Part shown: one piece after another, positions 1 through 64,000 of the stretch
How the letters are laid out: every line of letters starts with the position of its first letter
How positions within the stretch are numbered: the first letter of the stretch is position 1
Assembly (NCBI RefSeq): GCF_000702325.1
Contig: NZ_KL370891.1
Location: 952,917-1,016,916 of the forward strand
Reading direction: 5' to 3'
Source: Thiomicrorhabdus sp. Milos-T2
Lineage (GTDB): Bacteria; Pseudomonadota; Gammaproteobacteria; Thiomicrospirales; Thiomicrospiraceae
DNA length: 64,000 bases
Program-made: the position numbers and the translations under genes
Notes under the pieces: model-generated
Seen by the model: the letters and a program-made list of their open reading frames with translations, nothing else
Told to the model about the DNA's origin: nothing
The model's database searches: none

Positions 1-972
1 TTTAATCAATCTTACCAGCTCGGTAGTTTTTCCGTTACCTGGTTGCCTTTACCTCATTCTATTCCTGAATCTAGCGCCTTATTAATTGAAACCGATATTG
101 GTAATATTTTGCACACTGGTGACTGGAAAAAAGACTCTAACCCAGTGTTAGGCTTACCATTTGATAAGGCAATTTTTTCAGCACTAAAAAAATTGCCCAT
201 TGATGTCCTTGTAGCCGATTCAACGAACGCAACGAAACTAGGCCAAAGTGTTTCAGAAAGTAGCGTCTACCCCGATCTGTTAAAAACTATCCAAGCGCAA
301 ACAGGCAGGGTAGTTGTAACCTGTTTTAGTAGTAACGTGGCTCGATTTGTGACTTTGGTAAGAATTGCTCATAAATTAAAGAAACGTTGTGCTGTGTTTG
401 GACGCTCTTTAGAAAATATGGTTTCTATTGCTAGACGTCTAGGTTATTGGCCAGAAGAGTTAGAATTGGTTGATCCAAAGCATATTGGTTATTTGCCAAG
501 AGAGGAGGTCATGGTGATTGCCACAGGCTCCCAAGCTGAGCCTCGGTCAGCCACTCAAAAGTTAGCATTAGGCTACCACCCTTGGCTTTTTTTAGAACCT
601 GGCGACAGCATCATTTACAGTGCCATTAAAATCCCTCCCAATAGAAAAGCGATTGATGAGCAAATTATGCATTTTAAGAACCAGGAAGTAAATGTGATTC
701 ATGCTGATGATTCCAAACAAAATGGTTTAGTATTGCATGCTTCTGGACATCCTTGTCAGCAAGATTTGCTAACGTTTTATGGGTTGATGAATCCCAAAAT
801 GTTAATACCTACTCACGGAGAAAATGAGCATTTAAGTGCCCATAAAAATTTGGCTGAAAAGGCAGGAATAGAAAAGGTTTTAGCAGGAGAAAATGGGGAT
901 TTATTTAAAATAAAACCATTTGCGAAGAAACTCGATCATTGGGTAGCGGTAAATAAAATACAAGTAGGCTAA
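1..972 (+). CDS. RNase J-like metallo-beta-lactamase hydrolase, 5' truncated
   Basis: The reading frame is open from the first base of the window, so the N-terminal part, including the main metal-binding HxHxDH motif expected in this family, lies outside. What remains shows the HSIPES motif (near base 55), HTGDWK, a beta-CASP region (base 200 to about 600), and near the C-terminus ASGH and PTHGENEH, which fit the RNase J/beta-CASP fold. Family members are zinc-dependent ribonucleases that cut or trim RNA in the cytoplasm; the exact substrate here is unknown. The visible part ends about where shorter proteobacterial RNase J-like proteins end, so the C-terminal extension of Bacillus RNase J appears to be lacking. 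A Sel1-repeat gene follows 63 bases later on the same strand. Confidence 0.8.
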   Translation, partial: FNQSYQLGSFSVTWLPLPHSIPESSALLIETDIGNILHTGDWKKDSNPVLGLPFDKAIFSALKKLPIDVLVADSTNATKLGQSVSESSVYPDLLKTIQAQTGRVVVTCFSSNVARFVTLVRIAHKLKKRCAVFGRSLENMVSIARRLGYWPEELELVDPKHIGYLPREEVMVIATGSQAEPRSATQKLALGYHPWLFLEPGDSIIYSAIKIPPNRKAIDEQIMHFKNQEVNVIHADDSKQNGLVLHASGHPCQQDLLTFYGLMNPKMLIPTHGENEHLSAHKNLAEKAGIEKVLAGENGDLFKIKPFAKKLDHWVAVNKIQVG

Positions 973-1035
973 CGAGCCAATTTTATCTAAAATTTGTGTG
1001 AATTAGTATAAAGACTAAAGACTAAAGGTGAACCA

Positions 1036-1449
1036 ATGTTGAGATTACAAACTTACTTTTTAGGTTGTTTTTTGTTGCTAAGCTCATTGAGTGTGAGTGC
1101 TAATTTAACGACGGCAATAGAGGCTTATGCGTCTAAAGACTATCAAACAGCCTACAAACTATTTTTACCGTTGGCTAAGGCAGGAGACCGTTACGCACAA
1201 TATGGTTTAGCTAAAATGTACCAAAACGGGAATACCGGAGATGTAAGTTACCTAAATGCCTTTAAATGGTATCAAAAAGCAGCTAAACAAGATTACGGAA
1301 TTGCCCAAAATAATTTAGGTTTGTTGTATTTAAACGGACAGGGTACCGAAAAGAATCAACGTCTGGCTAAACATTGGTTTAGCGCCGCGTGCGAAAACCG
1401 TTGTTCAAAAGGCTGTAAAAACCTAGAACTATTAGAATTTGAGAAATAA
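1036..1449 (+). CDS. Secreted Sel1-repeat (SLR/TPR-like) protein
   Basis: A 137-residue protein with a signal peptide (residues 1-22, hydrophobic, ending SVSA) followed by Sel1-like helical repeats: AQYGLAKMYQNG around residue 55 and AQNNLGLLYLNGQGT around residue 95. Three cysteines lie in the C-terminal ENRCSKGCKN stretch, which could form a disulfide in the periplasm. Sel1 repeats are protein-protein scaffolds, so a partner-binding role in the envelope is likely, but the partner is unknown. The start follows a short tandem duplication (AAAGACTAAAGACTAAAGG) that supplies a Shine-Dalgarno-like AAAGG. Confidence 0.75.
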   Translation: MLRLQTYFLGCFLLLSSLSVSANLTTAIEAYASKDYQTAYKLFLPLAKAGDRYAQYGLAKMYQNGNTGDVSYLNAFKWYQKAAKQDYGIAQNNLGLLYLNGQGTEKNQRLAKHWFSAACENRCSKGCKNLELLEFEK

Positions 1450-1511
1450 TGATTAAGTCATGACTGAAAAATTAATTAAAGCCTATTGGGTCTTAAAATG
1501 AGCTTAAAAAC

Positions 1512-2231
1512 TCAATTTTCTTTTATTAATATAAATTCGTAATAAGGTTTTAGCTGGCCTTCAAATGCATAGTTAAAGTCATAATGGTTTGGTTTTGAAG
1601 CGGTTTGAGGCTTTGCTGGCCTGATAGAGCTAATCGGCCTAATCGGGGTTTGCTTTGCAAGGCGAGCATTAACGGAATTTAATTCAATACTTTCTTCAAC
1701 AATCATTGGATAATAGCCGTCTAAAAATTTACGCATATAAGGCCCACGCTGAAGAGAAAAGTGGTTATCCATTAACTTTAAGGTTTGGCTTTCTCCTTTA
1801 ATACAGATTTGAGCTCCTCTTTTGACATTCATTAAAACAACTCTGTTATCAAGTGCGGTAGCCTTTTCGATATCTTGGTATGAAAGGATTTTTAAGTTGC
1901 GAGTATGCTTAGGGTTATAGGACACTTCTATTTTAGGGACAGGATCAAGTTGGTAGTGGCATTGAGAAAATTCTAGCCAACCAGTCTTCAAGCTTTGTGA
2001 ATTTATTTTGAGTGAGTTCTTAAGCCAATAATTATCTTTACTCGCCTTGTCAGTCCATTTTAATTTTTCTGATGAGACGGTCATCGCATCAAGATTGGAA
2101 TCATCTAGTAACCAAGCTTTTTCTTCTGCAGTTAAGCCTTCTAAACTTTCGCTAATTTCAATTTCACTCATAGCCTTGGTAGTCATGAATATAAGGGCTG
2201 TTGTAATCATTAATTTAGAGAGTATTTTCAT
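1512..2231 (-). CDS. Hypothetical secreted protein
   Basis: I do not recognise the family. From the ATG at 2231 the 239-residue protein has a clear signal peptide (MKILSKLMITTALIFMTTKA, cut before or near SEIE). The mature part is acidic then mixed, with two cysteines (in EFSQCHY and GAQICIKG) that could pair, and a proline-rich low-complexity stretch (PIRPISSIRPAKP) near the C-terminus. A longer reading from 2297 would start inside a degenerate mobile repeat and bury the signal peptide, so I prefer 2231. It is convergent with the Sel1-repeat gene. A periplasmic location is inferred; no function can be assigned. Confidence 0.6.
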   Translation of the reverse strand: MKILSKLMITTALIFMTTKAMSEIEISESLEGLTAEEKAWLLDDSNLDAMTVSSEKLKWTDKASKDNYWLKNSLKINSQSLKTGWLEFSQCHYQLDPVPKIEVSYNPKHTRNLKILSYQDIEKATALDNRVVLMNVKRGAQICIKGESQTLKLMDNHFSLQRGPYMRKFLDGYYPMIVEESIELNSVNARLAKQTPIRPISSIRPAKPQTASKPNHYDFNYAFEGQLKPYYEFILIKEN

Positions 2232-2268
2232 AAAGGTTTCACCAAATATGTGAATTAATTGCCTAATA

Positions 2269-2429
2269 GAGACCTTTGCACGAGACCATGAACACATAAA
2301 AACAGCTATAATTCTCTATCTTCAAGCTAAAAAATCCGCCCAATAACTGGTTATTATGCGTATTTTTTAGCCTAAATCTAAAGAATTCTATCTTGTTTTT
2401 CTTGTGCCCCTGTCTCATGCAAAGATCTC
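2269..2429. repeat. Degenerate copy of the GAGACC inverted-repeat element
   Basis: The left end reads GAGACCTTTGCACGAGA and the right end ATGCAAAGATCTC, so only the terminal inverted repeats resemble the full copies; the interior has diverged. Both sides are flanked by TAATA (2264-2268 and 2430-2434), a perfect 5-bp direct repeat that supports insertion as a unit. It sits just upstream of the secreted protein gene ending at 1512 and may influence its 5' region. Confidence 0.65.
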
Positions 2430-2510
2430 TAATACTTTAGCATATAATGTAAATATGTATTATTAATGTATAATTTATGTAATGCATTGGTACAGTAAAG
2501 TGATTAATAA

Positions 2511-2562
2511 GTACTAGACAAAAGTACTAAACAAACGTACTAAACAAAAGAACTAAATTAAA
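2511..2562 (+). repeat. 13-bp tandem repeat, four units
   Basis: Four consecutive 13-base units (starting 2511, 2524, 2537, 2550) read GTACTAGACAAAA, GTACTAAACAAAC, GTACTAAACAAAA, GAACTAAATTAAA. They lie in the 5' region of the DUF3429 gene, ending 12 bases before its ATG, so copy number could change leader length. Confidence 0.85.
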
Positions 2563-2574
2563 TAAGGTAATTCG

Positions 2575-3102
2575 ATGAGTACGCCATTGGAATCAAAACA
2601 ACTTGCAAAAATTCTTACTTACCTGGGTACCTTGCCATTTTGGTATGGCATTTTATCCGCATTGAATTTAACCCCCTTAACTTTAGAGCTCAATAGTCAT
2701 CTGCAGCCTTTCGATATATCACAGGTTTTAATGATTTATACCTTGGTGATTTTGAGTTTTATTGCGGGGATTCATTGGGGCTTTGCACTTAATTTTCATG
2801 AGGACTTAGACTTAAGCGGTGCTAATCATGCTGAATCAGTTTCCTCTAAAGGCCAACTCTCTAATCGCTTATTAATCAGTTCTAACGTCATCGCGCTTTG
2901 GGCTTGGATTGTTGTTGCGTTTTTTGAAGATTACCAGGCCTGGTTGGGGCTAGCCATTGGGTTTGTCGTTTTGCTGTTGATAGATAAAGCTTGGATAAAG
3001 TTAGATCAATCCATTCCCTGGTTTTGGACATTACGTTGGCATGCTAGTTTGATTGCAATTACCTGCTTATTGATGAATGCCATGATGAATGGCATATTAT
3101 GA
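2575..3102 (+). CDS. DUF3429 family inner-membrane protein
   Basis: A 175-residue polytopic protein with about four or five hydrophobic segments and the family signature LPFWYGILSALN followed by SFIAGIHWGFAL. The function of DUF3429 proteins is not established. An exact ACCAGGCCTGGT palindrome (2933-2944) lies inside the gene and encodes YQAW. The stop codon overlaps the start of the exonuclease gene (ATGA at 3099-3102), so translation of the two is probably coupled. Confidence 0.8.
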   Translation: MSTPLESKQLAKILTYLGTLPFWYGILSALNLTPLTLELNSHLQPFDISQVLMIYTLVILSFIAGIHWGFALNFHEDLDLSGANHAESVSSKGQLSNRLLISSNVIALWAWIVVAFFEDYQAWLGLAIGFVVLLLIDKAWIKLDQSIPWFWTLRWHASLIAITCLLMNAMMNGIL

Positions 3103-4589
3103 CCAGGCCTGGTAACTTAGTAGAAAGTTGGCCAAAAGACGACAAGCTTAGTGACTTTATCTTTTTAGATGTTGAAACGACTGGAGGTAAACATCAACGA
3201 GATGGTATTACCGAAATTGGCTTGCTGCATGTTTGCCAAGGCGAACTGGTACAGACGTGGCACAGTTTGATACAGCCTTTAAAATCGATTCCTCCATGGA
3301 TTACTCAATTAACGGGAATATCCAATCAAATGGTGCAAAATGCACCTACATTTAAAGAGGTTGCAGAAGAGTTAGCAGGCCTGGTAGATGGTAAAATACT
3401 GGTCGCACATAATGCTCGATTTGATTATGGTTTTCTGAAAAGTGAATTTAAGCGAGTTGGCATTGAGTGGAACGCGTTAACGCTCTGCACAGTAAAGCTT
3501 TCTAGGGCATTATTTAAAGAACACAAACGTCATGGTTTAGATCAAATTGTTGAGCGCTTTGATTTGCAATGTGACCATCGCCACCGTGCGTTGGATGATG
3601 CAAAAGTGCTGTGGGATTTTTTTCAATTGTTACCGCAATATCATTCTCAACAGACTATTTGGCAAGCGGTTAAGTCACAACTTAAACAACCCAGTTTTCC
3701 ACCCAATTTAGCCCCAAAAGTACTTGATGGCTGTGATGATGTTGCTGGAGTTTACCGTTTTTATGGTTCTGCAGGTCAAGTTTTATATGTGGGTAAATCG
3801 GTTAATTTACGTAGCCGAATTTTAAGCCACTTTAATGGTGATTACCGTCATTCTAAAGACTTACAAATTAGCACAGAAATACATGATTTAGATTGGACGG
3901 TTTGTAGTGGTGATTTAGGTGCACAGCTTTTAGAAGCTCAAGAAATAAAACGCTTAAGTCCTAAGTTTAACGTTAAATTGCGTAAGCTCACTAAGCTTTG
4001 GAGCTTAGTAAGTAATCTTGATAAACAAGGTTATGAGACGCTTCAAGTAGTCAGTTTAAATGGATTGTATGCCGATGATTTAAGTGGGCTGTATGGTTTG
4101 TACCGTTCAAAAAAACAGGCGATTAATGCGATTGAAAAACTCGCTAATGAACAAAGTTTATGTCATCGTCTAACGGGTTTAGAAAACAAAAAAAGTGGTG
4201 CTTGTTTTGCTCATCAACTTAAAAAATGCAAAGGAGCTTGTGTCGGCAAGGAATCTGCTCAAATCTACAATTTAAGACAGTCTATGGGGTTACAACCTTT
4301 GCAGCAAAAAGCTTGGCCGTGGAATGAAGCGGTTATTGTTAAAGAGTCTAATGCCTCAGACAGTGAAAGTGATGAGCAAATCCTTCATGTCATTTATCAA
4401 TGGTGTTGGTTAGGCAGTGTAAGTAATGAACAAGAATTGCATGAATTATTGGAGACTCAGCAGCAAGATTACGTGATTGATTTAGATCAATATCGTATAT
4501 TGTGTAAGTTTCTACTCACTCCGCCAAAAGGTTTAACCATTACACCAGTAAGTGTTGGTCTAGATTTGGTTGAAGAGAATATATTGTGA
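3099..4589 (+). CDS. DnaQ-type 3'-5' exonuclease fused to a GIY-YIG nuclease domain
   Basis: A 496-residue two-domain nuclease. Residues about 20-180 form a DEDDh exonuclease: FLDVETTGG holds the first D and E, VAHNARFDYGFL the second D, and RHRALDDAKVLW the terminal H and D. From about residue 215 a GIY-YIG endonuclease follows (GVYRFYG then LYVGKSVNLRSRI), the type found in UvrC and Cho. A cysteine-containing stretch (SGACFAHQLKKCKGAC) resembles the region after the GIY-YIG domain of UvrC. Proteins of this architecture are suspected to act in DNA repair or proofreading, but a defined role is not known to me. The start codon overlaps the upstream stop and lies directly on an ACCAGGCCTGGT palindrome (3102-3113), so the N-terminus reads MTRPGN. 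Confidence 0.85.
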   Translation: MTRPGNLVESWPKDDKLSDFIFLDVETTGGKHQRDGITEIGLLHVCQGELVQTWHSLIQPLKSIPPWITQLTGISNQMVQNAPTFKEVAEELAGLVDGKILVAHNARFDYGFLKSEFKRVGIEWNALTLCTVKLSRALFKEHKRHGLDQIVERFDLQCDHRHRALDDAKVLWDFFQLLPQYHSQQTIWQAVKSQLKQPSFPPNLAPKVLDGCDDVAGVYRFYGSAGQVLYVGKSVNLRSRILSHFNGDYRHSKDLQISTEIHDLDWTVCSGDLGAQLLEAQEIKRLSPKFNVKLRKLTKLWSLVSNLDKQGYETLQVVSLNGLYADDLSGLYGLYRSKKQAINAIEKLANEQSLCHRLTGLENKKSGACFAHQLKKCKGACVGKESAQIYNLRQSMGLQPLQQKAWPWNEAVIVKESNASDSESDEQILHVIYQWCWLGSVSNEQELHELLETQQQDYVIDLDQYRILCKFLLTPPKGLTITPVSVGLDLVEENIL

Positions 4590-4597
4590 CGAGTAAT

Positions 4598-4666
4598 ATG
4601 ACGAATAATATGACTATTTATGAACAGTTTTATGGATGGTTTAATCAACAAAGAGGTCTGTCATGA
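4598..4666 (+). CDS. Possible 22-codon leader ORF coupled to DUF2237 gene
   Basis: ATG at 4598 opens a short frame (MTNNMTIYEQFYGWFNQQ...) whose TGA at 4664-4666 overlaps the ATG of the DUF2237 gene at 4663. An in-frame GTG at 4586 could extend it. The overlap resembles translational coupling. It contains the SD-like AGAGG used by the next gene, so it may simply be spacer. Confidence 0.3.
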   Translation: MTNNMTIYEQFYGWFNQQRGLS

Positions 4667-5028
4667 CAAAATTAAATTTATTGGGTAGTGCTTTAGAGTT
4701 GTGTTCTGAACAACCGTTAACAGGGTTTTATCGCGATGGAAACTGTCGTACTGATGAATTTGACCGAGGGCGTCATGTTGTATGTGCTCAAGTTACCGAA
4801 GAGTTTTTAGAGTTTTCAAAACAGCAGGGTAATGATTTGAGTACCCCAATACCAGGAAGTTTTCCAGGATTAAAACCCGGTGACTTTTGGTGTTTATGTG
4901 CTTTACGTTGGGTAGAGGCATTTCGAGCGGGAAAAGCCCCCAAAATACGTTTTACAGCTACGGATGAAGCTGTATTGAAATACGTAAGCCTAGAAGAGCT
5001 CAAACCTTTTGCTTTGGATTTACACTAG
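4663..5028 (+). CDS. DUF2237 family protein
   Basis: A 121-residue soluble protein matching the DUF2237 pattern: GFYRDGNCRTDEFDRGRHVVCAQVTEEFL near the N-terminus and PGLKPGDFWCLCALRWVEA in the middle. The cysteines in GNC, VVC and FWCLC are family hallmarks. The family has no established activity. SD-like AAAGAGG precedes the ATG. It ends a small gene run with DUF3429 and the DnaQ/GIY-YIG nuclease, and meets the convergent flavin reductase gene 50 bases on. Confidence 0.8.
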   Translation: MTKLNLLGSALELCSEQPLTGFYRDGNCRTDEFDRGRHVVCAQVTEEFLEFSKQQGNDLSTPIPGSFPGLKPGDFWCLCALRWVEAFRAGKAPKIRFTATDEAVLKYVSLEELKPFALDLH

Positions 5029-5078
5029 AATCCAATTAAAAGAGGGGGTGACTTTTTTATACCATTCTCGTTTACGTT

Positions 5079-5687
5079 TTAGCGAGGTTGTTCGTAGGTC
5101 GCGATACGCTTAAATTTGTAGTAACTATTTAAACCGCTAATTCCAACACTTTGACAGGCTTCTAAATCTAAGCCACCATCCGTTGTTTGTGGATGGATAT
5201 CTAAAATAATCTCTTTTATCTCACCTACAATTAAACGCGTTTGATTGTGTTTGATTTCTATTTCTTCAACAAACTCTAAGCCGTATTTTATTTGTGATTC
5301 TTTAACAAAGGGTGCAATAAAGTTATCTAAAAATTGTTCTTGTATATCACAAGCGTCAAATTCAGACTCATTTTTAGCGTACTTAGCAGAAGTTAAATGT
5401 GCTTGTTGTGCAAAATCTGGGTGAATGTGATTAATTGTGTAGTAGCCTGTTTCTTTTATATTTTCATAAGTGTGGCGAGGGACTTCACCAGGTGGGCGTA
5501 ATATAAAACCGATTAAAGCAGGATTACTTCCTAAATGAATAACAGAGCTAAATACTGACAAATTGGTTTGCCCAGCGTTGTCGACTGTACCGATTAAGTT
5601 AGCGGGTTTAATACCGGTAATTGAATTAATCAAGTGAATCCGTTCTTTTAAAGTCAATTCATCGATTTGTTGTGAGTTTAAGTGCAT
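5079..5687 (-). CDS. Flavin reductase family (FMN-binding split-barrel) protein
   Basis: A 202-residue protein with the flavin-reductase-like split-barrel pattern: KPANLIGTVDNAGQTNLSVFSS, then GSNPALIGFILRPPGEVPRHTYENI and TGYYTINHI. Family members bind FMN and reduce or use flavins with NAD(P)H; the physiological partner oxygenase is not evident. The length matches the family. It is followed upstream by a UbiB-like gene on the same strand, separated by a spacer with a 13-bp tandem repeat. Confidence 0.75.
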   Translation of the reverse strand: MHLNSQQIDELTLKERIHLINSITGIKPANLIGTVDNAGQTNLSVFSSVIHLGSNPALIGFILRPPGEVPRHTYENIKETGYYTINHIHPDFAQQAHLTSAKYAKNESEFDACDIQEQFLDNFIAPFVKESQIKYGLEFVEEIEIKHNQTRLIVGEIKEIILDIHPQTTDGGLDLEACQSVGISGLNSYYKFKRIATYEQPR

Positions 5688-5790
5688 TTTTATTCCGTTT
5701 AGAGGTGTTTTAAAGAACTTACCGCACCTCGTAAAAAGTTTAGAGGCCTGGTAACTGCGCTGTTATGGTTTACATCGTTAAGCCAAACAG

Positions 5791-5829
5791 TAAAGCAAGA
5801 TCTTTAAGCAAGATCGTTAAGCAAGATCG
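5791..5829. repeat. 13-bp tandem repeat, three units
   Basis: Units start at 5791, 5804 and 5817 (TAAAGCAAGATCT, TTAAGCAAGATCG, TTAAGCAAGATCG) in the spacer between the flavin reductase and UbiB-like genes, just beyond the stop of the latter. A shorter fourth echo (TTAAGGTAGATCG) lies nearby at about 5859. Confidence 0.85.
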
Positions 5830-5855
5830 TTAAGGACAAACATCTAATATTTTCT

Positions 5856-7193
5856 TTAAGGTAGATCGTTAGTTATTTGACTAAACAACTCGTTTACATT
5901 GACCTTGGCCCGCAGTTTACTGGCAAGTAAATATAATCCACCGAGTTTACGATGGAAAAAAAGTGCGTCGGCTGGTGGGGTGTGCCAGTAGTCTTTTTCC
6001 ATGCTTAAATCCATACCTTTATCTTTAATACGACGGGCTAAATCTGATTCAGAAAAATCATACTCGCCATTAAACTGTAGCGGTTCGCAGGCGTTTTGAA
6101 AGAGCTCTATAACCGCCAATTTTTGCTCAGGTAAGATTTCTTGATTAAAAAAACCTATTTGTTCTGCTGCAGTTTCCACTTGCCTTAAGTTATTAGTTTG
6201 CGCACCTCTCATCAACTTAAGGTAACCGTTGGAAATTTGTTCGCTGTAATGTCTAGTTGCCCCAAAGTCTAAGAGAACGATACGTTCAGTTTTTGGATTG
6301 TATTGATAGTTGGCATAGTTAGGGTCGGTTTGAACTAGCTTAAAGATAAACATCTCTTTAAAAAGCAGATCAAACAGTGAGTGCATAATAAAATCTCTTT
6401 CGGATTGAGAGGCATGAACTCTTGATTCAATCGCTACGCCCTCCACAAAATCCATAGTCAAAATAGATTCATTACTTAACTCAGCGTGGACTTGAGGAAT
6501 GGTAAAACGACTATCATCACCTAAAAGTTTGCGGTATTGGTTCAAACAGTTGGCCTCATAGTGATAATCCGCTTCAGCGTGAAGTTGTAGCTTGGCTTCT
6601 TCAAGAATGGGTTTCATATCAACTGATTTTGGAATCAGCCGAGACAATTTTAGCAGGCTAGATAAATTGTTAACGTCGCTATCAATACTGGTTTTAATGC
6701 CCGGGTATTGAATTTTTAAAGCGAGGTGGCGACCATCAACGGTATGAGCTTCATGTACTTGACCAATCGAAGCGGCTGCCACAGGATAGAATGAAAATTG
6801 TTGAAACTGATCTTGCCAATCCTCTCCCCAGGCAGTTTCCAGTTGTCCCATAAGTTGATTAAGTGGCATAGATTTGGCCTCAGAGCGTAACTTCGAAAGA
6901 ATAATTGCCAACTCTTCTGGAATTAAATCTCCTGCATCCATTGAAAGTAATTGTCCCACTTTCATGGCTGCCCCTCGCATTTGGGCTAAATGGTCGGCTA
7001 ACACTTTGGCATTATTAACACTAAGTAAGAGTTCTTTTGATGAAGGTTTTTGGCCTTTTATGACTTGTTTAGAGCCTTCAGTAATCATGTTCCCCACAAC
7101 ACTACCAACCATTTGACCAACTTTAGAAAGGCGGTGTATACGGTTTTTAGGAATTTTTGCACTTTCTAAAGAGGCTTGATTGTTGTGAGTCAT
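5856..7193 (-). CDS. ABC1/AarF/UbiB family atypical kinase
   Basis: A protein-kinase-like protein of about 445 residues. It shows the family-defining KxGQ motif (KVGQ, residues 78-81), the nucleotide-binding lysine in LALKIQYPG, DPNYANYQYN in place of the catalytic loop, and LLDFGAT as the DFG magnesium site. Related proteins (UbiB, COQ8, ADCK) act as ATPases supporting ubiquinone synthesis or lipid homeostasis. This one resembles the smaller ADCK3-like group and lacks the two C-terminal membrane helices of UbiB, so a direct UbiB role is uncertain. I chose the ATG at 7193 because AAGGA lies six bases upstream; an earlier ATG at 7220 is less well placed. It is divergent from an SDR gene. Confidence 0.8.
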   Translation of the reverse strand: MTHNNQASLESAKIPKNRIHRLSKVGQMVGSVVGNMITEGSKQVIKGQKPSSKELLLSVNNAKVLADHLAQMRGAAMKVGQLLSMDAGDLIPEELAIILSKLRSEAKSMPLNQLMGQLETAWGEDWQDQFQQFSFYPVAAASIGQVHEAHTVDGRHLALKIQYPGIKTSIDSDVNNLSSLLKLSRLIPKSVDMKPILEEAKLQLHAEADYHYEANCLNQYRKLLGDDSRFTIPQVHAELSNESILTMDFVEGVAIESRVHASQSERDFIMHSLFDLLFKEMFIFKLVQTDPNYANYQYNPKTERIVLLDFGATRHYSEQISNGYLKLMRGAQTNNLRQVETAAEQIGFFNQEILPEQKLAVIELFQNACEPLQFNGEYDFSESDLARRIKDKGMDLSMEKDYWHTPPADALFFHRKLGGLYLLASKLRAKVNVNELFSQITNDLP

Positions 7194-7313
7194 TCCGGTT
7201 CCTTGATGCCAATAAGGCATGTTTACATGCTTTAAAATTATACAAAAATTATAAATAAGTTATACTAACAATGATAATTATTGTATAGCATTTTTAAGTT
7301 GGACTCACAATTT

Positions 7314-8087
7314 ATGACAATTTCAAGTAATGGTTCGGTCTTTTCGGTGTTAATTTTAGGTGCTTCAGGTGGTATTGGCAGCGCAATGGTTGATGAAGTC
7401 TTTACTCAAAACCCCAAAGCCCATATTTATCGGTTTGCAAGAGATTTAACCAAGCTCAAACCTATCGCTGAAAAACGCGCAGGACAAATTATGGATTTTA
7501 GTTGGGATTTAGATGAGCCAACCGTTTTTGAAGAAGCCCTTGAGCAAATAAAGCAGAGCGGCAATGTTGCTAAATTGAAATTTGATTTAGTCTTTATTGC
7601 CAGTGGTTTTTTGCATGACAAAGATCAGCGGCCGGAAAAATCTTACAAACAAATCTCAGCAGATAATCTCTGTCGGAGTTTTCAGATTAACGCTGTTGGT
7701 CCTATTGTTATGCTGCAAAAATTATTGCAAAAAATCGATTTGAAGCATCCTTGTAAAATTGGCGTGCTTTCAGCTCGAGTGGGCAGTATTAGCGATAATC
7801 GCATGGGCGGATGGCATAGCTACAGAGCCAGTAAAGCGGCTTTAAATATGTTACTGAAAAACGTTGCTATTGAGTTAAATCGAAATAAATCTAAAATTAC
7901 ATTGGTTGGGTTGCAACCAGGTACAACCGATACTGAACTATCTAAGCCTTTTACTAAAAGAATCAATCCAGCTAGCCTACAAACGCCGGAATTTACAGCG
8001 CATAAATTGTATATGGTTTTACAAAATTTAACTCCGCATGAAAGCGGTAAGTTATTCGATTTTAATGGTGAAGTTTTTGAGCCTTAA
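7314..8087 (+). CDS. Short-chain dehydrogenase/reductase (C-factor-like)
   Basis: An SDR-family oxidoreductase of about 257 residues. The Rossmann nucleotide motif GASGGIG lies near the N-terminus, FIASGF stands for the NNAG strand, and the catalytic pair is in YRASKAALNMLL, with the serine in GVLSARVGSI. The substrate is unknown. The ATG at 7314 is preferred over the TTG at 7281. The upstream stretch CAATGATAATTATTG (7269-7283) is a near-palindrome loosely like a Fur box; its match is weak and I do not claim regulation. Confidence 0.8.
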   Translation: MTISSNGSVFSVLILGASGGIGSAMVDEVFTQNPKAHIYRFARDLTKLKPIAEKRAGQIMDFSWDLDEPTVFEEALEQIKQSGNVAKLKFDLVFIASGFLHDKDQRPEKSYKQISADNLCRSFQINAVGPIVMLQKLLQKIDLKHPCKIGVLSARVGSISDNRMGGWHSYRASKAALNMLLKNVAIELNRNKSKITLVGLQPGTTDTELSKPFTKRINPASLQTPEFTAHKLYMVLQNLTPHESGKLFDFNGEVFEP

Positions 8088-8104
8088 TCTCAATTTTTGA
8101 ATAT

Positions 8105-8136
8105 TTCGTAATTCAAATTTTTCGTAATTCAAATTT
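8105..8136. repeat. Perfect 16-bp tandem duplication over the birA stop
   Basis: TTCGTAATTCAAATTT occurs twice back to back (8105-8120, 8121-8136). The second copy covers the last codons and TGA stop of birA on the minus strand, so the duplication may have set the present 3' end. Confidence 0.9.
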
Positions 8137-8866
8137 TACGTATAGATATTTGACCTGAAGCCACCAGGGTTAAAGCGCCATTGATTTCGATTTTGGCATG
8201 TCCATGAGAATCAAAACCTCTGTAAATCCCATGTTCAGTTTTTAATGCATCTGTATTGGTTTGATTAGGCTGTATAACCTGAACGGATTCACCCAGATTA
8301 AAAAAGCCATGCTTTACCCAATATTCATTAAGTTCTTGTTCATCATAGTGAACAAGTTTTGATTGCTGAACTTTTTGATGAAAAAGACTAAATAAATCAT
8401 TAATCTCAAACCAGCTTGTACTGCTAGAAGAGGCGACTTCATTCATGATTTCTGGAGAGTCTCGGTTAACGCCAATTCCAATGATAAAAGCACGGTAGTC
8501 TTTTTGCATAACTTGTTCAATTAACATACCAGCAACCTTACCTTGTGAATTGAATAAATCATTGGGCCATTTTAAATACAAAGTATCACCGGTTAATTCC
8601 ACTAGGCTTTGATGCAAAAGGGCGGCAATGTGTAAACTTACCAGGCCTGTTAAAGGATATTTTTGCGGTAGAGGATACGCAAGCGAGAAAATGGCGGATT
8701 TGTCATTAGTTAGCCAATGTCTTTTTTGTTGCCCATAGCCCGCGGTTTGCTTTTGTGTGGTACAAAATACGGGTTGTTGTGGTTGGTTTTGGGCAACGTA
8801 GTCTTTTAAATATCGACTGGTTGAATCGACGTTTTCAAGTTGAATGATTTGGTAATCTTTAGGCAT
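8129..8866 (-). CDS. birA: Biotin-[acetyl-CoA-carboxylase] ligase, no repressor domain
   Basis: A 245-residue biotin protein ligase that activates biotin with ATP and attaches it to the biotin carrier domain of acetyl-CoA carboxylase. The biotinyl-AMP loop is visible as TAGYGQQKRHW, followed by KWPNDLF and GKVAGMLIEQ, all classic BirA/LplA-fold motifs, and a C-terminal SH3-like domain (GIYRGFDSHGHAKIEI). The N-terminal helix-turn-helix of E. coli BirA is missing, so this is a monofunctional enzyme and cannot repress biotin genes through that domain. A near-palindrome ACCAGGCCTGTT lies inside (8640-8651). Confidence 0.92.
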   Translation of the reverse strand: MPKDYQIIQLENVDSTSRYLKDYVAQNQPQQPVFCTTQKQTAGYGQQKRHWLTNDKSAIFSLAYPLPQKYPLTGLVSLHIAALLHQSLVELTGDTLYLKWPNDLFNSQGKVAGMLIEQVMQKDYRAFIIGIGVNRDSPEIMNEVASSSSTSWFEINDLFSLFHQKVQQSKLVHYDEQELNEYWVKHGFFNLGESVQVIQPNQTNTDALKTEHGIYRGFDSHGHAKIEINGALTLVASGQISIRKI

Positions 8867-8939
8867 ATTTTTCTCGTATATTAACGATATTTATTGGGGC
8901 AAACCCTTTAACTTATTGTTAATTTATTTTTAATTTATT

Positions 8940-11504
8940 TCAAATTTTGGGTTTTCGTTGTCTATGAGTTTGTAAAGAACGTCCCGCCTTTTCTTCTAGA
9001 GGTTTTTCTGGCCAGCGGTGTTTAGGGTATTTACCACGCATCTCTTTAGCAATCTCAAAATAAGAATTTTGCCAAAAATAGTTTAAATCGCTGGTAATTT
9101 GAATCGGTCTGCGAGCAGGTGAAAGCAGTTCAAAGCTTAATGCGACCTTGCCAAAACCGATTTTAGGGGAACGCAATTCACCAAATAGTTCTTGCAGTTG
9201 AATTGAAATAGTGGGTTGTTTTCCAATGGTGTAATCTATGGCGACATTTTTCCCAGAAGGCGCTTGATAATGGGTGGGTGCTTGTTGTTCTAATGCTTGG
9301 CTGGCTTCATAGCTTAACTTGGCTTGCAGAAGCGCCAGTAAGTCAATTTTTTTAAGGTCCGTCCATTGTTTAACGGAGCTTAAATAAGGCGCGCACCACT
9401 GGTCAAAATCGTCTACTAATTCTGTTTGGCTAAAACCTTTATAGTCATCGTTATATTGGGCTAACCAATTAATGCGCTTTAACCAAGCTAGAGTTGCCTT
9501 ATTCCATGGCATATCTGCCAGTTGGTTCTGTTTTAAGTAATCGATTATCGCAGATTGAATTTGTTGTTTAGAGAGCTCTGTTAGTTCAGTTTGTTGTATA
9601 GTGATAGCGCCCAATTTTTTGGTTTTAATACCTTCTACTCGTTGTTTACTAGGATTAAATTTAACCAAAGAGTGTTGAGTGATTTGCTCAGTAAATAGTT
9701 CTTCAATTTCTGTTTGACTAATAGGCATCGCCATAAAAACCTTACCATCACGTCTTTGTCCATCTAGATTGGTGACCACCAAATATTCGTTTTGAATAAG
9801 GCCATCTTGTTCTGGTAAAAAAGTGCCTTTTCCATTACTCATTAAATAGCGGTTGTCTTGCTGACCACGGCGTTTTGCTATTCTATCGGGGTAAGCGATG
9901 GCAATGGCTTGTGCCATTGTGGGAGAAAGAGCTCCTGAAATTCTAGATATTGGTTGTTCTTGAGTCGGGTTCAATGGCTTTTTATTGAGTCGTTTGTACC
10001 AGTTTTTACTATTTGTTAAGGCTTCTTTAGCGGCAGATTTAACCAGGCCTGGTAGACTGCCTTTAGGGTTTTGTTTATAACCGTTAAACGCCTGAATACG
10101 GTCTTGTAAGTTGGCACTATAACTTTGAGATAATAAATCTCTTTCACCTAGAATGGCGGCAATATCACAGAGCTGTTCTTGCTTAGAATTATCCGCTTGT
10201 GGGTAAAGTAATAATTTGGCTAAACGCGCAGATAAACCCAGTTTAATTGCTTTGTTGGGCGTTAAAAAACCTAAGGTTTGTAAAAGTTGTTGTGCAATCT
10301 CAATATGAGCTTTTGGGGGAGGGGTTAACCATTGCAGCTCAAATAGATTGGTGACACCCCACATAGCGGTTTCTAAACAAAGGTCGGTTAAGTCAGAATT
10401 TAAAATGGATTCTTGTTCAAAATCGGCTCGTGTGGTTTGGTCAGATTCGGTCCATAAGCGATAGGCATTTCCTGCCTGTAAACGTCCCGCACGCCCCGCT
10501 CTTTGTTTAGCAGACGCTTTGGATATTTTTTGAGTTAACATGCGGGTCATACCACTGCTAGAATCATAACTAGCCTGTCTTACCAAGCCAGAATCTACCA
10601 CAATATGAATCCCCTCTATTGTTAAGCTGGTTTCAGCAATATTGGTAGCAAAGATAATTTTACGCTTTGCGTTTTCACTGGCTTGTAATGCTAAATTTTG
10701 TTGTTGCGGGGTTAAACTGCCGTGCAGGGGAATAAGTTGGTAAGGTAGGTTAGGCCAAGCCTGCTCTGCAAGTTTTATGGCCTGTGTAATTTCGGCTTTA
10801 CCAGGTAAAAAAACTAAACAATCTCCCAAATGAGTTTGCATAGCAGTATTTAAGGTGCTGATTAAATGCTGATTAATTAATGACCAGCCAGAGTTGTTTT
10901 GAGATTGTGCGGTTTTTACTCCCGCAGTTAAATAATGATAATCCACCGGAAAGCTTCGCCCAGGGCATTCAATCACGGGAGCAGAATCTAGAAATTGACT
11001 TAAATTATCGGTTTCCAGCGTGGCCGACATAACCAGTAATTTTAAATCTTCACGCAGTGCAGACTGGGTATCTAGAGTTAATGTTAAGGCTAAATCCGCC
11101 TCTAAAGAACGTTCATGAAACTCATCAAAAATGATTAGGCCTGTATCGGACAGTTCAGGGTCATTTTGTAAACGCCTAATTAAAATACCTTCAGTAATAA
11201 TCTCTAATTTTGTCTCTGAGCCACTTTTTTTATCATTTCTAACTTGGTAACCCACTGTTTTGCCAACAGGTTCATTCAGTTGCTTGGCTAAAAAACTCGC
11301 TAAAGCCCTTACGGCTAAACGGCGAGGTTCTAACAAAATTATTTTTTGGTCTGTAAAGCAGGCAGTTTTTAATAGGTGTAATGGCACTAGCGTTGATTTA
11401 CCCGCTCCCGGTTCTGCTTTAAGAATGGTATTGAGATTATTGGCAACGGTTTGTTCTATTTGCGGTAATAATGCATGAACTGGCAGGCCTGGTGTTTGAG
11501 TCAT
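8940..11504 (-). CDS. hrpB: ATP-dependent helicase HrpB (DEAH-box)
   Basis: An 854-residue DEAH/DExH helicase close to the usual HrpB length. Walker A is EPGAGKST (about residue 35), Walker B is DEFHERSLEADL, motif III is SATLE, and motif VI is SAKQRAGRAGRL; the HrpB-specific C-terminal domain (RSPKIGFGKVALSFELLSPARRPIQIT) is present. HrpB proteins are nucleic-acid helicases of poorly defined role, possibly in RNA metabolism. An exact palindrome ACCAGGCCTGGT (10042-10053) is read as PGLV, and a near copy lies at 11482. It is divergent from gdhA across a GAGACC-type element. Confidence 0.93.
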   Translation of the reverse strand: MTQTPGLPVHALLPQIEQTVANNLNTILKAEPGAGKSTLVPLHLLKTACFTDQKIILLEPRRLAVRALASFLAKQLNEPVGKTVGYQVRNDKKSGSETKLEIITEGILIRRLQNDPELSDTGLIIFDEFHERSLEADLALTLTLDTQSALREDLKLLVMSATLETDNLSQFLDSAPVIECPGRSFPVDYHYLTAGVKTAQSQNNSGWSLINQHLISTLNTAMQTHLGDCLVFLPGKAEITQAIKLAEQAWPNLPYQLIPLHGSLTPQQQNLALQASENAKRKIIFATNIAETSLTIEGIHIVVDSGLVRQASYDSSSGMTRMLTQKISKASAKQRAGRAGRLQAGNAYRLWTESDQTTRADFEQESILNSDLTDLCLETAMWGVTNLFELQWLTPPPKAHIEIAQQLLQTLGFLTPNKAIKLGLSARLAKLLLYPQADNSKQEQLCDIAAILGERDLLSQSYSANLQDRIQAFNGYKQNPKGSLPGLVKSAAKEALTNSKNWYKRLNKKPLNPTQEQPISRISGALSPTMAQAIAIAYPDRIAKRRGQQDNRYLMSNGKGTFLPEQDGLIQNEYLVVTNLDGQRRDGKVFMAMPISQTEIEELFTEQITQHSLVKFNPSKQRVEGIKTKKLGAITIQQTELTELSKQQIQSAIIDYLKQNQLADMPWNKATLAWLKRINWLAQYNDDYKGFSQTELVDDFDQWCAPYLSSVKQWTDLKKIDLLALLQAKLSYEASQALEQQAPTHYQAPSGKNVAIDYTIGKQPTISIQLQELFGELRSPKIGFGKVALSFELLSPARRPIQITSDLNYFWQNSYFEIAKEMRGKYPKHRWPEKPLEEKAGRSLQTHRQRKPKI

Positions 11505-11525
11505 AAAATACTTTTGATAATGGTA

Positions 11526-11558
11526 GAGAAATTTGCACCTATCTCGTTCAAAGGTCTC
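11526..11558. repeat. Minimal GAGACC-element remnant
   Basis: GAGAAATTTGCACC at the left and TTCAAAGGTCTC at the right form a 33-base inverted pair matching the termini of the larger elements, directly in front of hrpB. No target duplication is seen. Confidence 0.4.
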
Positions 11559-11607
11559 TTAAAATATAAATATTGAAAGTTATTCGCTATAAAACGTCTC
11601 TTATTAT

Positions 11608-11791
11608 GAGACCTTTGTACGAGATAGGTGCGAAAGAAAAATGAGGTAAAATTTGCCTGATTGAGGCGGAAAACGCAGGGAATAGCTAGCTATTCGCAAG
11701 TTGTCGCCCTACGGAAGTGCCCTTGGGGTACAACAAAAATAAGGTGAATTTTAACCATTTTTACTCGTGCATACTCTCGTGCAAAGGTCTC
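11608..11791 (-). repeat. GAGACC inverted-repeat element, long form
   Basis: A 184-bp non-coding element in reverse orientation to the copy at 42151. It begins GAGACCTTTGTACGAGA, carries the internal palindrome GAATAGCTAGCTATTC, and ends TCGTGCAAAGGTCTC. It is flanked by ATTAT on both sides (11603-11607 and 11792-11796), a perfect 5-bp target-site duplication. It fills most of the 424-base hrpB-gdhA gap; the remaining bases before gdhA are CAACAA-rich and I see no gene there. Confidence 0.85.
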
Positions 11792-11928
11792 ATTATATGA
11801 GAGCCAGCGTATAAAGATTGTAATTAATCGTTTGCTTTTAATAACCAATCTTACTAGGCTATTGATATAGAATAAATTCTTAGAACAACAACAAAGGCAA
11901 CAACAAAAGCAACAGCAAAGGCGCGAGT

Positions 11929-13209
11929 ATGTTTGAGTTAGCAAAACAACGGTTAGCATCGGTTTTTAAATATATTGATGTTAATGAAGAGGTTATTGAA
12001 CGTTTATCGGTAGCTAAGCGATCAATTATGGCCAGTATTCCAGTGCGAATGGATAACGGTGAACTTAAAATTTTTACCGGCTATAGAGTGCAATACGATG
12101 ATACACGAGGCCCAACTAAAGGCGGGATTCGTTATCACCCCAGAGTGAACTTGGATGAAGTCACCTCACTTAGTTTCTGGATGACCGTTAAATGTGCTGT
12201 TGCGGGTTTACCTTTTGGCGGTGCAAAAGGTGGCGTAATGGTTAATCCTAAAGATTTATCACGTTTAGAGTTAGAACGTCTTTCTCGTGGTTATATTCGT
12301 GCCTTCGCCGATGTAATTGGTGAAAATAGAGATATTCCTGCGCCAGATGTTTATACCAACAGTACGATTATGGGCTGGATGGCCGATGAATATAGCGTAA
12401 TTTCACGTCGACAAGTCCCATCAGTGATCACGGGTAAACCCATACATCTAGGGGGTTCACAAGGGCGTGAGTCGGCAACGGGGCAGGGCGCTTTGCATGC
12501 GTTAAATGAATATGTGCATCGCCAAGGCTTTAATAAATCAGAGACGACCATTGCCGTTCAGGGGTTTGGTAATGTTGGTTATCATTTTGCACGTTTAGCT
12601 AAAAAAGAGGGCTACCGTATTGTTGCCTTATCGGATTCACAAGGTGGGATTTATAGTTCAACGGGCTTAAATGTAGACGATGTTTACACCTACAAACAAC
12701 AATCAAATAAGCTGGCATCTGTTTATTGTGATGGCTCGGTATGCAATACGTTGGAATATGAAACGATTAGTAATGATGAGTTATTAACCCTAGAGGTGGA
12801 TGTGCTGGTTTTGGGTGCTTTAGAAAACCAAATTACGCAGTTAAATGCACATCAAATAAAAGCAAAAACTATTTTGGAAATTGCTAATGGTCCGGTTACA
12901 CCTCAGGCTGATGAAGTATTAGAGGCTAATAATATTGATGTTATTCCCGATGTATTAGCGAATTCTGGCGGCGTCATTGTTAGCTATTTTGAGTGGGTGC
13001 AAAACCGTTCGGGGCTTTATTGGGATAATGAAGAAGTAGAAGAAAAACTGCATAAAATCATGCGCAAAGAGTCCAATATTATTTATGACTTAGCATTGCA
13101 GCATCAATGCCCGTTAAGAACGGCTGCTTATATTCATGGTATTGAGCGTTTGGCCGGAGCGATTGATCAGCGTGGTAATCGCAAATATTTTAAAAAGTCA
13201 TCGTCTTAA
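11929..13209 (+). CDS. gdhA: Glu/Leu/Phe/Val-type glutamate dehydrogenase
   Basis: A 426-residue enzyme of the NAD(P)-dependent amino-acid dehydrogenase family, catalysing reversible oxidative deamination of glutamate to 2-oxoglutarate and ammonia. The substrate-binding region GPTKGGIRYHP and the catalytic lysine motif PFGGAKGGV are present, and VQGFGNVGYHFA is the Rossmann cofactor motif. The size fits the hexameric class. The gene stands alone with a CAACAA-rich leader (11886-11925) and no obvious operator. Confidence 0.93.
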   Translation: MFELAKQRLASVFKYIDVNEEVIERLSVAKRSIMASIPVRMDNGELKIFTGYRVQYDDTRGPTKGGIRYHPRVNLDEVTSLSFWMTVKCAVAGLPFGGAKGGVMVNPKDLSRLELERLSRGYIRAFADVIGENRDIPAPDVYTNSTIMGWMADEYSVISRRQVPSVITGKPIHLGGSQGRESATGQGALHALNEYVHRQGFNKSETTIAVQGFGNVGYHFARLAKKEGYRIVALSDSQGGIYSSTGLNVDDVYTYKQQSNKLASVYCDGSVCNTLEYETISNDELLTLEVDVLVLGALENQITQLNAHQIKAKTILEIANGPVTPQADEVLEANNIDVIPDVLANSGGVIVSYFEWVQNRSGLYWDNEEVEEKLHKIMRKESNIIYDLALQHQCPLRTAAYIHGIERLAGAIDQRGNRKYFKKSSS

Positions 13210-13299
13210 GTTAACGCTTTAGCTGAGTTCATAAAAACCGGTTTTACCAAACGTGATATGCTAAGTTTTCATTTAAGACAGTCATCATTGGGGTAAGAC

Positions 13300-13860
13300 A
13301 TGCGGTTTCGTTTAAGGACAACAAGTCCAATATTTAAAGTAATAGGTTTTTTATTTATGTTCAGTTTTTTAAGCAATGTATTCGCTGCCAATAGCGAGTT
13401 AGCTGTAGGTGATAAAGCGCCGAGTTTTACGCTTTTAAACCAATCGGCTAAAAATATTTCGTTGCAAGATTACCAAGGAAAATGGGTTGTACTGTATTTT
13501 TATCCAAAAGACGATACCCCTGGCTGTACAACTGAAGCCTGTAGTTTTAGAGACAACATAAACCATTTGATTGCACAACAAGCGGTGGTACTAGGTGTTT
13601 CTTTAGATAGCCAAAAAAGTCATGAAGAATTTGCAAAAACGCATAACTTGCCTTTTGATTTATTGGCGGATGAAAGTGGAGAAGTCACTAAACAATACGG
13701 TTCTTTATTAGATTTAAAAATTTTAAAGTTCGCTAAACGCCATAGCTTTATTATTGACCCAAAAGGTCATATTGCCAAAATTTATCGAGACGTTAACCCT
13801 AAAGAACATGTAGCTAAGGTTATGGAAGACCTACAACAATTACAAAAGAATGGAGATTAA
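13300..13860 (+). CDS. Exported peroxiredoxin (BCP/PrxQ type)
   Basis: A 186-residue thiol peroxidase with an N-terminal signal sequence (hydrophobic VIGFLFMFSFLSNVFA, cut near residue 29). The core has GDKAPSFTLLNQ, FYPKDDTPGCTTEACSFRD with the peroxidatic cysteine and a second cysteine five residues later, as in BCP/PrxQ proteins that form an intramolecular disulfide. It would reduce peroxides in the periplasm; a dedicated reductant is not seen next to it. The 3' end lies 13 bases before an IS256-type element. Confidence 0.85.
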   Translation: MRFRLRTTSPIFKVIGFLFMFSFLSNVFAANSELAVGDKAPSFTLLNQSAKNISLQDYQGKWVVLYFYPKDDTPGCTTEACSFRDNINHLIAQQAVVLGVSLDSQKSHEEFAKTHNLPFDLLADESGEVTKQYGSLLDLKILKFAKRHSFIIDPKGHIAKIYRDVNPKEHVAKVMEDLQQLQKNGD

Positions 13861-13873
13861 AAAGGTTCTTTTT

Positions 13874-14935
13874 GAGTTAATGAAAAAAACGGGGGTCTGA
13901 TACCACTATTTTTTTAGGGTATTTAAGTAATCGTCAATTAGTTTCTTTCTCAACTCAAATGACATACCTTTATGAGTATTTAGTAGATTTTTTAGTGGTG
14001 AAAAAACACCACCATCCAGTCCATTTGTTGTCGTAGGTATTTTCAATTTTTTATGTCGTTGGTAGGTAAATATGAACGGCATATTTACACTCAAACTCCG
14101 ATAGGCTGAACGTACTTTTCTATGTTTATAGCTCCATCTTTTAGATTCCTCATGAAAGGTTTTTTCTTTCAAAAACTCTGAGTGTTTTGAATACCACTCA
14201 TCTAGCATTTCCTTGAATAAGGATTCATCCACATATTGAATAAATGAAGCAACTTCTTTTAAGTCTTTAGCCGGTGTCAATTTAGGATTCTTTGTTAAAT
14301 AGCGTGTCATTGTCGCTTGCATATGGAAAATACATAACTGTATAGGGATACCCGAAAAAGCCTGAATTAAGCCTCTTCTGCCATCTAGAACCACCGCTTT
14401 AATACTAAAGCCTTCGCTTTCTAATAAATCCTTAAGATCAACATAACTCTGAATCGTTTCTGTTTGGACATATTGCCAAGCTAACACCTTAGAAGTAATC
14501 GCATCTTTAAAAACAAGCACGCCAAACTTATCCATTCTTTTCCCAAAAAAGGTGGCGTCAGCAATGACGATTACCTCACGGGGAGTAAGCGGTATTTCGA
14601 TTGGCTGGTACGCTTTAATGTAGTTACGAATAGTTGGAATACTCAGCTGATATTTATCTGCTAAATACTGGAGTGATTGTCGGTGATAAAAATATTCTAC
14701 AAATAGTTTTTGAGTGAACTTTTTAGGTCGTCTTTTAAGTTGAAACTTGGATTGGCATTGATGGCAAAAGTAACGTTGAACTCCGTTCCGCTTGCCTATC
14801 TTTTTAGTGTGATTTGAACCACATTTTGTGCATTTTCTTGCAAACTTTTAAAACTCATTTTAAATATTTACCTAAAATCCCTTTATTTTAAATGACTTAG
14901 GCCTGAAAACAGACCCCTATTTTTTTCATTAACTC
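13874..14935 (-). mobile_element. IS256-family element (zinc-ribbon transposase variant)
   Basis: A 1062-bp insertion sequence. The 26-bp terminal inverted repeats (13874-13899 and 14910-14935) match at all but two positions and carry GAGTTAATG at the outside and GGGGTCTG at the inside. Both ends are flanked by TTCTTTTT (13866-13873 and 14936-14943), an 8-bp target duplication as expected for IS256 elements. It inserted between the peroxiredoxin gene and the ssrA terminator. Confidence 0.9.
13906..14858 (-). pseudogene. IS256-type transposase, probably frameshifted near its start
   Basis: From about 14847 the frame is open to the stop at 13906 and encodes about 310 residues: a zinc ribbon (CTKCGSN then YFCHQCQ), a helix-turn-helix (LQYLADKYQLSIPTIRNYI), and a DDE core (IADATFFGKRM, then VVLDGRRGLIQAF, then CIFHMQATMTRYL). 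This matches IS256 transposases of the zinc-binding variant. No ATG opens this frame before residue M of DKFGVLVF at 14535. The best ATG (14856-14858, MSFKSLQ...) is one frame out, so a 1-base deletion near 14843 probably killed the start. A non-ATG start cannot be excluded. Confidence 0.75.
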
Positions 14936-14971
14936 TTCTTTTTTAACTCTCAGTAACATATTTAACTCAAT

Positions 14972-15007
14972 AAAAAAGCCCGCTCTTCAAATGAAGAGCG
15001 GGCTTTT
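14972..15007 (-). terminator. Rho-independent terminator of ssrA
   Basis: A strong hairpin AAGCCCGCTCTTC / GAAGAGCGGGCTT followed on the minus strand by a T run, directly after the tmRNA 3' end. Confidence 0.9.
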
Positions 15008-15011
15008 GAAT

Positions 15012-15368
15012 TGGTGGAGCTGGGAGGAGTCGAACCCCCGTCCGCGAAGCCGCCATCTAAAAATCTACATGCTTATTTGGTCTATTCATTTAACCTTAAT
15101 GCTACCCGGCCAGCAGGGATCATATTAGGCGAGTTTGTTAATTTGATGCTAAATACCCAAACACGTACTTAACACGGTTCTATGTAAGATGATACAGCGA
15201 TCAGGGGCCATAGACAACTTGCCTGAGCTGCACTAGCGGCCTAAGCTGCTAGAGAGTAGTTATCGTCGTTTGCAACTATAACAAAATTGAAATAAAGATT
15301 TACGTGCATCATTCAGGCACGACATGCATCTCAAATTTTGAACTCCCCGTCGAAACCAGTACAGCCCC
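15012..15368 (-). ncRNA. ssrA: Transfer-messenger RNA
   Basis: A one-piece tmRNA of 357 nucleotides that rescues stalled ribosomes together with SmpB. The 5' end reads GGGGCTGTACTGGTTTCGAC and the 3' end carries the T-arm GGGGGTTCGACTCC, the acceptor strand and an encoded CCA (complement TGG at 15012-15014). The tag reading frame resumes at 15273 and ends with TAG at 15241-15243; it encodes ANDDNYSLAA after the alanine supplied by the charged tmRNA. The tag is close to the ANDENYALAA of E. coli. smpB lies upstream on the same strand. Confidence 0.96.
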
Positions 15369-15682
15369 GAATTTGATATTCAGGATTTGTATCGCTTATA
15401 ACTGTAAACAGCCGATTAAAAGGGATAAATCTCAGAGTTGCATTATTATTGGGGGTGAATCAAAATTATTCAAGGGATAGAGGTGATAAATAGGCTATTT
15501 AGCATGAAATAAGTGCTATTTAACTAAATGAGAGCTGTTTCAAGGCAATTACACGAATAAAAATCGTACAAAACCCCCTAAGAGTTGAGATAGAAGAAGG
15601 GCGTTAAGTTAAACCTGTTGACTGTCTGATTAAATTTTCTGTTTAATCAAATCTAATCTTTACACGTAATGCAATCTTTAAC
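15369..15682. other. Spacer between ssrA and smpB
   Basis: A 314-base gap without a gene. It should hold the ssrA promoter; on the minus strand TTTACAGTTATAAG lies about 40 bases before the tmRNA 5' end, but I cannot fix a confident -35/-10 pair. The string GACTGTCTGATTAAAT (15620-15635) also occurs at the edge of the dispersed repeat near 56036. Confidence 0.6.
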
Positions 15683-16159
15683 CTAAAAATCGTTTTTGAG
15701 GATTCGTTGTTTGTCTCGGTTCCAGTCACGCTCTTTCATTGTGGCGCGTTTGTCGTGGAGTTTTTTACCTTTGGCGATACCTATGGCGAGTTTCACTTTC
15801 CCTTGTTTCCAATAAAGTTCTAGCGGAATCACAGTTAAACCATCCACATCGACTAATCCACGTAAACGATTAATCTCTCTACGGTGCATTAATAACGGAC
15901 GAGTGCGGAGTGGATCATGCACATTATGTGTTGAAGCTGTAATTAACGGAGTGATTAAAGCACCGAACAACCAGGCCTGGTCGTTCTTAAACATGACATA
16001 ACTTTCACCTAACTGTATTTTGCCGGCTCTAAGGCTTTTTACTTCCCAGCCTTCTAGGCTAATACCAGCTTCTAGTGTGTCTTGAATAAAAAATTCAAAA
16101 CGGGCTTTTTTGTTTTTAGCGATGCTGTTGGATTTAACTTGAGGTTTCTTTTTGGCCAT
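15683..16159 (-). CDS. smpB: SsrA-binding protein SmpB
   Basis: A 158-residue tmRNA partner that places tmRNA in the ribosomal A site. The sequence has the expected [37 protein letters not shown] and the basic C-terminal tail [18 protein letters not shown]. The position next to ssrA is classical. An exact palindrome (15970-15981) lies inside the gene and is read as DQAW, at a place where family members carry different residues. Confidence 0.96.
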
Positions 16160-16317
16160 GTAATTTTGTCTTTAGTGCAATAGTAAGTTTATTTTAGAAA
16201 TGAATTATACCAGGCCTGGTTAAGGCGTGTTGGTTAAGGATTGCTAGTCAAAGCTTGTTTAAACGTCATGGTGATTATGTTTATGCTTTTCAAGTGTCTT
16301 GGTTAATTCCGTGTCAA

Positions 16318-17064
16318 CTATTTAAGTTTACGTTCAGTTAAACAAAAATCCATAACTTCACTTGGTACCACCTTCATCATACGTTGTGTGTCCCAACTAA
16401 ACTGACGTTGCCAGCCTTGGGAGGTTTCTAGCTCAAATTTTACAGGAGTTTGATTTTTTACCGCTTGCTGTATTTGTTTAAAAAAGTCTCTGGCGTCTTC
16501 AGGGGTTTTTCCCGGTCTAAAGCTAGGCATTTCTTGGTAAGTAAAAGAGTAGAAAAAACTCATACCTAACAGGCCTGGTTTGATTTTATTGGCAGTTTTA
16601 AACAGATTGGTTAGATGATTTTTTTGACCGCCAACAGAAATATCATAGGTTTCATAGTCATCATTTGTACTGACTTTTAAGTCCTACTTATCATCATAAA
16701 TATAACCATGTTTGGCGAATTTATCTGAGGCATTAGGTAGCTCATTGTCACTCATTAAATTTTTTGTTTGTTCCGTGTATTGCAAGCTAAAATTAGTAAA
16801 ATAGGGTTTACAACGCAATTGAATGGCGGCTTGTTTACCAAAATTGGCCGGAATAAAGAGCACCTTAGCTTCTTTAATTTTGTCGCTAAAGTCATCCGTT
16901 TGGTATGTGACCAACCAGCTGTCTTTAATAAAAGGACTGCCTTTAGTTGGGTTTTCAATTAATTGTTCTTCACCCGCTAGGGCTGCCTGACTACTTAATC
17001 CTATAGCCATAAATAGGCTAAATATTAGCGTTGTTTTTGCCGAATTTGTTTTAATTAACTGCAT
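16318..17064 (-). pseudogene. Secreted hypothetical protein interrupted by one amber codon
   Basis: The frame from ATG 17064 has a signal peptide (residues 1-30, SLFMAIGLSSQAALA) and runs to TAG at 16684-16686 after 126 codons. Beyond that TAG the same frame stays open for 40 codons (DLKVSTNDDYETYDISVGGQ...) and continues straight into the segment ending at 16318. The whole is a 248-residue envelope protein with a single internal stop. The fragments alone would be a truncated exported half and an 81-codon tail. I do not recognise the family. A near-palindrome AACAGGCCTGGT (16568-16579) lies in the second half. Either a recent nonsense mutation or suppression explains it. Confidence 0.75.
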
Positions 17065-17214
17065 GCACGGTTCCCCTAAAAGCTAAATTCATTTGGTTAG
17101 TGTTATTTTATTAATGTTATTTCATTCTAACATTGGGTTTATTCAATCGGTCTAATGAATTGAGCTTTGTTATAATACGTCCCTTAATTTTATATCCCAA
17201 GTATTCAAACGCCT

Positions 17215-17646
17215 ATGAAGAAAATTGCTCGCACCGCTTTATTGCCTTATTCGGCACAACAAGTTTTTGATTTGGTTAACGATGTTAAATCGTACCCTGA
17301 ATTTTTGCCATGGTGTGGTGGGTCAGAAGTCATTTCACAAACGGATGTTGAAATGGACGCGAGTGTTACGATAGCTAAAGCGGGGATTAAACAAACCTTT
17401 AAAACCCATAATCACCTAGTGCCGGGCGAAAGAATTGAGATGCACTTAATTGAAGGACCTTTTAAAGCGTTACGTGGTGAATGGGAGTTTAAAGTATTAG
17501 ATGTTGATGCTTGCAAGATTATTTTTGAAGTGGAGTTTGAAGTGAGTAGCGGCATATTAAACGCAGCAATTGGTCCAATTTTTGAATATATTGCGGCAAC
17601 AATGGTGGATTCATTTTGCGAACGTGCCAAGCAAATATACGCTTAA
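17215..17646 (+). CDS. ratA: START-domain protein RatA (COQ10-like)
   Basis: A 143-residue START/Bet v1-type protein. The opening KKIARTALLPYSAQQVFDLVNDVKSYPEFLPWC and the later FKALRGEWEF are typical of RatA (YfjG) and of mitochondrial COQ10, which binds coenzyme Q. E. coli RatA has been reported to block association of ribosomal subunits; a coenzyme Q chaperone role is an alternative. It lies 18 bases before rnfH, the conserved partner, and divergent from the gene broken by an amber codon. Confidence 0.9.
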   Translation: MKKIARTALLPYSAQQVFDLVNDVKSYPEFLPWCGGSEVISQTDVEMDASVTIAKAGIKQTFKTHNHLVPGERIEMHLIEGPFKALRGEWEFKVLDVDACKIIFEVEFEVSSGILNAAIGPIFEYIAATMVDSFCERAKQIYA

Positions 17647-17664
17647 GCTTAAAAAGGTATTAAT

Positions 17665-17955
17665 ATGAGTGATATGCTTTCAATAGAAGTAGCTTACGCT
17701 TTAGAAGATGTACAGTACTTGTTTAGTGAAAAGGTAAAACAAGGTACAACGGTCATTGAGGCTTTAAATCAATCTAAGTTATTGGTTGAATTACCAGGCC
17801 TGGTCATTGATAAAGTGGGAATCTTTGGTAAGTTAGTTTCATACGATACCGTATTACGAGAGGGCGATAGAATTGAAGTGTATCGCCCATTAAAAGTAGA
17901 CCCGCGTGAGCGTAGAAGACAAAAAGTTGAAGAAGAGCGCAAAGCCGCTAAGTGA
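17665..17955 (+). CDS. rnfH: RnfH/RatB family ubiquitin-fold protein
   Basis: A 96-residue beta-grasp protein with IEVAYALEDVQYLFSEKV at the N-terminus and the characteristic DRIEVYRPLKVDPRERRR at the C-terminus. The function is not settled. It is the second gene of a ratA-rnfH operon that ends at the strong terminator at 17994. The exact palindrome at 17793-17804 is read as PGLV. Confidence 0.9.
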   Translation: MSDMLSIEVAYALEDVQYLFSEKVKQGTTVIEALNQSKLLVELPGLVIDKVGIFGKLVSYDTVLREGDRIEVYRPLKVDPRERRRQKVEEERKAAK

Positions 17956-17993
17956 TCTAGTTAAGTTGAATTAAACAAGCTTACAAATAAACA

Positions 17994-18033
17994 AAAAAGG
18001 CCTGAATAATAATTATTCAGGCCTTTTTTGTTT
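17994..18033. terminator. Bidirectional terminator between rnfH and bamE
   Basis: A near-perfect inverted repeat: AAAAAAGGCCTGAATAAT followed by AATTATTCAGGCCTTTTTT, with A and T runs on both sides. It serves the convergent rnfH and bamE genes. Confidence 0.92.
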
Positions 18034-18100
18034 ATTTGTTGTTTATAGGGTTTGAACTTATGTATAAGATTTTAGCTAATTGATTTAGCATTAATGAGTT

Positions 18101-18511
18101 TTAAAACCAACCTAAACCTAGCCAAGAGTTGTCTTTTTTTAGCTGAACATTGTCGTTGCTAGTCTTCCAGCTATCTAATAAGTCGTCATTATCAAAATTA
18201 ATTACTAGGTGTTTAGCAAGAATTTTGGTTTCTGAATTTTCAGCAGTAGTGTAGTAAAGATAATCCCAATGCTTTGGGTTAAAGGTATCTTGTCCCATTG
18301 GAGGTCCTAGAAGTTCTCTAACTTGACCTTTTGTTAATCCCTCTTGTAAAAGGTTAACCGATTCTTGGGTCATAATGTTACCTTGAGTTAACGGAGCTTT
18401 ATATGGCGCTAGATATGAGCAACCCGAAAGTAAGCTTAAACTGAATAATCCCGCTAAAAATAATGAACTTGAGCGGTTAATTTTTTTAAGAATCGAATTT
18501 ACTTTTGACAT
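18101..18511 (-). CDS. bamE: Outer membrane assembly lipoprotein BamE (SmpA/OmlA)
   Basis: A 136-residue lipoprotein of the BAM complex, which inserts beta-barrel proteins into the outer membrane. The lipobox LLSGC (cysteine near residue 31) follows a hydrophobic signal peptide. The mature part shows the SmpA/OmlA pattern ITQESVNLLQEGLTKGQVRELLGPPMGQDTF-like, with LTKGQVRELLG and HWDYLYY as markers. It is divergent from fur, the usual neighbour in Gammaproteobacteria. Confidence 0.9.
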   Translation of the reverse strand: MSKVNSILKKINRSSSLFLAGLFSLSLLSGCSYLAPYKAPLTQGNIMTQESVNLLQEGLTKGQVRELLGPPMGQDTFNPKHWDYLYYTTAENSETKILAKHLVINFDNDDLLDSWKTSNDNVQLKKDNSWLGLGWF

Positions 18512-18776
18512 GCTTTCCTCAAATTGAACAGTAGCTTTAAATCAAGCTTGGTGTAAAGCTTAGTGTAAAGCGTAATAACCAGCTTTACAGGGCGCTTTTT
18601 TAACGTTAATAAATTTTAGTTAAAGATAATTTAAGGTATTATACACACTATTCTTGGTACGCACCTTTTGAGATGTGAATTAAATTTTATATCAATTCTA
18701 TCGGCGATTCTGACGTATTACTTAGTATTTAAATGTACTATATATGCGAATTAAATAAGTGAAATTAGGGGTTTTT

Positions 18777-19184
18777 ATGAGCGGAGTAGAACTTAAAAAA
18801 GTGGGTTTAAAAGTCACATTGCCTAGGCTTAAAATTTTAGAAATTTTAGAAAGTGCAGGGGATGAACACCACTTAACCGCTGAAGACGTTTATAAAATTT
18901 TATTAGAACAAGGTGAAGAGGTCGGTTTAGCAACGGTTTACCGAGTATTAACCCAGTTTGAACAAGCCGGAATTGTTAGACGTTTAAATTTTGAGAATAA
19001 TATCTCTATTTTTGAACTTGATACAGGTGATAACCACGACCATTTAGTTTGCCTAAAAAGTGGCAAAGTAAAAGAGTTTGTTGATCCGGTTATAGAAAGC
19101 AGAATTCAAGAAATAGCGAAAGAGAATGGTTACGAATTATCGGGTCACAGCTTAGTGATTTACGGAACCTTACCGCAAGAGTAA
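18777..19184 (+). CDS. fur: Ferric uptake regulator
   Basis: An iron-responsive repressor of 135 residues. It has the winged helix (GLKVTLPRLKILEIL, then ATVYRVLTQFEQAGIV), the dimerisation part with DNHDHLVCLKSGKVKEF, and the terminal ELSGHSLVIYG. Family members usually keep CxxC near DHLVC; here only one cysteine of that motif is left (LVCLKSG), so the structural zinc site is degenerate, as in many Fur proteins of this clade. The ATG at 18777 is preceded by AGGGG; the GTG at 18759 is less likely. Confidence 0.93.
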   Translation: MSGVELKKVGLKVTLPRLKILEILESAGDEHHLTAEDVYKILLEQGEEVGLATVYRVLTQFEQAGIVRRLNFENNISIFELDTGDNHDHLVCLKSGKVKEFVDPVIESRIQEIAKENGYELSGHSLVIYGTLPQE

Positions 19185-19251
19185 GAAAATTACGGTTTTG
19201 GTGGTTAACCATTTGGGGTAGTTTTTTAAAAAGTAATTAAAGGTAATTATT

Positions 19252-19291
19252 AAAAAAGGGTTTGATTCTTTATGAGTCAAACCCTTTTTTA
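19252..19291. terminator. Bidirectional terminator between fur and recN
   Basis: AAAAAAGGGTTTGA followed by a short loop and TCAAACCCTTTTTT, flanked by A and T runs; suits both convergent genes. Confidence 0.9.
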
Positions 19292-19327
19292 ATGCCGATG
19301 CTTTGTTATGAGTGATGTTTTATAAAC

Positions 19328-20998
19328 CTAAGCCGTTTTGTTCTGTGCGGTTGCTAACATCTCTTTAGCGTGATTTAGAGTTTGTTCGGTAAGCGTTAGG
19401 CCGCCTAACATTCTGGCGAGCTCTTCGGTTCTTTGCTGAGGTTCAAGTTTATTTACTTGGGTTGTTGTCACTTCGTTTTCCGTCTTTTTAGCGATATGTA
19501 AATGATTGTGGCCGTGTGAAGCAACTTGAGCTAAGTGGGTTATGGATAAGATTTGTTTGTCATTTCCGAGCTGTTGCATTTTTTGCCCCACGACCTCAGC
19601 AATGCCACCGCCAATGCCTACATCCACTTCATCAAAAATCAGCGTTGGTAAACTGGCTACTTCTGAGGTGGCAACTTGAATCGCCAGACTAATCCTTGAA
19701 AGTTCACCACCAGAGGCCACTTTAGCTAAGGGCTGCAAGGGTTGACCTTTGTTGGCGGTTACTAAAAATACCGTTTTGTCTGTACCTAAAACGGTTGCTT
19801 GGTCACTGTCTGTTAATTGCACCGCAAATTCACCGTTAGGCATTCCAAGGGTTTGCATACCTTCGCTAACAATTTTGGACAAGGCTTTAGCGGCTTTTTG
19901 GCGCGATTTTTTAAGTGTATTGGCTTGTTTTTGATAAGTTAACCAGGCCTGGTCAAGTGCTTCTTTTAGTGTTTCTAAGGAAGCATCAGACTGTTCTAAG
20001 CGCATTAAATCATCTTGGATTTGTTGGCGTTTTTCAACGAGCTGTTCAGGGTCAATATTGTATTTTTTAGCCAAACCAAAAAGGTGAGATAAACGTTCTT
20101 CAACAAAACTGAGTTGTTGAGGGTCTAAATCAACTTGTTCTGCTTGGTGTTGAATTTCGCTTGCGGCTTCTTGAACCTCAATTAAACTGCTGTTTAATTG
20201 TTTAATGGTGCTTTCTAAGCTTGGGCTAAACGCCAAAATACTTTCTAAGCTTTGTACTGCATGGTTAAGCGCATCGACTGCGCCTTGTTCCTCTTCAATT
20301 TGAGAGTAGGCATTTTCACAAGCTTGTTTAATTTCACTGGCATGAGAAAGTTGGCTTTGTTCTTCAGACAAACTTTCAAATTCACCCTCTTGAGGGTTTA
20401 TCTCTTCAAACTCGCTGTTTTGAAAATTAAGCAGTTCTAATTTACTTTGATAATCTGCTTGTTCTTCTTCCAGTTTTTGTAGTTCACGAGTGAGCTTTTG
20501 CCAGGTTTTAAAGTCAGTTTGAGTTTGTTCTACCAGGCCTGGGTGATTGGCGTAAGCATCTAATAAATCTAATTGTTTATGACTGGATAATAACGTTTGG
20601 TGTTCGTGTTGACCGTGAATATCAATTAAAAAACTACCTAAGGTTTTAAGTTGGTTTGCGGCAACAGGGTAACCATTTATATAAGCTTTAGATCGGCCTT
20701 CTGAGGTAACGGTTCTTCGTAGATAACATTGAGTTTCATCATCTAACTCTTGTTCTGTTAACCAACTCTGCACCTGTGGAAGTTGTTCAATATCAAATAG
20801 CGCCGTAACATCCGCTTTAGGGGTATTGTGCCTGACTAAACTACTGTCGGCACGTTCGCCTAAGGCTAGACCTAATGCATCTAATAAAATAGATTTACCG
20901 GCACCCGTTTCACCCGTTAAGGTGGTAAAGCCGGTATTAAACTGTAGTTGAAGTTTCTCAATTAACGCTAGGTTTTGAATAGCTAGTTCTTGAAGCAT
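19328..20998 (-). CDS. recN: DNA repair protein RecN
   Basis: A 556-residue SMC-like ATPase that acts at double-strand breaks. Walker A is GETGAGKS (about residue 31), the middle is a long coiled coil rich in E, Q and L, and the C-terminal half has ASGGELSRISLAI (ABC signature) and TLIFDEVDVGIGG (Walker B). The length is normal. One exact palindrome (19942-19953, read as DQAW) and one variant (20532) lie in the coiled-coil region. No LexA box was recognised upstream. Confidence 0.95.
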   Translation of the reverse strand: MLQELAIQNLALIEKLQLQFNTGFTTLTGETGAGKSILLDALGLALGERADSSLVRHNTPKADVTALFDIEQLPQVQSWLTEQELDDETQCYLRRTVTSEGRSKAYINGYPVAANQLKTLGSFLIDIHGQHEHQTLLSSHKQLDLLDAYANHPGLVEQTQTDFKTWQKLTRELQKLEEEQADYQSKLELLNFQNSEFEEINPQEGEFESLSEEQSQLSHASEIKQACENAYSQIEEEQGAVDALNHAVQSLESILAFSPSLESTIKQLNSSLIEVQEAASEIQHQAEQVDLDPQQLSFVEERLSHLFGLAKKYNIDPEQLVEKRQQIQDDLMRLEQSDASLETLKEALDQAWLTYQKQANTLKKSRQKAAKALSKIVSEGMQTLGMPNGEFAVQLTDSDQATVLGTDKTVFLVTANKGQPLQPLAKVASGGELSRISLAIQVATSEVASLPTLIFDEVDVGIGGGIAEVVGQKMQQLGNDKQILSITHLAQVASHGHNHLHIAKKTENEVTTTQVNKLEPQQRTEELARMLGGLTLTEQTLNHAKEMLATAQNKTA

Positions 20999-21128
20999 AA
21001 CGGTATCAATTCTATTTAGTAGTAGTTATAACGTGAGACGCTTTACAAGCCTCTCAACGTAGTTTAAAAAAGCCTAATTAAAATATACCAGGCCCGGTAA
21101 GTCTGGCTTAAGGCTCTCTATTTGGTGC

Positions 21129-22004
21129 TTATGAAAGTTTATCGCCCCAGCGCAATTTGGCTCGTAACAGCTCAAAGTGGTCGTGTCCTTTTGGATGCAG
21201 TAATCTCAAATAATGAGGGTTACGTTTTACAAAGGTTTGATGAGAGGGTGAAATATCTTGCGTAATTTGACCATCACAAATAATTTGTGCGGTTTTTTCA
21301 CAATATTCATGTGCTCGCAGTTCAATTTCACTGTCACCACTAATCACATAAGGACGGGTGCTCATGGTATGTGGGTTAAGCGAAACCAAAGAAAATGCAT
21401 CTAAATTGGGATCTAAAATTGGCCCACCTGCAGACAAAGCGTAAGCGGTAGAACCGGTAGGTGTCGCTATAATCATCCCATCAGAACGTTGGCTATTTAA
21501 AAAGCGACCATCTACAAAGGTTTCAAACTCAATCATGCGAGGTGAGTCGATTTTATGAATCACCACATCATTAATGGCGCGTTCTTCAAATATTAAATGG
21601 CCCTTATCAAAAACACTCACTTTTAACACATTACGGCGTTCTTCCTGATAAACCCCAGCAAGCACTTCTTCCATCGTAGTTATCATGTCGTCGGGTGAAA
21701 TATCGGTTAAAAACCCTAAACGACCTAAGTTAATCCCTAATATCGGAATGTCATAATCGGCAATATTACGTGCAACATCTAAAAAGGTACCATCACCGCC
21801 CACCATAATCGCTAAATCGATTTTTTCACAGAGTGCTTCACGTTCTAAAAGTGGGGCGTGTTTATTTTTTGGAAACTGTTCGCAAGAGGGTTTATCTAAA
21901 TAAACAGTGCGTGAATGTTTAAGCAAAAAGTCAACTAGTACACCAATGTTTTCCCAACACTGATTACCCGAGTACTTTCCAAAAATACCAATATTCTGAA
22001 ACAT
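21129..22004 (-). CDS. nadK: NAD kinase
   Basis: A 291-residue enzyme that phosphorylates NAD to NADP. GGDGTFLDVAR is the catalytic GGDG motif, followed by LGINLGRLGFLTDI, and NDVVIHK and ATPTGSTAYALSAGGPI are the substrate loops. It lies upstream of recN on the same strand with 130 bases between and is divergent from hrcA. A degenerate palindrome ACCAGGCCCGGT (21087-21098) sits in the spacer towards recN. Confidence 0.95.
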   Translation of the reverse strand: MFQNIGIFGKYSGNQCWENIGVLVDFLLKHSRTVYLDKPSCEQFPKNKHAPLLEREALCEKIDLAIMVGGDGTFLDVARNIADYDIPILGINLGRLGFLTDISPDDMITTMEEVLAGVYQEERRNVLKVSVFDKGHLIFEERAINDVVIHKIDSPRMIEFETFVDGRFLNSQRSDGMIIATPTGSTAYALSAGGPILDPNLDAFSLVSLNPHTMSTRPYVISGDSEIELRAHEYCEKTAQIICDGQITQDISPSHQTFVKRNPHYLRLLHPKGHDHFELLRAKLRWGDKLS

Positions 22005-22076
22005 TTTCTAATCCATCCAAATGGCCAAACTCAGCTCTTTAAAGAGTGAGCGGCTTAATAAATATTGAACTAAGTC

Positions 22077-22104
22077 TTGAATAACCGCCTAAGCATCATA
22101 TAAT
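22077..22104 (+). promoter_or_regulatory. Sigma70-type promoter of hrcA
   Basis: TTGAAT (22077-22082), a 16-base spacer and a consensus TATAAT (22099-22104), running directly into the CIRCE operator. Confidence 0.75.
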
Positions 22105-22131
22105 TTAGCAGTCTACTACTAAGAGTGCTGA
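22105..22131 (+). promoter_or_regulatory. CIRCE operator (HrcA binding site)
   Basis: TTAGCAGTC, nine bases, GAGTGCTGA. It differs from the consensus TTAGCACTC-N9-GAGTGCTAA at one base per arm. It covers the start region just before the ATG at 22133, so HrcA should repress its own gene. Confidence 0.9.
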
Positions 22132-22132
22132 G

Positions 22133-23158
22133 ATGCTAAACGACCGTTCACAACTTTTGTTTAAAAATTTAATGGGATTATACCTTAATGATGGTAAGCC
22201 GGTAGGGTCAACTACGCTAGCTAAATTACCCGACATTGGTTTAAGCTCAGCAACCGTGCGTAATGTGATGGCAGACCTTGAAAAAATGGGGCTTATACAC
22301 TCACCACACACATCAGCGGGAAGAGTGCCAACCGATATTGGTTACCGACTATTTATTGATTCTATTCTTACCTATGAGCCCGTATCTCAGAAGAAAGAAG
22401 CCCTTATTCGTAATGAACTTTCTACAGGGTTAAATCAAGATGCACTTATTGAAAGTGCCTCTAAAGTCTTGTCTGGTATAACGGGAATGACCAGTTTGGT
22501 GTTAATGCCTAATAAACAGCAAGAAGTTCTAAAACATATTGATTTTATTCAGCTCGGTGCTAATCGAGTATTAGTGGTGTTGGTGTTTAATGATAATGAT
22601 GTGCAAAACCGCATTATAGAGCTAGAAAAACCGTTTAGTGGTGATGAACTTCAGCAAACTGCCAACTACTTAAATGAACACTGTTTAGGTAAAAATTTAG
22701 CTGAAGCCAAACAATTTTTAATGTCTAGAATGGATACGATTCGCTCTACCACCAATGATTTTATGAGCTCTATTGTGCAAGCCACTGACTTTGTTTTAGA
22801 AAGTCAGTTAGAACAAAAAATGCCCTTTTTAGTGTCAGGTAAAACCAATTTATTAAACTACCAAGAACTCGCCAGTTCAGAAAAATTAAAAGCCCTTTTT
22901 AACTCATTTGATCAGCATAATGAAATGGTCTCACTGCTAGATAAAAGTATGCAAGCCCAAGGTGTACAAGTGTTTGTAGGCCACGAATGCGGCAATGATA
23001 TTTATGAAGATTGCAGTATTATCACCACGCCATATGAAGTAGAAGGCGAAATTCTAGGTGTGCTCGGCGTGGTAGGACCAAGCCGAATGGACTACCAAAA
23101 AGTCGTGCCTAGAGTCGATATGACTGCCAAAATCTTAGGTTCTCTTCTTAAAAAGTAA
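22133..23158 (+). CDS. hrcA: Heat-inducible transcription repressor HrcA
   Basis: A 341-residue repressor that binds CIRCE and is kept active by GroEL. The N-terminal winged helix is visible (GKPVGSTTLAKLPDIGLSSATVRNVMADLE-type, with SSATVRNVMADLEKMG as marker), followed by HTSAGRVPTDIGYR. The C-terminus has VLGVVGPSRMDYQKVVPRV. Autoregulation is supported by the CIRCE site. In most relatives grpE follows directly; here 6.7 kb of accessory DNA intervenes, and a second copy of the last codons lies at 24126. Confidence 0.95.
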   Translation: MLNDRSQLLFKNLMGLYLNDGKPVGSTTLAKLPDIGLSSATVRNVMADLEKMGLIHSPHTSAGRVPTDIGYRLFIDSILTYEPVSQKKEALIRNELSTGLNQDALIESASKVLSGITGMTSLVLMPNKQQEVLKHIDFIQLGANRVLVVLVFNDNDVQNRIIELEKPFSGDELQQTANYLNEHCLGKNLAEAKQFLMSRMDTIRSTTNDFMSSIVQATDFVLESQLEQKMPFLVSGKTNLLNYQELASSEKLKALFNSFDQHNEMVSLLDKSMQAQGVQVFVGHECGNDIYEDCSIITTPYEVEGEILGVLGVVGPSRMDYQKVVPRVDMTAKILGSLLKK

Positions 23159-23386
23159 ATTCATAACTTCCCTCTTTAAATTTCCTTTTTATTCAAAACG
23201 TTTAAGAAAAGATAGCCAAACAACTTAATAGAGCCACTGCTCCAAAAGCAAAAGGTGGCGACAGGAAATCAAAGAGGTTTAAGAATGAAAAAGTATAAAT
23301 CAATCGAGTCTGACCCTATCGATTGAGTAGGATTTTAATTTAATGGAATTTAACTATTCAAACAAGTTAATGCTGCTTGTTTACAA

Positions 23387-23671
23387 TTAAGATCTCTGCT
23401 TAGCTATCTTATAAGCTTGTTGTTTATCTCGTTTGCCAATCGCAACCACAAATACAACTACGCGTTCATCTTGAACTTGATAAATGAGTCTATGACCACT
23501 ATTACGAAGTTTGATTTTGTAACAATTTTCCAGTTCACGAAGTCTATTTGCCTCAATTCTTGGGTTTCTCATTACGTTTTCTAGTTTCTTCTTTAGTTGT
23601 GTACGAATACTAGCATCGAGTTTATGCCATTCTTTTAACGCTCATTGGTCAAATTCAAGGCTATAGTTCAT
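23387..23671 (-). pseudogene. RelE-family toxin gene with a nonsense codon
   Basis: ATG at 23669-23671 overlaps the end of the antitoxin gene by 11 bases and opens a frame MNYSLEFDQ-stop-ALKEWHKLDASIRTQLKKKLENV, then RLRELENCYKIKLRNSGHRLIYQV and VFVVAIGKRDKQQAYKIA. This is a full-length RelE/ParE-type mRNA interferase of about 94 codons except for TGA at 23642-23644 (codon 10), where CGA (Arg) would fit. Restart at an internal ATG (23572) would lose the first helices. The toxin is therefore probably dead while its antitoxin stays intact. Confidence 0.8.
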
Positions 23672-23900
23672 CAAGTTTTACTGCTACTGGAATTGGACTT
23701 TGCAAGCGTTCACGGGCGATTTTTAATAGAGCTTCATCATCATTACTCAATAAAACGGGCTTAAACGGTAAAGAATGATTTACGGCTACATACTCAAGGG
23801 TTTGGCGTAATAGTTCGGACGGTGTGACGTTTAATTCTTGTAAAGCATTATAGGCTTCAGATTTTAAAGCATCATCCACTCTTGTGGTAATGGTCCCCAT
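23661..23900 (-). CDS. RelB/DinJ family antitoxin
   Basis: A 79-residue antitoxin. The N-terminus TITTRVDDALKSEAYNALQELNVTPSELLRQTLEYV is the ribbon-helix-helix DNA-binding and dimerisation region of RelB/DinJ, and the acidic C-terminal part would wrap the toxin. The stop overlaps the toxin start. An upstream ribosome site (GGAG) fits the ATG. With the toxin disrupted, it may persist as a regulator or a decaying remnant. Confidence 0.85.
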   Translation of the reverse strand: MGTITTRVDDALKSEAYNALQELNVTPSELLRQTLEYVAVNHSLPFKPVLLSNDDEALLKIARERLQSPIPVAVKLDEL

Positions 23901-24125
23901 GTTTTGTTTCTCCTCTGGGTATTAGTTAAGGCGCACTTTCAAATAAGTTTGGTAACAATATGTAATAACAAATGTCATTACATTATCATAATAATTGCAT
24001 GATTGACAAGTTGTACAATGACTTTTTATAGAATTTAGGTCGTTGGGTTTTGTGAGTGAATTACTGAGAAGATTGATTGGGTAAAGAAACCAAGAGATAT
24101 GTACTTAACTATTCTGTGAATGCAC

Positions 24126-24151
24126 GAGTAGATATGACCGCAAAAATCTTA
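24126..24151 (+). repeat. Degenerate second copy of the hrcA 3' end
   Basis: These 26 bases match 23112-23137 inside hrcA with three mismatches and still read RVDMTAKIL in the same sense. The relB/relE segment lies between the two copies. Confidence 0.75.
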
Positions 24152-24774
24152 TGGAAAAAGGGGCAACTTAAAGTAAAGGGGTCAGTATGAAGTTCCCCCA
24201 ATAAACTGGACGGTTAGACTTTATCATAAAAAGCCATTTCGTAATTTAAAGGCGATTCATAATTGAGATAAGAATGCCTTCTTATTTTGTTGTAAAAGAC
24301 TTCAATGTATTCAAAAATGCTACTTTGAGCTTCTTCTCTTGTTAAATAGCTTGTTTGATAGACCAACTCTGATTTTAAGGTACTAAAAAAGCTCTCAGCC
24401 ACGGCATTGTCGTGACATTCTCCTTTTCTGCTCATGCTTTGGATTATCCCGTTGCGCTTAAATAATGCTAAGTAAGCATCAGATCGATAGGTAGAACCTT
24501 GATCAGAGTGCAGTATTACCTTTTGTGCTGACGGTTTCGCCTTCATGGCCATCTTGAGCGCCATTGATACAAGATTCGTATCGTTACGTTTGCTCATTGC
24601 CCAGCCATTTACTTTGCGTGAATATAAGTCAATAACCACAGCAAGGTATAACCAACCTTGTCGGGTATAAACAAACGTTGTGTCACTCACCCATTTTTGA
24701 TTGGGGATAAGGGAAGAAAAGTTACGGTTGAGAACATTCCCTGTAAACCCTCGCGTATTACGTGCGATTTTAGC

Positions 24775-26046
24775 CACTGCTGTCCCACTTAATTTCTCAC
24801 CAAGCCTAAACTCATTTGGGGCCTCACGTTTTCTACATTAGGTGGTGGCTTCAAAAGTTCTATTAACGGCCTTCTAATAAATAGATTCATTTGTAGTAAT
24901 CTTAAAATCTGCTGAAAACTCTTTTTCGATCCTGATTGAAACTTAAGAAAAGCGATAATCAAATAAACACATAATGCGGCCATGATTTGAGTCATTACCG
25001 CATTTTTAGAGTTACCTAAAAAAGCTTTGATTTTTAGATTTTGTTTGATCCATTTAAAGAAGAGTTCTACCTGCCAACGCTCTTTATATATATCTGCAAT
25101 TGTCTGAGCTGACCAGTTCATTTGATTGGTAATAAACTGATAATCTTTTTGCGTGACGGGGTCGTAATAATTCACTAAGCGAATAGCGGGTAAGTTTTCT
25201 CTAAGGGATTTCTGTCCAGTGTATTCAATGATCTGATCAGAAATAATGTTTAAGTTTTTTGTCGTCGGTAACGTTTTTACAACTTTATACTTTGCATTGC
25301 CTCGGATTCTTGTTACCCATACCAACCCTTTTGAACTCAAGGCTTTGTGCCAGCTGAAGTTGTTATAACCTTTGTCAAAAACGAGTACACTTCCCTTTGG
25401 AAACTTCCATAAATCAACTTGTTTCATTTCAGACTCTTTGGCTCCTGTTAAGGATGCAAAAGCTGGGATAAGGCCATCATGATCAAGTCCAATATGCAGT
25501 TTCATGGCTGATTTTTTCTTATTGTAATCCGCCCATGGAAAAAGCTTCATGGAAAGATCAATAAGAGAACCATCCAACGAGAATAGCTTTGATTTGAATC
25601 TGAAATTATGTTTTGGTGAGTGCTGAGAGCATTGTTTGTAAAGCTTAGAAAACAAGTCAGAATAGAACTGATAATCTAGCTTTTCATTGGCTCGACTGAA
25701 TGTCGTGCGTTTTATTTTTTGGCTGCCTAAATGATATTGCTGTTGGGGTTGTGACTCTATTGTGGCTTCAATATCTCGAAGGCTATGGCGTGCACCTATC
25801 TGGCCAATCGCCAAGGCTGCAAATTGAGACCAGCGACTTAAAGCGTCACTTCGTCATTTCCCATCATGAATGCTTGAAAGCTTTTCAAATTCAAGTCTCG
25901 GAAACATTTTTAAGACTTGTGATAATACTGTATTATGAAAGCTCATAGTCTGAATCCTCTGTTATTACATATGTTTGGTGGTACTTACATTGTAACAATC
26001 TGTATGGATTCAGGCTTTTTCATTTTAGCTAAGTGGGACAGCAGTG
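24775..26046 (-). mobile_element. IS4-family element inserted in IS3 orfB
   Basis: A 1272-bp element with 17-bp perfect terminal inverted repeats CACTGCTGTCCCACTTA. It is flanked by GATTTTAGC on both sides (24766-24774 and 26047-26055), a 9-bp target-site duplication. The perfect inverted repeats and duplication suggest a fairly recent event. Confidence 0.95.
24789..25946 (-). pseudogene. IS4-family transposase with an in-frame TGA
   Basis: From ATG 25946 the frame reads MSFHNTVLSQVLKMFPRLEF, meets TGA at 25854-25856 (codon 31), then continues RSDALSRWSQFAALAIGQIGARHSLRDI and on to 24789, about 385 codons in all. The DDE core is present: FSLDGSLIDL (first D), LVFDKGYNNF (second D) and YKERWQVELFFKWIKQNL, the YREK-like motif with the catalytic E. 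Restart at 25814 would drop the N-terminal DNA-binding part, so this copy is probably not active by itself unless the stop is read through. Confidence 0.85.
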
Positions 26047-26357
26047 GATTTTAGCCCTTTTATGCTTGATTGACGTATTGGCATAAAGCCCATTTTCTCT
26101 CATCATTTTGGCGACTTTGTTTAGGCGAATAGAAATGTTGTTTGCTTTAAGCTCTTTATAGACTCTAGGCGAACCATAGTTTCTACGGCCCGCTTTATAG
26201 GCTTCAATAATTTTCATCAAAAGATAATTGTTCTGCTTACTTCTGAGACTCACAGGTGCTTTTTTCCAGTGATAAAAGCCACTTTTGGATACATCCATGC
26301 ACTGACAAAGTAGTTCAATAGGGTAAAAAGTTTGTTGCTGTGCAATAAACTTAAACC

Positions 26358-26684
26358 TTAATCCTTTTCGTCCTCGAAGTAAGCTTGAGCCTTTTTTAGA
26401 ATTTCATTCTCCATGGCTGCAAGTTTAAGTTCTTTTTGGAGACGATTATTTTCTTTAATTAATTCAGAGACAGTCAGTTGGCGGTGGTCTGAATCTTCGT
26501 CAGTGGCGGTTCTCTTAAACGCTTTGCTTTGTTTAGTATCCAATTGCTGTCTCCATTTGTATATCATATTACGACGAATTCCGAGATCTCGTGCGAGATG
26601 AGCAATTACTGTATCAGGTTGACTGGCAAGGCGTATAGTTTCGAGTTTAAACTCTTTGGTAAATGCGGTGTATTTTCGGTTCAT
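26358..26684 (-). CDS. IS3-family OrfA (helix-turn-helix protein)
   Basis: A 108-residue protein with the HTH (FTKEFKLETIRLA, then IAHLARDLGIRRNMIYKWRQQ) and a C-terminal leucine-zipper coiled coil (ELIKENNRLQKELKLAAMENEILKKA). It binds the element ends and is fused to OrfB by -1 frameshifting at A AAA AAG (26391-26397 on the complement) to form the transposase. It appears intact, so only OrfB is damaged. Confidence 0.9.
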   Translation of the reverse strand: MNRKYTAFTKEFKLETIRLASQPDTVIAHLARDLGIRRNMIYKWRQQLDTKQSKAFKRTATDEDSDHRQLTVSELIKENNRLQKELKLAAMENEILKKAQAYFEDEKD

Positions 26685-26979
26685 TTGTAGACTCCAAATA
26701 GTAATATTTAGTGTCCAGTTTTTTGGGGGAACCTCAGTACCCTTTAATTTGTTTTATTTAATATAACGTATTGAAAATAAACAGTAAATATAGTTTTTGG
26801 CAATAAAAAGGGTACTGACCCCTTTAACTATAAACAGGTTCTTATGCATTTTTTTGTTTTAAGACTTCTAGCTTTTTCAGCTGTTTTTTCCTTCCAGTAA
26901 TTTTTCTGAAGTTGCTACACACTCAATTTCAATCAATGAGGGCAAAGCCATTTTTTGTAGGGTTAACTCGTAGTAGACT

Positions 26980-28266
26980 TTAGTTCTGAATTTGGTTTTT
27001 TCCATTGTTTTTAGACTGATAGAGTTTGGAATCAACCTCTTGGATAAGGGTTTCATAAGTCTCTACTTTTCTTTGGCTGTACTCTTTTATACCAATGCTG
27101 CAGGTACAATTAAAACTAATTTCTTCGTTAAATAAAAAATCAGTTTGATTAAATTCTGTTTGAATTTTTTGACAAATATCATTTGCTTGAGCTTTATTGG
27201 CCTGTTTTAGCAATATGGCAAACTCATCACCCCCAATACGGAATCCATAATCTGAGTTTCGTATGCCGCGTTCAATCAGTGAGCCCATCATTTCTAATAC
27301 TTTGTCGCCTGAGTAATGACCGTAATGGTCATTAATGTGTTTAAAATCGTCTAAATCCAAGTAAGCAATACTAAAGCAGTAGTTAGGGTCTCTATTTGCG
27401 AATGAAATCTCTTTACGAATAATATCTTCAAAAGAGTCTTTTCTAAAAAGATGCGTCAAACTATCAAGACGCATATCGCTAATTACTTTGCTGGCGTACT
27501 CAAACGTGATGGCATTATTGAGCATAAAAGCAAGCTTATAAATGCTGAGTAATGAGTTGTAGAGTGGCAATATTTCTAAATATTCTTCACGTTTTAGAAA
27601 GAAAAATAGATTTTCAGTATTGATAATGACGCGTTTTTCCATTTCAGTAAAAAAACGTTGTTTTTCAGGGGTTAAAAAACGAATAAATGGTGCCCAATCG
27701 TATAAAAATTCATGCGATAAGTCGTGATTTTCGCTGTCATTTTTGCTAATAGCAATTAATAAGTTTTTTAACCACTCTAGCTTTTTAAAAATGACTTCTT
27801 TAGGTAAATAGTGGTTATCAATGGCTTTTGCTTGATCTAAAAAAAGATCTAAATCTTTTTCGTCTTCTTCAAGCATTTTGTTGAGATAACCTTTTGCTGT
27901 AAAGGCACGCATAATTTTAAAGTATTCAAATATTTCATCCATTAATTCATGGCAAGGTTCGGCTTTTTGGGAGCTAACAATAAAATGCTCTTCAAGTATT
28001 TCTGTTGCCTTAATAAAGTCAATATAAGGTACGCGAATTTTATAATGAAATTCCCCCAATTGAATGTAATTTCGCTTGAGTTCTTCTTTTCCTAAATGGA
28101 GAGTTTGTAAGAAGTGTGATTTTTGTTTAACGATCAACTCTTTAATTTGTTCATTAGAATCAAAAAATACCGACATTCTTTCATTATTTAGCATGGCATC
28201 GTAAAACGTCTCAAAAGAAGGGTCGATGTACTTTTTAATTTCTTGTAATCGTTTAAATTGAGGCAT
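26980..28266 (-). CDS. Diguanylate cyclase with a probable sensor-globin N-terminal domain
   Basis: A 428-residue cytosolic signalling enzyme that should make cyclic di-GMP from two GTP. The C-terminal GGDEF domain (about 265-428) has DLDDFKHINDHYGHYSGDKVL and RIGGDEFAILL, and RNSD five residues before GGDEF is an intact inhibitory I-site. The first 150 residues resemble globin-coupled sensors such as DosC: YIQLGEFHYKIRVPYIDFIKAT has a histidine placed like the proximal heme ligand. Heme and oxygen sensing are inferred. It lies alone in the accessory block between the IS elements and a toxin-antitoxin pair, and its base composition is similar to the surroundings. Confidence 0.85.
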   Translation of the reverse strand: MPQFKRLQEIKKYIDPSFETFYDAMLNNERMSVFFDSNEQIKELIVKQKSHFLQTLHLGKEELKRNYIQLGEFHYKIRVPYIDFIKATEILEEHFIVSSQKAEPCHELMDEIFEYFKIMRAFTAKGYLNKMLEEDEKDLDLFLDQAKAIDNHYLPKEVIFKKLEWLKNLLIAISKNDSENHDLSHEFLYDWAPFIRFLTPEKQRFFTEMEKRVIINTENLFFFLKREEYLEILPLYNSLLSIYKLAFMLNNAITFEYASKVISDMRLDSLTHLFRKDSFEDIIRKEISFANRDPNYCFSIAYLDLDDFKHINDHYGHYSGDKVLEMMGSLIERGIRNSDYGFRIGGDEFAILLKQANKAQANDICQKIQTEFNQTDFLFNEEISFNCTCSIGIKEYSQRKVETYETLIQEVDSKLYQSKNNGKNQIQN

Positions 28267-28367
28267 GTTAAATAGTCTTTACGTTTTTTAAATATATTAG
28301 AATCAATTTGTCTATCATAGAGGTTTTTTTCTTACGAAAGTATATATTTTACAATTTAAATAATAAA

Positions 28368-28480
28368 GAGACCTTTTCACCCAAGGGCATAAACACGAGA
28401 GTATGTATGAGTAAAAAAGGTTTTAGGTACCCCTGAGGGTAAAAATTCATCTGAATTTTATTGCAATCTTCATGAAAACG
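28368..28480 (+). repeat. Left-half remnant of a GAGACC element, in a gene-free gap
   Basis: GAGACCTTTTCAC at 28368 is followed by ACGAGAGTATG, ATGAGTAAAAA and TACCCC..GGGTA, in the order seen in the full element, but no right end follows. The rest of the 354-base gap (28267-28620) holds an exact ACCAGGCCTGGT palindrome (28537-28548) with flanking ACAAGGATT / GCCTTTGT, and the likely promoter of the toxin-antitoxin pair. Confidence 0.5.
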
Positions 28481-28620
28481 AAGGTTACCAAGAAAACGGG
28501 ACGCTACCCTTGTTCATTAGAATAAAAACAAGGATTACCAGGCCTGGTAGCCTTTGTCTTTTAGTAAACTTGAAGCAAGATGCTACAATTTGTAGTGGTT
28601 AAAGTTTAAAGGAGAGTAGT

Positions 28621-28809
28621 ATCGCAACGTCAAGCGTGCGTTTAGATCAATCCTTGGTTGAGAAGGCGAATATCTGGGGTAAGGCACACCACCGTACCAC
28701 ACCTAAACAAATTGAATATTGGGCTAAGATTGGCGAGATTATGGAAGACAATCCCGACTGGCCTTTTTCTTTTGTGCAGCAGGCTTTATTGGCTCAGTCC
28801 GAGCGATAG
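28621..28809 (+). CDS. ParD-like antitoxin, apparent ATC start
   Basis: The frame reads ATSSVRLDQSLVEKANIWGK, then HHRTTPKQIEYWAKIGEIM, and ends FSFVQQALLAQSER with TAG at 28807. This matches the ParD-like antitoxin family that precedes RelE/ParE toxins. A strong Shine-Dalgarno (AAAGGAG) lies six bases before codon ATC at 28621, where relatives have ATG. Translation may begin at ATC inefficiently, or at GTG 28636, which would lose five residues. It is followed after 28 bases by the toxin gene. Confidence 0.65.
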   Translation: MATSSVRLDQSLVEKANIWGKAHHRTTPKQIEYWAKIGEIMEDNPDWPFSFVQQALLAQSER

Positions 28810-28837
28810 GCATGCAAGTTGGAACCGTTTGATTTAG

Positions 28838-29215
28838 ATGCGTGAGTTGCAGTTATTACAGACGCCAAGTTTTAAAAAGGCTTTTAAAAAACTGCACGCC
28901 AACCAGCAGGCTGAAGTCAAAGAAGCGATTCGCTATTTAAAGAACAACTCAGAAGTGGGTGAACAGAAAAAAGGTGATTTGCGTTTTTTACGAGTTTATA
29001 AGTTTAAGAGGGTTGGCCAGTTAACCTTGCTTGGTTATGTTTCTGAGCAAGAGCGTTTAGTCTTGGAGTTATTAGGATTGTTGACTTTAGGAAGTCACGA
29101 AAACTTTTACCGTGATTTAAAGCAATCTTATGCAATCTTAAGCAATCTTAAGACCTTTCATTTAGTGGATTACCTTATATTAAATTCTACCTATATTAAA
29201 ATAGACTTATATTAA
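28838..29215 (+). CDS. RelE/ParE-family toxin
   Basis: A 125-codon reading frame whose first 97 residues match a RelE/ParE-type toxin: LQTPSFKKAFKKLHANQQAEVKEAIRYL, KKGDLRFLRVYKFKRVGQLTLLGYV and LLGLLTLGSHENFYRDLK, the usual C-terminus of the family. The last 28 residues (from QSYAILSNLK) look like accidental read-through into a 10-bp tandem repeat (29121-29150). It is probably controlled by the ParD-like antitoxin directly upstream. Confidence 0.8.
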   Translation: MRELQLLQTPSFKKAFKKLHANQQAEVKEAIRYLKNNSEVGEQKKGDLRFLRVYKFKRVGQLTLLGYVSEQERLVLELLGLLTLGSHENFYRDLKQSYAILSNLKTFHLVDYLILNSTYIKIDLY

Positions 29216-29286
29216 AACTATGCCTCAAAAGGCGAGTGCTCTTAAAAGACTTTCACGTCACAAAAATTCATAAAGGATATATTTTA

Positions 29287-29643
29287 ATGGCAAGGAATAA
29301 AAATCATAAAAACCAAACTGCAAACGAGTCAGAAAAAATTGTAAAAGACCCAAATGCTTTTTGTTGGTATGAAGATGATATTTTAGTTTTAAACGTTTTG
29401 GGAACGCCAAGTGCCAAAAGAGATGTTATTGGTAAGCCCAAAGCTAATCAACTGAAAATAAGTGTAACGGCTAAGCCGGTAGCGGGAAGAGCGACTGATC
29501 ATATGGTTAAATTTCTTTGTCGTGAATTTGGGGTAAATAAGTCAGATATAGAGGTTGTTTTTGGCCGAATGAATGTTAATAAACAGCTACGTATAAAAGA
29601 CCCTAAAACTCTCCCATCGGTTATTGCCAAAGCCTTGGCTTAA
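29287..29643 (+). CDS. DUF167 (YggU-type) protein
   Basis: A 118-residue protein. The DUF167 core is ISVTAKPVAGRATDHMVKFLCREFGVNKSDIEVVFGR, preceded by DDILVLNVLGTPSAKRDVIG. The basic N-terminal ARNKNHKNQ extension is unusual. No biochemical role is established. The ATG at 29287 is chosen because AAAGGA lies eleven bases upstream; a TTG at 29236 is unlikely. Confidence 0.8.
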   Translation: MARNKNHKNQTANESEKIVKDPNAFCWYEDDILVLNVLGTPSAKRDVIGKPKANQLKISVTAKPVAGRATDHMVKFLCREFGVNKSDIEVVFGRMNVNKQLRIKDPKTLPSVIAKALA

Positions 29644-29676
29644 AAAGCCAAAGCATATAATTGTGGTTTGTTATTT

Positions 29677-29826
29677 TGGGTATAGGTATTTAATGATTAA
29701 TTAAACAAATCTTTTAACCACGAAGACACGAAAGAACGAAGGCATGAAGATTTCTAATATCTAATACCAACTTTAATTTATTGAATAACCAAGCTAAACG
29801 TAATAAATTAATCGTTTAATTTTCTA
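29677..29826 (+). repeat. Dispersed repeat with AACCACGAAGACAC motif, single-ended copy
   Basis: From GGGTATA through TTTTAACCACGAAGACAC and AAGATTTCTAATATCTAATACC this 150-base stretch matches 46680-46815 closely. The inverted right-hand motif present in the 46.7 kb copy is missing. It lies between the DUF167 gene and grpE, followed by an exact palindrome at 29832-29843. Confidence 0.75.
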
Positions 29827-29872
29827 TCTTTACCAGGCCTGGTAAATTGATTTAAAAAAAATCCTTTTTTGC

Positions 29873-29899
29873 CTTGAATTACTCAGGGCTATCCCTTAT
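29873..29899 (+). promoter_or_regulatory. Sigma32-like promoter of grpE
   Basis: CTTGAA (29873-29878), 14 bases, CCCTTAT (29893-29899), about 35 bases before the grpE start. This fits the heat-shock consensus CTTGAA-N13-17-CCCCAT. No CIRCE was found here. Confidence 0.6.
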
Positions 29900-29933
29900 A
29901 AAACTTCCGACTAGAAATTTACTGGAGATAACC

Positions 29934-30518
29934 ATGTCTGAAAAAGAGCAAAAAATGAATGATGACGTAAATGCAGAAACTGTTGAAAATCAAACGGCAG
30001 AAGAGACTTTACAGCAGGCTGAAGAAGCATTAGAAAATGCGCAAGAAGCGGTTCAAGATGATATTGCCGCTTTATTAGAAGAAGCAAAAGCTGAAGCACA
30101 AAAGCATAAAGATATGGCTTTACGTGTGCAAGCAGATATGGAAAACTTGCGTCGTCGTACCCGTTTAGATGTAGAAGGTGCTCATAAATATGCTTTAGAA
30201 AAGTTTGTTAATGCGTTAATTCCGGCAATGGACTCTATGGAAATGGGAATGGAAGCCGCTGCAAAAGAGGGTGCGACCATTGAGAGTATTAGCGAAGGCG
30301 TAGAGATGACGTTTAAGCAGTTAATTGACGTTTTACAAGAGTTTAATGTTGAGCGAGTAGACCCGACAGGTGAAAAGTTTGACCCTCAGCTGCATGAAGC
30401 AATGACCATGATTCCATCTCCTGATCACGAAAGTAATACCGTAATAGATACTATTCAAAAAGGATACACGTTAAATGAACGTTTAGTTCGTGCAGCTCGT
30501 GTAATCGTTGCTCAGTAA
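29934..30518 (+). CDS. grpE: Nucleotide exchange factor GrpE
   Basis: A 194-residue co-chaperone that releases ADP from DnaK. It has an acidic N-terminal tail, a long helix (MALRVQADMENLRRRTRLDVEGAHKYALEKF-type, marker DMENLRRR), and the beta-wing near FDPQLHEAM and GYTLNERLVRAARVIVAQ. The ATG at 29934 has GGAG upstream; the longer reading from 29874 is rejected. It precedes dnaK by 223 bases, a wider spacing than usual. Confidence 0.95.
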   Translation: MSEKEQKMNDDVNAETVENQTAEETLQQAEEALENAQEAVQDDIAALLEEAKAEAQKHKDMALRVQADMENLRRRTRLDVEGAHKYALEKFVNALIPAMDSMEMGMEAAAKEGATIESISEGVEMTFKQLIDVLQEFNVERVDPTGEKFDPQLHEAMTMIPSPDHESNTVIDTIQKGYTLNERLVRAARVIVAQ

Positions 30519-30601
30519 GCATTGTTGTGCGGTGAATTTTTCAGCGAAAGTTAGGTAAGTAAGACTTTCTGCTGAAATTAGTAAAAAAAATCAAATTTAG
30601 A

Positions 30602-30629
30602 CTTGAAAGCATTTTTAACAGCCTTATAT
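30602..30629 (+). promoter_or_regulatory. Sigma32-like promoter of dnaK
   Basis: CTTGAA (30602-30607), 14 bases, CCTTATAT (30622-30629). The arrangement copies that before grpE, so dnaK can be induced independently. Confidence 0.55.
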
Positions 30630-30741
30630 ACAAGTCAACAAACAATTTAAACATTATTTTAAGAATTAACTTTTGACCCGACTTGGTGAAATTAAATTGA
30701 CCAGGCCTGGTAACTTAAGTTTGCAATTTGGAGTGAATCAA

Positions 30742-32661
30742 ATGGCTAAAATTATTGGTATCGATTTAGGAACAACCAACTCATGTGTGGCAGTAATGGA
30801 AGGGAAAGACGTTAAAGTTATTCCTAATGCTGAAGGTGTAAGAACTACACCGTCTATTATTGGTTACACGGCTGACGGTGAAGTTTTAGTGGGTGATTCT
30901 GCTAAACGTCAAGCGGTAACTAACCCAGAAAATACTATTTTTGCAATCAAGCGTTTAATCGGTCGTCGTTCAGATGATGCGGTTGTTGCTAAAGATAAGG
31001 ATATGGTTCCTTATGCAATCGTAGCCGCTGATAACGGTGATGCTTGGGTTGAAGTGAATGGTAAGAAATTATCTCCTCAAGAAGTGTCTGCAAAAACATT
31101 AATTAAAATGAAGACTACTGCTGAAGATTATCTTGGTCATGAAGTGACTGAAGCGGTGGTAACGGTTCCTGCTTACTTTAACGATGCACAGCGTCAAGCG
31201 ACTAAAGATGCGGGTAAAATTGCTGGTTTAGAAGTTAAGCGTATTATTAACGAACCAACGGCCGCTGCACTTGCGTACGGTATGGATAAAGCGACTGGCG
31301 ATAGTAAAATTGCCGTATATGACTTAGGTGGTGGTACTTTCGATATCTCTATCATTGAAGTTGCAGACTTAGACGGTGAGAAGCAAGTAGAAGTACTTTC
31401 TACCAACGGTGACACTTTCTTGGGTGGTGAAGATTTCGATAACGTAATCGTTGAACATATTGCTGAAGAATTCATGAAAGATCAGAATGTTGATATTAAA
31501 TTAGACAAGTTGGCTTTACAGCGTGTTCGTGAAGCAGCAGAGAAAGCAAAAATTGAGCTTTCTTCTCGTGAGCAAACAGACATCAACCTACCTTATGTTA
31601 CTGCTGATGCAACCGGTCCAAAACACTTAAACATGAAAATTACTCGTGCTAAGTTTGAGTCTTTAATTGAAGACTTAGTTAAGCGTTCAATTGAACCATG
31701 TAAAATGGCTCTTAAAGATGCAGGTCTTTCTGCTTCTGAAATTGACGATGTTATTTTGGTGGGTGGATCAACTCGTGTGCCAATGGTACAAGCAGCGGTT
31801 AAAGAGTTCTTTGGTAAAGAGCCACGTAAAGATGTAAACCCTGATGAAGCCGTAGCTATTGGTGCAGCGATTCAAGGTGGTGTACTTTCTGGTGATGTTA
31901 ACGATGTACTTCTATTAGACGTTACTCCTCTATCTCTAGGTATTGAGACAATGGGTGGTGTAATGACTAAGCTGATTGAGAAGAACACAACTATCCCAAC
32001 ACGTAAGTCACAAGTATTCTCTACTGCTGAAGATAACCAGTCTGCCGTTACAATTCACGTTGTTCAAGGTGAACGTGAAATGGCTTCTGGAAACAAGTCT
32101 CTTGGTCAGTTTAACCTAGATGAGATTCCACCAGCACAACGTGGTATGCCTCAAATTGAAGTAACATTTGATATTGATGCAAACGGTATCTTGAATGTGT
32201 CTGCTAAAGATAAGAATACAGGTAAAGAGCAACATATTACTATCCAAGCTTCATCTGGTCTTTCTGAGGACGAAGTTGAAGCAATGGTTAAAGATGCAGA
32301 AGCTCACGCTGAAGAAGATGCAAAACTAAAAGAGCTAGTTGAAGCACGTAACCAAGCAGATGCGATGGTTCACGCAACTAATAAAATGGTTAAAGATGCT
32401 GGCGATTCTGTTGATGCAGCGGAAAAAGAAGCGATTGATACAGCAATTAAAGCCGTAGAAGAAGCCATTAAAGGTGACGATAAGGCTGCAATTGAAGATT
32501 CAGTTGCTAAATTAGCTGAAGCAAGTCAATCAGTTGCTCAAAAAGCACAAGCACAGCAGCAAGCGGGCGGTGCAGAAGCTCAAGAGCAAGGTTCAACAGA
32601 CAATGCAGATGACGATATTGTCGATGCAGAGTTTGAAGAAGTGAATGACGATAAGAAGTAA
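30742..32661 (+). CDS. dnaK: Chaperone DnaK (Hsp70)
   Basis: A 639-residue Hsp70 that folds proteins with DnaJ and GrpE. The ATPase domain opens with [19 protein letters not shown] and has [13 protein letters not shown] and [11 protein letters not shown]; the substrate domain has [14 protein letters not shown]; the tail ends [17 protein letters not shown], the usual proteobacterial terminus. The frame is open back to 30673, but the ATG at 30742 gives the family N-terminus. An exact palindrome (30700-30711) lies in the leader, 31 bases before the start. Confidence 0.97.
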
Positions 32662-32669
32662 TTCTTAGC

Positions 32670-32908
32670 GATAACCACTAAGGCACGAAGACACTAAGTT
32701 TTGATGGGTTTATTTTAAATTTATCAAAATGGAAAGGTCTTCGTGCTTTTCTATTTAAAACAATAAGTTTGTATCCGAAAAAACGCTTTTAATCAGTGCT
32801 CTTGATAAAAAGATGATTAAGAATTTTTTTGATATTAATTTCAATAACATATCGCTGAGTTTAACTAAACCTAATTTTTTCTTCGAGTCTTCGTGACTTT
32901 GTGGTTAA
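32670..32908. repeat. AACCAC...GTGGTT inverted-end repeat between dnaK and dnaJ
   Basis: The left end AACCACTAAGGCACGAAGACAC (read in two parts: AACCACTAAGG, CACGAAGACAC) and the right end TCTTCGTGACTTTGTGGTTA are imperfect inverted copies. The inner sequence differs from the related copy at 46.7 kb. It makes up most of the 281-base gap between dnaK and dnaJ. Confidence 0.7.
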
Positions 32909-32942
32909 AAAAGATATGAATAAAACGTAAAACGAGAGATCG

Positions 32943-34118
32943 ATGAGTAAAACCTGTTACTACGAAATCCTATCCGTTTCCAAAACGGCATCTGAAGGTG
33001 AGATTAAAAAAGCCTATCGCAAAATGGCGATGAAATATCATCCTGATCGTAACCCTGGTGATGCTGAAGCTGAAAATAAATTTAAAGAAGCCGCTGAAGC
33101 TTATGAGGTTTTGTCTGATGCACAAAAACGCGCTACTTATGATCAGTTTGGTCATGCTGGTTTAGAAGGCGGTGCAGGTGGCCACGGTGGTGGATTTGGC
33201 GGTGGTGGTTTCGGCGATGCGTTTGGGGATATCTTTGGCGATATTTTTGGCGGCGGTTTTGGCGGCCAACGTGGGCCACAGCCAGGTCAAGATTTACAAT
33301 ATGAGCTTGAAGTTTCGCTTGAAGATGCGGTAGCGGGTACAACGGTTGATATTCGTATTCCGACTAAAGATGTTTGTGATGCGTGTGATGGTTCTGGTGC
33401 GGAACCGGGCAGTTCTGTAGAAACCTGCCCAACTTGTCATGGTGCTGGTCAAGTGCGAATGCAACAAGGTTTCTTTGCCGTTAATCGTGCATGTCCAAGT
33501 TGTCATGGTTCAGGTAAATTAATTAAGACGCCATGTAAAAAGTGTCATGGTGAAGGCTATACTCACGATAATAAAACCTTGTCAGTTAAAATTCCTGCGG
33601 GAGTGGACAACGGTGATCGTATTCGTCTACAAGGCGAAGGTGAAGCTGGCGAGCCTGGTGCACCACGCGGTGATTTATATGTGCGTATTCGCGTCAAAAA
33701 GCATGCTATTTTTGAACGTGATGGTAATACTCTCTATTGTGAACTGCCGATTGGTTTTGCAACCGCTGCCCTAGGGGGTTCAATTGATGTGCCTACTTTA
33801 GGTGGTAAAGCTAATTTGAAAATTCCAGCGGGAACTCAGTCGGGACAACGCTTTAAATTAACCGGTAAAGGTGTTAAATCGGTACGTTCATCTCACATGG
33901 GAGATATGGTAGTTTTAGTTAATATTGAAACACCGGTTAAGTTAACGTCTCGTCAAAAAGAGTTATTACAAGAGTTTGATGAAAGCCTGCAAGGTAAGCA
34001 TCATAAACAGCACAGTCCTCAGGCACATAGCTTTTTTGATTCAGTTAAATCGTTTTTTACGGGCGATGATGACGATGATAAAAAATCCAAAAAAGATAAA
34101 GATGAGCCTTGGAATTAG
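32943..34118 (+). CDS. dnaJ: Chaperone DnaJ (Hsp40)
   Basis: A 391-residue type I J-protein that delivers substrates to DnaK. The J domain has [20 protein letters not shown] and the HPD motif; a Gly/Phe-rich stretch follows (about 75-120); then four zinc-binding repeats [32 protein letters not shown]; then the substrate-binding C-terminal domains. The tail after residue 355 is charged and lysine-rich. The start [10 protein letters not shown] has Cys where Asp is common; this is outside the HPD site. Confidence 0.96.
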
Positions 34119-34144
34119 TAGAATACTGGACAAGCAAACTTAAA

Positions 34145-34226
34145 GAGAACTTGCTAAGAGGTGGTTTTGCGAATAAAAATGGTTTTTATCACCTTTTCTT
34201 TCGCGCCACATTTGTGCAAAGGTCTC
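34145..34226. repeat. Short GAGACC-element derivative between dnaJ and dapB
   Basis: GAGAACTTGC at the left and TTTGTGCAAAGGTCTC at the right, 82 bp in all, with CTTTCGCGCCAC matching the CTTTCGCACC of the full copies. The flanks TTAAA and TTGAA agree at four of five bases, suggesting an old target duplication. Confidence 0.55.
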
Positions 34227-34248
34227 TTGAAATCGTAAAGGATAATAG

Positions 34249-35049
<801 letters not shown>

Positions 35050-35111
35050 TTCAAGTTTGCGTTAATCTAAAGTAAAACTGTATTTTAATAATGCAGTGTG
35101 ACTTATTCCTT

Positions 35112-35149
35112 TAAAAGGTATTCAATTCTTGTGATTGAATACCTTTTTT
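35112..35149. terminator. Terminator between dapB and the msr gene
   Basis: AAAAGGTATTCAAT, a short loop, ATTGAATACCTTTTTT, with T run; serves dapB and, on the other strand, the convergent methionine sulfoxide reductase gene. Confidence 0.9.
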
Positions 35150-35185
35150 GTTTTTATCGGCACAAATTAAATTCTATGAACCGAA

Positions 35186-36520
35186 TTATTCCTTTTTATC
35201 AGGTACAAATTTTAAAACATTACCGTTAATACAGTAACGCTTATAGGTTGGGGCTGGGCCGTCGTTGAATACATGGCCTAAATGAATTCCTGAGCTTGCA
35301 CTGCGAACTTCTACTCTTGCCATGCCCATACTATTATCGGTATGTTCGGTAATAGCGCCTTTTACGGGGTTAAAGAAGCTTGGCCATCCTGTTCCACTTT
35401 TAAATTTAGTGTCACTTCTAAATAATTTAGCCCCAGTTATTGGGTCAACAAAATATCCAGGTCGGGTCTCATCTAAATGCGACCCTGTGAAAGGCATTTC
35501 TGTGCCTTCTTCAAATGCGATTTTGCGTTGTTCAGGAGTGAGAAGTCTAAATCCTAACCATTTCCAAAATCTTGCTTTATCTCCGTTATAACCGGTAAAG
35601 CGCGAAACTTCTTTGCCATCTTCAAATAACACGATAGTGGGTGTCGCAAAAAGTGCTTTTGCTAATTTCCAATCTTTTGGAGGATTAGGATTTAAAGTTG
35701 CAACAACGGGTACTTCAGATTTCCAGGTGTTGAGTATATCAGCCTTAAATTTTTTACAATAAGGACATTCTTCGGCTTCAAATACAATTAATTGACGTTG
35801 TTTATTGAGATCGCTTGCTTTGAGTTGAGGGTGTTTTTTGGTTTCAGAACCCGGGTAAGCGACGCCTGTTCCCCCTAAGCCACAATAGCCATTAGGGTTC
35901 TTTTTAAGGTAGTCTTGGTGGTACTCTTCAGCGGCAATATAGTTAATTAAAGGCGCAATTTCAGTGGTGATTTTGGGGAAGCCTGCATTGCTTAATGCCT
36001 TTTGGTAAATGGCTTGAGTTTCTTCAGCTAGGTTTTTTTCAGCATCGGTTTGGTAGTAGATAACGCTGCGGTAATTTGACCCCATATCATTACCTTGACG
36101 ATTACCTTGGGTAGGGTTATGGCTCTCCCAAAATTTAATGAGAATGGTTTTTAAATTGACCATTGACGGGTTGTAGGTCACTTTGATGACTTCTGCATGG
36201 TTACGTTTGTTAGATAATCCCATCTGAATTTTCTGTTCAAGTCCGAGTATGTCTCTATAGCCGGCCTTTTTGTCGTCTCCGCCAGCATAACCACTCTCTA
36301 CATCAATGACGCCAGGTATTTCAGACATGCGTTTTTCAGCCCCCCAAAAGCAACCCATACCTAACACAATGGTTTTACTCTCAATTTGTGTGTCCATCAT
36401 GTCATTTTGATTTTCCATGTCAGGCTCCTTTGCACAGCCAGGTAAACTAAGTGTGAGTGGAATAAATAGGGTAAGCAGCCATTTTGAAAGCGTGCTTGTT
36501 GTTAAGTTTAATAAGTGCAT
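35186..36520 (-). CDS. MsrA-thioredoxin-MsrB fusion lipoprotein
   Basis: A 444-residue exported repair enzyme for oxidised methionine. A lipobox LSLPGC sets the lipidated cysteine at residue 29. Domain 1 (about 49-210) is MsrA with GCFWGAE and catalytic Cys57. Domain 2 (about 235-345) is thioredoxin-like with ECPYCKKF and the cis-Pro strand ATPTIVLF. Domain 3 (about 350-440) is MsrB with SGTGWPSFF, HLGHVFNDGP and catalytic RYCINGN. MsrB lacks the zinc CxxC pairs. Together they could reduce both S- and R-sulfoxides with built-in thiol recycling. The well-known Neisseria PilB has the order thioredoxin-MsrA-MsrB; here the thioredoxin domain is in the middle. Confidence 0.9.
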   Translation of the reverse strand: MHLLNLTTSTLSKWLLTLFIPLTLSLPGCAKEPDMENQNDMMDTQIESKTIVLGMGCFWGAEKRMSEIPGVIDVESGYAGGDDKKAGYRDILGLEQKIQMGLSNKRNHAEVIKVTYNPSMVNLKTILIKFWESHNPTQGNRQGNDMGSNYRSVIYYQTDAEKNLAEETQAIYQKALSNAGFPKITTEIAPLINYIAAEEYHQDYLKKNPNGYCGLGGTGVAYPGSETKKHPQLKASDLNKQRQLIVFEAEECPYCKKFKADILNTWKSEVPVVATLNPNPPKDWKLAKALFATPTIVLFEDGKEVSRFTGYNGDKARFWKWLGFRLLTPEQRKIAFEEGTEMPFTGSHLDETRPGYFVDPITGAKLFRSDTKFKSGTGWPSFFNPVKGAITEHTDNSMGMARVEVRSASSGIHLGHVFNDGPAPTYKRYCINGNVLKFVPDKKE

Positions 36521-36714
36521 GGATGATATCCTTAATATGTTTTTAATTGTTCTAGCATCATAATAGACAGCTTATTTTAAAATTTCTTACTAAAAAAATT
36601 TAAACTCCATGATTGCTTCATGATTTTAGGAGCGTCCATAATAAAAGTGACGTTTTACATTTTTTATAAAGCCTTGATAGAATGAAAGAATAGTTTGTTA
36701 ACGAGAGATATGAA

Positions 36715-37218
36715 GTGTTATTAGTGAATAACCAATTTTTAGCGGTGGTTTTGTGTTTTTTGTTAGCAACGTTAAGTGGTTGTTCAAGCACACCGAATAA
36801 ATCCTCTTCGTCTTTTAAGCTCGCAAAGCCCGTTAATCTTAGTGATTCCAGTAAGGTGAAAAGTCTTGTGTTATCACAATATAGACTGTGGAAAGGAACG
36901 CCTTATGAATATGGAGGCACAGACTTAAATGGAGTGGATTGTTCGGCCTTTGTGCAGAATACGTACCGCACTAAATTAGGTTATCAACTTCCAAGAACAA
37001 CTCGTACTCAAATTAAATTAGGGCACAGAGTGTCAAAAAATAAATTAAAAATAGGCGATATTGTGTTTTTTAAAACAGGACGTCATTCATTACATAACGG
37101 TATTTATATAGGAAACTCTAAATTTATTCATGCGTCATCCAGCAAGGGTGTTACTATTTCTAATTTAGAAAATCGCTACTGGCAAAAAACGTATTACACC
37201 TCTAAACGTATTCGTTAA
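36715..37218 (+). CDS. NlpC/P60 family lipoprotein (Spr/MepS-like)
   Basis: A 167-residue cell-wall hydrolase candidate. The signal peptide ends in LSGCSST, a lipobox placing it in the outer or inner membrane. The NlpC/P60 domain has the catalytic cysteine in GVDCSAFVQNTY, a histidine in RHSLHNGIYIG and a second in FIHASS. Relatives such as MepS cut peptidoglycan cross-links. The start is a GTG at 36715 after AGAGA; no in-frame ATG serves. Confidence 0.88.
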   Translation: MLLVNNQFLAVVLCFLLATLSGCSSTPNKSSSSFKLAKPVNLSDSSKVKSLVLSQYRLWKGTPYEYGGTDLNGVDCSAFVQNTYRTKLGYQLPRTTRTQIKLGHRVSKNKLKIGDIVFFKTGRHSLHNGIYIGNSKFIHASSSKGVTISNLENRYWQKTYYTSKRIR

Positions 37219-37436
37219 TTTTATTTAATCAACTATTTGTATGCTTAAATCTTGCTTAAATCTTGTTCTAATCCAGTTTGAATTTACCTAGTTTGGTAGA
37301 TAGTTTTACTTGCTGTTTAGCTTTAATTAAATAGTAAGTTTAAATTAACCAGGCCTGGTTAAATTAAAAGCGAAAAATGACCCGTAAATACAAATCTTAA
37401 AACTAACTAAATGCTGAATTTATGCGGTGATTAATA

Positions 37437-37465
37437 TAGACTTTGTAAAGCTTATGAAGTACAAT
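37437..37465 (+). promoter_or_regulatory. Candidate carA promoter
   Basis: TAGACT (37437-37442), 17 bases, TACAAT (37460-37465). The -35 match is modest. It would give a leader of nearly 190 nucleotides before carA. The preceding part of the 442-base gap has an 11-bp tandem duplication (37243-37264) and an exact palindrome (37348-37359). Confidence 0.4.
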
Positions 37466-37558
37466 CCGCGTTATTAATTTTTGCGACTGAAATTAAGCAG
37501 TTATTGGCAATTTACGGAGTATTTAGCGGGAATGATTAAGGTCATTTAGCAACAGAAA

Positions 37559-37597
37559 ACGGAGTGAGTCTTCTATGAAGGCTGGCTCCGTTTTTTT
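37559..37597 (+). terminator. Intrinsic terminator in the carA leader (possible attenuator)
   Basis: ACGGAG (37559-37564) pairs with CTCCGT (37586-37591), with an inner CTTC/GAAG stem, then seven T. It stands before carA rather than after a gene. A second ACGGAG at 37514-37519 could compete for CTCCGT. This fits attenuation by alternative pairing, but the signal is unknown. Confidence 0.6.
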
Positions 37598-37660
37598 GTA
37601 TGCGCCGTAAATAATGTGCGAATACTTAAAAATTTCAATTCACTTTGGATGGATGAATCA

Positions 37661-38794
37661 ATGACACAGGCTTTGCTGGCATTAGAAGACGGTACCCTTT
37701 TTTGGGGAACTTCACTAGGTGCAGAAGGGGAAACGACAGGGGAGGTTGTTTTTAACACTTCTTTGACGGGTTACCAAGAAATCTTAACGGATCCTTCTTA
37801 CTTTAAACAAATTGTTACTTTAACTTACCCTCATATTGGTAATGTTGGTGTTAATGCTGAAGATGAAGAATCTTCAGCTATTATGGCACAGGGGTTGGTG
37901 ATTAAAGATTGCCCTCCATTAATGAGTAACTTTCGTGCTGAAAAATCTTTGCCTGAATATCTAAAAGAGCAAAATGTGGTTGCTATTGCAGATATTGATA
38001 CCCGTAAATTAACACGTATTTTGCGTGATAAAGGTGCTCAGTCTGGTGTGATTGTTGCCGGTGAAAATATTGATGCTGAACAAGCGGTTGCCAAAGCAAA
38101 AGCGTTTAGTGGTCTTAAAGGTTTGGATTTGGCTAAAGAAGTCACTACTGCCGAAACCTATGTTTGGACAGAAGGTTCTTGGTCTTTAGGTGAAGGACAT
38201 GCAGATTGTTCTGCCAATAATGATTTTCATGTAGTCGCTTATGACTATGGCGTTAAGCGTAACATCCTGCGCATGATTGCCGACCGTGGTTGCAAATTAA
38301 CTGTTGTACCAGCAAAAACGCCAGCCGAAGAGGTATTAGCCATGAATCCAGATGGTGTTTTCTTATCGAATGGTCCTGGTGATCCAGAACCCTGTGATTA
38401 CGCCATTGAAGCTATTCAAAAAGTACTAGAAACAGAAGTGCCTGTTTTTGGTATTTGCTTAGGTCACCAGTTATTGGCATTAGCCAGTGGCGCTAAAACG
38501 GTAAAAATGAAGTTTGGTCATCACGGTGCTAACCATCCAGTACAAAATGTGGATAGCAAAAAAGTGATGATTACTTCTCAGAACCACGGTTTTGCTGTTG
38601 ATGGTGAAACCTTGCCAAGTAATCTAAAAGCAACGCATAAATCATTGTTTGATGGGTCTTTACAAGGTATCTCTCGTACAGATAAGTCTGCATTTAGTTT
38701 TCAGGGACATCCAGAAGCAAGCCCTGGCCCGCATGATGTAGCGCCTTTGTTTGACCAGTTTATTGATAATATTAAAAACGCGAAAAACGCATAA
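37661..38794 (+). CDS. carA: Carbamoyl-phosphate synthase small chain
   Basis: The glutaminase subunit, 377 residues, that feeds ammonia to CarB for carbamoyl phosphate used in pyrimidine and arginine synthesis. Markers are [31 protein letters not shown], the class I amidotransferase nucleophile FGICLGHQL and the catalytic His/Glu in [12 protein letters not shown] take the ATG at 37661, which gives the family N-terminus, over an in-frame ATG at 37649 and a GTG at 37616. carB follows after 18 bases. Confidence 0.95.
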
Positions 38795-38812
38795 CGGATA
38801 GTAGGAATTAGA

Positions 38813-41800
38813 ATGCCAAAAAGAAGTGATATAAAAAGTATTATGATTATTGGTGCTGGCCCTATTATTATCGGTCAAGCATGCGAATTTGATTACTCTG
38901 GAGTTCAGGCGTGTAAAGCGCTTAAAGAAGAAGGCTATCGAGTCATCTTGGTTAACTCAAACCCAGCCACTATTATGACTGACCCTGAAATGGCGGATGC
39001 TACTTACATTGAGCCCATTGAGTGGAAGACCGTTGAAACCATTATTGCTAAAGAACGTCCAGATGCGATTTTGCCAACAATGGGTGGGCAAACTGCTCTT
39101 AACTGTGCGTTAGACCTAGATGAAAAGGGTGTATTAGCAAAATACGGTGTGGAGTTAATTGGGGCTAATGCCGATGCCATTGATAAGGCTGAAAACCGAG
39201 ATCGTTTCCGTCAAGCCATGACTAAAATTGGTTTGGATATGCCTAAGTCTGATGTGGCTCATAATATGGAAGAAGCTTGGGCTATTCAAGCTACGGTTGG
39301 TTTTCCAACGGTTATTCGTCCATCGTTTACATTGGGGGGGTCAGGTGGTGGTATTGCCTATAACAAACAAGAGTTTGAACAAATTTGTAAGTTTGGTCTA
39401 GATTTGTCTCCAACTAAAGAACTTTTGGTTGAAGAGTCTATTGAAGGCTGGAAAGAGTACGAAATGGAAGTGGTTCGAGACAAAAATGATAATGCTATCA
39501 TTGTTTGTTCTATCGAAAACTTAGACCCTATGGGTGTGCATACAGGTGACTCAATTACGGTTGCACCGGCTCAAACCTTAACCGACAAAGAATATCAAAT
39601 TATGCGTAATGCTTCGTTAGCGGTATTGCGTGAAATTGGGGTAGAAACCGGTGGTTCTAACGTTCAGTTCTCTATTCACCCAGAAACGGGTCGTATGATT
39701 ATTATCGAAATGAACCCTCGTGTTTCTCGTTCGTCGGCATTAGCTTCAAAAGCAACCGGTTTTCCAATTGCTAAAATTGCCTCTAAATTGGCAGTAGGTT
39801 ATACGCTAGACGAATTATCAAATGATATTACTAATGGAGCGACTCCCGCTTCTTTTGAACCGACTATTGATTATGTCGTGACAAAGGTTCCGCGCTTTAC
39901 GTTTGAAAAATTCCCACAAGCTCAAGATCGTCTGTCAACGCAAATGAAATCAGTAGGTGAAGTCATGGCAATGGGCCGTAACTTCCAAGAGTCTATTCAA
40001 AAAGCATTACGTGGTTTGGAAACAGATAAATCTGGTTTTGATGAAATCATGCCTTTAGCCAGTATGGCTGAAAAAGATGTAAAAGATAAACTTCGTCAAG
40101 AATTACGCAACCCTGGTGCTCAACGTCTTTGGTATGTAGCAGATGCTTTCCGTGCCGGCTGGGATTTAGAAGCGGTATTTGAAAGCTCTAAAATTGATCC
40201 ATGGTTCTTGTCACAAATTAAAGAACTGATTGATATGGAAGATGATATCAAACAGCGTGGTTTAGATGCCTTAGATGAAACGTACTTACGTAATCTAAAA
40301 CGTAAGGGTTTCTCTGATAATCGTTTAGCTAAACTTTTAGCTACGGATGCGGCATTTGTTCGTAAGTTCCGTCATACTCTTAATATTCGTCCTGTCTTTA
40401 AACGTGTGGATACTTGCGCGGCTGAATTTGAAACGTCTACTGCCTATATGTATTCAACATACGATGAAGAATGTGAAGCGCAGCCAACTGATAACGATAA
40501 AATCATGATTTTAGGTGGTGGTCCAAACCGTATCGGTCAAGGTATTGAATTTGACTATTGCTGTGTACACGCGGCAATGGCTATGCGTGAAGATGGTTAC
40601 GAAACTATTATGGTTAACTGTAACCCTGAAACAGTTTCTACGGATTATGACACTTCAGACCGTCTGTATTTTGAGCCATTAACACTGGAAGATGTACTTG
40701 AAATTGTGGAAGTTGAACAGCCTAAAGGTGTGATTGTTCAGTATGGTGGTCAAACACCACTTAAATTGGCCGAAGACCTAGAAGCGGCAGGGGTTCCAAT
40801 TGTAGGAACCTCTCCAGAGTCTATCGATTTAGCTGAAGACCGTGAGCGTTTTCAGAAGATTCTAAACGATAATGATTTACTGCAACCGCCAAACCGCACC
40901 GCAACCAATGCTGATGAAGCTGCAATTCTTGCAAAAGAGATTGGTTATCCATTAGTGGTTCGTCCTTCTTATGTATTAGGTGGGCGTGGTATGGAAATTG
41001 TGTATGACGAAGAAAATCTTATGCGTTATATGCAAGCCGCTATTGATGTTTCTAATGAATCTCCAGTATTACTTGACCGCTTTTTAGATGATGCTGTTGA
41101 GTTGGATGTTGATGCTATCTGTGATGGTGAGCAGGTTGTCATTGGTGGTATTATGGAGCACATCGAACAAGCGGGTATTCACTCTGGTGATTCAGCTTGT
41201 TCATTACCGCCTTACAGTATCTCTGCTGAGATACAAGATCGTATTCGTGTTCAAGTTGAAAAAATGGCTCATGCTTTAGGTGTAGTTGGTTTAATGAATA
41301 CTCAGTTTGCCGTTAAAGGTGATGATATTTATGTACTAGAAGTTAACCCGCGTGCTTCACGTACGGTTCCTTTTGTATCAAAAGCCATTGGTAATCCATT
41401 AGCTAAAATTGCAGCACGTTGTATGGTAGGTCAAAAACTATCTGAACAAGGTTTTACATCTGAGATTAAACCTGAGCATTACTCGGTTAAAGAAGCGGTT
41501 TTCCCATTTATTAAATTCTTGGGTGTAGATCCTATTCTTGGGCCAGAAATGAAATCGACAGGTGAAGTTATGGGTGTAGGTGAAAACTTTGCACAAGCTT
41601 ACTCAAAAGCTTCATTAGCAGCAGGAACGGTTCTACCTCGTACGGGTACGGCATTCTTAAGTGTGCGCAAAGCCGATCGTGAACATGTAGTGGATTTAGC
41701 TAAGTTATTAATTAAAAAAGGGTTTAACGTTGTTGCAACACGAGGAACAGCAACGTCTTTAACTGAAGCTGGCATTGAATGTGAAACCGTTAACAAGGTG

Positions 41801-42028
41801 ACAGAAGGTCGTCCAAATATTGTTGACTCCATCATGAATGAAGAAATTGCTTTAATCGTTAATACATCAGATGGTTCAGTTAGTATTCAAGATTCTTCGA
41901 GTATTCGTCGTGAAGCTTTAATGCACAAAACCTGCTATACAACGACTATTGCCGGAGCTTTTGCAATGGTAGCCGCTATGGATTATTTAGATGATCAACC
42001 TGTAACTCGTTTACAAGATATTCACTAA
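38813..42028 (+). CDS. carB: Carbamoyl-phosphate synthase large chain
   Basis: The 1071-residue synthetase subunit with two homologous ATP-grasp halves: [20 protein letters not shown] opens the first and [19 protein letters not shown] the second. The metal and nucleotide motifs [13 protein letters not shown] and [18 protein letters not shown] are clear, and the C-terminal MGS-like allosteric domain (about 935-1071, [15 protein letters not shown]) is present. It is translated with carA and ends at a strong terminator. Confidence 0.97.
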
Positions 42029-42047
42029 ATTCACCTTAAACAAACCA

Positions 42048-42084
42048 AACGCCAAAGTTCTAAATTATTGAACTTTGGCGTTTT
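42048..42084 (+). terminator. Terminator of carAB
   Basis: AACGCCAAAGTTC, loop of about ten bases, GAACTTTGGCGTT and a short T run. Confidence 0.9.
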
Positions 42085-42150
42085 AGGTTTTAAAGGGCTT
42101 TGTCACTATACAATCAATATCGTTTTGAAGTTAAGCAAAGCTCTCAATAT

Positions 42151-42334
42151 GAGACCTTTGCACGAGAGTATGCACGAGTAAAAATGGTTAAAACTTACCT
42201 GGTTTTTGTTGTACCCCAAGGGTACTTCCGTTGGGCGACAACTTGCGAATAGCTAGCTATTCCCTGCGTTTTCCGCCGCAATCAGGCAAATTTTCCCTCA
42301 TTTTTCTTTCGCACCTATCTCATGCAAAGGTCTC
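42151..42334 (+). repeat. GAGACC inverted-repeat element, long form
   Basis: A 184-bp reference copy. It opens GAGACCTTTGCACGAGA, carries GTACCCCAAGGGTACTTCCG (absent from the short copies), the palindrome GAATAGCTAGCTATTC, and ends ATGCAAAGGTCTC. The flanks AATAT and AATGT agree at four of five bases. Outer arms of about 55 bases are imperfect inverted repeats, so the transcript would fold into a long hairpin. It fills most of the carB-greA gap. Confidence 0.85.
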
Positions 42335-42372
42335 AATGTAAAAAATAAATAAAATGAAAAGGATATGATGTT

Positions 42373-42849
42373 ATGCAAAAACATCCTATGACAAAAGAAG
42401 GTGCGGATGCACTTCAGGCGGAACTTAATAAACTAAAAAAAGAAGATCGTCCGCGTATTACACAGGCTATTGCTGATGCTCGAGAACATGGCGATTTAAA
42501 AGAAAATGCTGAATATCATGCCGCGCGTGAACAGCAAGGTTTGGTTGAAGCTCGTGTTAGTCAAATTGAAGGCCAGCTTTCAAATGCACAAGTCATTGAT
42601 GTAACAAAATTGACGCCAAATGGAAAAATTGTCTTTGGTGCGACTGTCACGGTTTTAAACCTAGATACGGATGACGAGCTAACCTACAAGATTGTTGGTA
42701 ATGAAGAGGCTGATGTTAAGCTAAACAAGATTTCTGTTAACTCTCCCATTGCTCGAGCACTCATTGGGAAAGAAGAGGGTGATGAGGTTGTGGTTAAAGC
42801 ACCTAGCGGAAATATTGATTATGAAATCGTAGAAATACAATACATTTAG
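42373..42849 (+). CDS. greA: Transcription elongation factor GreA
   Basis: A 158-residue cleavage factor that rescues backtracked RNA polymerase. The N-terminal coiled coil has [24 protein letters not shown] and the acidic tip in [22 protein letters not shown]; the C-terminal FKBP-like domain ends [16 protein letters not shown]. The position after carAB is conserved. The usual AAGGA ribosome site is present before the ATG. Confidence 0.96.
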
Positions 42850-42867
42850 GTAATTAGATAACTTTGC

Positions 42868-42900
42868 GAGACCTTTGCATTTATCTTGAGCAAAGTTCTC
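42868..42900. repeat. Terminal-repeat remnant of the GAGACC family
   Basis: GAGACCTTTGC and GCAAAGTTCTC enclose eleven bases, forming an 11-bp stem with one mismatch right after greA. It may now act as a hairpin at the greA 3' end. Confidence 0.45.
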
Positions 42901-42951
42901 AATTAATATGAATTATCTTAAATTGGTTTTTACTTAGTTGAATAACTATGT

Positions 42952-42987
42952 AACCAGGTCTGAAACCTACCAGGCCTGGTTTTTTTA
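42952..42987 (+). terminator. greA terminator built on an ACCAGGCCTGGT palindrome
   Basis: AACCAGG (42952-42958) pairs with CCTGGTT (42975-42981), followed by seven T. The right arm belongs to the exact palindrome at 42969-42980. Confidence 0.65.
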
Positions 42988-43076
42988 TAATTAAGTTTGG
43001 TTAATTACTAGCGTTGATGCGTTGAATAGGAATCTCTTGAATTCAAGTCTTAATAGAAAAGCCAATAGGAAGTCCA

Positions 43077-43550
43077 ATGAGTAAATTAAGTGTTATTAGG
43101 TCAATCTCAAACTATTACACAATAAGTCTTATTGTTTATAGTGCTTTACTCAGTTTGTTATTAAGTATGGGTTATTTAGTCACTCCGGTTTTATTTGCCA
43201 GTTTAAGTTCAAAACTAGCGGGATTCATAGCAGGTTTTCTCTTTAGTATTTCGGGCTATATTTTAGTGGTTACTTTACTGCTCTTAATGGTTTGGCGTTT
43301 GTCGGTAAGAAGAGTGGCGTTCTCGGTTATTTTTGATTCTATTTCATTATTGTTAATGGGTATTTTGTTGTGGTTAGTTGCTCCATGGATGGCAGAGATT
43401 AAAGCGAAATATCCCAAAGGGTTAGATGATACGGCGGCAGATTGGTCTCTTTTTGCCAGTTTGCATGGTGTCTATCAGTTGGGTTATCTTATTGTTATTA
43501 TTATGCTTATACTCTCTATATTTAAAACACTTAAGGTAATGAAGGCTTAG
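43077..43550 (+). CDS. Hypothetical inner-membrane protein
   Basis: I do not recognise a family. The 157-residue protein has four predicted membrane helices (around residues 13-35, 40-62, 78-102 and 128-150) and a short periplasmic or cytoplasmic loop with EIKAKYPKGLDDTAADW. AGGAAG stands before the ATG. It lies alone between greA and a small secreted protein gene. Confidence 0.65.
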   Translation: MSKLSVIRSISNYYTISLIVYSALLSLLLSMGYLVTPVLFASLSSKLAGFIAGFLFSISGYILVVTLLLLMVWRLSVRRVAFSVIFDSISLLLMGILLWLVAPWMAEIKAKYPKGLDDTAADWSLFASLHGVYQLGYLIVIIMLILSIFKTLKVMKA

Positions 43551-43682
43551 ATATCTAAGTGATAAAAAATGTTTATAAGCATTTCATTATTTTCTAATTC
43601 GAATAGGCTTGCAATTTGAATTAAAAACCGTCAGAATTGACGAGTTACAGCGAAAAATTAAAACCTCGGAGTTTATTTAAAA

Positions 43683-44039
43683 ATGAAAAACTTAACACTT
43701 AAAGCATTATTCATTTCTGCAATCGCGGCAATGTCTATGAATGCTCAAGCTGCAGATGATGTATATAGTCAGTGTATTACTGATGCTGAAAATGTAATTG
43801 CTACGGCACTTAAAGAAGGTTCTACTGCTGCACAAGCTTTAGAGCAAAAAACTGAAGTTGCAGCATGTATGGCTGAATTGACTAAAATTGAAGCTAAATA
43901 TGGCGATAAAACGGTAGGTGTTAACCCTTCTTCAGTTATGACTCCTGAAGACCGCGCTAAGTGGGCTAAATTGTTTGATGCAGTTGATGCTAAACAATAT
44001 AAAGGTGTTCGTTACCTTCAGGCAACTTACTACCGTTAA
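43683..44039 (+). CDS. Small secreted hypothetical protein
   Basis: A 118-residue protein with a signal peptide (LKALFISAIAAMSMNAQA, cut before ADDV). The mature part is helical and has two cysteines (SQCITDAE and AACMAEL) spaced 32 residues apart, possibly a periplasmic disulfide. No family is recognised. It has its own terminator directly downstream. Confidence 0.65.
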   Translation: MKNLTLKALFISAIAAMSMNAQAADDVYSQCITDAENVIATALKEGSTAAQALEQKTEVAACMAELTKIEAKYGDKTVGVNPSSVMTPEDRAKWAKLFDAVDAKQYKGVRYLQATYYR

Positions 44040-44060
44040 TTTGGTATTAAGTGTCCTATA

Positions 44061-44088
44061 AAAAACCGGCTTTAAAGCCGGTTTTTTT
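44061..44088 (+). terminator. Rho-independent terminator
   Basis: AAAACCGGCTTTAAAGCCGG followed by seven T, just after the small secreted protein gene. Confidence 0.92.
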
Positions 44089-44156
44089 GTTTTAAAGAGT
44101 GACGTTTTAATGGCGTTATTTATGTTTATCCTCTGTAATGATCTCACAATACTGTT

Positions 44157-44969
44157 ATGAAAAAGTCCAATACTAAAAATCTGTTTGAAGCTGTCTATGC
44201 CTGTTTGATGGAGTCAGATTTAAACCTAAAAGTACAGCAACTCTCACAATTGCAAGAAGATTGGGCAAATGAGTTATTTGATTTATCACCAACTAAAAAT
44301 GTGTTTAGAGTAAAAGATGCGGGTCGTCCGCTAAAACCTGATTTAGTACCGCCAAAAGACTTACCACGTCGTCGTTTAGGGTCAAAAGAGGGGCATGCTT
44401 CTTTAATGCACTCTATTGCTCATATAGAATTTAATGCGGTTAATTTAGCTTTAGATGCTATCTACCGTTTTCAAGAGATGCCGTATGAGTATTATCGTGA
44501 TTGGTTGGGAGTTGCGGGTGAAGAAGCCTATCATTTTCAAATGGTACGAGAACATCTGAATAGCCTAGGTTATGAGTATGGTGATATGCCTGCACATGAT
44601 GGCTTATGGATGACAACTTATGAAACGGATCACGACTCTTTAATTCGCATGGCATTGGTTCCTAGAACGCTTGAAGCCAGAGGTTTAGATGTTACCCCTC
44701 CAATGATAAGCAAGTTGCGCTCTATTGGAGATAAACGAGGTGTTGAAATTTTAAAAATTTTACTACGTGATGAGATTGGTCATGTAGAGGTGGGAACCCG
44801 TTGGTTTAGATATTTATGTGATCAACGTGATTTGAATCCATTTGAAGCTTTTCAAACGATTATACGCGATTATTTTCATGGTGATTTAAGAGGCCCATTT
44901 AATTTTGAAGCTCGACAGCAAGCCGGTTTTTCTGATGAAGAAATTGAATGGTTAAAGACTATAAAATAG
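44157..44969 (+). CDS. DUF455 ferritin-like protein
   Basis: A 270-residue helical protein. It has carboxylate-histidine pairs typical of di-iron ferritin-like folds: HSIAHIEFNAVNLALDA, GEEAYHFQMVREHL and RDEIGHVEVGTRWF. Proteins of this family are uncharacterised; a metal-dependent oxygenase role is possible from the fold. It precedes a methyltransferase and a ROK kinase on the same strand with short gaps, perhaps one transcript. Confidence 0.85.
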   Translation: MKKSNTKNLFEAVYACLMESDLNLKVQQLSQLQEDWANELFDLSPTKNVFRVKDAGRPLKPDLVPPKDLPRRRLGSKEGHASLMHSIAHIEFNAVNLALDAIYRFQEMPYEYYRDWLGVAGEEAYHFQMVREHLNSLGYEYGDMPAHDGLWMTTYETDHDSLIRMALVPRTLEARGLDVTPPMISKLRSIGDKRGVEILKILLRDEIGHVEVGTRWFRYLCDQRDLNPFEAFQTIIRDYFHGDLRGPFNFEARQQAGFSDEEIEWLKTIK

Positions 44970-45014
44970 AGTACCGACCCTCTCGTGAAAACAACTTAAT
45001 CTGAAACAGAAATC

Positions 45015-45686
45015 ATGAAACCTTCGTTTAATAAACTCTCAGACAAACAACGATTAAGAATTCAAACTCGGCATAGAGTTTCAGTAGAACGCTATGGTTA
45101 TCAGCCACAAGCTTTATATTGGAGTAATCGTGAAATTCAAGAAATACGCTTTCAGAAGTTAATTGAGATTTTACCTCCTGCCAATCAAATAAATCACCAG
45201 GCCTGGTCATTATTAGATGTAGGTTGTGGATTTGCTGACCTGTTAGACTATTTAAAAACAAACCATTATCAACCTGATTATACTGGGATAGATATCTCTC
45301 CAGAAATGGTACTTGGAGCTAAATCTATGCATCCTGATTTGGTTATTAAAGAGGGAGAGTTAAGTGATTTTGATTTCAATTGCTCTCAATTTGATTATGT
45401 GATGTTATCCGGAGCACTGAATGAAGTGGTTGAAACTGAAGTTGAAGGTACTCATGAGCAACAAGGTGAATATGCCAAATCAGTCATTAAAACAATGTAT
45501 TCAATCAGTAGGAAAGGTGTCGCATTTAATTTATTGGATGCACGTCACGAATGGGTAAACAGTCGTTATGACTTACAAAGTTTTTTACCTAATCAGATTG
45601 TGAGTTTTTGTCAGGGATTTGCTAATCGTGTTGAATTGGTTGAGGGTTATTTAGAAAATGACTTTACGATTTATTTGCGTAAATAA
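45015..45686 (+). CDS. Class I SAM-dependent methyltransferase
   Basis: A 223-residue methyltransferase. The AdoMet motif I is SLLDVGCGFADLLDYL, motif II is YTGIDISPEMVLGAK, and the post-motif IV region is FDYVMLSGALNEV. The substrate is unknown. An exact palindrome (45196-45207) directly precedes motif I and is read as HQAW. It lies 45 bases after the DUF455 gene and 18 before the ROK kinase gene. Confidence 0.82.
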   Translation: MKPSFNKLSDKQRLRIQTRHRVSVERYGYQPQALYWSNREIQEIRFQKLIEILPPANQINHQAWSLLDVGCGFADLLDYLKTNHYQPDYTGIDISPEMVLGAKSMHPDLVIKEGELSDFDFNCSQFDYVMLSGALNEVVETEVEGTHEQQGEYAKSVIKTMYSISRKGVAFNLLDARHEWVNSRYDLQSFLPNQIVSFCQGFANRVELVEGYLENDFTIYLRK

Positions 45687-45704
45687 TTACGGTAGTTAAA
45701 AGAT

Positions 45705-46676
45705 ATGACCCAATTGCGTTTTGGTATAGATCTAGGCGGCACTAAAATTGAAATATTAGGTTTGATAACGGCTGATAATAAAGAATCACAGACGGTTTAT
45801 CAAAAACGTATTAATACGCCAAAAGGAAATTATTTAGAGACAGTTAACGCAATTGTCCAATTAGTTTTGCAGGCTGAAGCAGAACTTAAATTTACATTAG
45901 AATCGACTCTTAAAACAAACACTATCACGTCAAAAAAAAATACCCAAACTTCAATCTTACCAGGCCTGGTAGGTATTGGTATTCCCGGAGCAATATCTTC
46001 TAAAACGGGTAAGATCAAAAATGCGAATTCAACATGGTTAATGGGTAAAGACTTACAAGCTGATTTGCAAAGTGCTTTAAATCGGCCTGTAAAACTAGCG
46101 AATGATGCAAACTGCTTTGCACTTTCAGAAGCAACGGATGGCGCCGCTAAAGGTGCTAAAGTGGTTTTTGGAGTGATTATTGGTACGGGTTGTGGAGGAG
46201 GCATCGTGATTAATGGTCAAATTCTCAATGGTATTAATGCCATTGGAGGGGAATGGGGGCATAATCCTTTACCGTGGCAGTCTGAAAAGGAGGATTCTCA
46301 TCTCTGTTATTGTGGATTGAGTGGCTGCAATGAAACCTTTTTATCTGGAAGCGGGTTTGAAAATCATTATTTAAAACGAACTGGTCAGGTTAAAACTGCA
46401 AAAGAGATTGTGGCATTAAGTGAACAGGGTAATAAGGTTGCTGAACAGTTAATGCAAGATTACATCAAGTGGTTAGCTAAAGGTTTGGCGAGTGTGATTA
46501 ATATTATTGACCCAGATGTCATTGTGTTGGGTGGGGGAATGTCTAACATTGAAAGACTTTATACAGATGTTCCAAAAATCTGGCAAAACTGGGTGTTTAG
46601 CGATATGATTGAAACCAAACTCCTTGCTCCTAAATACGGCGATGCCAGCGGTGTAAGAGGTGCGGCTTGGTTGTAA
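45705..46676 (+). CDS. ROK family sugar kinase (fructokinase-like)
   Basis: A 323-residue kinase of the ROK group. FGIDLGGTKIEILGL is the phosphate-1 motif, GIGIPGAIS and ANDANCFALSEA surround the catalytic aspartate, and GTGCGGGIVI, GGEWGHNPLPW and the zinc site CYCGLSGCNETFLSGSG are conserved. Fructokinase (Mak) and N-acetyl-hexosamine kinases are the closest types; the sugar cannot be read from sequence. A non-conserved insert near residue 70-85 (TSKKNTQTS) is followed by an exact palindrome (45959-45970) read as LPGLVG. Confidence 0.87.
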   Translation: MTQLRFGIDLGGTKIEILGLITADNKESQTVYQKRINTPKGNYLETVNAIVQLVLQAEAELKFTLESTLKTNTITSKKNTQTSILPGLVGIGIPGAISSKTGKIKNANSTWLMGKDLQADLQSALNRPVKLANDANCFALSEATDGAAKGAKVVFGVIIGTGCGGGIVINGQILNGINAIGGEWGHNPLPWQSEKEDSHLCYCGLSGCNETFLSGSGFENHYLKRTGQVKTAKEIVALSEQGNKVAEQLMQDYIKWLAKGLASVINIIDPDVIVLGGGMSNIERLYTDVPKIWQNWVFSDMIETKLLAPKYGDASGVRGAAWL

Positions 46677-46679
46677 ATA

Positions 46680-46934
46680 CGGGTATATGTATTTTATGAT
46701 AGCTTAAACAAATCTTTTAACCACGAAGACACCAAAGCACGAAGATTTCTAATATCTAATACCAACTTAAATTTAACGAATAATCAAACTAAACGTTATA
46801 AATTAATCGCTTTTAAACTTTACAAATGCAGAGCTGCAGAGCTTATAGTCATGACTTTAGAACGTTAGGGTATGATTTTCGAATCACTTTTATTTGTTTT
46901 TTTAATCTTCGTGCCTCTGTGTCTTCGTGGTTAA
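46680..46934. repeat. AACCACGAAGACAC dispersed repeat, two-ended copy
   Basis: Left part 46680-46815 matches 29677-29826. TTAACCACGAAGACACC at 46717 and the reverse-complementary GTGTCTTCGTGGTTAA at 46919-46934 form inverted ends about 218 bases apart. A 71-codon frame crossing it (46826-47041) has no recognisable product. It occupies the gap between the ROK gene and the YaiI-type gene. Confidence 0.75.
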
Positions 46935-47030
46935 TTTTTACAATACTGGATAATCAATCACAAAATACGGATACCCAAAAAAATGAATCGCCATTCGCTA
47001 TGGCAATTAAGTTCACAAATTTTGCTTACA

Positions 47031-47480
47031 TCAATTTTTAGTTGTAGTTAACCACCTATCCAGGTGATTAGCAAAGTTTTGCCTATCTGCTTGGCTTAAA
47101 GCATTCGGGCCACCAACATCTACGCGACTATTTCTTAACCCTTCCATAAAGTCACGCATATTTAAACGAGAGCGTATATTGGATTCAGTATATAGCTCAC
47201 CTCTTGGACTCAATACGGTTGCACCTTTAGCAACGGCTTCGGCTGCTAAAGGAATGTCGCTGGTAATTAATAAATCATTTTGAGTAATTTGCTGAACAAT
47301 TTTATTATCAGCAACATCAAACCCAGATTCTACATGCTGAAATTTAATGTAAGGTGAGGGTGGAATTCTCATGGCATGATTCGCTACCAGAGTAGTATGA
47401 GTTTTGGTTCGGTCAGCGGCTCGAAACAAGGTTTCTTTAATTACCACTGGACAAGCATCGGCATCTACCCAAATATTCAT
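47031..47480 (-). CDS. YaiI/YqxD (DUF188) family protein
   Basis: A 149-residue protein with the family hallmarks [44 protein letters not shown] and the C-terminal FANHLDRWL. The fold is PIN/NYN-like with a conserved Asp cluster, which suggests a nuclease, but activity has not been shown. The ATG at 47480 is preferred; the frame extends to 47531 without good signals. Confidence 0.85.
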
Positions 47481-47550
47481 AGAGTTCATTCTTTGTGACG
47501 TATAATATAATTTGGATTTTAGCATAGCCAAGTTGGTTACACGTTAACAA

Positions 47551-47604
47551 TGACTTGTAGCTAATGAACTGTAGTTAATGACCTTTAGTTAATAACCTTT
47601 AGTC
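47551..47604. repeat. Imperfect 13-15 bp tandem repeat
   Basis: About four degenerate units (ACTTGTAGCTAATGA, ACTGTAGTTAATG, ACCTTTAGTTAAT, AACCTTTAGTCTG) lie in the spacer between the YaiI-type and helicase genes, followed by a variant palindrome ACCAGGCCTGCT (47626-47637). Confidence 0.7.
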
Positions 47605-47793
47605 TGCTGGCAATTCGTAGTAATTACCAGGCCTGCTAATTTGCTGAAGTCTAAGTGAATTTGAGGTTTAAATAAGCTTTAATCTAAATGGCTTTAATAG
47701 ACGTCTTACTGTAAGCTACACGCTCTAGTTAACCCCCCTGGCAAATAAGATAAATTCGTTTATGCTCCTTTGCCAATTTGCAAAGAGTATATT

Positions 47794-49101
47794 ATGGATT
47801 TCGCCTCCCTTGGTTTATCAGAATCAATTCTAAAAGCCGTAACAGAATTAGGTTATGAAAAACCTTCTCCAATTCAAGAAAAAGCCATCCCAGCGGTGAT
47901 TGCTGGTAACGATGTTATGGCTGCCGCACAAACCGGAACAGGTAAAACTGCCGGTTTTACCTTACCTTTAATTGAACGTCTTAGCGGTGGAGAACGCCCC
48001 AAAGCAAATCAAGCTCGAGCTTTGGTCTTAACGCCAACCCGTGAATTAGCGGCTCAGGTTCAAGAAAGCGTAAATCTTTATAGTAAACATACCGAGTTAA
48101 AGTCAGATGTGGTGTTTGGTGGAGTAAAAGTAAACCCTCAAATGATGCGTTTAAGACGTGGTGTCGATATCTTAGTCGCAACCCCCGGGCGATTGTTAGA
48201 TTTGTATGGTCAAAATGCAATCAAATTTAATCAGCTTGAAGTCTTAGTATTAGATGAAGCAGATCGTATGTTGGATATGGGGTTTATTCATGATTTAAAA
48301 CGTATTATGAAAGTGTTACCTAAAAACCGTCAAAACTTACTATTCTCTGCGACATTCTCACCTGAAATTAGACAATTAGCTAAAGGCTTAGTGAATAACC
48401 CTGTAGAAATTTCGGTAACGCCACCAAACAGTACCGTTGAGAAAATTGATCAGTGGATTTATGCGGTAGACAAAGCTCAGAAAACCAAAATTTTAATTGA
48501 TTTAGTTATTGATAATAACTGGGAGCAAGTACTCGTATTTAGTAAAACCAAACATGGTGCTAACCGCATTACCAAGCAACTTGAAGCGGTAGGGATTAGT
48601 GCCGCCGCAATTCATGGTAATAAAAGCCAGGGAGCAAGAACTCGTGCATTAGCTGATTTTAAATCAGGTGCAATTCGAGTGATGGTAGCTACTGATATTG
48701 CCGCGCGTGGTTTAGATATAGATCAACTTCCGCACGTAGTGAATTATGACTTACCTAATGTTGCCGAAGATTATGTTCACCGTATTGGACGAACAGGAAG
48801 AGCTGGGGCAAGTGGTGAAGCAGTATCATTAGTTTGTGCAGATGAAGATAAGTTGCTATTTGCCATTGAGCGTTTAATTGGTGAGTTGCTTGAGCGTAGA
48901 ACGCTGGAGGGGTATGTCCCCACTCATCCATTAAAACAATCACGTCTTAATCCGCGGCCTAAAAAGCCGAAGAAACCCAAAAAACCAAAAGTAAATCATC
49001 AAGACGGACAACGTTCAGGTGAAAACAGCAGAGGGCATCAGACCTCTAGCCAGGCACCTAAAAACAACAATAACCGCACTAGAACACCTAGAAGAGGTTA
49101 A
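47794..49101 (+). CDS. rhlE: DEAD-box RNA helicase, RhlE-like
   Basis: A 435-residue ATP-dependent RNA helicase. The Q motif ([26 protein letters not shown]) precedes [50 protein letters not shown] and [10 protein letters not shown]. The C-terminal tail is basic and rich in KPKKP and N/R, typical of RhlE-type RNA-binding tails. The ATG at 47794 has AAAGAG before it. RhlE proteins work in ribosome assembly and RNA decay. Confidence 0.9.
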
Positions 49102-49211
49102 TTTATTTATTGGATGAGTGCTTTACACGAGTATCGATCTTTTGGACAGCGCTCTAAATAAAGTTACCAGGCCTGGTAATTTGTTTAATTAACAAAAAAT
49201 AAGGACTCATA

Positions 49212-49544
49212 ATGCAAAATATTGAAACCTTAGCAGTATTAGATAACTTAAAACAATCAGAAGAGGCTTTGTTGGTTTTGTTTGGTGGTAAAAACTGTAA
49301 TGTTTGCCATGCGATAAAACCGCAAATTATTGAGTTAATTGAAACTAATTATCCAAAAATAAAAATGGTCTATGTTGATTGTCATGTTACTACAGATGTC
49401 TGTTCGCAAAATGGGGTGTTAAGTTTACCAACTCTACAGGTCTATTTCACCGGACAACGTTTTATTGAAGAGGTGAGAACCTTTAGTTTGCAAAAGGTGA
49501 TGCAAGACATAGCAAGACCATATTCAATGCTTTTTGAAGATTAA
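49212..49544 (+). CDS. Thioredoxin-like protein (CNVC)
   Basis: A 110-residue thioredoxin fold. The active-site position carries KNCNVCHAIKP, a CxxC with unusual middle residues, and the cis-Pro is in VLSLPTLQVYFTGQ. Cysteines in DCHVTTDVCSQ are extra. Redox activity is likely; the partner is unknown. It follows an exact palindrome at 49166-49177. Confidence 0.8.
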   Translation: MQNIETLAVLDNLKQSEEALLVLFGGKNCNVCHAIKPQIIELIETNYPKIKMVYVDCHVTTDVCSQNGVLSLPTLQVYFTGQRFIEEVRTFSLQKVMQDIARPYSMLFED

Positions 49545-49576
49545 TATTTTCATGTATAGGTCGATTGGTATATGAC

Positions 49577-50452
49577 CTAACGTTTTCCGTCACCACCAGC
49601 CTTAATCAAGAGAATATCTAACCAAGAATTTGGTAAAAAACGTTTTAAATAAGCAAACACAATAGTTGGTATGGTGACTCGATAACGGATTTTTGCTTGT
49701 TGACTTTGGAGGGCGTGAACGACACATTTACTAACGGCTTCAGGTCCTAAGGTAAATGGAGCGCTGGGTCCAACCGTTTCTAATCGACTGACCATTGCCT
49801 GGTATTTTTCTTTGTGAGCACTCTCATCTATTGAAATCCAATGTTTAAATTGTTCATAAGCATTCTTTCTAAAATCAGAGAGAATTGGGCCTGGTTCAAT
49901 TAGACTCACTTGTATATTATCCTGTTTTATTTCTAACCTTAAAGTATCTGCAAAGCCTTCAATGGCAAACTTGCTGGCATTGTATGCGCCACGATATTGC
50001 ATAGCAGCAAACCCTAAAATAGAGCTGTTATAAATGATTTTTCCGTAGCCTTGTGCACGCATAATTTTAACAACGGCATTGGTAAGTTCTTGCGTACCAA
50101 AAACATTGGTTTGAAATTGGTATTCCATGGCTTCTCGGCTTAAGTCTTCAACCGCACCAGGTAATCCAAAAGCTCCATTGTTAAACAGAGCATCAATTTT
50201 GCCATTAGTTTCTAGTAATATTTGCTTTAGAGCAAACTCAATGGATTGGCTATTAGCTAAATCTAACTGTATACAAGTGATGCCTTCATTGTTGATACGC
50301 GTGACATCGTCTTGCTGTCGACAAGTTGCAATAACTTTATATCCCATTTCATGTAATTGTTTAGCACACTGATAACCAATACCCGTTGAACAGCCTGTAA
50401 TAAGAATGTTTCCAGGAGGTAAAATTTTATTGATAGGTAAAGCTTGCGTCAT
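49577..50452 (-). CDS. Short-chain dehydrogenase/reductase
   Basis: A 291-residue SDR. The cofactor motif is GCSTGIGYQCAKQL, the NNAG counterpart is FNNGAFGLPG, and the catalytic Tyr-Lys pair is in YNASKFAIEGFADTLRLE. The C-terminal third (RVTIPTIVFAYLKRFLPNSWLD) may associate with the membrane. The substrate is unknown. It resembles YbbO-type reductases in length. Confidence 0.85.
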   Translation of the reverse strand: MTQALPINKILPPGNILITGCSTGIGYQCAKQLHEMGYKVIATCRQQDDVTRINNEGITCIQLDLANSQSIEFALKQILLETNGKIDALFNNGAFGLPGAVEDLSREAMEYQFQTNVFGTQELTNAVVKIMRAQGYGKIIYNSSILGFAAMQYRGAYNASKFAIEGFADTLRLEIKQDNIQVSLIEPGPILSDFRKNAYEQFKHWISIDESAHKEKYQAMVSRLETVGPSAPFTLGPEAVSKCVVHALQSQQAKIRYRVTIPTIVFAYLKRFLPNSWLDILLIKAGGDGKR

Positions 50453-50632
50453 TTAGGATTCCAATAATCGTTTAGATTTAGATTAGTTTGATTATAGGAG
50501 ATTTGGATTAACTAAAGTAGTGCTTAAATGACTGAATTGGAGTAATTGGATGGAGAGATTAGTTTGGATGCAGCTTATCGTTATTATCGTTAAGCTGTAT
50601 CCAAATAAATAATAAAGAGAATAGCTTTATAT

Positions 50633-51007
50633 TTAGCCTTCTTGCTTGGCTTGAGCTTCTGCTAGGTCGGCATGGACTTTATCCATATCTAGTTCTAAAA
50701 GTTGACCAATACCTTCTTCAAGTGCACTTCCTGGGATGGCACCTGGGTTTGAGAAAACGACAATTTTTTCACGCATAAACACTAATGTTGGAATAGAACG
50801 GACTTGGAACATACCGGCTAATTCTTGCTCTTCTTCTACGTTAACTTTGCAGAAGGCAATATCAGGGTATTTCTCAGAGATTTCTTCAAATACCGGACCA
50901 AATTGTTTACAAGGGCCACACCATTCAGCCCAGAAATCGAAAATGACGATATCGTTGTTTGCAATGGTTTCTTCAAATTGTTCAGTTTTTAGATTAATAA
51001 CAGCCAT
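50633..51007 (-). CDS. Thioredoxin
   Basis: A 124-residue thioredoxin with the classical WAEWCGPCKQFGPVFEE active site and RSIPTLVFM with the cis-Pro. The C-terminal acidic tail (LADLAEAQAKQEG-like) is longer than in TrxA. It starts 51 bases after the fumC stop on the same strand, so both may be one transcript. It could reduce cytosolic disulfides; a specific client is not indicated. Confidence 0.88.
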   Translation of the reverse strand: MAVINLKTEQFEETIANNDIVIFDFWAEWCGPCKQFGPVFEEISEKYPDIAFCKVNVEEEQELAGMFQVRSIPTLVFMREKIVVFSNPGAIPGSALEEGIGQLLELDMDKVHADLAEAQAKQEG

Positions 51008-51058
51008 GAGCCTTCCTTTCAGTTTGATTCGTAGAACATTTAATGGTGATTGCTTATT

Positions 51059-52462
51059 TTACAGAGACGGGTTGCCGCCTTCTGTCAGTAATGCTGGGTT
51101 TAAGTATTGTTTTAGGGTTGCTTCATCTAAGTCTGTCATTTCCATGGCAACCTCCAAAACTGGGCGGCCAGAACGATAAGCTTCTTTAGCTATCGCCGCG
51201 CCTTTTTCGTAGCCTACCACAGTATTTAAGGCGGTAACTAGAATTGGATTTACATCCAGTGCTTTTTGAATATTTGCAGTATTTACGGTAAAGCCTTTAA
51301 TAGCTAAGTCTGCTAATTGAATAGAGCTTGAAGCAGCAATTTCAATACTTTGTAGTAGGTTGTGAACAATCATTGGTAACATCACATTTAACTGAAAATT
51401 ACCTGACTGTGCGCCGACTGTAATCGCGGTGTGATTACCCATAATTTGCGCAGCAACCATGCAAACCGCTTCTGGAATAACCGGGTTTACCTTACCAGGC
51501 ATGATTGAACTTCCAGGCTGTAAGGCGGGTAATTGAATTTCTCCTAAGCCCGCTAAAGGCCCTGAATTCATCCAACGTAAATCATTGGCTATTTTCATTA
51601 GACTAGCAGCAAGTACATTTAATTGTCCGCTAAGTTCAAGAGCGCTATCTTGCGAGCTTAAGCCTACGAAAAGGTTATCCATAGGTTCAAAATCAATTGC
51701 CGTAATGGTGGCTAAGTTAGCTGATACTAAACGTCCAAATTCAGGGTCTGCATTAACGCCCGTACCAACCGCTGTTCCGCCTTGAGGTAATTTTTGAATA
51801 CGTTTTTGTGTATCGTGTAAACGTTGAATATTGTCATTAATTTGGGCTTTCCATGCACCTAATTCTTGACTAAGTTTTACTGGCATAGCATCCATTAAGT
51901 GGGTACGCCCCGTTTTGACAATATTTGCCAATTCAATTTCACGGTCTTCAATGCTTTCTACTAAATGTAATAGAGCTGGTAATAACTGTTCTTCTAAAGC
52001 AATGGATGCGGCAACATGAATCGCTGTTGGAATAACATCATTTGAGCTTTGGCTCATATTAATGTCATCGTTTGGATGAACTTCCACTCCCGTTAATTGT
52101 TTTGTTAAAGAGGCCAAGACTTCATTCGCATTCATATTGGTACTGGTACCAGAACCGGTTTGAAAAATATCAATGGGAAAGTGTTCACTAAAGTCACCTT
52201 GAATAACTTTTTTAACCGCCGTTTGAATCGCATCCGCTTTCTCTTCACTTAAAAGACCTAGCTCTAGATTACTGTCCGAGCAAGCAAACTTTACATAGCA
52301 TAAAGCATCAATAAAGGCTTTTGGCATAGGAATGCCGCTAATAGGAAAGTTATTGATTGCACGCTGTGTTTGCGCACCATATAAGGCATTTTTAGGGACT
52401 TCTAAGCTGCCCATGCTATCTTTTTCAATACGAGTTTCAGAAGAGGAAATTGGTTGTGACAT
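51059..52462 (-). CDS. fumC: Class II fumarate hydratase
   Basis: A 467-residue, iron-independent fumarase of the TCA cycle, converting fumarate and malate. The signature GSSIMPGKVNPVIPEA is present, with TGSGTSTNMNANEVLA and GRTHLMDAMPVKLSQELGA as the other substrate loops. The length is standard. No palindrome occurs in this highly conserved gene. Confidence 0.95.
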   Translation of the reverse strand: MSQPISSSETRIEKDSMGSLEVPKNALYGAQTQRAINNFPISGIPMPKAFIDALCYVKFACSDSNLELGLLSEEKADAIQTAVKKVIQGDFSEHFPIDIFQTGSGTSTNMNANEVLASLTKQLTGVEVHPNDDINMSQSSNDVIPTAIHVAASIALEEQLLPALLHLVESIEDREIELANIVKTGRTHLMDAMPVKLSQELGAWKAQINDNIQRLHDTQKRIQKLPQGGTAVGTGVNADPEFGRLVSANLATITAIDFEPMDNLFVGLSSQDSALELSGQLNVLAASLMKIANDLRWMNSGPLAGLGEIQLPALQPGSSIMPGKVNPVIPEAVCMVAAQIMGNHTAITVGAQSGNFQLNVMLPMIVHNLLQSIEIAASSSIQLADLAIKGFTVNTANIQKALDVNPILVTALNTVVGYEKGAAIAKEAYRSGRPVLEVAMEMTDLDEATLKQYLNPALLTEGGNPSL

Positions 52463-52653
52463 AGTTTTAAGTTCTTTTTAAATTGTAATCTGACTTTTAG
52501 ATTCTGAAAAGAGCAGCAACTAAAAACAGAGGATTGGTGTGCCGAAAAAGTTTATTCATGGTTAAATAGTTTGAAATAAACTAAGACAAAATAATGCCAA
52601 ATATTTTACGCCTGTTTTTAATAAAAATATAGCCTAACCTTAAGCGAAGAGTA

Positions 52654-54825
52654 ATGAGTAGTTTACAAACTAAATTAGCCAATGAAATGTTTGATAACAA
52701 CCTGTGGTGGTCTTATTCCATTATTGAGGGTAAAGAGAATCTAGGACTATCAAAAGGTTTACAAAACCTTTTGGGAAGACCGGTGACCGTGCTTGAAGAT
52801 ATTATGGGTGAGTACGAAACTGAGTTGCTTAGATTAAAAATATCAGAAGCTTATCAAGATGAAGATGCTGAAAAATCGGATTTTGATATGCGTTTTATTG
52901 CCAGTTATGAAACCTTAAAAGGCAAGCGCTCTTTTCAACATCAGTTAAGAATCTTTACGTTGAGTGGTGAGAAAATTATTTGGACAACCTGTCTTGATGT
53001 TTCCGAAATGGTAGCCTTAGAACGTGAGATGGTTGAGGCTCAAGGCCGGTTAAATTTAAATCAACTTTATGAAAAACAAACGGCTTTAGAAGAGCGTAAC
53101 GCCTTTATTACCCGTTCTTATAATAAGCAATCTCGTTTTCTTGCGTTATTAAGTCATGAATTACGTTCACCACTATTAGGTATTAGAAGTTTGGTTAAAC
53201 GCATTCGCTCCGAAATGGATGTTTCACCTGACGTTAAGACTTTGCTCAAAACCATTAGTATGACGGCAGAACAGTCTACTTATTTAGTGAATGATATTTT
53301 GACTTATTCACAAACTGAGTATGACGGAATTACGCTTCATCCAACTGAAGTGTGTTTGCCAGAATTATTAGAAAATGTAAAACAACTGGCTAAATCTATT
53401 GCTTCAGATAAAGACTTAATTTTGTCTTTAGTTTATTTAGGTGAACATGAAAAAGTGATTGTAGATGGGGTGCGTTTAACCCAAGTTTTAATTAATTTAA
53501 TTGTGAATGCCATTAAATTTACACAGTATGGAGGGGTGAACATTGAAGTTCGTGAGTTAGTGAATAACCGTTTTGTTTTTAAAATCACTGATTCCGGTGA
53601 GGGTATTTCTCCAGAAAGACAAAAACAGATTTTTGAACCTTTCGCACAATTGGAATCCGATAATGGCAAATATACTTCAAATACTCAGTTTTTAGGCGCT
53701 GGATTAGGTTTGTTTGTTGTAAAACAGTTGGTTGAGTTAATGGGCGGGAAAATTAAAGTGACTTCTCAAAAGGGAGTCGGAACGACATTTGAATTTGATT
53801 TAAAGATTAAATGTGTTGATAGCCCAAGTCGTAGTTTATCAAGCAAAACTGATGAAACTCAAATGACCGAACTTATTAAGTTAAATAAAAGTAAAACTCG
53901 CTCAGAAGACTTGCCGTTAAAAAATAAAAAAGATGTGAGTAAATACAAGGCGGACGAGAATCAGGAAAGTCCTAAATTAGATCAATGTCGTGTTTTGGTT
54001 GCAGATGACTCAAAAATTAATCGTATGGTCTTAGCAGGTTATTTAGCAGACTTAACGTGTAATGTGGTTGAAGTAAGAGATGGTAGAGAGGCCTGGAAGG
54101 TTTTTCAAGAGCAGGATTTTGATTATGTCTTACTAGATATTCAGATGCCATATTTGGATGGTGTAGAAGTCAGTAAAAAAATTAAACAACATTATGATGA
54201 GGGGAAATCTAAGCAACTTAAAGGCGTATTTGCGATTACGGCAGGGGGAGATTCATCAGGATTTATATCAGAACATGAAAAACCTGAAAGTGTTGGATTT
54301 GATGCTTGGTTGGTAAAACCCGTTAATAAAAAACAGATTGTTGAACTCTTAGAACAAGATTATAGACCCTTAGAAAAACATTCAAACTTGAAAAGTCTGG
54401 TTAGTGACCATACAAAACCATTAATTAACGAAATTAGTAGCGAAATTGGTAACGAAAGCACTGAAGAAGTTAGCCAGGAAATTGAAACTCAACAAAAATT
54501 AGCTTTAATCTCTGATGTACCTAAACAATTTCATCAATTAATTGAACCGTTTATTGTTGAGATGAATGATGGCCTTAAGGAACTTGAGCAATTTAATGTT
54601 TTAAATAATCGTGAAGCCATTAAAAAAAAGGCGCATTATCTAAAAGGTAATTGTATGTTGTTTCAGTTACCAGGCCTGGTAGATCTATTTAGGCATTTGG
54701 AAGTGCTTCAACAAGAAGATAAATTATTTAGGTTTGAAAAAACTCAAAAAACTTTACAAAATGTTGCATTAAACGTGAAAAGCCTTGAGAATTCGGTATT
54801 AATTGGTCATAATAAACAAATATAA
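52654..54825 (+). CDS. Cytosolic hybrid histidine kinase with receiver and HPt domains
   Basis: A 723-residue signalling protein without membrane helices. Residues 1-125 look PAS-like (LGLSKGLQNLLGRP, then GEKIIWTTCLDVSEM), followed by a coiled coil. The dimerisation box is ALLSHELRSPLLGI (His near 167); the ATPase has LINLIVNAIKFTQYGG, TDSGEGISPE and GAGLGLFVVKQLVELMGG. The receiver (about 447-570) has VADDSKINRM and YVLLDIQMPYLDG. The C-terminal HPt has AHYLKGNCMLFQLPGLVDLF, with the LPGLV encoded by an exact palindrome (54669-54680). It would pass phosphate along a four-step relay to the adjacent LuxR regulator. Confidence 0.92.
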   Translation: MSSLQTKLANEMFDNNLWWSYSIIEGKENLGLSKGLQNLLGRPVTVLEDIMGEYETELLRLKISEAYQDEDAEKSDFDMRFIASYETLKGKRSFQHQLRIFTLSGEKIIWTTCLDVSEMVALEREMVEAQGRLNLNQLYEKQTALEERNAFITRSYNKQSRFLALLSHELRSPLLGIRSLVKRIRSEMDVSPDVKTLLKTISMTAEQSTYLVNDILTYSQTEYDGITLHPTEVCLPELLENVKQLAKSIASDKDLILSLVYLGEHEKVIVDGVRLTQVLINLIVNAIKFTQYGGVNIEVRELVNNRFVFKITDSGEGISPERQKQIFEPFAQLESDNGKYTSNTQFLGAGLGLFVVKQLVELMGGKIKVTSQKGVGTTFEFDLKIKCVDSPSRSLSSKTDETQMTELIKLNKSKTRSEDLPLKNKKDVSKYKADENQESPKLDQCRVLVADDSKINRMVLAGYLADLTCNVVEVRDGREAWKVFQEQDFDYVLLDIQMPYLDGVEVSKKIKQHYDEGKSKQLKGVFAITAGGDSSGFISEHEKPESVGFDAWLVKPVNKKQIVELLEQDYRPLEKHSNLKSLVSDHTKPLINEISSEIGNESTEEVSQEIETQQKLALISDVPKQFHQLIEPFIVEMNDGLKELEQFNVLNNREAIKKKAHYLKGNCMLFQLPGLVDLFRHLEVLQQEDKLFRFEKTQKTLQNVALNVKSLENSVLIGHNKQI

Positions 54826-54905
54826 AAATTAAAATTTCTTACTTTATAAGTAAAATTTTGTAAGTAAGAATTCTAAATAAAATTAATAAGTTAGGTAGAG
54901 ACGAT

Positions 54906-55553
54906 ATGTCTAAGAAAATTAGTGTTTTATTAGCTGAAGACCATGCTTTAGTTAGAGCTGGGTTTAAGTCAATTATTGAAGGTGAAACAGACTTTGAGGT
55001 TGTAGCCGAAGCTGAGGATGGCCTAGAGTGTTTAGAATTAATTAGAGCCAAAACACCTGATATAGTTTTACTTGATTTGTCGATGCCTAAATTAAGTGGT
55101 GTGAATGCGATAACTCATATTCAAAAACGTTATTCTGATACTAAAATAATTGTATTAACGGCCGCTGAAACCATTAACGTTTGGCGTGAAGTTTTAGATA
55201 TGGGAATTGATGGAATCGCCATGAAATCAATTTCACCTAAAGAATTAGTTTCTGGAGTTAGAAAAGTGATGAAGGGTGAGACGTTTATTCACTCTGAAAT
55301 TCAACCTATTTTAGAAGCAGACGGGGGGCTAAATAACAAACGTTTGTCCGTTCGTGAAAAACAAGTTGTTAAGTTAGTTGCTGAAGGTTTCAAAACAAAA
55401 GAAATCGCTGAACAGCTAGAAATTAGTGATCGTACCGTGTCTAAACACCGTGAAAACCTAATGACTAAAATGGGCATGACCTCTACAGCAGAGTTAACTA
55501 ACTATGCTAATGAATCAGGATTAACTAAAGTGGGTCTTGAAGAGATTGAATAA
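54906..55553 (+). CDS. LuxR/NarL-type response regulator
   Basis: A 215-residue transcription regulator. The receiver has LLAEDHALVRAGFK, DIVLLDLSMPKLSG (phosphorylated Asp) and IVLTAAE; the DNA-binding domain has LSVREKQVVKLVAEGFKTKEIAEQL and ISDRTVSKHRENLM. The gene lies 80 bases after the hybrid kinase and is its likely final phospho-acceptor. Target genes are unknown. A terminator follows. Confidence 0.92.
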   Translation: MSKKISVLLAEDHALVRAGFKSIIEGETDFEVVAEAEDGLECLELIRAKTPDIVLLDLSMPKLSGVNAITHIQKRYSDTKIIVLTAAETINVWREVLDMGIDGIAMKSISPKELVSGVRKVMKGETFIHSEIQPILEADGGLNNKRLSVREKQVVKLVAEGFKTKEIAEQLEISDRTVSKHRENLMTKMGMTSTAELTNYANESGLTKVGLEEIE

Positions 55554-55611
55554 TTAATCTAAGTATTTACCTAAGTACTTAATTAAGTACTTAACCCAGG
55601 TATTTAATCCA

Positions 55612-55642
55612 ATAAAAAAGGCGTTTTAAAACGCCTTTTTTT
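55612..55642 (+). terminator. Rho-independent terminator
   Basis: AAAAAAGGCGTTTTAAAACGCC followed by T7 after the response regulator gene. A degenerate 12-bp tandem repeat (TAAGTAYTTAM-like) lies just before it, at 55560-55600. Confidence 0.9.
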
Positions 55643-55732
55643 ATGTGTACAAATTAAATTTAATCTGGCAAGACAGCAGTTAATTACTAACCTAGCTTGA
55701 TAAAAATTCATTATCAGATTTGGGTTATTTTC

Positions 55733-56046
55733 CACTTTTGTGATACTTATATTGAAGCTTGGACAAACGCCTTAACTCCCCTTGTAATAAATGGTGCAAG
55801 GTTCTTAGTGTAGTGAACGGTAAAAAAACGCTGCTGTTTGAGCGTAGCGAGTTCAGTGTTTTCAGTTCACAAGCTTAGAACTTGCCCATTTATTGAGTGG
55901 GGTTTGTTTTTTCTTGTCTCTGCAGCCAAGTTCTTCGTTTGGTTACTTTTTTGCCAAATTGCAAAAAGTAACGGGAAGCCTAAGTGACAATATTTAAGGC
56001 AAAGGCTAATATTTCAAAGGCTTCTCAATCGCCGTACTGTCTGATT
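55733..56046 (+). repeat. Dispersed 300-bp repeat, copy 1
   Basis: It contains CTTGGACAAACGCC, GGTGCAAGGTTCTTAGTG, GCTGCTGTTTGAGCG and GCCAAATTGCAAAAAGTAACG. The reverse complement recurs at 62487-62774. Copy 1 has 28 extra bases near 55915-55945. No intact reading frame is seen. It fills most of the 534-base gap after the response regulator. Confidence 0.85.
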
Positions 56047-56087
56047 AAATCTAAACTTTTACATTTTATGCGTAGATTTTATTTGTT

Positions 56088-56792
56088 TTAGGTTGGTTCA
56101 ACTTCGGTATTATTTTCTTCAGAAGTTGTTGATGGTGTTTCATCTAAGCCTTTGTTAAGACCTAAAAATTGATTTTTAAAGTTCTGTAAACCATCTTGCA
56201 CTAATTGATAAGTACTATCGACATTGTCGGCAATATCTCCTTTTAAAACATCTAAGTCACCTAATAGTCCTTTAGCTTCATCAAACCCTTGAGTTAAACC
56301 ACCGCCAACTACGTCTAAAAACTTATCCATTAATGCTTCACCTTCTAATTCAGGATGAATTGCTTGAAATCCAGGTAGAAAAGCTGTAGCACCACTTACA
56401 ATACGTTTAGCCGTGTTTTCAGGTGTCCAATATTCCATTCCACCTTGAGATTTTAAGGCTTCTTCGCTAATCGGTGCGGTATCTGTTTCAGCATCTTCTG
56501 TAGTTGGTTTATCAGCCATTAAAACTTTGTTTATTTTGTCTATGGCGGCTTGATAAGTTAATTTTAAAGATTGTGATTCAGCTGCTTGACCATTACCAAA
56601 TAGGTGTGCAACCAAGCTGGCTTGGCGTTCATTTCGAATCGTCATTTGAGAGGCTACTATCTGTGTTTTTTCAGTAAAATTCTCTTGACTATCAATTGCA
56701 TTAGGGTTGTGGGTTCTGGCTTGCTCAGTGGGTAGCGCAGAAAGCTTTTGGTAGGCATTTATAGAGGCTAGGTTTTTAGTATCAATTGCCAT
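56088..56792 (-). CDS. DUF5610-like protein
   Basis: A 234-residue soluble protein with the pattern WTPENTAKRIVSGATAFLPGFQ, then FLDVVGGGLTQGFDEAKGLLGDLD and STYQLVQDGLQNFKNQF, which fits the DUF5610 domain. Its function is unknown. N- and C-terminal tails are low complexity and acidic. The ATG at 56792 is chosen because AAAGGTG lies six bases upstream. It is the only gene between the dispersed repeat and prfB and is transcribed away from prfB. Confidence 0.7.
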   Translation of the reverse strand: MAIDTKNLASINAYQKLSALPTEQARTHNPNAIDSQENFTEKTQIVASQMTIRNERQASLVAHLFGNGQAAESQSLKLTYQAAIDKINKVLMADKPTTEDAETDTAPISEEALKSQGGMEYWTPENTAKRIVSGATAFLPGFQAIHPELEGEALMDKFLDVVGGGLTQGFDEAKGLLGDLDVLKGDIADNVDSTYQLVQDGLQNFKNQFLGLNKGLDETPSTTSEENNTEVEPT

Positions 56793-57100
56793 GAGATTCA
56801 CCTTTTCTGGTCGAGTGAGTTTATTTAGCGTTGGTCATTTACATTTTGCAATACATGAGAGTAATGTCGTTTTTTTAATTTTTGTAACGTCTAATGTTAG
56901 TGTAAATAGAACCGCTACTCAGTTTAACGGCCAATAGTTGGATAACTTTAAGAAATATTTACATAAATTATAGTCAAAATGACAGGTTTTACGAAAAGAT
57001 AAGCGTGAAAATGCATGAGCTTTTTGAGAATTAAAGCATAAAAAACCGATTCCTGTTATGATTTACCGCAATTTTTAAAGTGTAGTATGGAACTAAATCA
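56793..57100. other. Divergent spacer before prfB
   Basis: A 308-base AT-rich spacer that must hold the promoters of the DUF5610 and prfB genes. I see no repeat, hairpin or convincing -35/-10 pair. Confidence 0.5.
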
Positions 57101-58196
57101 ATGGAATTAAACCCTATTTATAACCGAATTGAAGATTACCAAGCTCGTAGTGAAGTGCTTAGGGGGTATCTTTGACTACGATGTAAAATCTGAACGTCTT
57201 GAAGAGGTTTCTAAAGAGCTTGAAGACCCAAATGTGTGGAATAACCCAGAGCAAGCTCAAGCTTTAGGTAAAGAGAAATCTCAGCTTGAGAATATTGTTT
57301 CAACCATTGACGATTTAACCTCTGGTACAGAAGCCTCGAAAGAGCTCTTGGAAATGGCAGAAATGGATTCTGATCAAGAGATGGTGGATGAGGTTATTTC
57401 AGAATTAGATCGATTGGGTGAACGTTTAGATAAACTTGAGTTTCAGCGTATGTTCTCAGGTGAAATGGATCCAAATAATGCCTATTTAGAAATACAATCA
57501 GGTTCAGGTGGTACTGAGGCTCAAGACTGGGCCAACATGATTTTACGTATGTATTTACGTTGGTGCGATAGTCATGCCTTTAAAGCTGATATTACTGAAA
57601 TTTCTGCGGGAGATGTTGCAGGAATTAAAGGGGCGACAGTCCATATTAAAGGTGAATACGCTTATGGTTGGTTAAGAACAGAACTGGGTGTTCACCGTTT
57701 AGTTCGTAAATCACCTTTTGATTCTAATTCAAAACGCCATACTTCCTTTGCATCGGTATTTGTGTCACCTGAAATTGATGATAGTTTTGAAATTGATATC
57801 AATCCTGCGGACTTACGTATTGATGTTTATCGTGCAAGTGGAGCCGGTGGGCAGCACGTTAACAAAACAGAATCGGCAGTGCGTATCACCCACTTACCCA
57901 GTAATACGGTTACGCAGTGTCAAAATGGTCGTTCTCAGCATCAAAACAAGGCTGAAGCAATGAAGCAGTTGCGTGCAAAATTGTATGAACAAGAGATGTT
58001 AAGTCGCAGTGCTGAACAGCAAGAACTTGAAGAGTCAAAATCGGATATTGGCTGGGGGAGTCAAATACGTTCTTACGTTCTTGATTCAGGACGAATCAAA
58101 GATTTGAGAACGGGAGTTGAAACCGGAAATACGCAAGCGGTTTTAGATGGAGCCTTGGATCAGTTTATCGTAGCCAGTTTAAAATCAGGAGTTTAA
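57101..58196 (+). CDS. prfB: Peptide chain release factor 2, programmed +1 frameshift
   Basis: RF2 (about 364 residues) terminates at UGA and UAA. Translation begins at ATG 57101 ([20 protein letters not shown]). After 24 codons the ribosome meets CTT TGA C (TGA at 57173-57175); AGGGGG six bases earlier acts as the internal Shine-Dalgarno. Skipping the T resumes as [12 protein letters not shown]. The rest shows [14 protein letters not shown], the GGQ catalytic loop in [19 protein letters not shown] and the SPF recognition motif in RKSPFDSN. The shift autoregulates RF2 levels. Confidence 0.96.
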
Positions 58197-58203
58197 TTTA
58201 GTA

Positions 58204-58362
58204 GAGACCTTTGCACGAAAGTATGCACGAGTAAAAATGGTTAAAATTCACCTGATTTTTGTTGAAAAACTTGAGAATAGCTAGCTATTCCCTTCGCTTT
58301 CCGCCGCAATCAGGTAAATTTTACCTCATTTTTCTTTCGCACCTATCTCATGCATAGGTCTC
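58204..58362 (+). repeat. GAGACC inverted-repeat element, short form
   Basis: A 159-bp copy starting seven bases after the prfB stop. It lacks the GTACCCCAAGGGTACTTC block of the long form but keeps GAATAGCTAGCTATTC and both ends. The flanks TAGTA and TAATA agree at four of five bases. It could act as the 3' hairpin of prfB mRNA. Confidence 0.8.
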
Positions 58363-58496
58363 TAATAGACCTTGTTATTTAGCCTTTTTTGCTGGTTTAT
58401 AGGCTTTTTAAAGGTCTATCTTTGCTTATTACACTAGAGTTTATTGGTGTAAAAGCTTAAAATACACGCAATTTATTATTACCAATGAGACCTTTG

Positions 58497-58596
58497 CACG
58501 AGCAGGGAATGTAATAAAAAAGTCAAAGAACTCTTTAGCCTGAAGATAGAGCGCTATAGACTTTTTTAACCATTCATAGACTCTTGTAAAGGTCTC
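58497..58596 (+). repeat. GAGACC-family element with a different interior
   Basis: The 100-bp unit starts GAGACCTTTGCACGAG and ends CTTGTAAAGGTCTC, but its interior (AAAAAAGTC..GACTTTTTT arms) is unrelated to the main family. The flanks CCAAT and TCAAT agree at four of five bases. Together with the 58204 copy and two palindromes it fills the 511-base prfB-lysS gap. Confidence 0.65.
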
Positions 58597-58707
58597 TCAA
58601 TGTACCAGGCCTGGTTGTTTTAAAGTAACCAGGCCTGGTTGTTTGTTTTTAGAGAGCTCATAAATCCTTTAAGGTGAGTTTTCATTATGTTTTAAGAGAG
58701 AAATTTC

Positions 58708-60219
58708 ATGTCGGAAACGAAAAAGAATGTGCCTGAAGTAGATGAAAATAAAATTATTGCCGAGCGTCGCGCTAAATTAACGGCTTTAAGAGAAGATGGG
58801 CATTCGTATCCAAATACCTTCCGTCGTGAAAACGAAGCGCTAGATCTTCACGCTAAATATGACGAAATGACTAAAGAAGAGCTAGCTGAAGCTGAGCCAG
58901 TAAGAGTTAAAATTGCGGGTCGAATGATGTTACGCCGCATTATGGGTAAAGCAAGCTTTGCCACCTTACAAGATCAAACAGGGCGTATTCAAGTTTATGT
59001 CACTCGTGATGAGTTACCAGAAGGTTTCTACAATACTCAATTCAAAAAATGGGATTTGGGTGATATTGTTGGTGCAGAAGGTTATTTATTTAAAACCAAT
59101 ACCGGTGAATTATCGGTGCATGTTCAACACATTGAATTAGTCACTAAATCGATTCGTCCTTTACCAGATAAATTCCACGGGTTACAAGACCAAGAAATAC
59201 GTTACCGTCAGCGTTATGTTGACTTAATTGTAAACCAAGAAAGCCGTGATACTTTTATGCTGCGTTCTAAAATTGTTCAACACGTACGTAACTTTTTAAT
59301 CCGTAAAGAGTTTATGGAAGTTGAGACTCCAATGATGCATGTTATTCCAGGGGGCGCTACGGCTAAACCTTTTAATACGCATCATAATGCTTTGGACATG
59401 CCTTTGTATTTGCGTATTGCTCCTGAGCTTTATCTAAAGCGTTTAGTGGTAGGTGGTTTTGAACGTGTATTTGAAATTAACCGTTCATTCCGTAATGAGG
59501 GCTTATCAACGCGCCATAATCCTGAATTTACGATGGTTGAATTTTATGCCGCGTACTCTGATTATCATCAGTTAATGGATTACACAGAAGAACTTTTGAA
59601 AGAGTTAGCTGAATTAGCGGTAGGTTCAACTAAGGTGCCTTATCAAGGACAAGAGTTTGATTTTGGTAAGCCTTTTGCACGTTTAAGTATGAAAGATGCA
59701 ATACTTCAATACAATGAAGGTGTGACGGCCGACCAACTTGATACTTTAGAGAGCGCAACGGCTTTAGCAGAGTCACTTAATATTCATGTTTTAGAAGGCT
59801 ATGGTTTAGGTAAAGTCATTACTGAAATTTTTGAAGAAACGGTTGAAGAGAAGTTAATGGATCCAACGTTTATTACGGAGTATCCTGCAGAAGTTTCTCC
59901 TTTAGCGCGTCGTAATGATGAAAATTCATTTATTACGGATCGTTTTGAATTGTTTATCGGTGGCCGTGAGTTAGCTAACGGATTTAACGAGTTAAATGAT
60001 GCTGAAGATCAAGCTGAACGTTTTAAAGCACAAGTTGCCGCCAAAGATGCGGGTGATGATGAAGCGATGCATTATGATGAAGACTATATTACGGCCTTAG
60101 AGCACGGCATGCCACCAACTGCAGGGGAAGGGATTGGTATTGACCGTTTGGTAATGTTATTTACGGATTCGGCTTCAATTCGTGATGTGTTATTGTTCCC
60201 GCATATGCGTCAAAATTAA
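58708..60219 (+). CDS. lysS: Lysyl-tRNA synthetase, class II
   Basis: A 503-residue class II aminoacyl-tRNA synthetase. The OB-fold anticodon domain (about 65-150) has [19 protein letters not shown]; class II motif 1 is in [16 protein letters not shown], motif 2 in [22 protein letters not shown], and motif 3 in [11 protein letters not shown]. It is preceded by two tandem palindromes (58604, 58628) and has AAGAGAGAAA before the ATG. Confidence 0.96.
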
Positions 60220-60244
60220 TCTTTTAAGATTAAACAAGGTATTA

Positions 60245-60284
60245 AAAAACCCCACTTATCTGAAAGGATAAGTGGGGTTTTATT
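60245..60284. terminator. Terminator between lysS and ygfZ
   Basis: AAAACCCCACTTATC, short loop, GATAAGTGGGGTTTT; usable by lysS and by the convergent ygfZ. Confidence 0.92.
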
Positions 60285-60360
60285 TTTTAAGGATAAAGAT
60301 TGTTGTTGATTATCAAAACCGTATTTTTCTTTCTCATTCCATTATTGAAAAGTTCACGAT

Positions 60361-61446
60361 TTATTCATCATCAGTAATGCTGTATGGCAATGGTTCAATC
60401 GTGGCCGCTTCTCCAGACTCTGTAAATAGGTCTCCTTCTACAGATTCTAAAGGCTTTAATGTCCCTATCGCTAGACATAAAGTACCGTTAAAAATATCTG
60501 GGTTTGCATTCACAACCATTAGCTTATAGGCTTTTTCATTTTTGTCTTTTAATGTCAGGTTGTCGCCAGGCAATAATGAAACGACCTCATTTAAGTGAAT
60601 ACGTAACATACGTTTTGTGACTTTACCGCGATAATGAATTCGGGCGATGATTTCTTGTCCTGGAAAACAGCCTTTTTTAAAGTTAATGGCATCAAACTTA
60701 TCTAAGTTAAAAAACTGAGCCGTTAGCTGTGCACTTGTTGCCGCAGTAACTTCAGGCACGCCAGCGGCAATATTTAAGAGATTCCAGTCATAGTTGTTGG
60801 TAACATCCGCATTATCACGAATTTTTTTCCAAGCTAACTTCATCTGTTCAGCAGGGCCAAATAAAGCATATTTATGATACGGGCCGGGTACTTTAACCAC
60901 TAACACATCTTGCATATCATCTAGCTCAATCATGCCAGACTCAAAAATATCTTTAACTTTTGTGCTTAAACGACGTTGTATGTCTAAATCACCAAATTCG
61001 CCAGCAAAACCAACTTGAATTAATTCTTGTGAAACCTCGGTTAGTTTTACATCAGAACGTAAAACAAACATGGTTAAACGTTTAAGGATGGACTCTCTTA
61101 AGGAACCATCAAAATTAAGGTAGTAATCACCTTGGTACTTAAACACTAAGAAGTTGGCAAGCACTTGACCTTTTGGGTCACAATAAGCGGAGAACTGTGC
61201 CTGATTATCACTGACTAAATTCACATCACTTGTTAGCTGCGCTAGTAAAAATGTTAGCGCTTCACTGCCTGAGACTCGAATCAAAGCTTGGTGCGTTAAG
61301 CTAGTGACAACGGGGCCATTTTTGATGATAAAACGTTCAAGTTCAGGTTGGCCAAAACTGCAAATTTTGCCTTGTTCATCAAACTGAGCATTTTGAGAGG
61401 TTAGAAATTCAGACCAAATAGGGCTTAAAGAAGCTGGTGTTGTCAT
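60361..61446 (-). CDS. ygfZ: Folate-binding protein YgfZ
   Basis: A GcvT-like tetrahydrofolate-binding protein of about 361 residues that supports iron-sulfur enzymes. The diagnostic motif is KGCFPGQEIIARIHYRG (the KGCYxGQE signature with F for Y). The N-terminal part has LIRVSGSEALTFLLAQLTSDV and AYCDPKGQVLANF. The ATG at 61446 follows AAGGACA; the frame is open to 61476 but lacks such a site. Confidence 0.93.
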   Translation of the reverse strand: MTTPASLSPIWSEFLTSQNAQFDEQGKICSFGQPELERFIIKNGPVVTSLTHQALIRVSGSEALTFLLAQLTSDVNLVSDNQAQFSAYCDPKGQVLANFLVFKYQGDYYLNFDGSLRESILKRLTMFVLRSDVKLTEVSQELIQVGFAGEFGDLDIQRRLSTKVKDIFESGMIELDDMQDVLVVKVPGPYHKYALFGPAEQMKLAWKKIRDNADVTNNYDWNLLNIAAGVPEVTAATSAQLTAQFFNLDKFDAINFKKGCFPGQEIIARIHYRGKVTKRMLRIHLNEVVSLLPGDNLTLKDKNEKAYKLMVVNANPDIFNGTLCLAIGTLKPLESVEGDLFTESGEAATIEPLPYSITDDE

Positions 61447-61588
61447 TTTATTGTCCTTAATTTGTATTTGATGCATATGATACCGTAATAAAATATCTTG
61501 GCGTATTTCTTGCGTGTAGAATTTGTAGAATATTATAGCAAAGTGTCTTATAGCAAAAATTCGTCAAATATAATTTTTTAATGTAGAT

Positions 61589-61747
61589 GAGACCTTTGCA
61601 CGAGAGTATGCACGAGTAAAAATGGTTAAAATTCACCTGATTTTTGTTGAAAAACTTGCGAATAGCTAGCTATTCCCAACGTTTTCCGCCGCAATCAGGC
61701 AAATTTTACCTCATTTTTCTTTCGCACCTATCTCGTGCAAAGGTCTC
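61589..61747 (+). repeat. GAGACC inverted-repeat element, short form
   Basis: A 159-bp copy in the 443-base divergent ygfZ-cheW gap, nearly identical to the one at 58204. The flanks are TAGAT on both sides (61584-61588 and 61748-61752), a perfect 5-bp duplication. The rest of the gap should carry the cheW promoter; none was identified with confidence. Confidence 0.88.
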
Positions 61748-61889
61748 TAGATGAATTTAATTTAGCTTTTTAGTATGACACAGTAGTATAAAATAAAAAC
61801 TGTACGTTTAGATTAACGTTAATAATACTCTTCAAGCGTATGTAAGCTCCTTATGTTTAGGGAGAGATTAGGTAAAATGGAGACAACCT

Positions 61890-62444
61890 GTGTCAAGTTC
61901 TAAACAAGAATTTTTAACCTTTATTATTGGTAAAGAAGAATTTGCGGTAGAAATTCTTCGTGTTCAAGAAATTAGAGGTTGGGTATCACCAAACCCGTTA
62001 CCCAATGTCCCGCCTTATGTAAAAGGCGTTGTTGATCTTAGAGGAACGGTTGTTCCCATTATAGATTTAAGAGAAAAGTTTAAATTAAAAGTGAGCTATG
62101 ATGGCACTACGGTGGTTATTGTTGTTCATGTTTTAACGTCTCAAGGTGAAAGAGTGGTTGGGTTAGTGGTTGATGCGGTGTCTGATGTTCATCAGTTTGA
62201 TATTAATAACTTACAAGATCCACCTGATATTTCCAATTCTATGCATAGCCAATATATTTTAGGGTTAACCACAATTAAAGATAGTCAAGGTCAAAGTAGT
62301 GCGGCACAAATGGGCACGGCTGAACAAAATTTGTCTGATAAAGGGCGAATGGTTGTTGTGGTTGATTTAGACAAGCTTGCCGCTGATGGGTTAATTGATG
62401 ATATTGTCGCTAATGCAGAAAATATGCCGTCTGGAAATGGTTAA
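61890..62444 (+). CDS. cheW: Chemotaxis adaptor CheW
   Basis: A 184-residue adaptor that links methyl-accepting receptors to CheA. It shows FLTFIIGKEEFAVEILRVQEIRGW, LPNVPPYVKGVVDLRGTVVPIIDLR and RVVGLVVDAVSDVH. A loop near residues 125-150 (DSQGQSSAAQMGTAEQNLSD) is longer than in E. coli CheW. The start is GTG at 61890, supported by GGAGA six bases upstream; an ATG at 61877 is in another frame. No other chemotaxis gene is nearby. Confidence 0.92.
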   Translation: MSSSKQEFLTFIIGKEEFAVEILRVQEIRGWVSPNPLPNVPPYVKGVVDLRGTVVPIIDLREKFKLKVSYDGTTVVIVVHVLTSQGERVVGLVVDAVSDVHQFDINNLQDPPDISNSMHSQYILGLTTIKDSQGQSSAAQMGTAEQNLSDKGRMVVVVDLDKLAADGLIDDIVANAENMPSGNG

Positions 62445-62486
62445 CAACATATTCTCAATAGGTTTAAATGTAAAAACTTAGTCTTA

Positions 62487-62774
62487 GTCAGACAGCACCG
62501 AGATTGAGAAGCCTATTAAATATTAAGCCTTTGCCTTAAATTTTGTCACTCAGGCTTCCCGTTACTTTTTGCAATTTGGCAAAAAGTAACCAAAAAACAA
62601 ACCCCACTCCATAAATAGGCAAGTTCTAAGCTTGTGAACTGAAAATGCTGAACTCGCTTCGCTCAAACAGCAGCATTTTTTTACCGTTCACTACACTAAG
62701 AACTTTGCACCATTTATTACAAGGGGACTTATGGCGTTTGTCCAAGTTTCAATATTAAGCATCAAAAAGTGAAA
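62487..62774 (-). repeat. Dispersed 300-bp repeat, copy 2 (inverted)
   Basis: The reverse complement of 55733-56046 with scattered substitutions and without the 28-base insert, with CGTTACTTTTTGCAATTTGGC as its best-kept part. It lies after cheW in the 511-base gap before queD. Confidence 0.85.
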
Positions 62775-62871
62775 AATAATTCAAATCTCATTACGATTGG
62801 ATATTAAATTGGAATAGTACTTTATTGTTGTCCAGCCAGCTTTAGTTCAATTTTTTAAATTTTAAAAGCAA

Positions 62872-62902
62872 AAAGCCGATTCAATCTGAATCGGCTTTTT
62901 TG
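62872..62902. terminator. Terminator near the queD 3' end
   Basis: AAAAGCCGATTCA, short loop, TGAATCGGCTTTTTT; suits queD on the minus strand and read-through from cheW. Confidence 0.9.
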
Positions 62903-62955
62903 TATTATTGCATTTAATCATTATCGAATCTTGCAAAGATTTCTGTTACCAAATA

Positions 62956-63333
62956 CTACTCAGAATAGGTCACACAGTTACGATCATTTTCCCAGACGGT
63001 TAGGCTGTGCATGTTGACTTCAGGGCTTTTAATTCTTTTTTCGATCTCTTTATAGAGATAGACAGCAATATTTTCAGCAGTAGGATTTAGTTCTTTAAAA
63101 TGTGGGTGGTCATTTAAGAAGGTATGATCTAGCTCTTTTACGACTTCCTTTGCATGACCTTTAATCTCTTTAAAATCGATTACCATGCCAATTTCATTAA
63201 GTTGAGAACCCGCTACTTGCACTTCAATTTTCCAGTTATGGCCATGAAGTTTTGCACAGTCACCAGGATAACCTTTTAGGCTATGAGCAGCAGCGAAATC
63301 AAGTAATGTTTTTAAAACAAATGTTTGGGCCAT
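62956..63333 (-). CDS. queD: 6-carboxytetrahydropterin synthase QueD
   Basis: A 125-residue T-fold enzyme of queuosine (7-deazaguanine) synthesis, converting dihydroneopterin triphosphate to 6-carboxytetrahydropterin. Zinc ligands are seen in FAAAHSLKG and LHGHNWKIEV, the catalytic cysteine in GDCAKLHGH, and the conserved EL DHTFLN and PTAENIAVYL segments follow. No preQ1 riboswitch was recognised upstream. Confidence 0.94.
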   Translation of the reverse strand: MAQTFVLKTLLDFAAAHSLKGYPGDCAKLHGHNWKIEVQVAGSQLNEIGMVIDFKEIKGHAKEVVKELDHTFLNDHPHFKELNPTAENIAVYLYKEIEKRIKSPEVNMHSLTVWENDRNCVTYSE

Positions 63334-63664
63334 AATAGAGTCAATCTTCTCAGTTTTTAATAAAGTTTTACCACCCGTTAAGAGGTCAGCTAGTAAGATG
63401 AAACCTTTGTTCGAGTTGGTGATGCAAGAAAGATGTAAGAAAGAAATAAAAGAATTCTTTAAACTAATTCAGAGAATTCTAGCCTTATAAATTCTAACCT
63501 AATAAATATATCGACTCTTGCAAAATCTCGCTACACAAATAGTTGTATTTTAAGCCTTGCTGCGAGAGGTTGCTGATTATAACTAAAATGATTAACGATT
63601 AAAAGCTAACTTTTTGAAAGCTAAGATTTTTCTTAACTTCTTTAATCTTCAATTTATTGATCAG
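63334..63664. other. Spacer between queD and ispA
   Basis: A 331-base spacer with no gene. A weak echo of the GAGACC terminus (GAAACCTTTGTTCGAG at 63400) and AATTC-rich repeats (63450-63480) are present, but nothing I can name. Confidence 0.5.
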
Positions 63665-64000
63665 TTAATGTTTTCTAGCGGCAATGTACTCTATTAATGT
63701 TATTAAGAACGGACTTTTTAGCTTTAAAATAGAGAGTTCTTTTTTGGCTTGTGTAATTAAATCGTCTCTATATTCTTTAGCTGGTTGTAAACCGAGTAAT
63801 TTGGGGTAGGTTGATTTGTCGAGTGCGATGTCACTACCTTGAGGTTTGCCTAAAGTATCGGTATCGCCTTCGATATCCAAAATATCGTCTTGAACTTGAA
63901 AGGCTAGACCAATCAATTCTCCTAATTTAACCAGGCCTGGTTGAATAGTAGTGTAGTTTGGAGAAGCGGTAGCCCCCATTAGTAATGCGCATTGAATTAG
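63665..64000 (-). CDS. ispA: Polyprenyl diphosphate synthase (IspA-like), 5' part outside
   Basis: The C-terminal 111 codons of an isoprenyl synthase; the rest lies beyond the window. The second aspartate-rich motif is GLAFQVQDDILDIEGD, followed by KSTYPKLLGL, typical of farnesyl/geranyl diphosphate synthases (IspA). The enzyme condenses IPP with DMAPP or GPP. An exact palindrome (63930-63941) is read as PGLV just before the motif. Confidence 0.85.
   Translation of the reverse strand, partial: LIQCALLMGATASPNYTTIQPGLVKLGELIGLAFQVQDDILDIEGDTDTLGKPQGSDIALDKSTYPKLLGLQPAKEYRDDLITQAKKELSILKLKSPFLITLIEYIAARKH

Follow-up and report, generated by a model that had tools for sequence, protein, structure and literature searches.

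The 12-bp palindrome ACCAGGCCTGGT, iterated in a 64-kb stretch of a Thiomicrorhabdus sp. Milos-T2 contig (64,000 nt in all, here called the window), appears to be the palindromic dialect of a motif that is family-wide in Thiomicrospiraceae and resembles DNA uptake signals. We give this reading a probability of about 0.6 and argue it from comparative sequence analysis.

Abundance of the palindrome in the window, the genome and the family

Nineteen exact and six one-mismatch copies of ACCAGGCCTGGT were located between positions 2933 and 63941, which reproduces the counts and coordinates of the original prediction. In 100 dinucleotide-preserving shuffles of the window, matches with ≤1 mismatch averaged 0.04 and never exceeded 1, against the 25 observed. 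A first-order Markov model gives an expectation of ~0.001 exact copies, about the value that had been estimated; the G+C content of the window is 37.6%. In the whole genome (2,655,367 bases, 2 contigs; G000) we counted 498 exact copies, or 744 with up to one mismatch, while the control, ACCAGGCCTGGT read backwards, had 0 copies; the abundance thus exceeds what had been claimed for the window. Hundreds of near-identical short words are likewise spread over other genomes of the family. The CAGGCCTG core is distributed bimodally among 62 Thiomicrospiraceae genomes, with 236–1,173 copies in 32 of them and 0–74 in the remaining 30. Outside the family, each of 365 sampled gammaproteobacteria carries the 12-mer at most 5 times.

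Exact copies, listed without strand, were found within many different genes of the window: a DUF3429 gene at 2575-3102 (2933..2944), an hrpB-like gene (10042..10053), smpB (15970..15981, peptide DQAWLF), a small predicted gene (17793..17804), a RecF/RecN/SMC-like gene (19942..19953), a small-molecule methyltransferase-fold gene (45196..45207) and two further predicted genes (45959..45970 and 63930..63941). Another sits close to the 3′ end of a gene for a hybrid histidine kinase (54669..54680). The copy at 3102..3113 begins on the last base of the ORF 2575-3102 and stands at the start of an exonuclease ORF (3099-4589). The copy at 30700..30711, on the 5′ edge of the dnaK ORF, is probably upstream of the true start, since the Pfam match begins at residue 27. 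Intergenic copies occupy 16209..16220, 29832..29843, 37348..37359, 42969..42980 and, after a DEAD-box helicase gene, 49166..49177. The intergenic copy at 28537..28548 is flanked by divergent genes. A tandem pair (58604..58615 and 58628..58639) precedes lysS, and in L009 and T. arctica L010 lysS is likewise preceded by a pair. The one-mismatch copies, all on the + strand, lie at 3374..3385, 8640..8651, 16568..16579, 20532..20543, 21087..21098 and 47626..47637. From 21098 to 28537 there is no exact or one-mismatch copy, and this stretch includes a DDE transposase (24789-25814); the claim that insertion sequences lack the word fits this one examined region.

Dialects within Thiomicrospiraceae

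Five of the 30 core-poor genomes carry related, different words. ACCGGCCGGT is present in 1,025 copies in one genome and 0–15 in the other 61; ATCTRCCAGGBTGGG in 289, 289 and 339 copies in three genomes and 0–1 in the other 59; AATCRCCAGGGGTGG in 241 copies in one genome and 0–1 in the other 61. The last two are non-palindromic. Four words are abundant in different genomes of the family, one word per genome, the sampled stretches giving 83–450 sites per Mb (~190 in G000, ~360 in G027). On a ComEC tree the palindrome state is clustered, requiring 7 changes vs. a shuffled mean of 16.0, with 0 of 500 shuffles as low. The palindromic form is probably ancestral. Decay after loss was considered for G024, G046 and G047, in which 16–25 exact copies are accompanied by 110–234 more at one mismatch, and was rejected. 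G024 is a dialect and not a case of decay, because 60 kb of it hold 27 CAGGCCTG cores with other outer bases; the core counts of G046 and G047 are 653 and 859.

No word was assigned to 25 of the 62 genomes. Sampling for new words covered G025, G030, G031, G042, G050, G051, G017 and T. marina L011, probably the same as G029 (20–140 kb each), and the clade G037/G038/G044/G045 (86 kb pooled); it omitted G001-G003, G016, G018-G020, G036, G039 and G043. G004, G023 and G040 were represented by a 5-kb ComEC stretch only, that of G040 alone being used in the word search. Two candidates were rejected. Pasteurella-like USS (AAGCGGTC-type words) had low counts and coding-like contexts in palindrome-free genomes, and the contexts of TGCAGACGCT in G017 (9 in 80 kb) resemble ordinary coding usage.

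The dialects bear on one of the causes named in the original prediction, which had inferred a site maintained for a methylase, by mismatch-repair bias or for a chromosome-organising protein. In the last case the word would be the site of a dimeric nucleoid, loop or segregation factor, kept by selection on chromosome function. This part of the inference survives as a rival explanation that we consider unlikely. The repeated replacement of hundreds of sites within one family would be hard for a selected function, and an asymmetric 15-mer is common to three genomes, with another asymmetric word in a fourth. The two strands also hold these asymmetric words in near-equal numbers (in 400 kb of G008, 26 and 20); contig-strand counts are mildly unequal in G007 (123/166, p = 0.013) and G008 (127/162, p = 0.045), an inequality not seen in G013 or G014. 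That other words, of which two are asymmetric, have taken the place of the palindrome is easier to reconcile with an uptake signal than with a chromosome-organising protein.

Structure of the site and the question of methylation

The motif of G000 exceeds 12 bp. Its flanks tend to AANYW-core-WRNTT, i.e., mirror-image A/T preferences, and the whole 22-bp flanked string was matched at 12 of the 82 sites tested (7 of 89, near predicted gene starts, were omitted). Other palindrome genomes differ in their flanks, G056 being without AA at -5/-4 and G006 being T-rich. The words of G000, G008 and G014 have CCAGG in common, preceded in each by an A tract at a distance of a few bases. By arithmetic, the A-to-T tract distance is ~20 bp in G000 and ~21 bp in G027, despite a core of 12 or 10 bp. 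Mismatches are tolerated in a graded manner: 45 of 56 one-mismatch copies deviate in the two outermost half-site positions. It is here that a chromosome-organising protein finds support, as a dyad whose A/T tracts are separated by some two turns resembles a dimer site and the graded tolerance points the same way.

The palindrome had also been described as two abutting CCWGG pentamers around AGGCCT, and this dissection fails. In 444 kb of G000, outside CAGGCCTG contexts, CCAGG occurs 202 and CCTGG 207 times vs. 218 expected, and AGGCCT 62 times vs. 66 expected; the enrichment therefore belongs to the long word. The alternate word ACCGGCCGGT is without CCWGG.

Nor is a methylase supported as the general cause. 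Sixteen of the 32 motif-rich genomes, G000 included, have neither PF00145 (m5C) nor PF01555 (m4C/m6A) over the cut-offs, so for these two families we rejected it, and methylation is a poor explanation. Three of the 16 (G000, G009 and G056) have one below-cut-off methylase match each; in G000 the reading frame at this match, translated from its ATG, gave no hit to Pfam or NCBIfam at E 0.001. The sites of type II methylases are shorter than 20–22 bp. A related proposal is that methylation together with biased mismatch repair generates a HIP-like motif (Elhai, 2015, PMC4390886). The available part of that paper describes an iterated palindrome with replacement palindromes (HIP1 and alternate HIPs), which the present case resembles, yet the asymmetric replacements and wide flank preferences clash with a short methylase site. 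With 16 of 32 rich genomes also lacking both families over the cut-offs, we regard it as the least probable of the explanations weighed here.

Placement relative to genes and mobile DNA

For placement we used simple longest-ORF gene calls, some of which start too early. In 444 kb of G000, 41 of 89 exact copies are intergenic and 48 lie in predicted genes of many kinds. Proteins thus tolerate the palindrome, as had been proposed, and carriage by a single mobile element is not borne out. Copies are nevertheless enriched ~3-fold or more between genes: 54% are coding in G000 vs. 85% of the DNA, and 61% (60/99) in G027 vs. 88%. The coding share falls to only 22% in G008 (36 of 46 copies intergenic) and 26% in G014, below the published USS range. 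Convergent gaps hold 51 copies vs. 12 in divergent gaps (four genomes pooled, p = 1.4e-9); only 2 of the 41 intergenic G000 copies stand, like 28537..28548, between divergent genes. Close inverted pairs were found in the asymmetric dialects, 5 in G008 (offsets 25–34) and 3 in G014 (27–29). For a single palindrome the inverted copy is identical.

This intergenic enrichment, strongest in G008, would suit transcription terminators or REP-like extragenic elements, as would the convergent bias, the inverted pairs and flanks that are A-rich on the left and T-rich on the right. For the 89 G000 sites, the surrounding 28 nt are predicted to fold with a mean of -6.1 kcal/mol, calculated without a shuffled control; the bare 12-mer reaches just -2.0 kcal/mol. 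The placement is, however, not that of a REP-type extragenic element, given the genic copies in G000 and G027, those of G000 with the same flank preferences as the others. The smpB copy, the one protein copy examined, arose by substitution and not insertion, aligning without a gap to SmpB of PDB 6q98. We regard this explanation as very unlikely.

In G006 (p = 5e-5) the copies are spaced more evenly than by chance, as they are in one G000 sample (p = 0.02), though not in a second G000 sample, in G005 or in G008. This evenness and the scarcity of copies between divergent genes would also agree with a chromosome-organising protein. Elsewhere in G000, a stretch of ~15 kb starting with an integrase gene (an integrase/primase element; L220 from 5194 on) holds 0 CAGGCCTG. 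The largest gap examined, ~36 kb, is an rpoBC/ribosomal-type region and not mobile DNA; further gaps lie at 543–583 kb. Viral carriage was rejected: one IMG/VR contig has the 22-bp string, yet a single 12-mer in 13.6 kb is about chance by our own estimate.

Competence genes and a proposed mechanism

The comEC gene of G000 is full length (TIGR00361, 354.8 bits). ComEC was detected in 36 of 37 motif genomes (31/32 with the palindrome, 5/5 with an alternate dialect) vs. 20 of 25 others (Fisher p = 0.035, a value that ignores kinship and completeness). Its presence discriminates weakly, because those 20 genomes have no assigned word. No receptor was found: the Neisseria-type ComP_DUS (PF16732) is over the cut-off in 0 of 62 genomes, with one sub-cut-off match in G051, and 0 of 14 control genomes matched too, which leaves this search with no positive control. 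When 564 kb (21%) of G000 were scanned for a prepilin pattern, no pilin emerged. Among the literature matches listed there is no report of competence in Thiomicrospiraceae, and the available part of PMC6501319 contains nothing on competence or on repeats of this kind.

For a DNA-uptake-signal-like motif we infer uptake, a receptor and drive as follows. A putative DNA-binding protein on the cell surface, part of the type IV pilus/competence machinery, would prefer word-bearing fragments. Such fragments would enter the cell and recombine with the chromosome more often, so that molecular drive would multiply the word at all sites where proteins and promoters can accommodate it. Should the protein shift its specificity, the genome would drift to a new word, giving rise to dialects; should the preference be lost, the word would decay. 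It is unusual, however, for the main uptake signal of a genome to be a palindrome. More tentatively, the motif may represent a third, independently evolved DNA-uptake-signal lineage, with an ancestral 20–22-bp palindrome, a dimeric receptor and asymmetric dialects (perhaps including a poly-G word in one clade) that arose by receptor change.

It is still debated how the specificity of uptake signals originates and changes, and two well-known families are available for studying this. If the third-lineage reading is true, Thiomicrospiraceae would provide a natural series showing a genome-wide switch of uptake specificity, in which free-living chemolithoautotrophs, some in culture, have either palindromic or asymmetric dialects. 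Both the idea of dimer recognition and the drive model could then be put to a direct test, and the words would be of practical use as genetic tags, tools being few for these organisms. If the word is instead the site of a chromosome protein, it would be an unusually dense one among known cases.

Comparison with known systems

The published systems are compared here as described in the available parts of the papers cited. The 18-nt palindrome of Caldithrix abyssi is likewise over-represented and commoner between convergent than divergent genes; it differs in sequence, and its 38 exact copies were judged intergenic by the authors (PMC5317091). The likeness to cyanobacterial HIP1 that had been noted is upheld: HIP1 and the alternate HIPs are iterated palindromes, coding and intergenic, with other words in some genomes (PMC4390886). 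Unlike HIP, the Thiomicrospiraceae site is wider, its replacements are asymmetric and PF00145/PF01555 methylases are not required.

The USS of Pasteurellaceae also have variants within the family (PMC12616744). In five Pasteurellaceae, 47–70% of copies are coding vs. 84–89% of the DNA (PMC2346458), and the coding share in G000 and G027 is similar. USS are described as non-palindromic (PMC12616744), unlike the main word here, and the USS core is not iterated in the window (AAGTGCGGT 1, ACAAGCGGT 2).

From the DUS of Neisseriaceae the Thiomicrospiraceae word differs in its unrelated sequence, its palindromic main form, its uptake role, which we infer, and the lack of a ComP_DUS member over the cut-off in the 62 genomes. 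It is also less dense, the figures per Mb for G000 and G027 comparing with ~1,900 DUS in 2.2–2.3 Mb (PMC3630211). In both systems a genome carries one short word in hundreds of copies, and the two also share clade dialects, an intergenic preference and inverted pairs, which are published for DUS (PMC3630211). Dyad symmetry is shared with Simonsiella muelleri, where it lies in overlapping pairs: 1,294 overlapping DUS form dyad-symmetric pairs, which the authors took as a hint that a dimer may recognise them (PMC3630211).

Iteration of the palindrome in the window, genome and family

The 12-bp palindrome ACCAGGCCTGGT had been predicted to be iterated in the window, and counting bore this out with 19 exact and 6 one-mismatch copies; 100 dinucleotide shuffles of the window gave a mean of 0.04 copies at up to one mismatch (maximum 1). 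Across the two contigs of the source genome (2,655,367 bases) we found 498 exact copies, 744 at up to one mismatch and none of the reversed ACCAGGCCTGGT used as a control, while a 444-kb sample held 89 exact copies (200 per Mb). In the family (Thiomicrospiraceae, also called Piscirickettsiaceae in some papers), the exact 12-mer occurred at least once in 41 of the 62 genomes, with 0–718 copies per genome, and its 8-mer core, CAGGCCTG, divided the set into 32 palindrome-rich genomes with 236–1,173 copies and 30 with 0–74. Outside the family, at most five copies of ACCAGGCCTGGT were counted in each of 365 genomes from a class sample of 369. The exact 12-mer was not found in any paper of the open-access collection searched.

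Anatomy of the site

Alignment of the 89 exact sites of the 444-kb sample showed mirror-image flanks, AA at -5/-4 being paired with TT at +4/+5 and Y at -2 with R at +2, and the same preferences at 41 sites deep within predicted genes and 41 intergenic sites. As only 12 of 82 sites matched every flank position, the pattern is a preference. The tract spacing was about 20 bp on the 12-bp core in this genome and about 21 bp, with the tract shifted, on a 10-bp core in the palindrome-poor relative G027. Among 56 one-mismatch copies in the sample, 45 differed in half-site positions 1–2 and none in position 6. The original prediction had read the unit as two CCWGG pentamers around AGGCCT; outside core contexts these words were not enriched (CCAGG 202, CCTGG 207 and AGGCCT 62, with 218, 218 and 66 expected), and that reading was abandoned.

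Dialects among relatives

Different iterated words, here called dialects, replace the palindrome in five relatives. ACCGGCCGGT was present in 1,025 copies in G027 and in 0–15 in the other 61 genomes; ATCTRCCAGGBTGGG in 289, 289 and 339 copies in G007, G008 and G013, and in 0 or 1 in the other 59; and AATCRCCAGGGGTGG in 241 copies in G014, with one copy in one other genome and none in the rest of the 62. Within the palindrome group, the outer bases and flanks also vary between genomes: the source genome has AANYW, G021 has T at -2 in most sites with a weaker AA, G056 has A at -3 and C at -2/-1, G006 (9 sites only) has T at -2 to -5, and in G024 the two outermost palindrome bases are relaxed.

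A palindrome-free clade (G037, G038, G044 and G045) branches on a ComEC tree as the sister group of Thiomicrorhabdus arctica and G034. In its pooled 86 kb (loci L178, L179, L260, L298–L305 and others) there were 37 runs of at least seven G, or 431 per Mb; seven other samples had 0–33 per Mb, and first-order simulations of the same 86 kb gave 7–13 runs. The runs tend toward A-Gn-A-R-AAA-W-TTT (n = 7 to 9), and 29 of the 37 lie inside predicted genes. This poly-G word may be a further replacement dialect. Other repeats were a long array around GGCAGCTAAGAAA in G051 (L098–L100; about 96 copies in a 60-kb sample) and words repeated 18–81 times in G007 and G008 (L101–L104) that resemble CRISPR or other repeat arrays.

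Placement relative to genes

Intergenic copies made up 41 of 89 in the source genome (intergenic DNA 15%), 39 of 99 in G027 (12%), 36 of 46 in G008 (9%) and 23 of 31 in G014 (10%). Copies in convergent vs. divergent gaps numbered 12 vs. 2, 11 vs. 5, 20 vs. 2 and 8 vs. 3, respectively, a convergent excess with p = 1.4e-9 when pooled and p = 0.15 for G014 by itself. Close inverted pairs of dialect words were seen in G008 (5) and G014 (3).

A tandem palindrome pair upstream of lysS (58604 and 58628) recurs in locus L009 and in T. arctica (L010) and is missing from the T. marina locus (L011); a Hydrogenovibrio MAG locus (L012) carries a AATCRCCAGGGGTGG-type site upstream of lysS. By LysS identity to the source, a contig of an unnamed MAG came first (90%), followed by the closest relatives with a species name, T. 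arctica (89%) and T. marina (88%). The copy in smpB codes for DQAWLF, aligned without a gap to GEAFLF of the SmpB in PDB 6q98, which we take to be the E. coli protein; this gap-free origin refers to smpB alone, the hrpB site lying outside its aligned part. A tmRNA gene (15012–15368; tag ANDDNYSLAA) adjoins smpB.

Stretches poor in the motif

The exact palindrome is missing from 22.6 kb of the source genome (C1:402,646–425,251; G+C 32% over 20 kb sampled), in which two CAGGCCTG cores precede an integrative element. No core was present within its approximately 15 kb, which open with a tyrosine integrase gene and also encode Toprim and DUF927 proteins (C1:408 kb onward; 5194–12000 of stretch L220). 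Two cores were also counted in a 36-kb stretch at 269–305 kb, where a pair of ORFs (1,352 and 1,407 aa) is rpoBC-like by size, and two further gaps lie at 543–583 kb. Within the window, a DDE transposase gene (24789–25814) is in a motif-free stretch. The window also holds four copies of GAATAGCTAGCTATTC (11680, 42247, 58275, 61660) and nearby, on both strands, seven of GAGACCTTTGCACGA (2269, 42151, 58204, 58487, 61589, 11777, 61733), together resembling a short dispersed element of MITE or IS-end type.

Methylases, ComEC and descent

A methylase had been proposed among the possible causes of the iteration. Of two methylase families, PF00145 scored above cut-off in 10 and PF01555 in 11 of the 32 palindrome-rich genomes, and in 16 both were below cut-off or absent (three of these with one sub-cut-off match), which speaks against these two families as a general cause. 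ComEC was detected in 56 of the 62 genomes: 31 of 32 palindrome-rich, 5 of 5 alternate-dialect and 20 of 25 others (p = 0.035, a value that ignores genome completeness and kinship). A quick ComEC tree covering 51 genomes, with some long branches, required 7 changes of the palindrome state vs. 16.0 with shuffled labels. Since this state spans genera g1, g3, g6 and g7, the palindrome is probably ancestral to them, with several losses or replacements.

Comparison with DNA uptake words

A single word in each genome, dialects by clade, placement in permissive DNA, inverted pairs, lack of the motif in the only mobile element analysed and gap-free origin in a protein together make up a set of features typical of uptake signals. 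For the uptake words of Pasteurellaceae (USS), PMC2346458 gives a coding share of 47–70%. For those of Neisseriaceae (DUS), PMC3630211 describes dialects, pairs that resemble terminators and, in Simonsiella, DUS with dyad symmetry, and PMC7371117 reports a reduction of DUS in genomic islands. We file the palindrome and its dialects as words that would work like DUS and USS, while belonging to neither sequence family.
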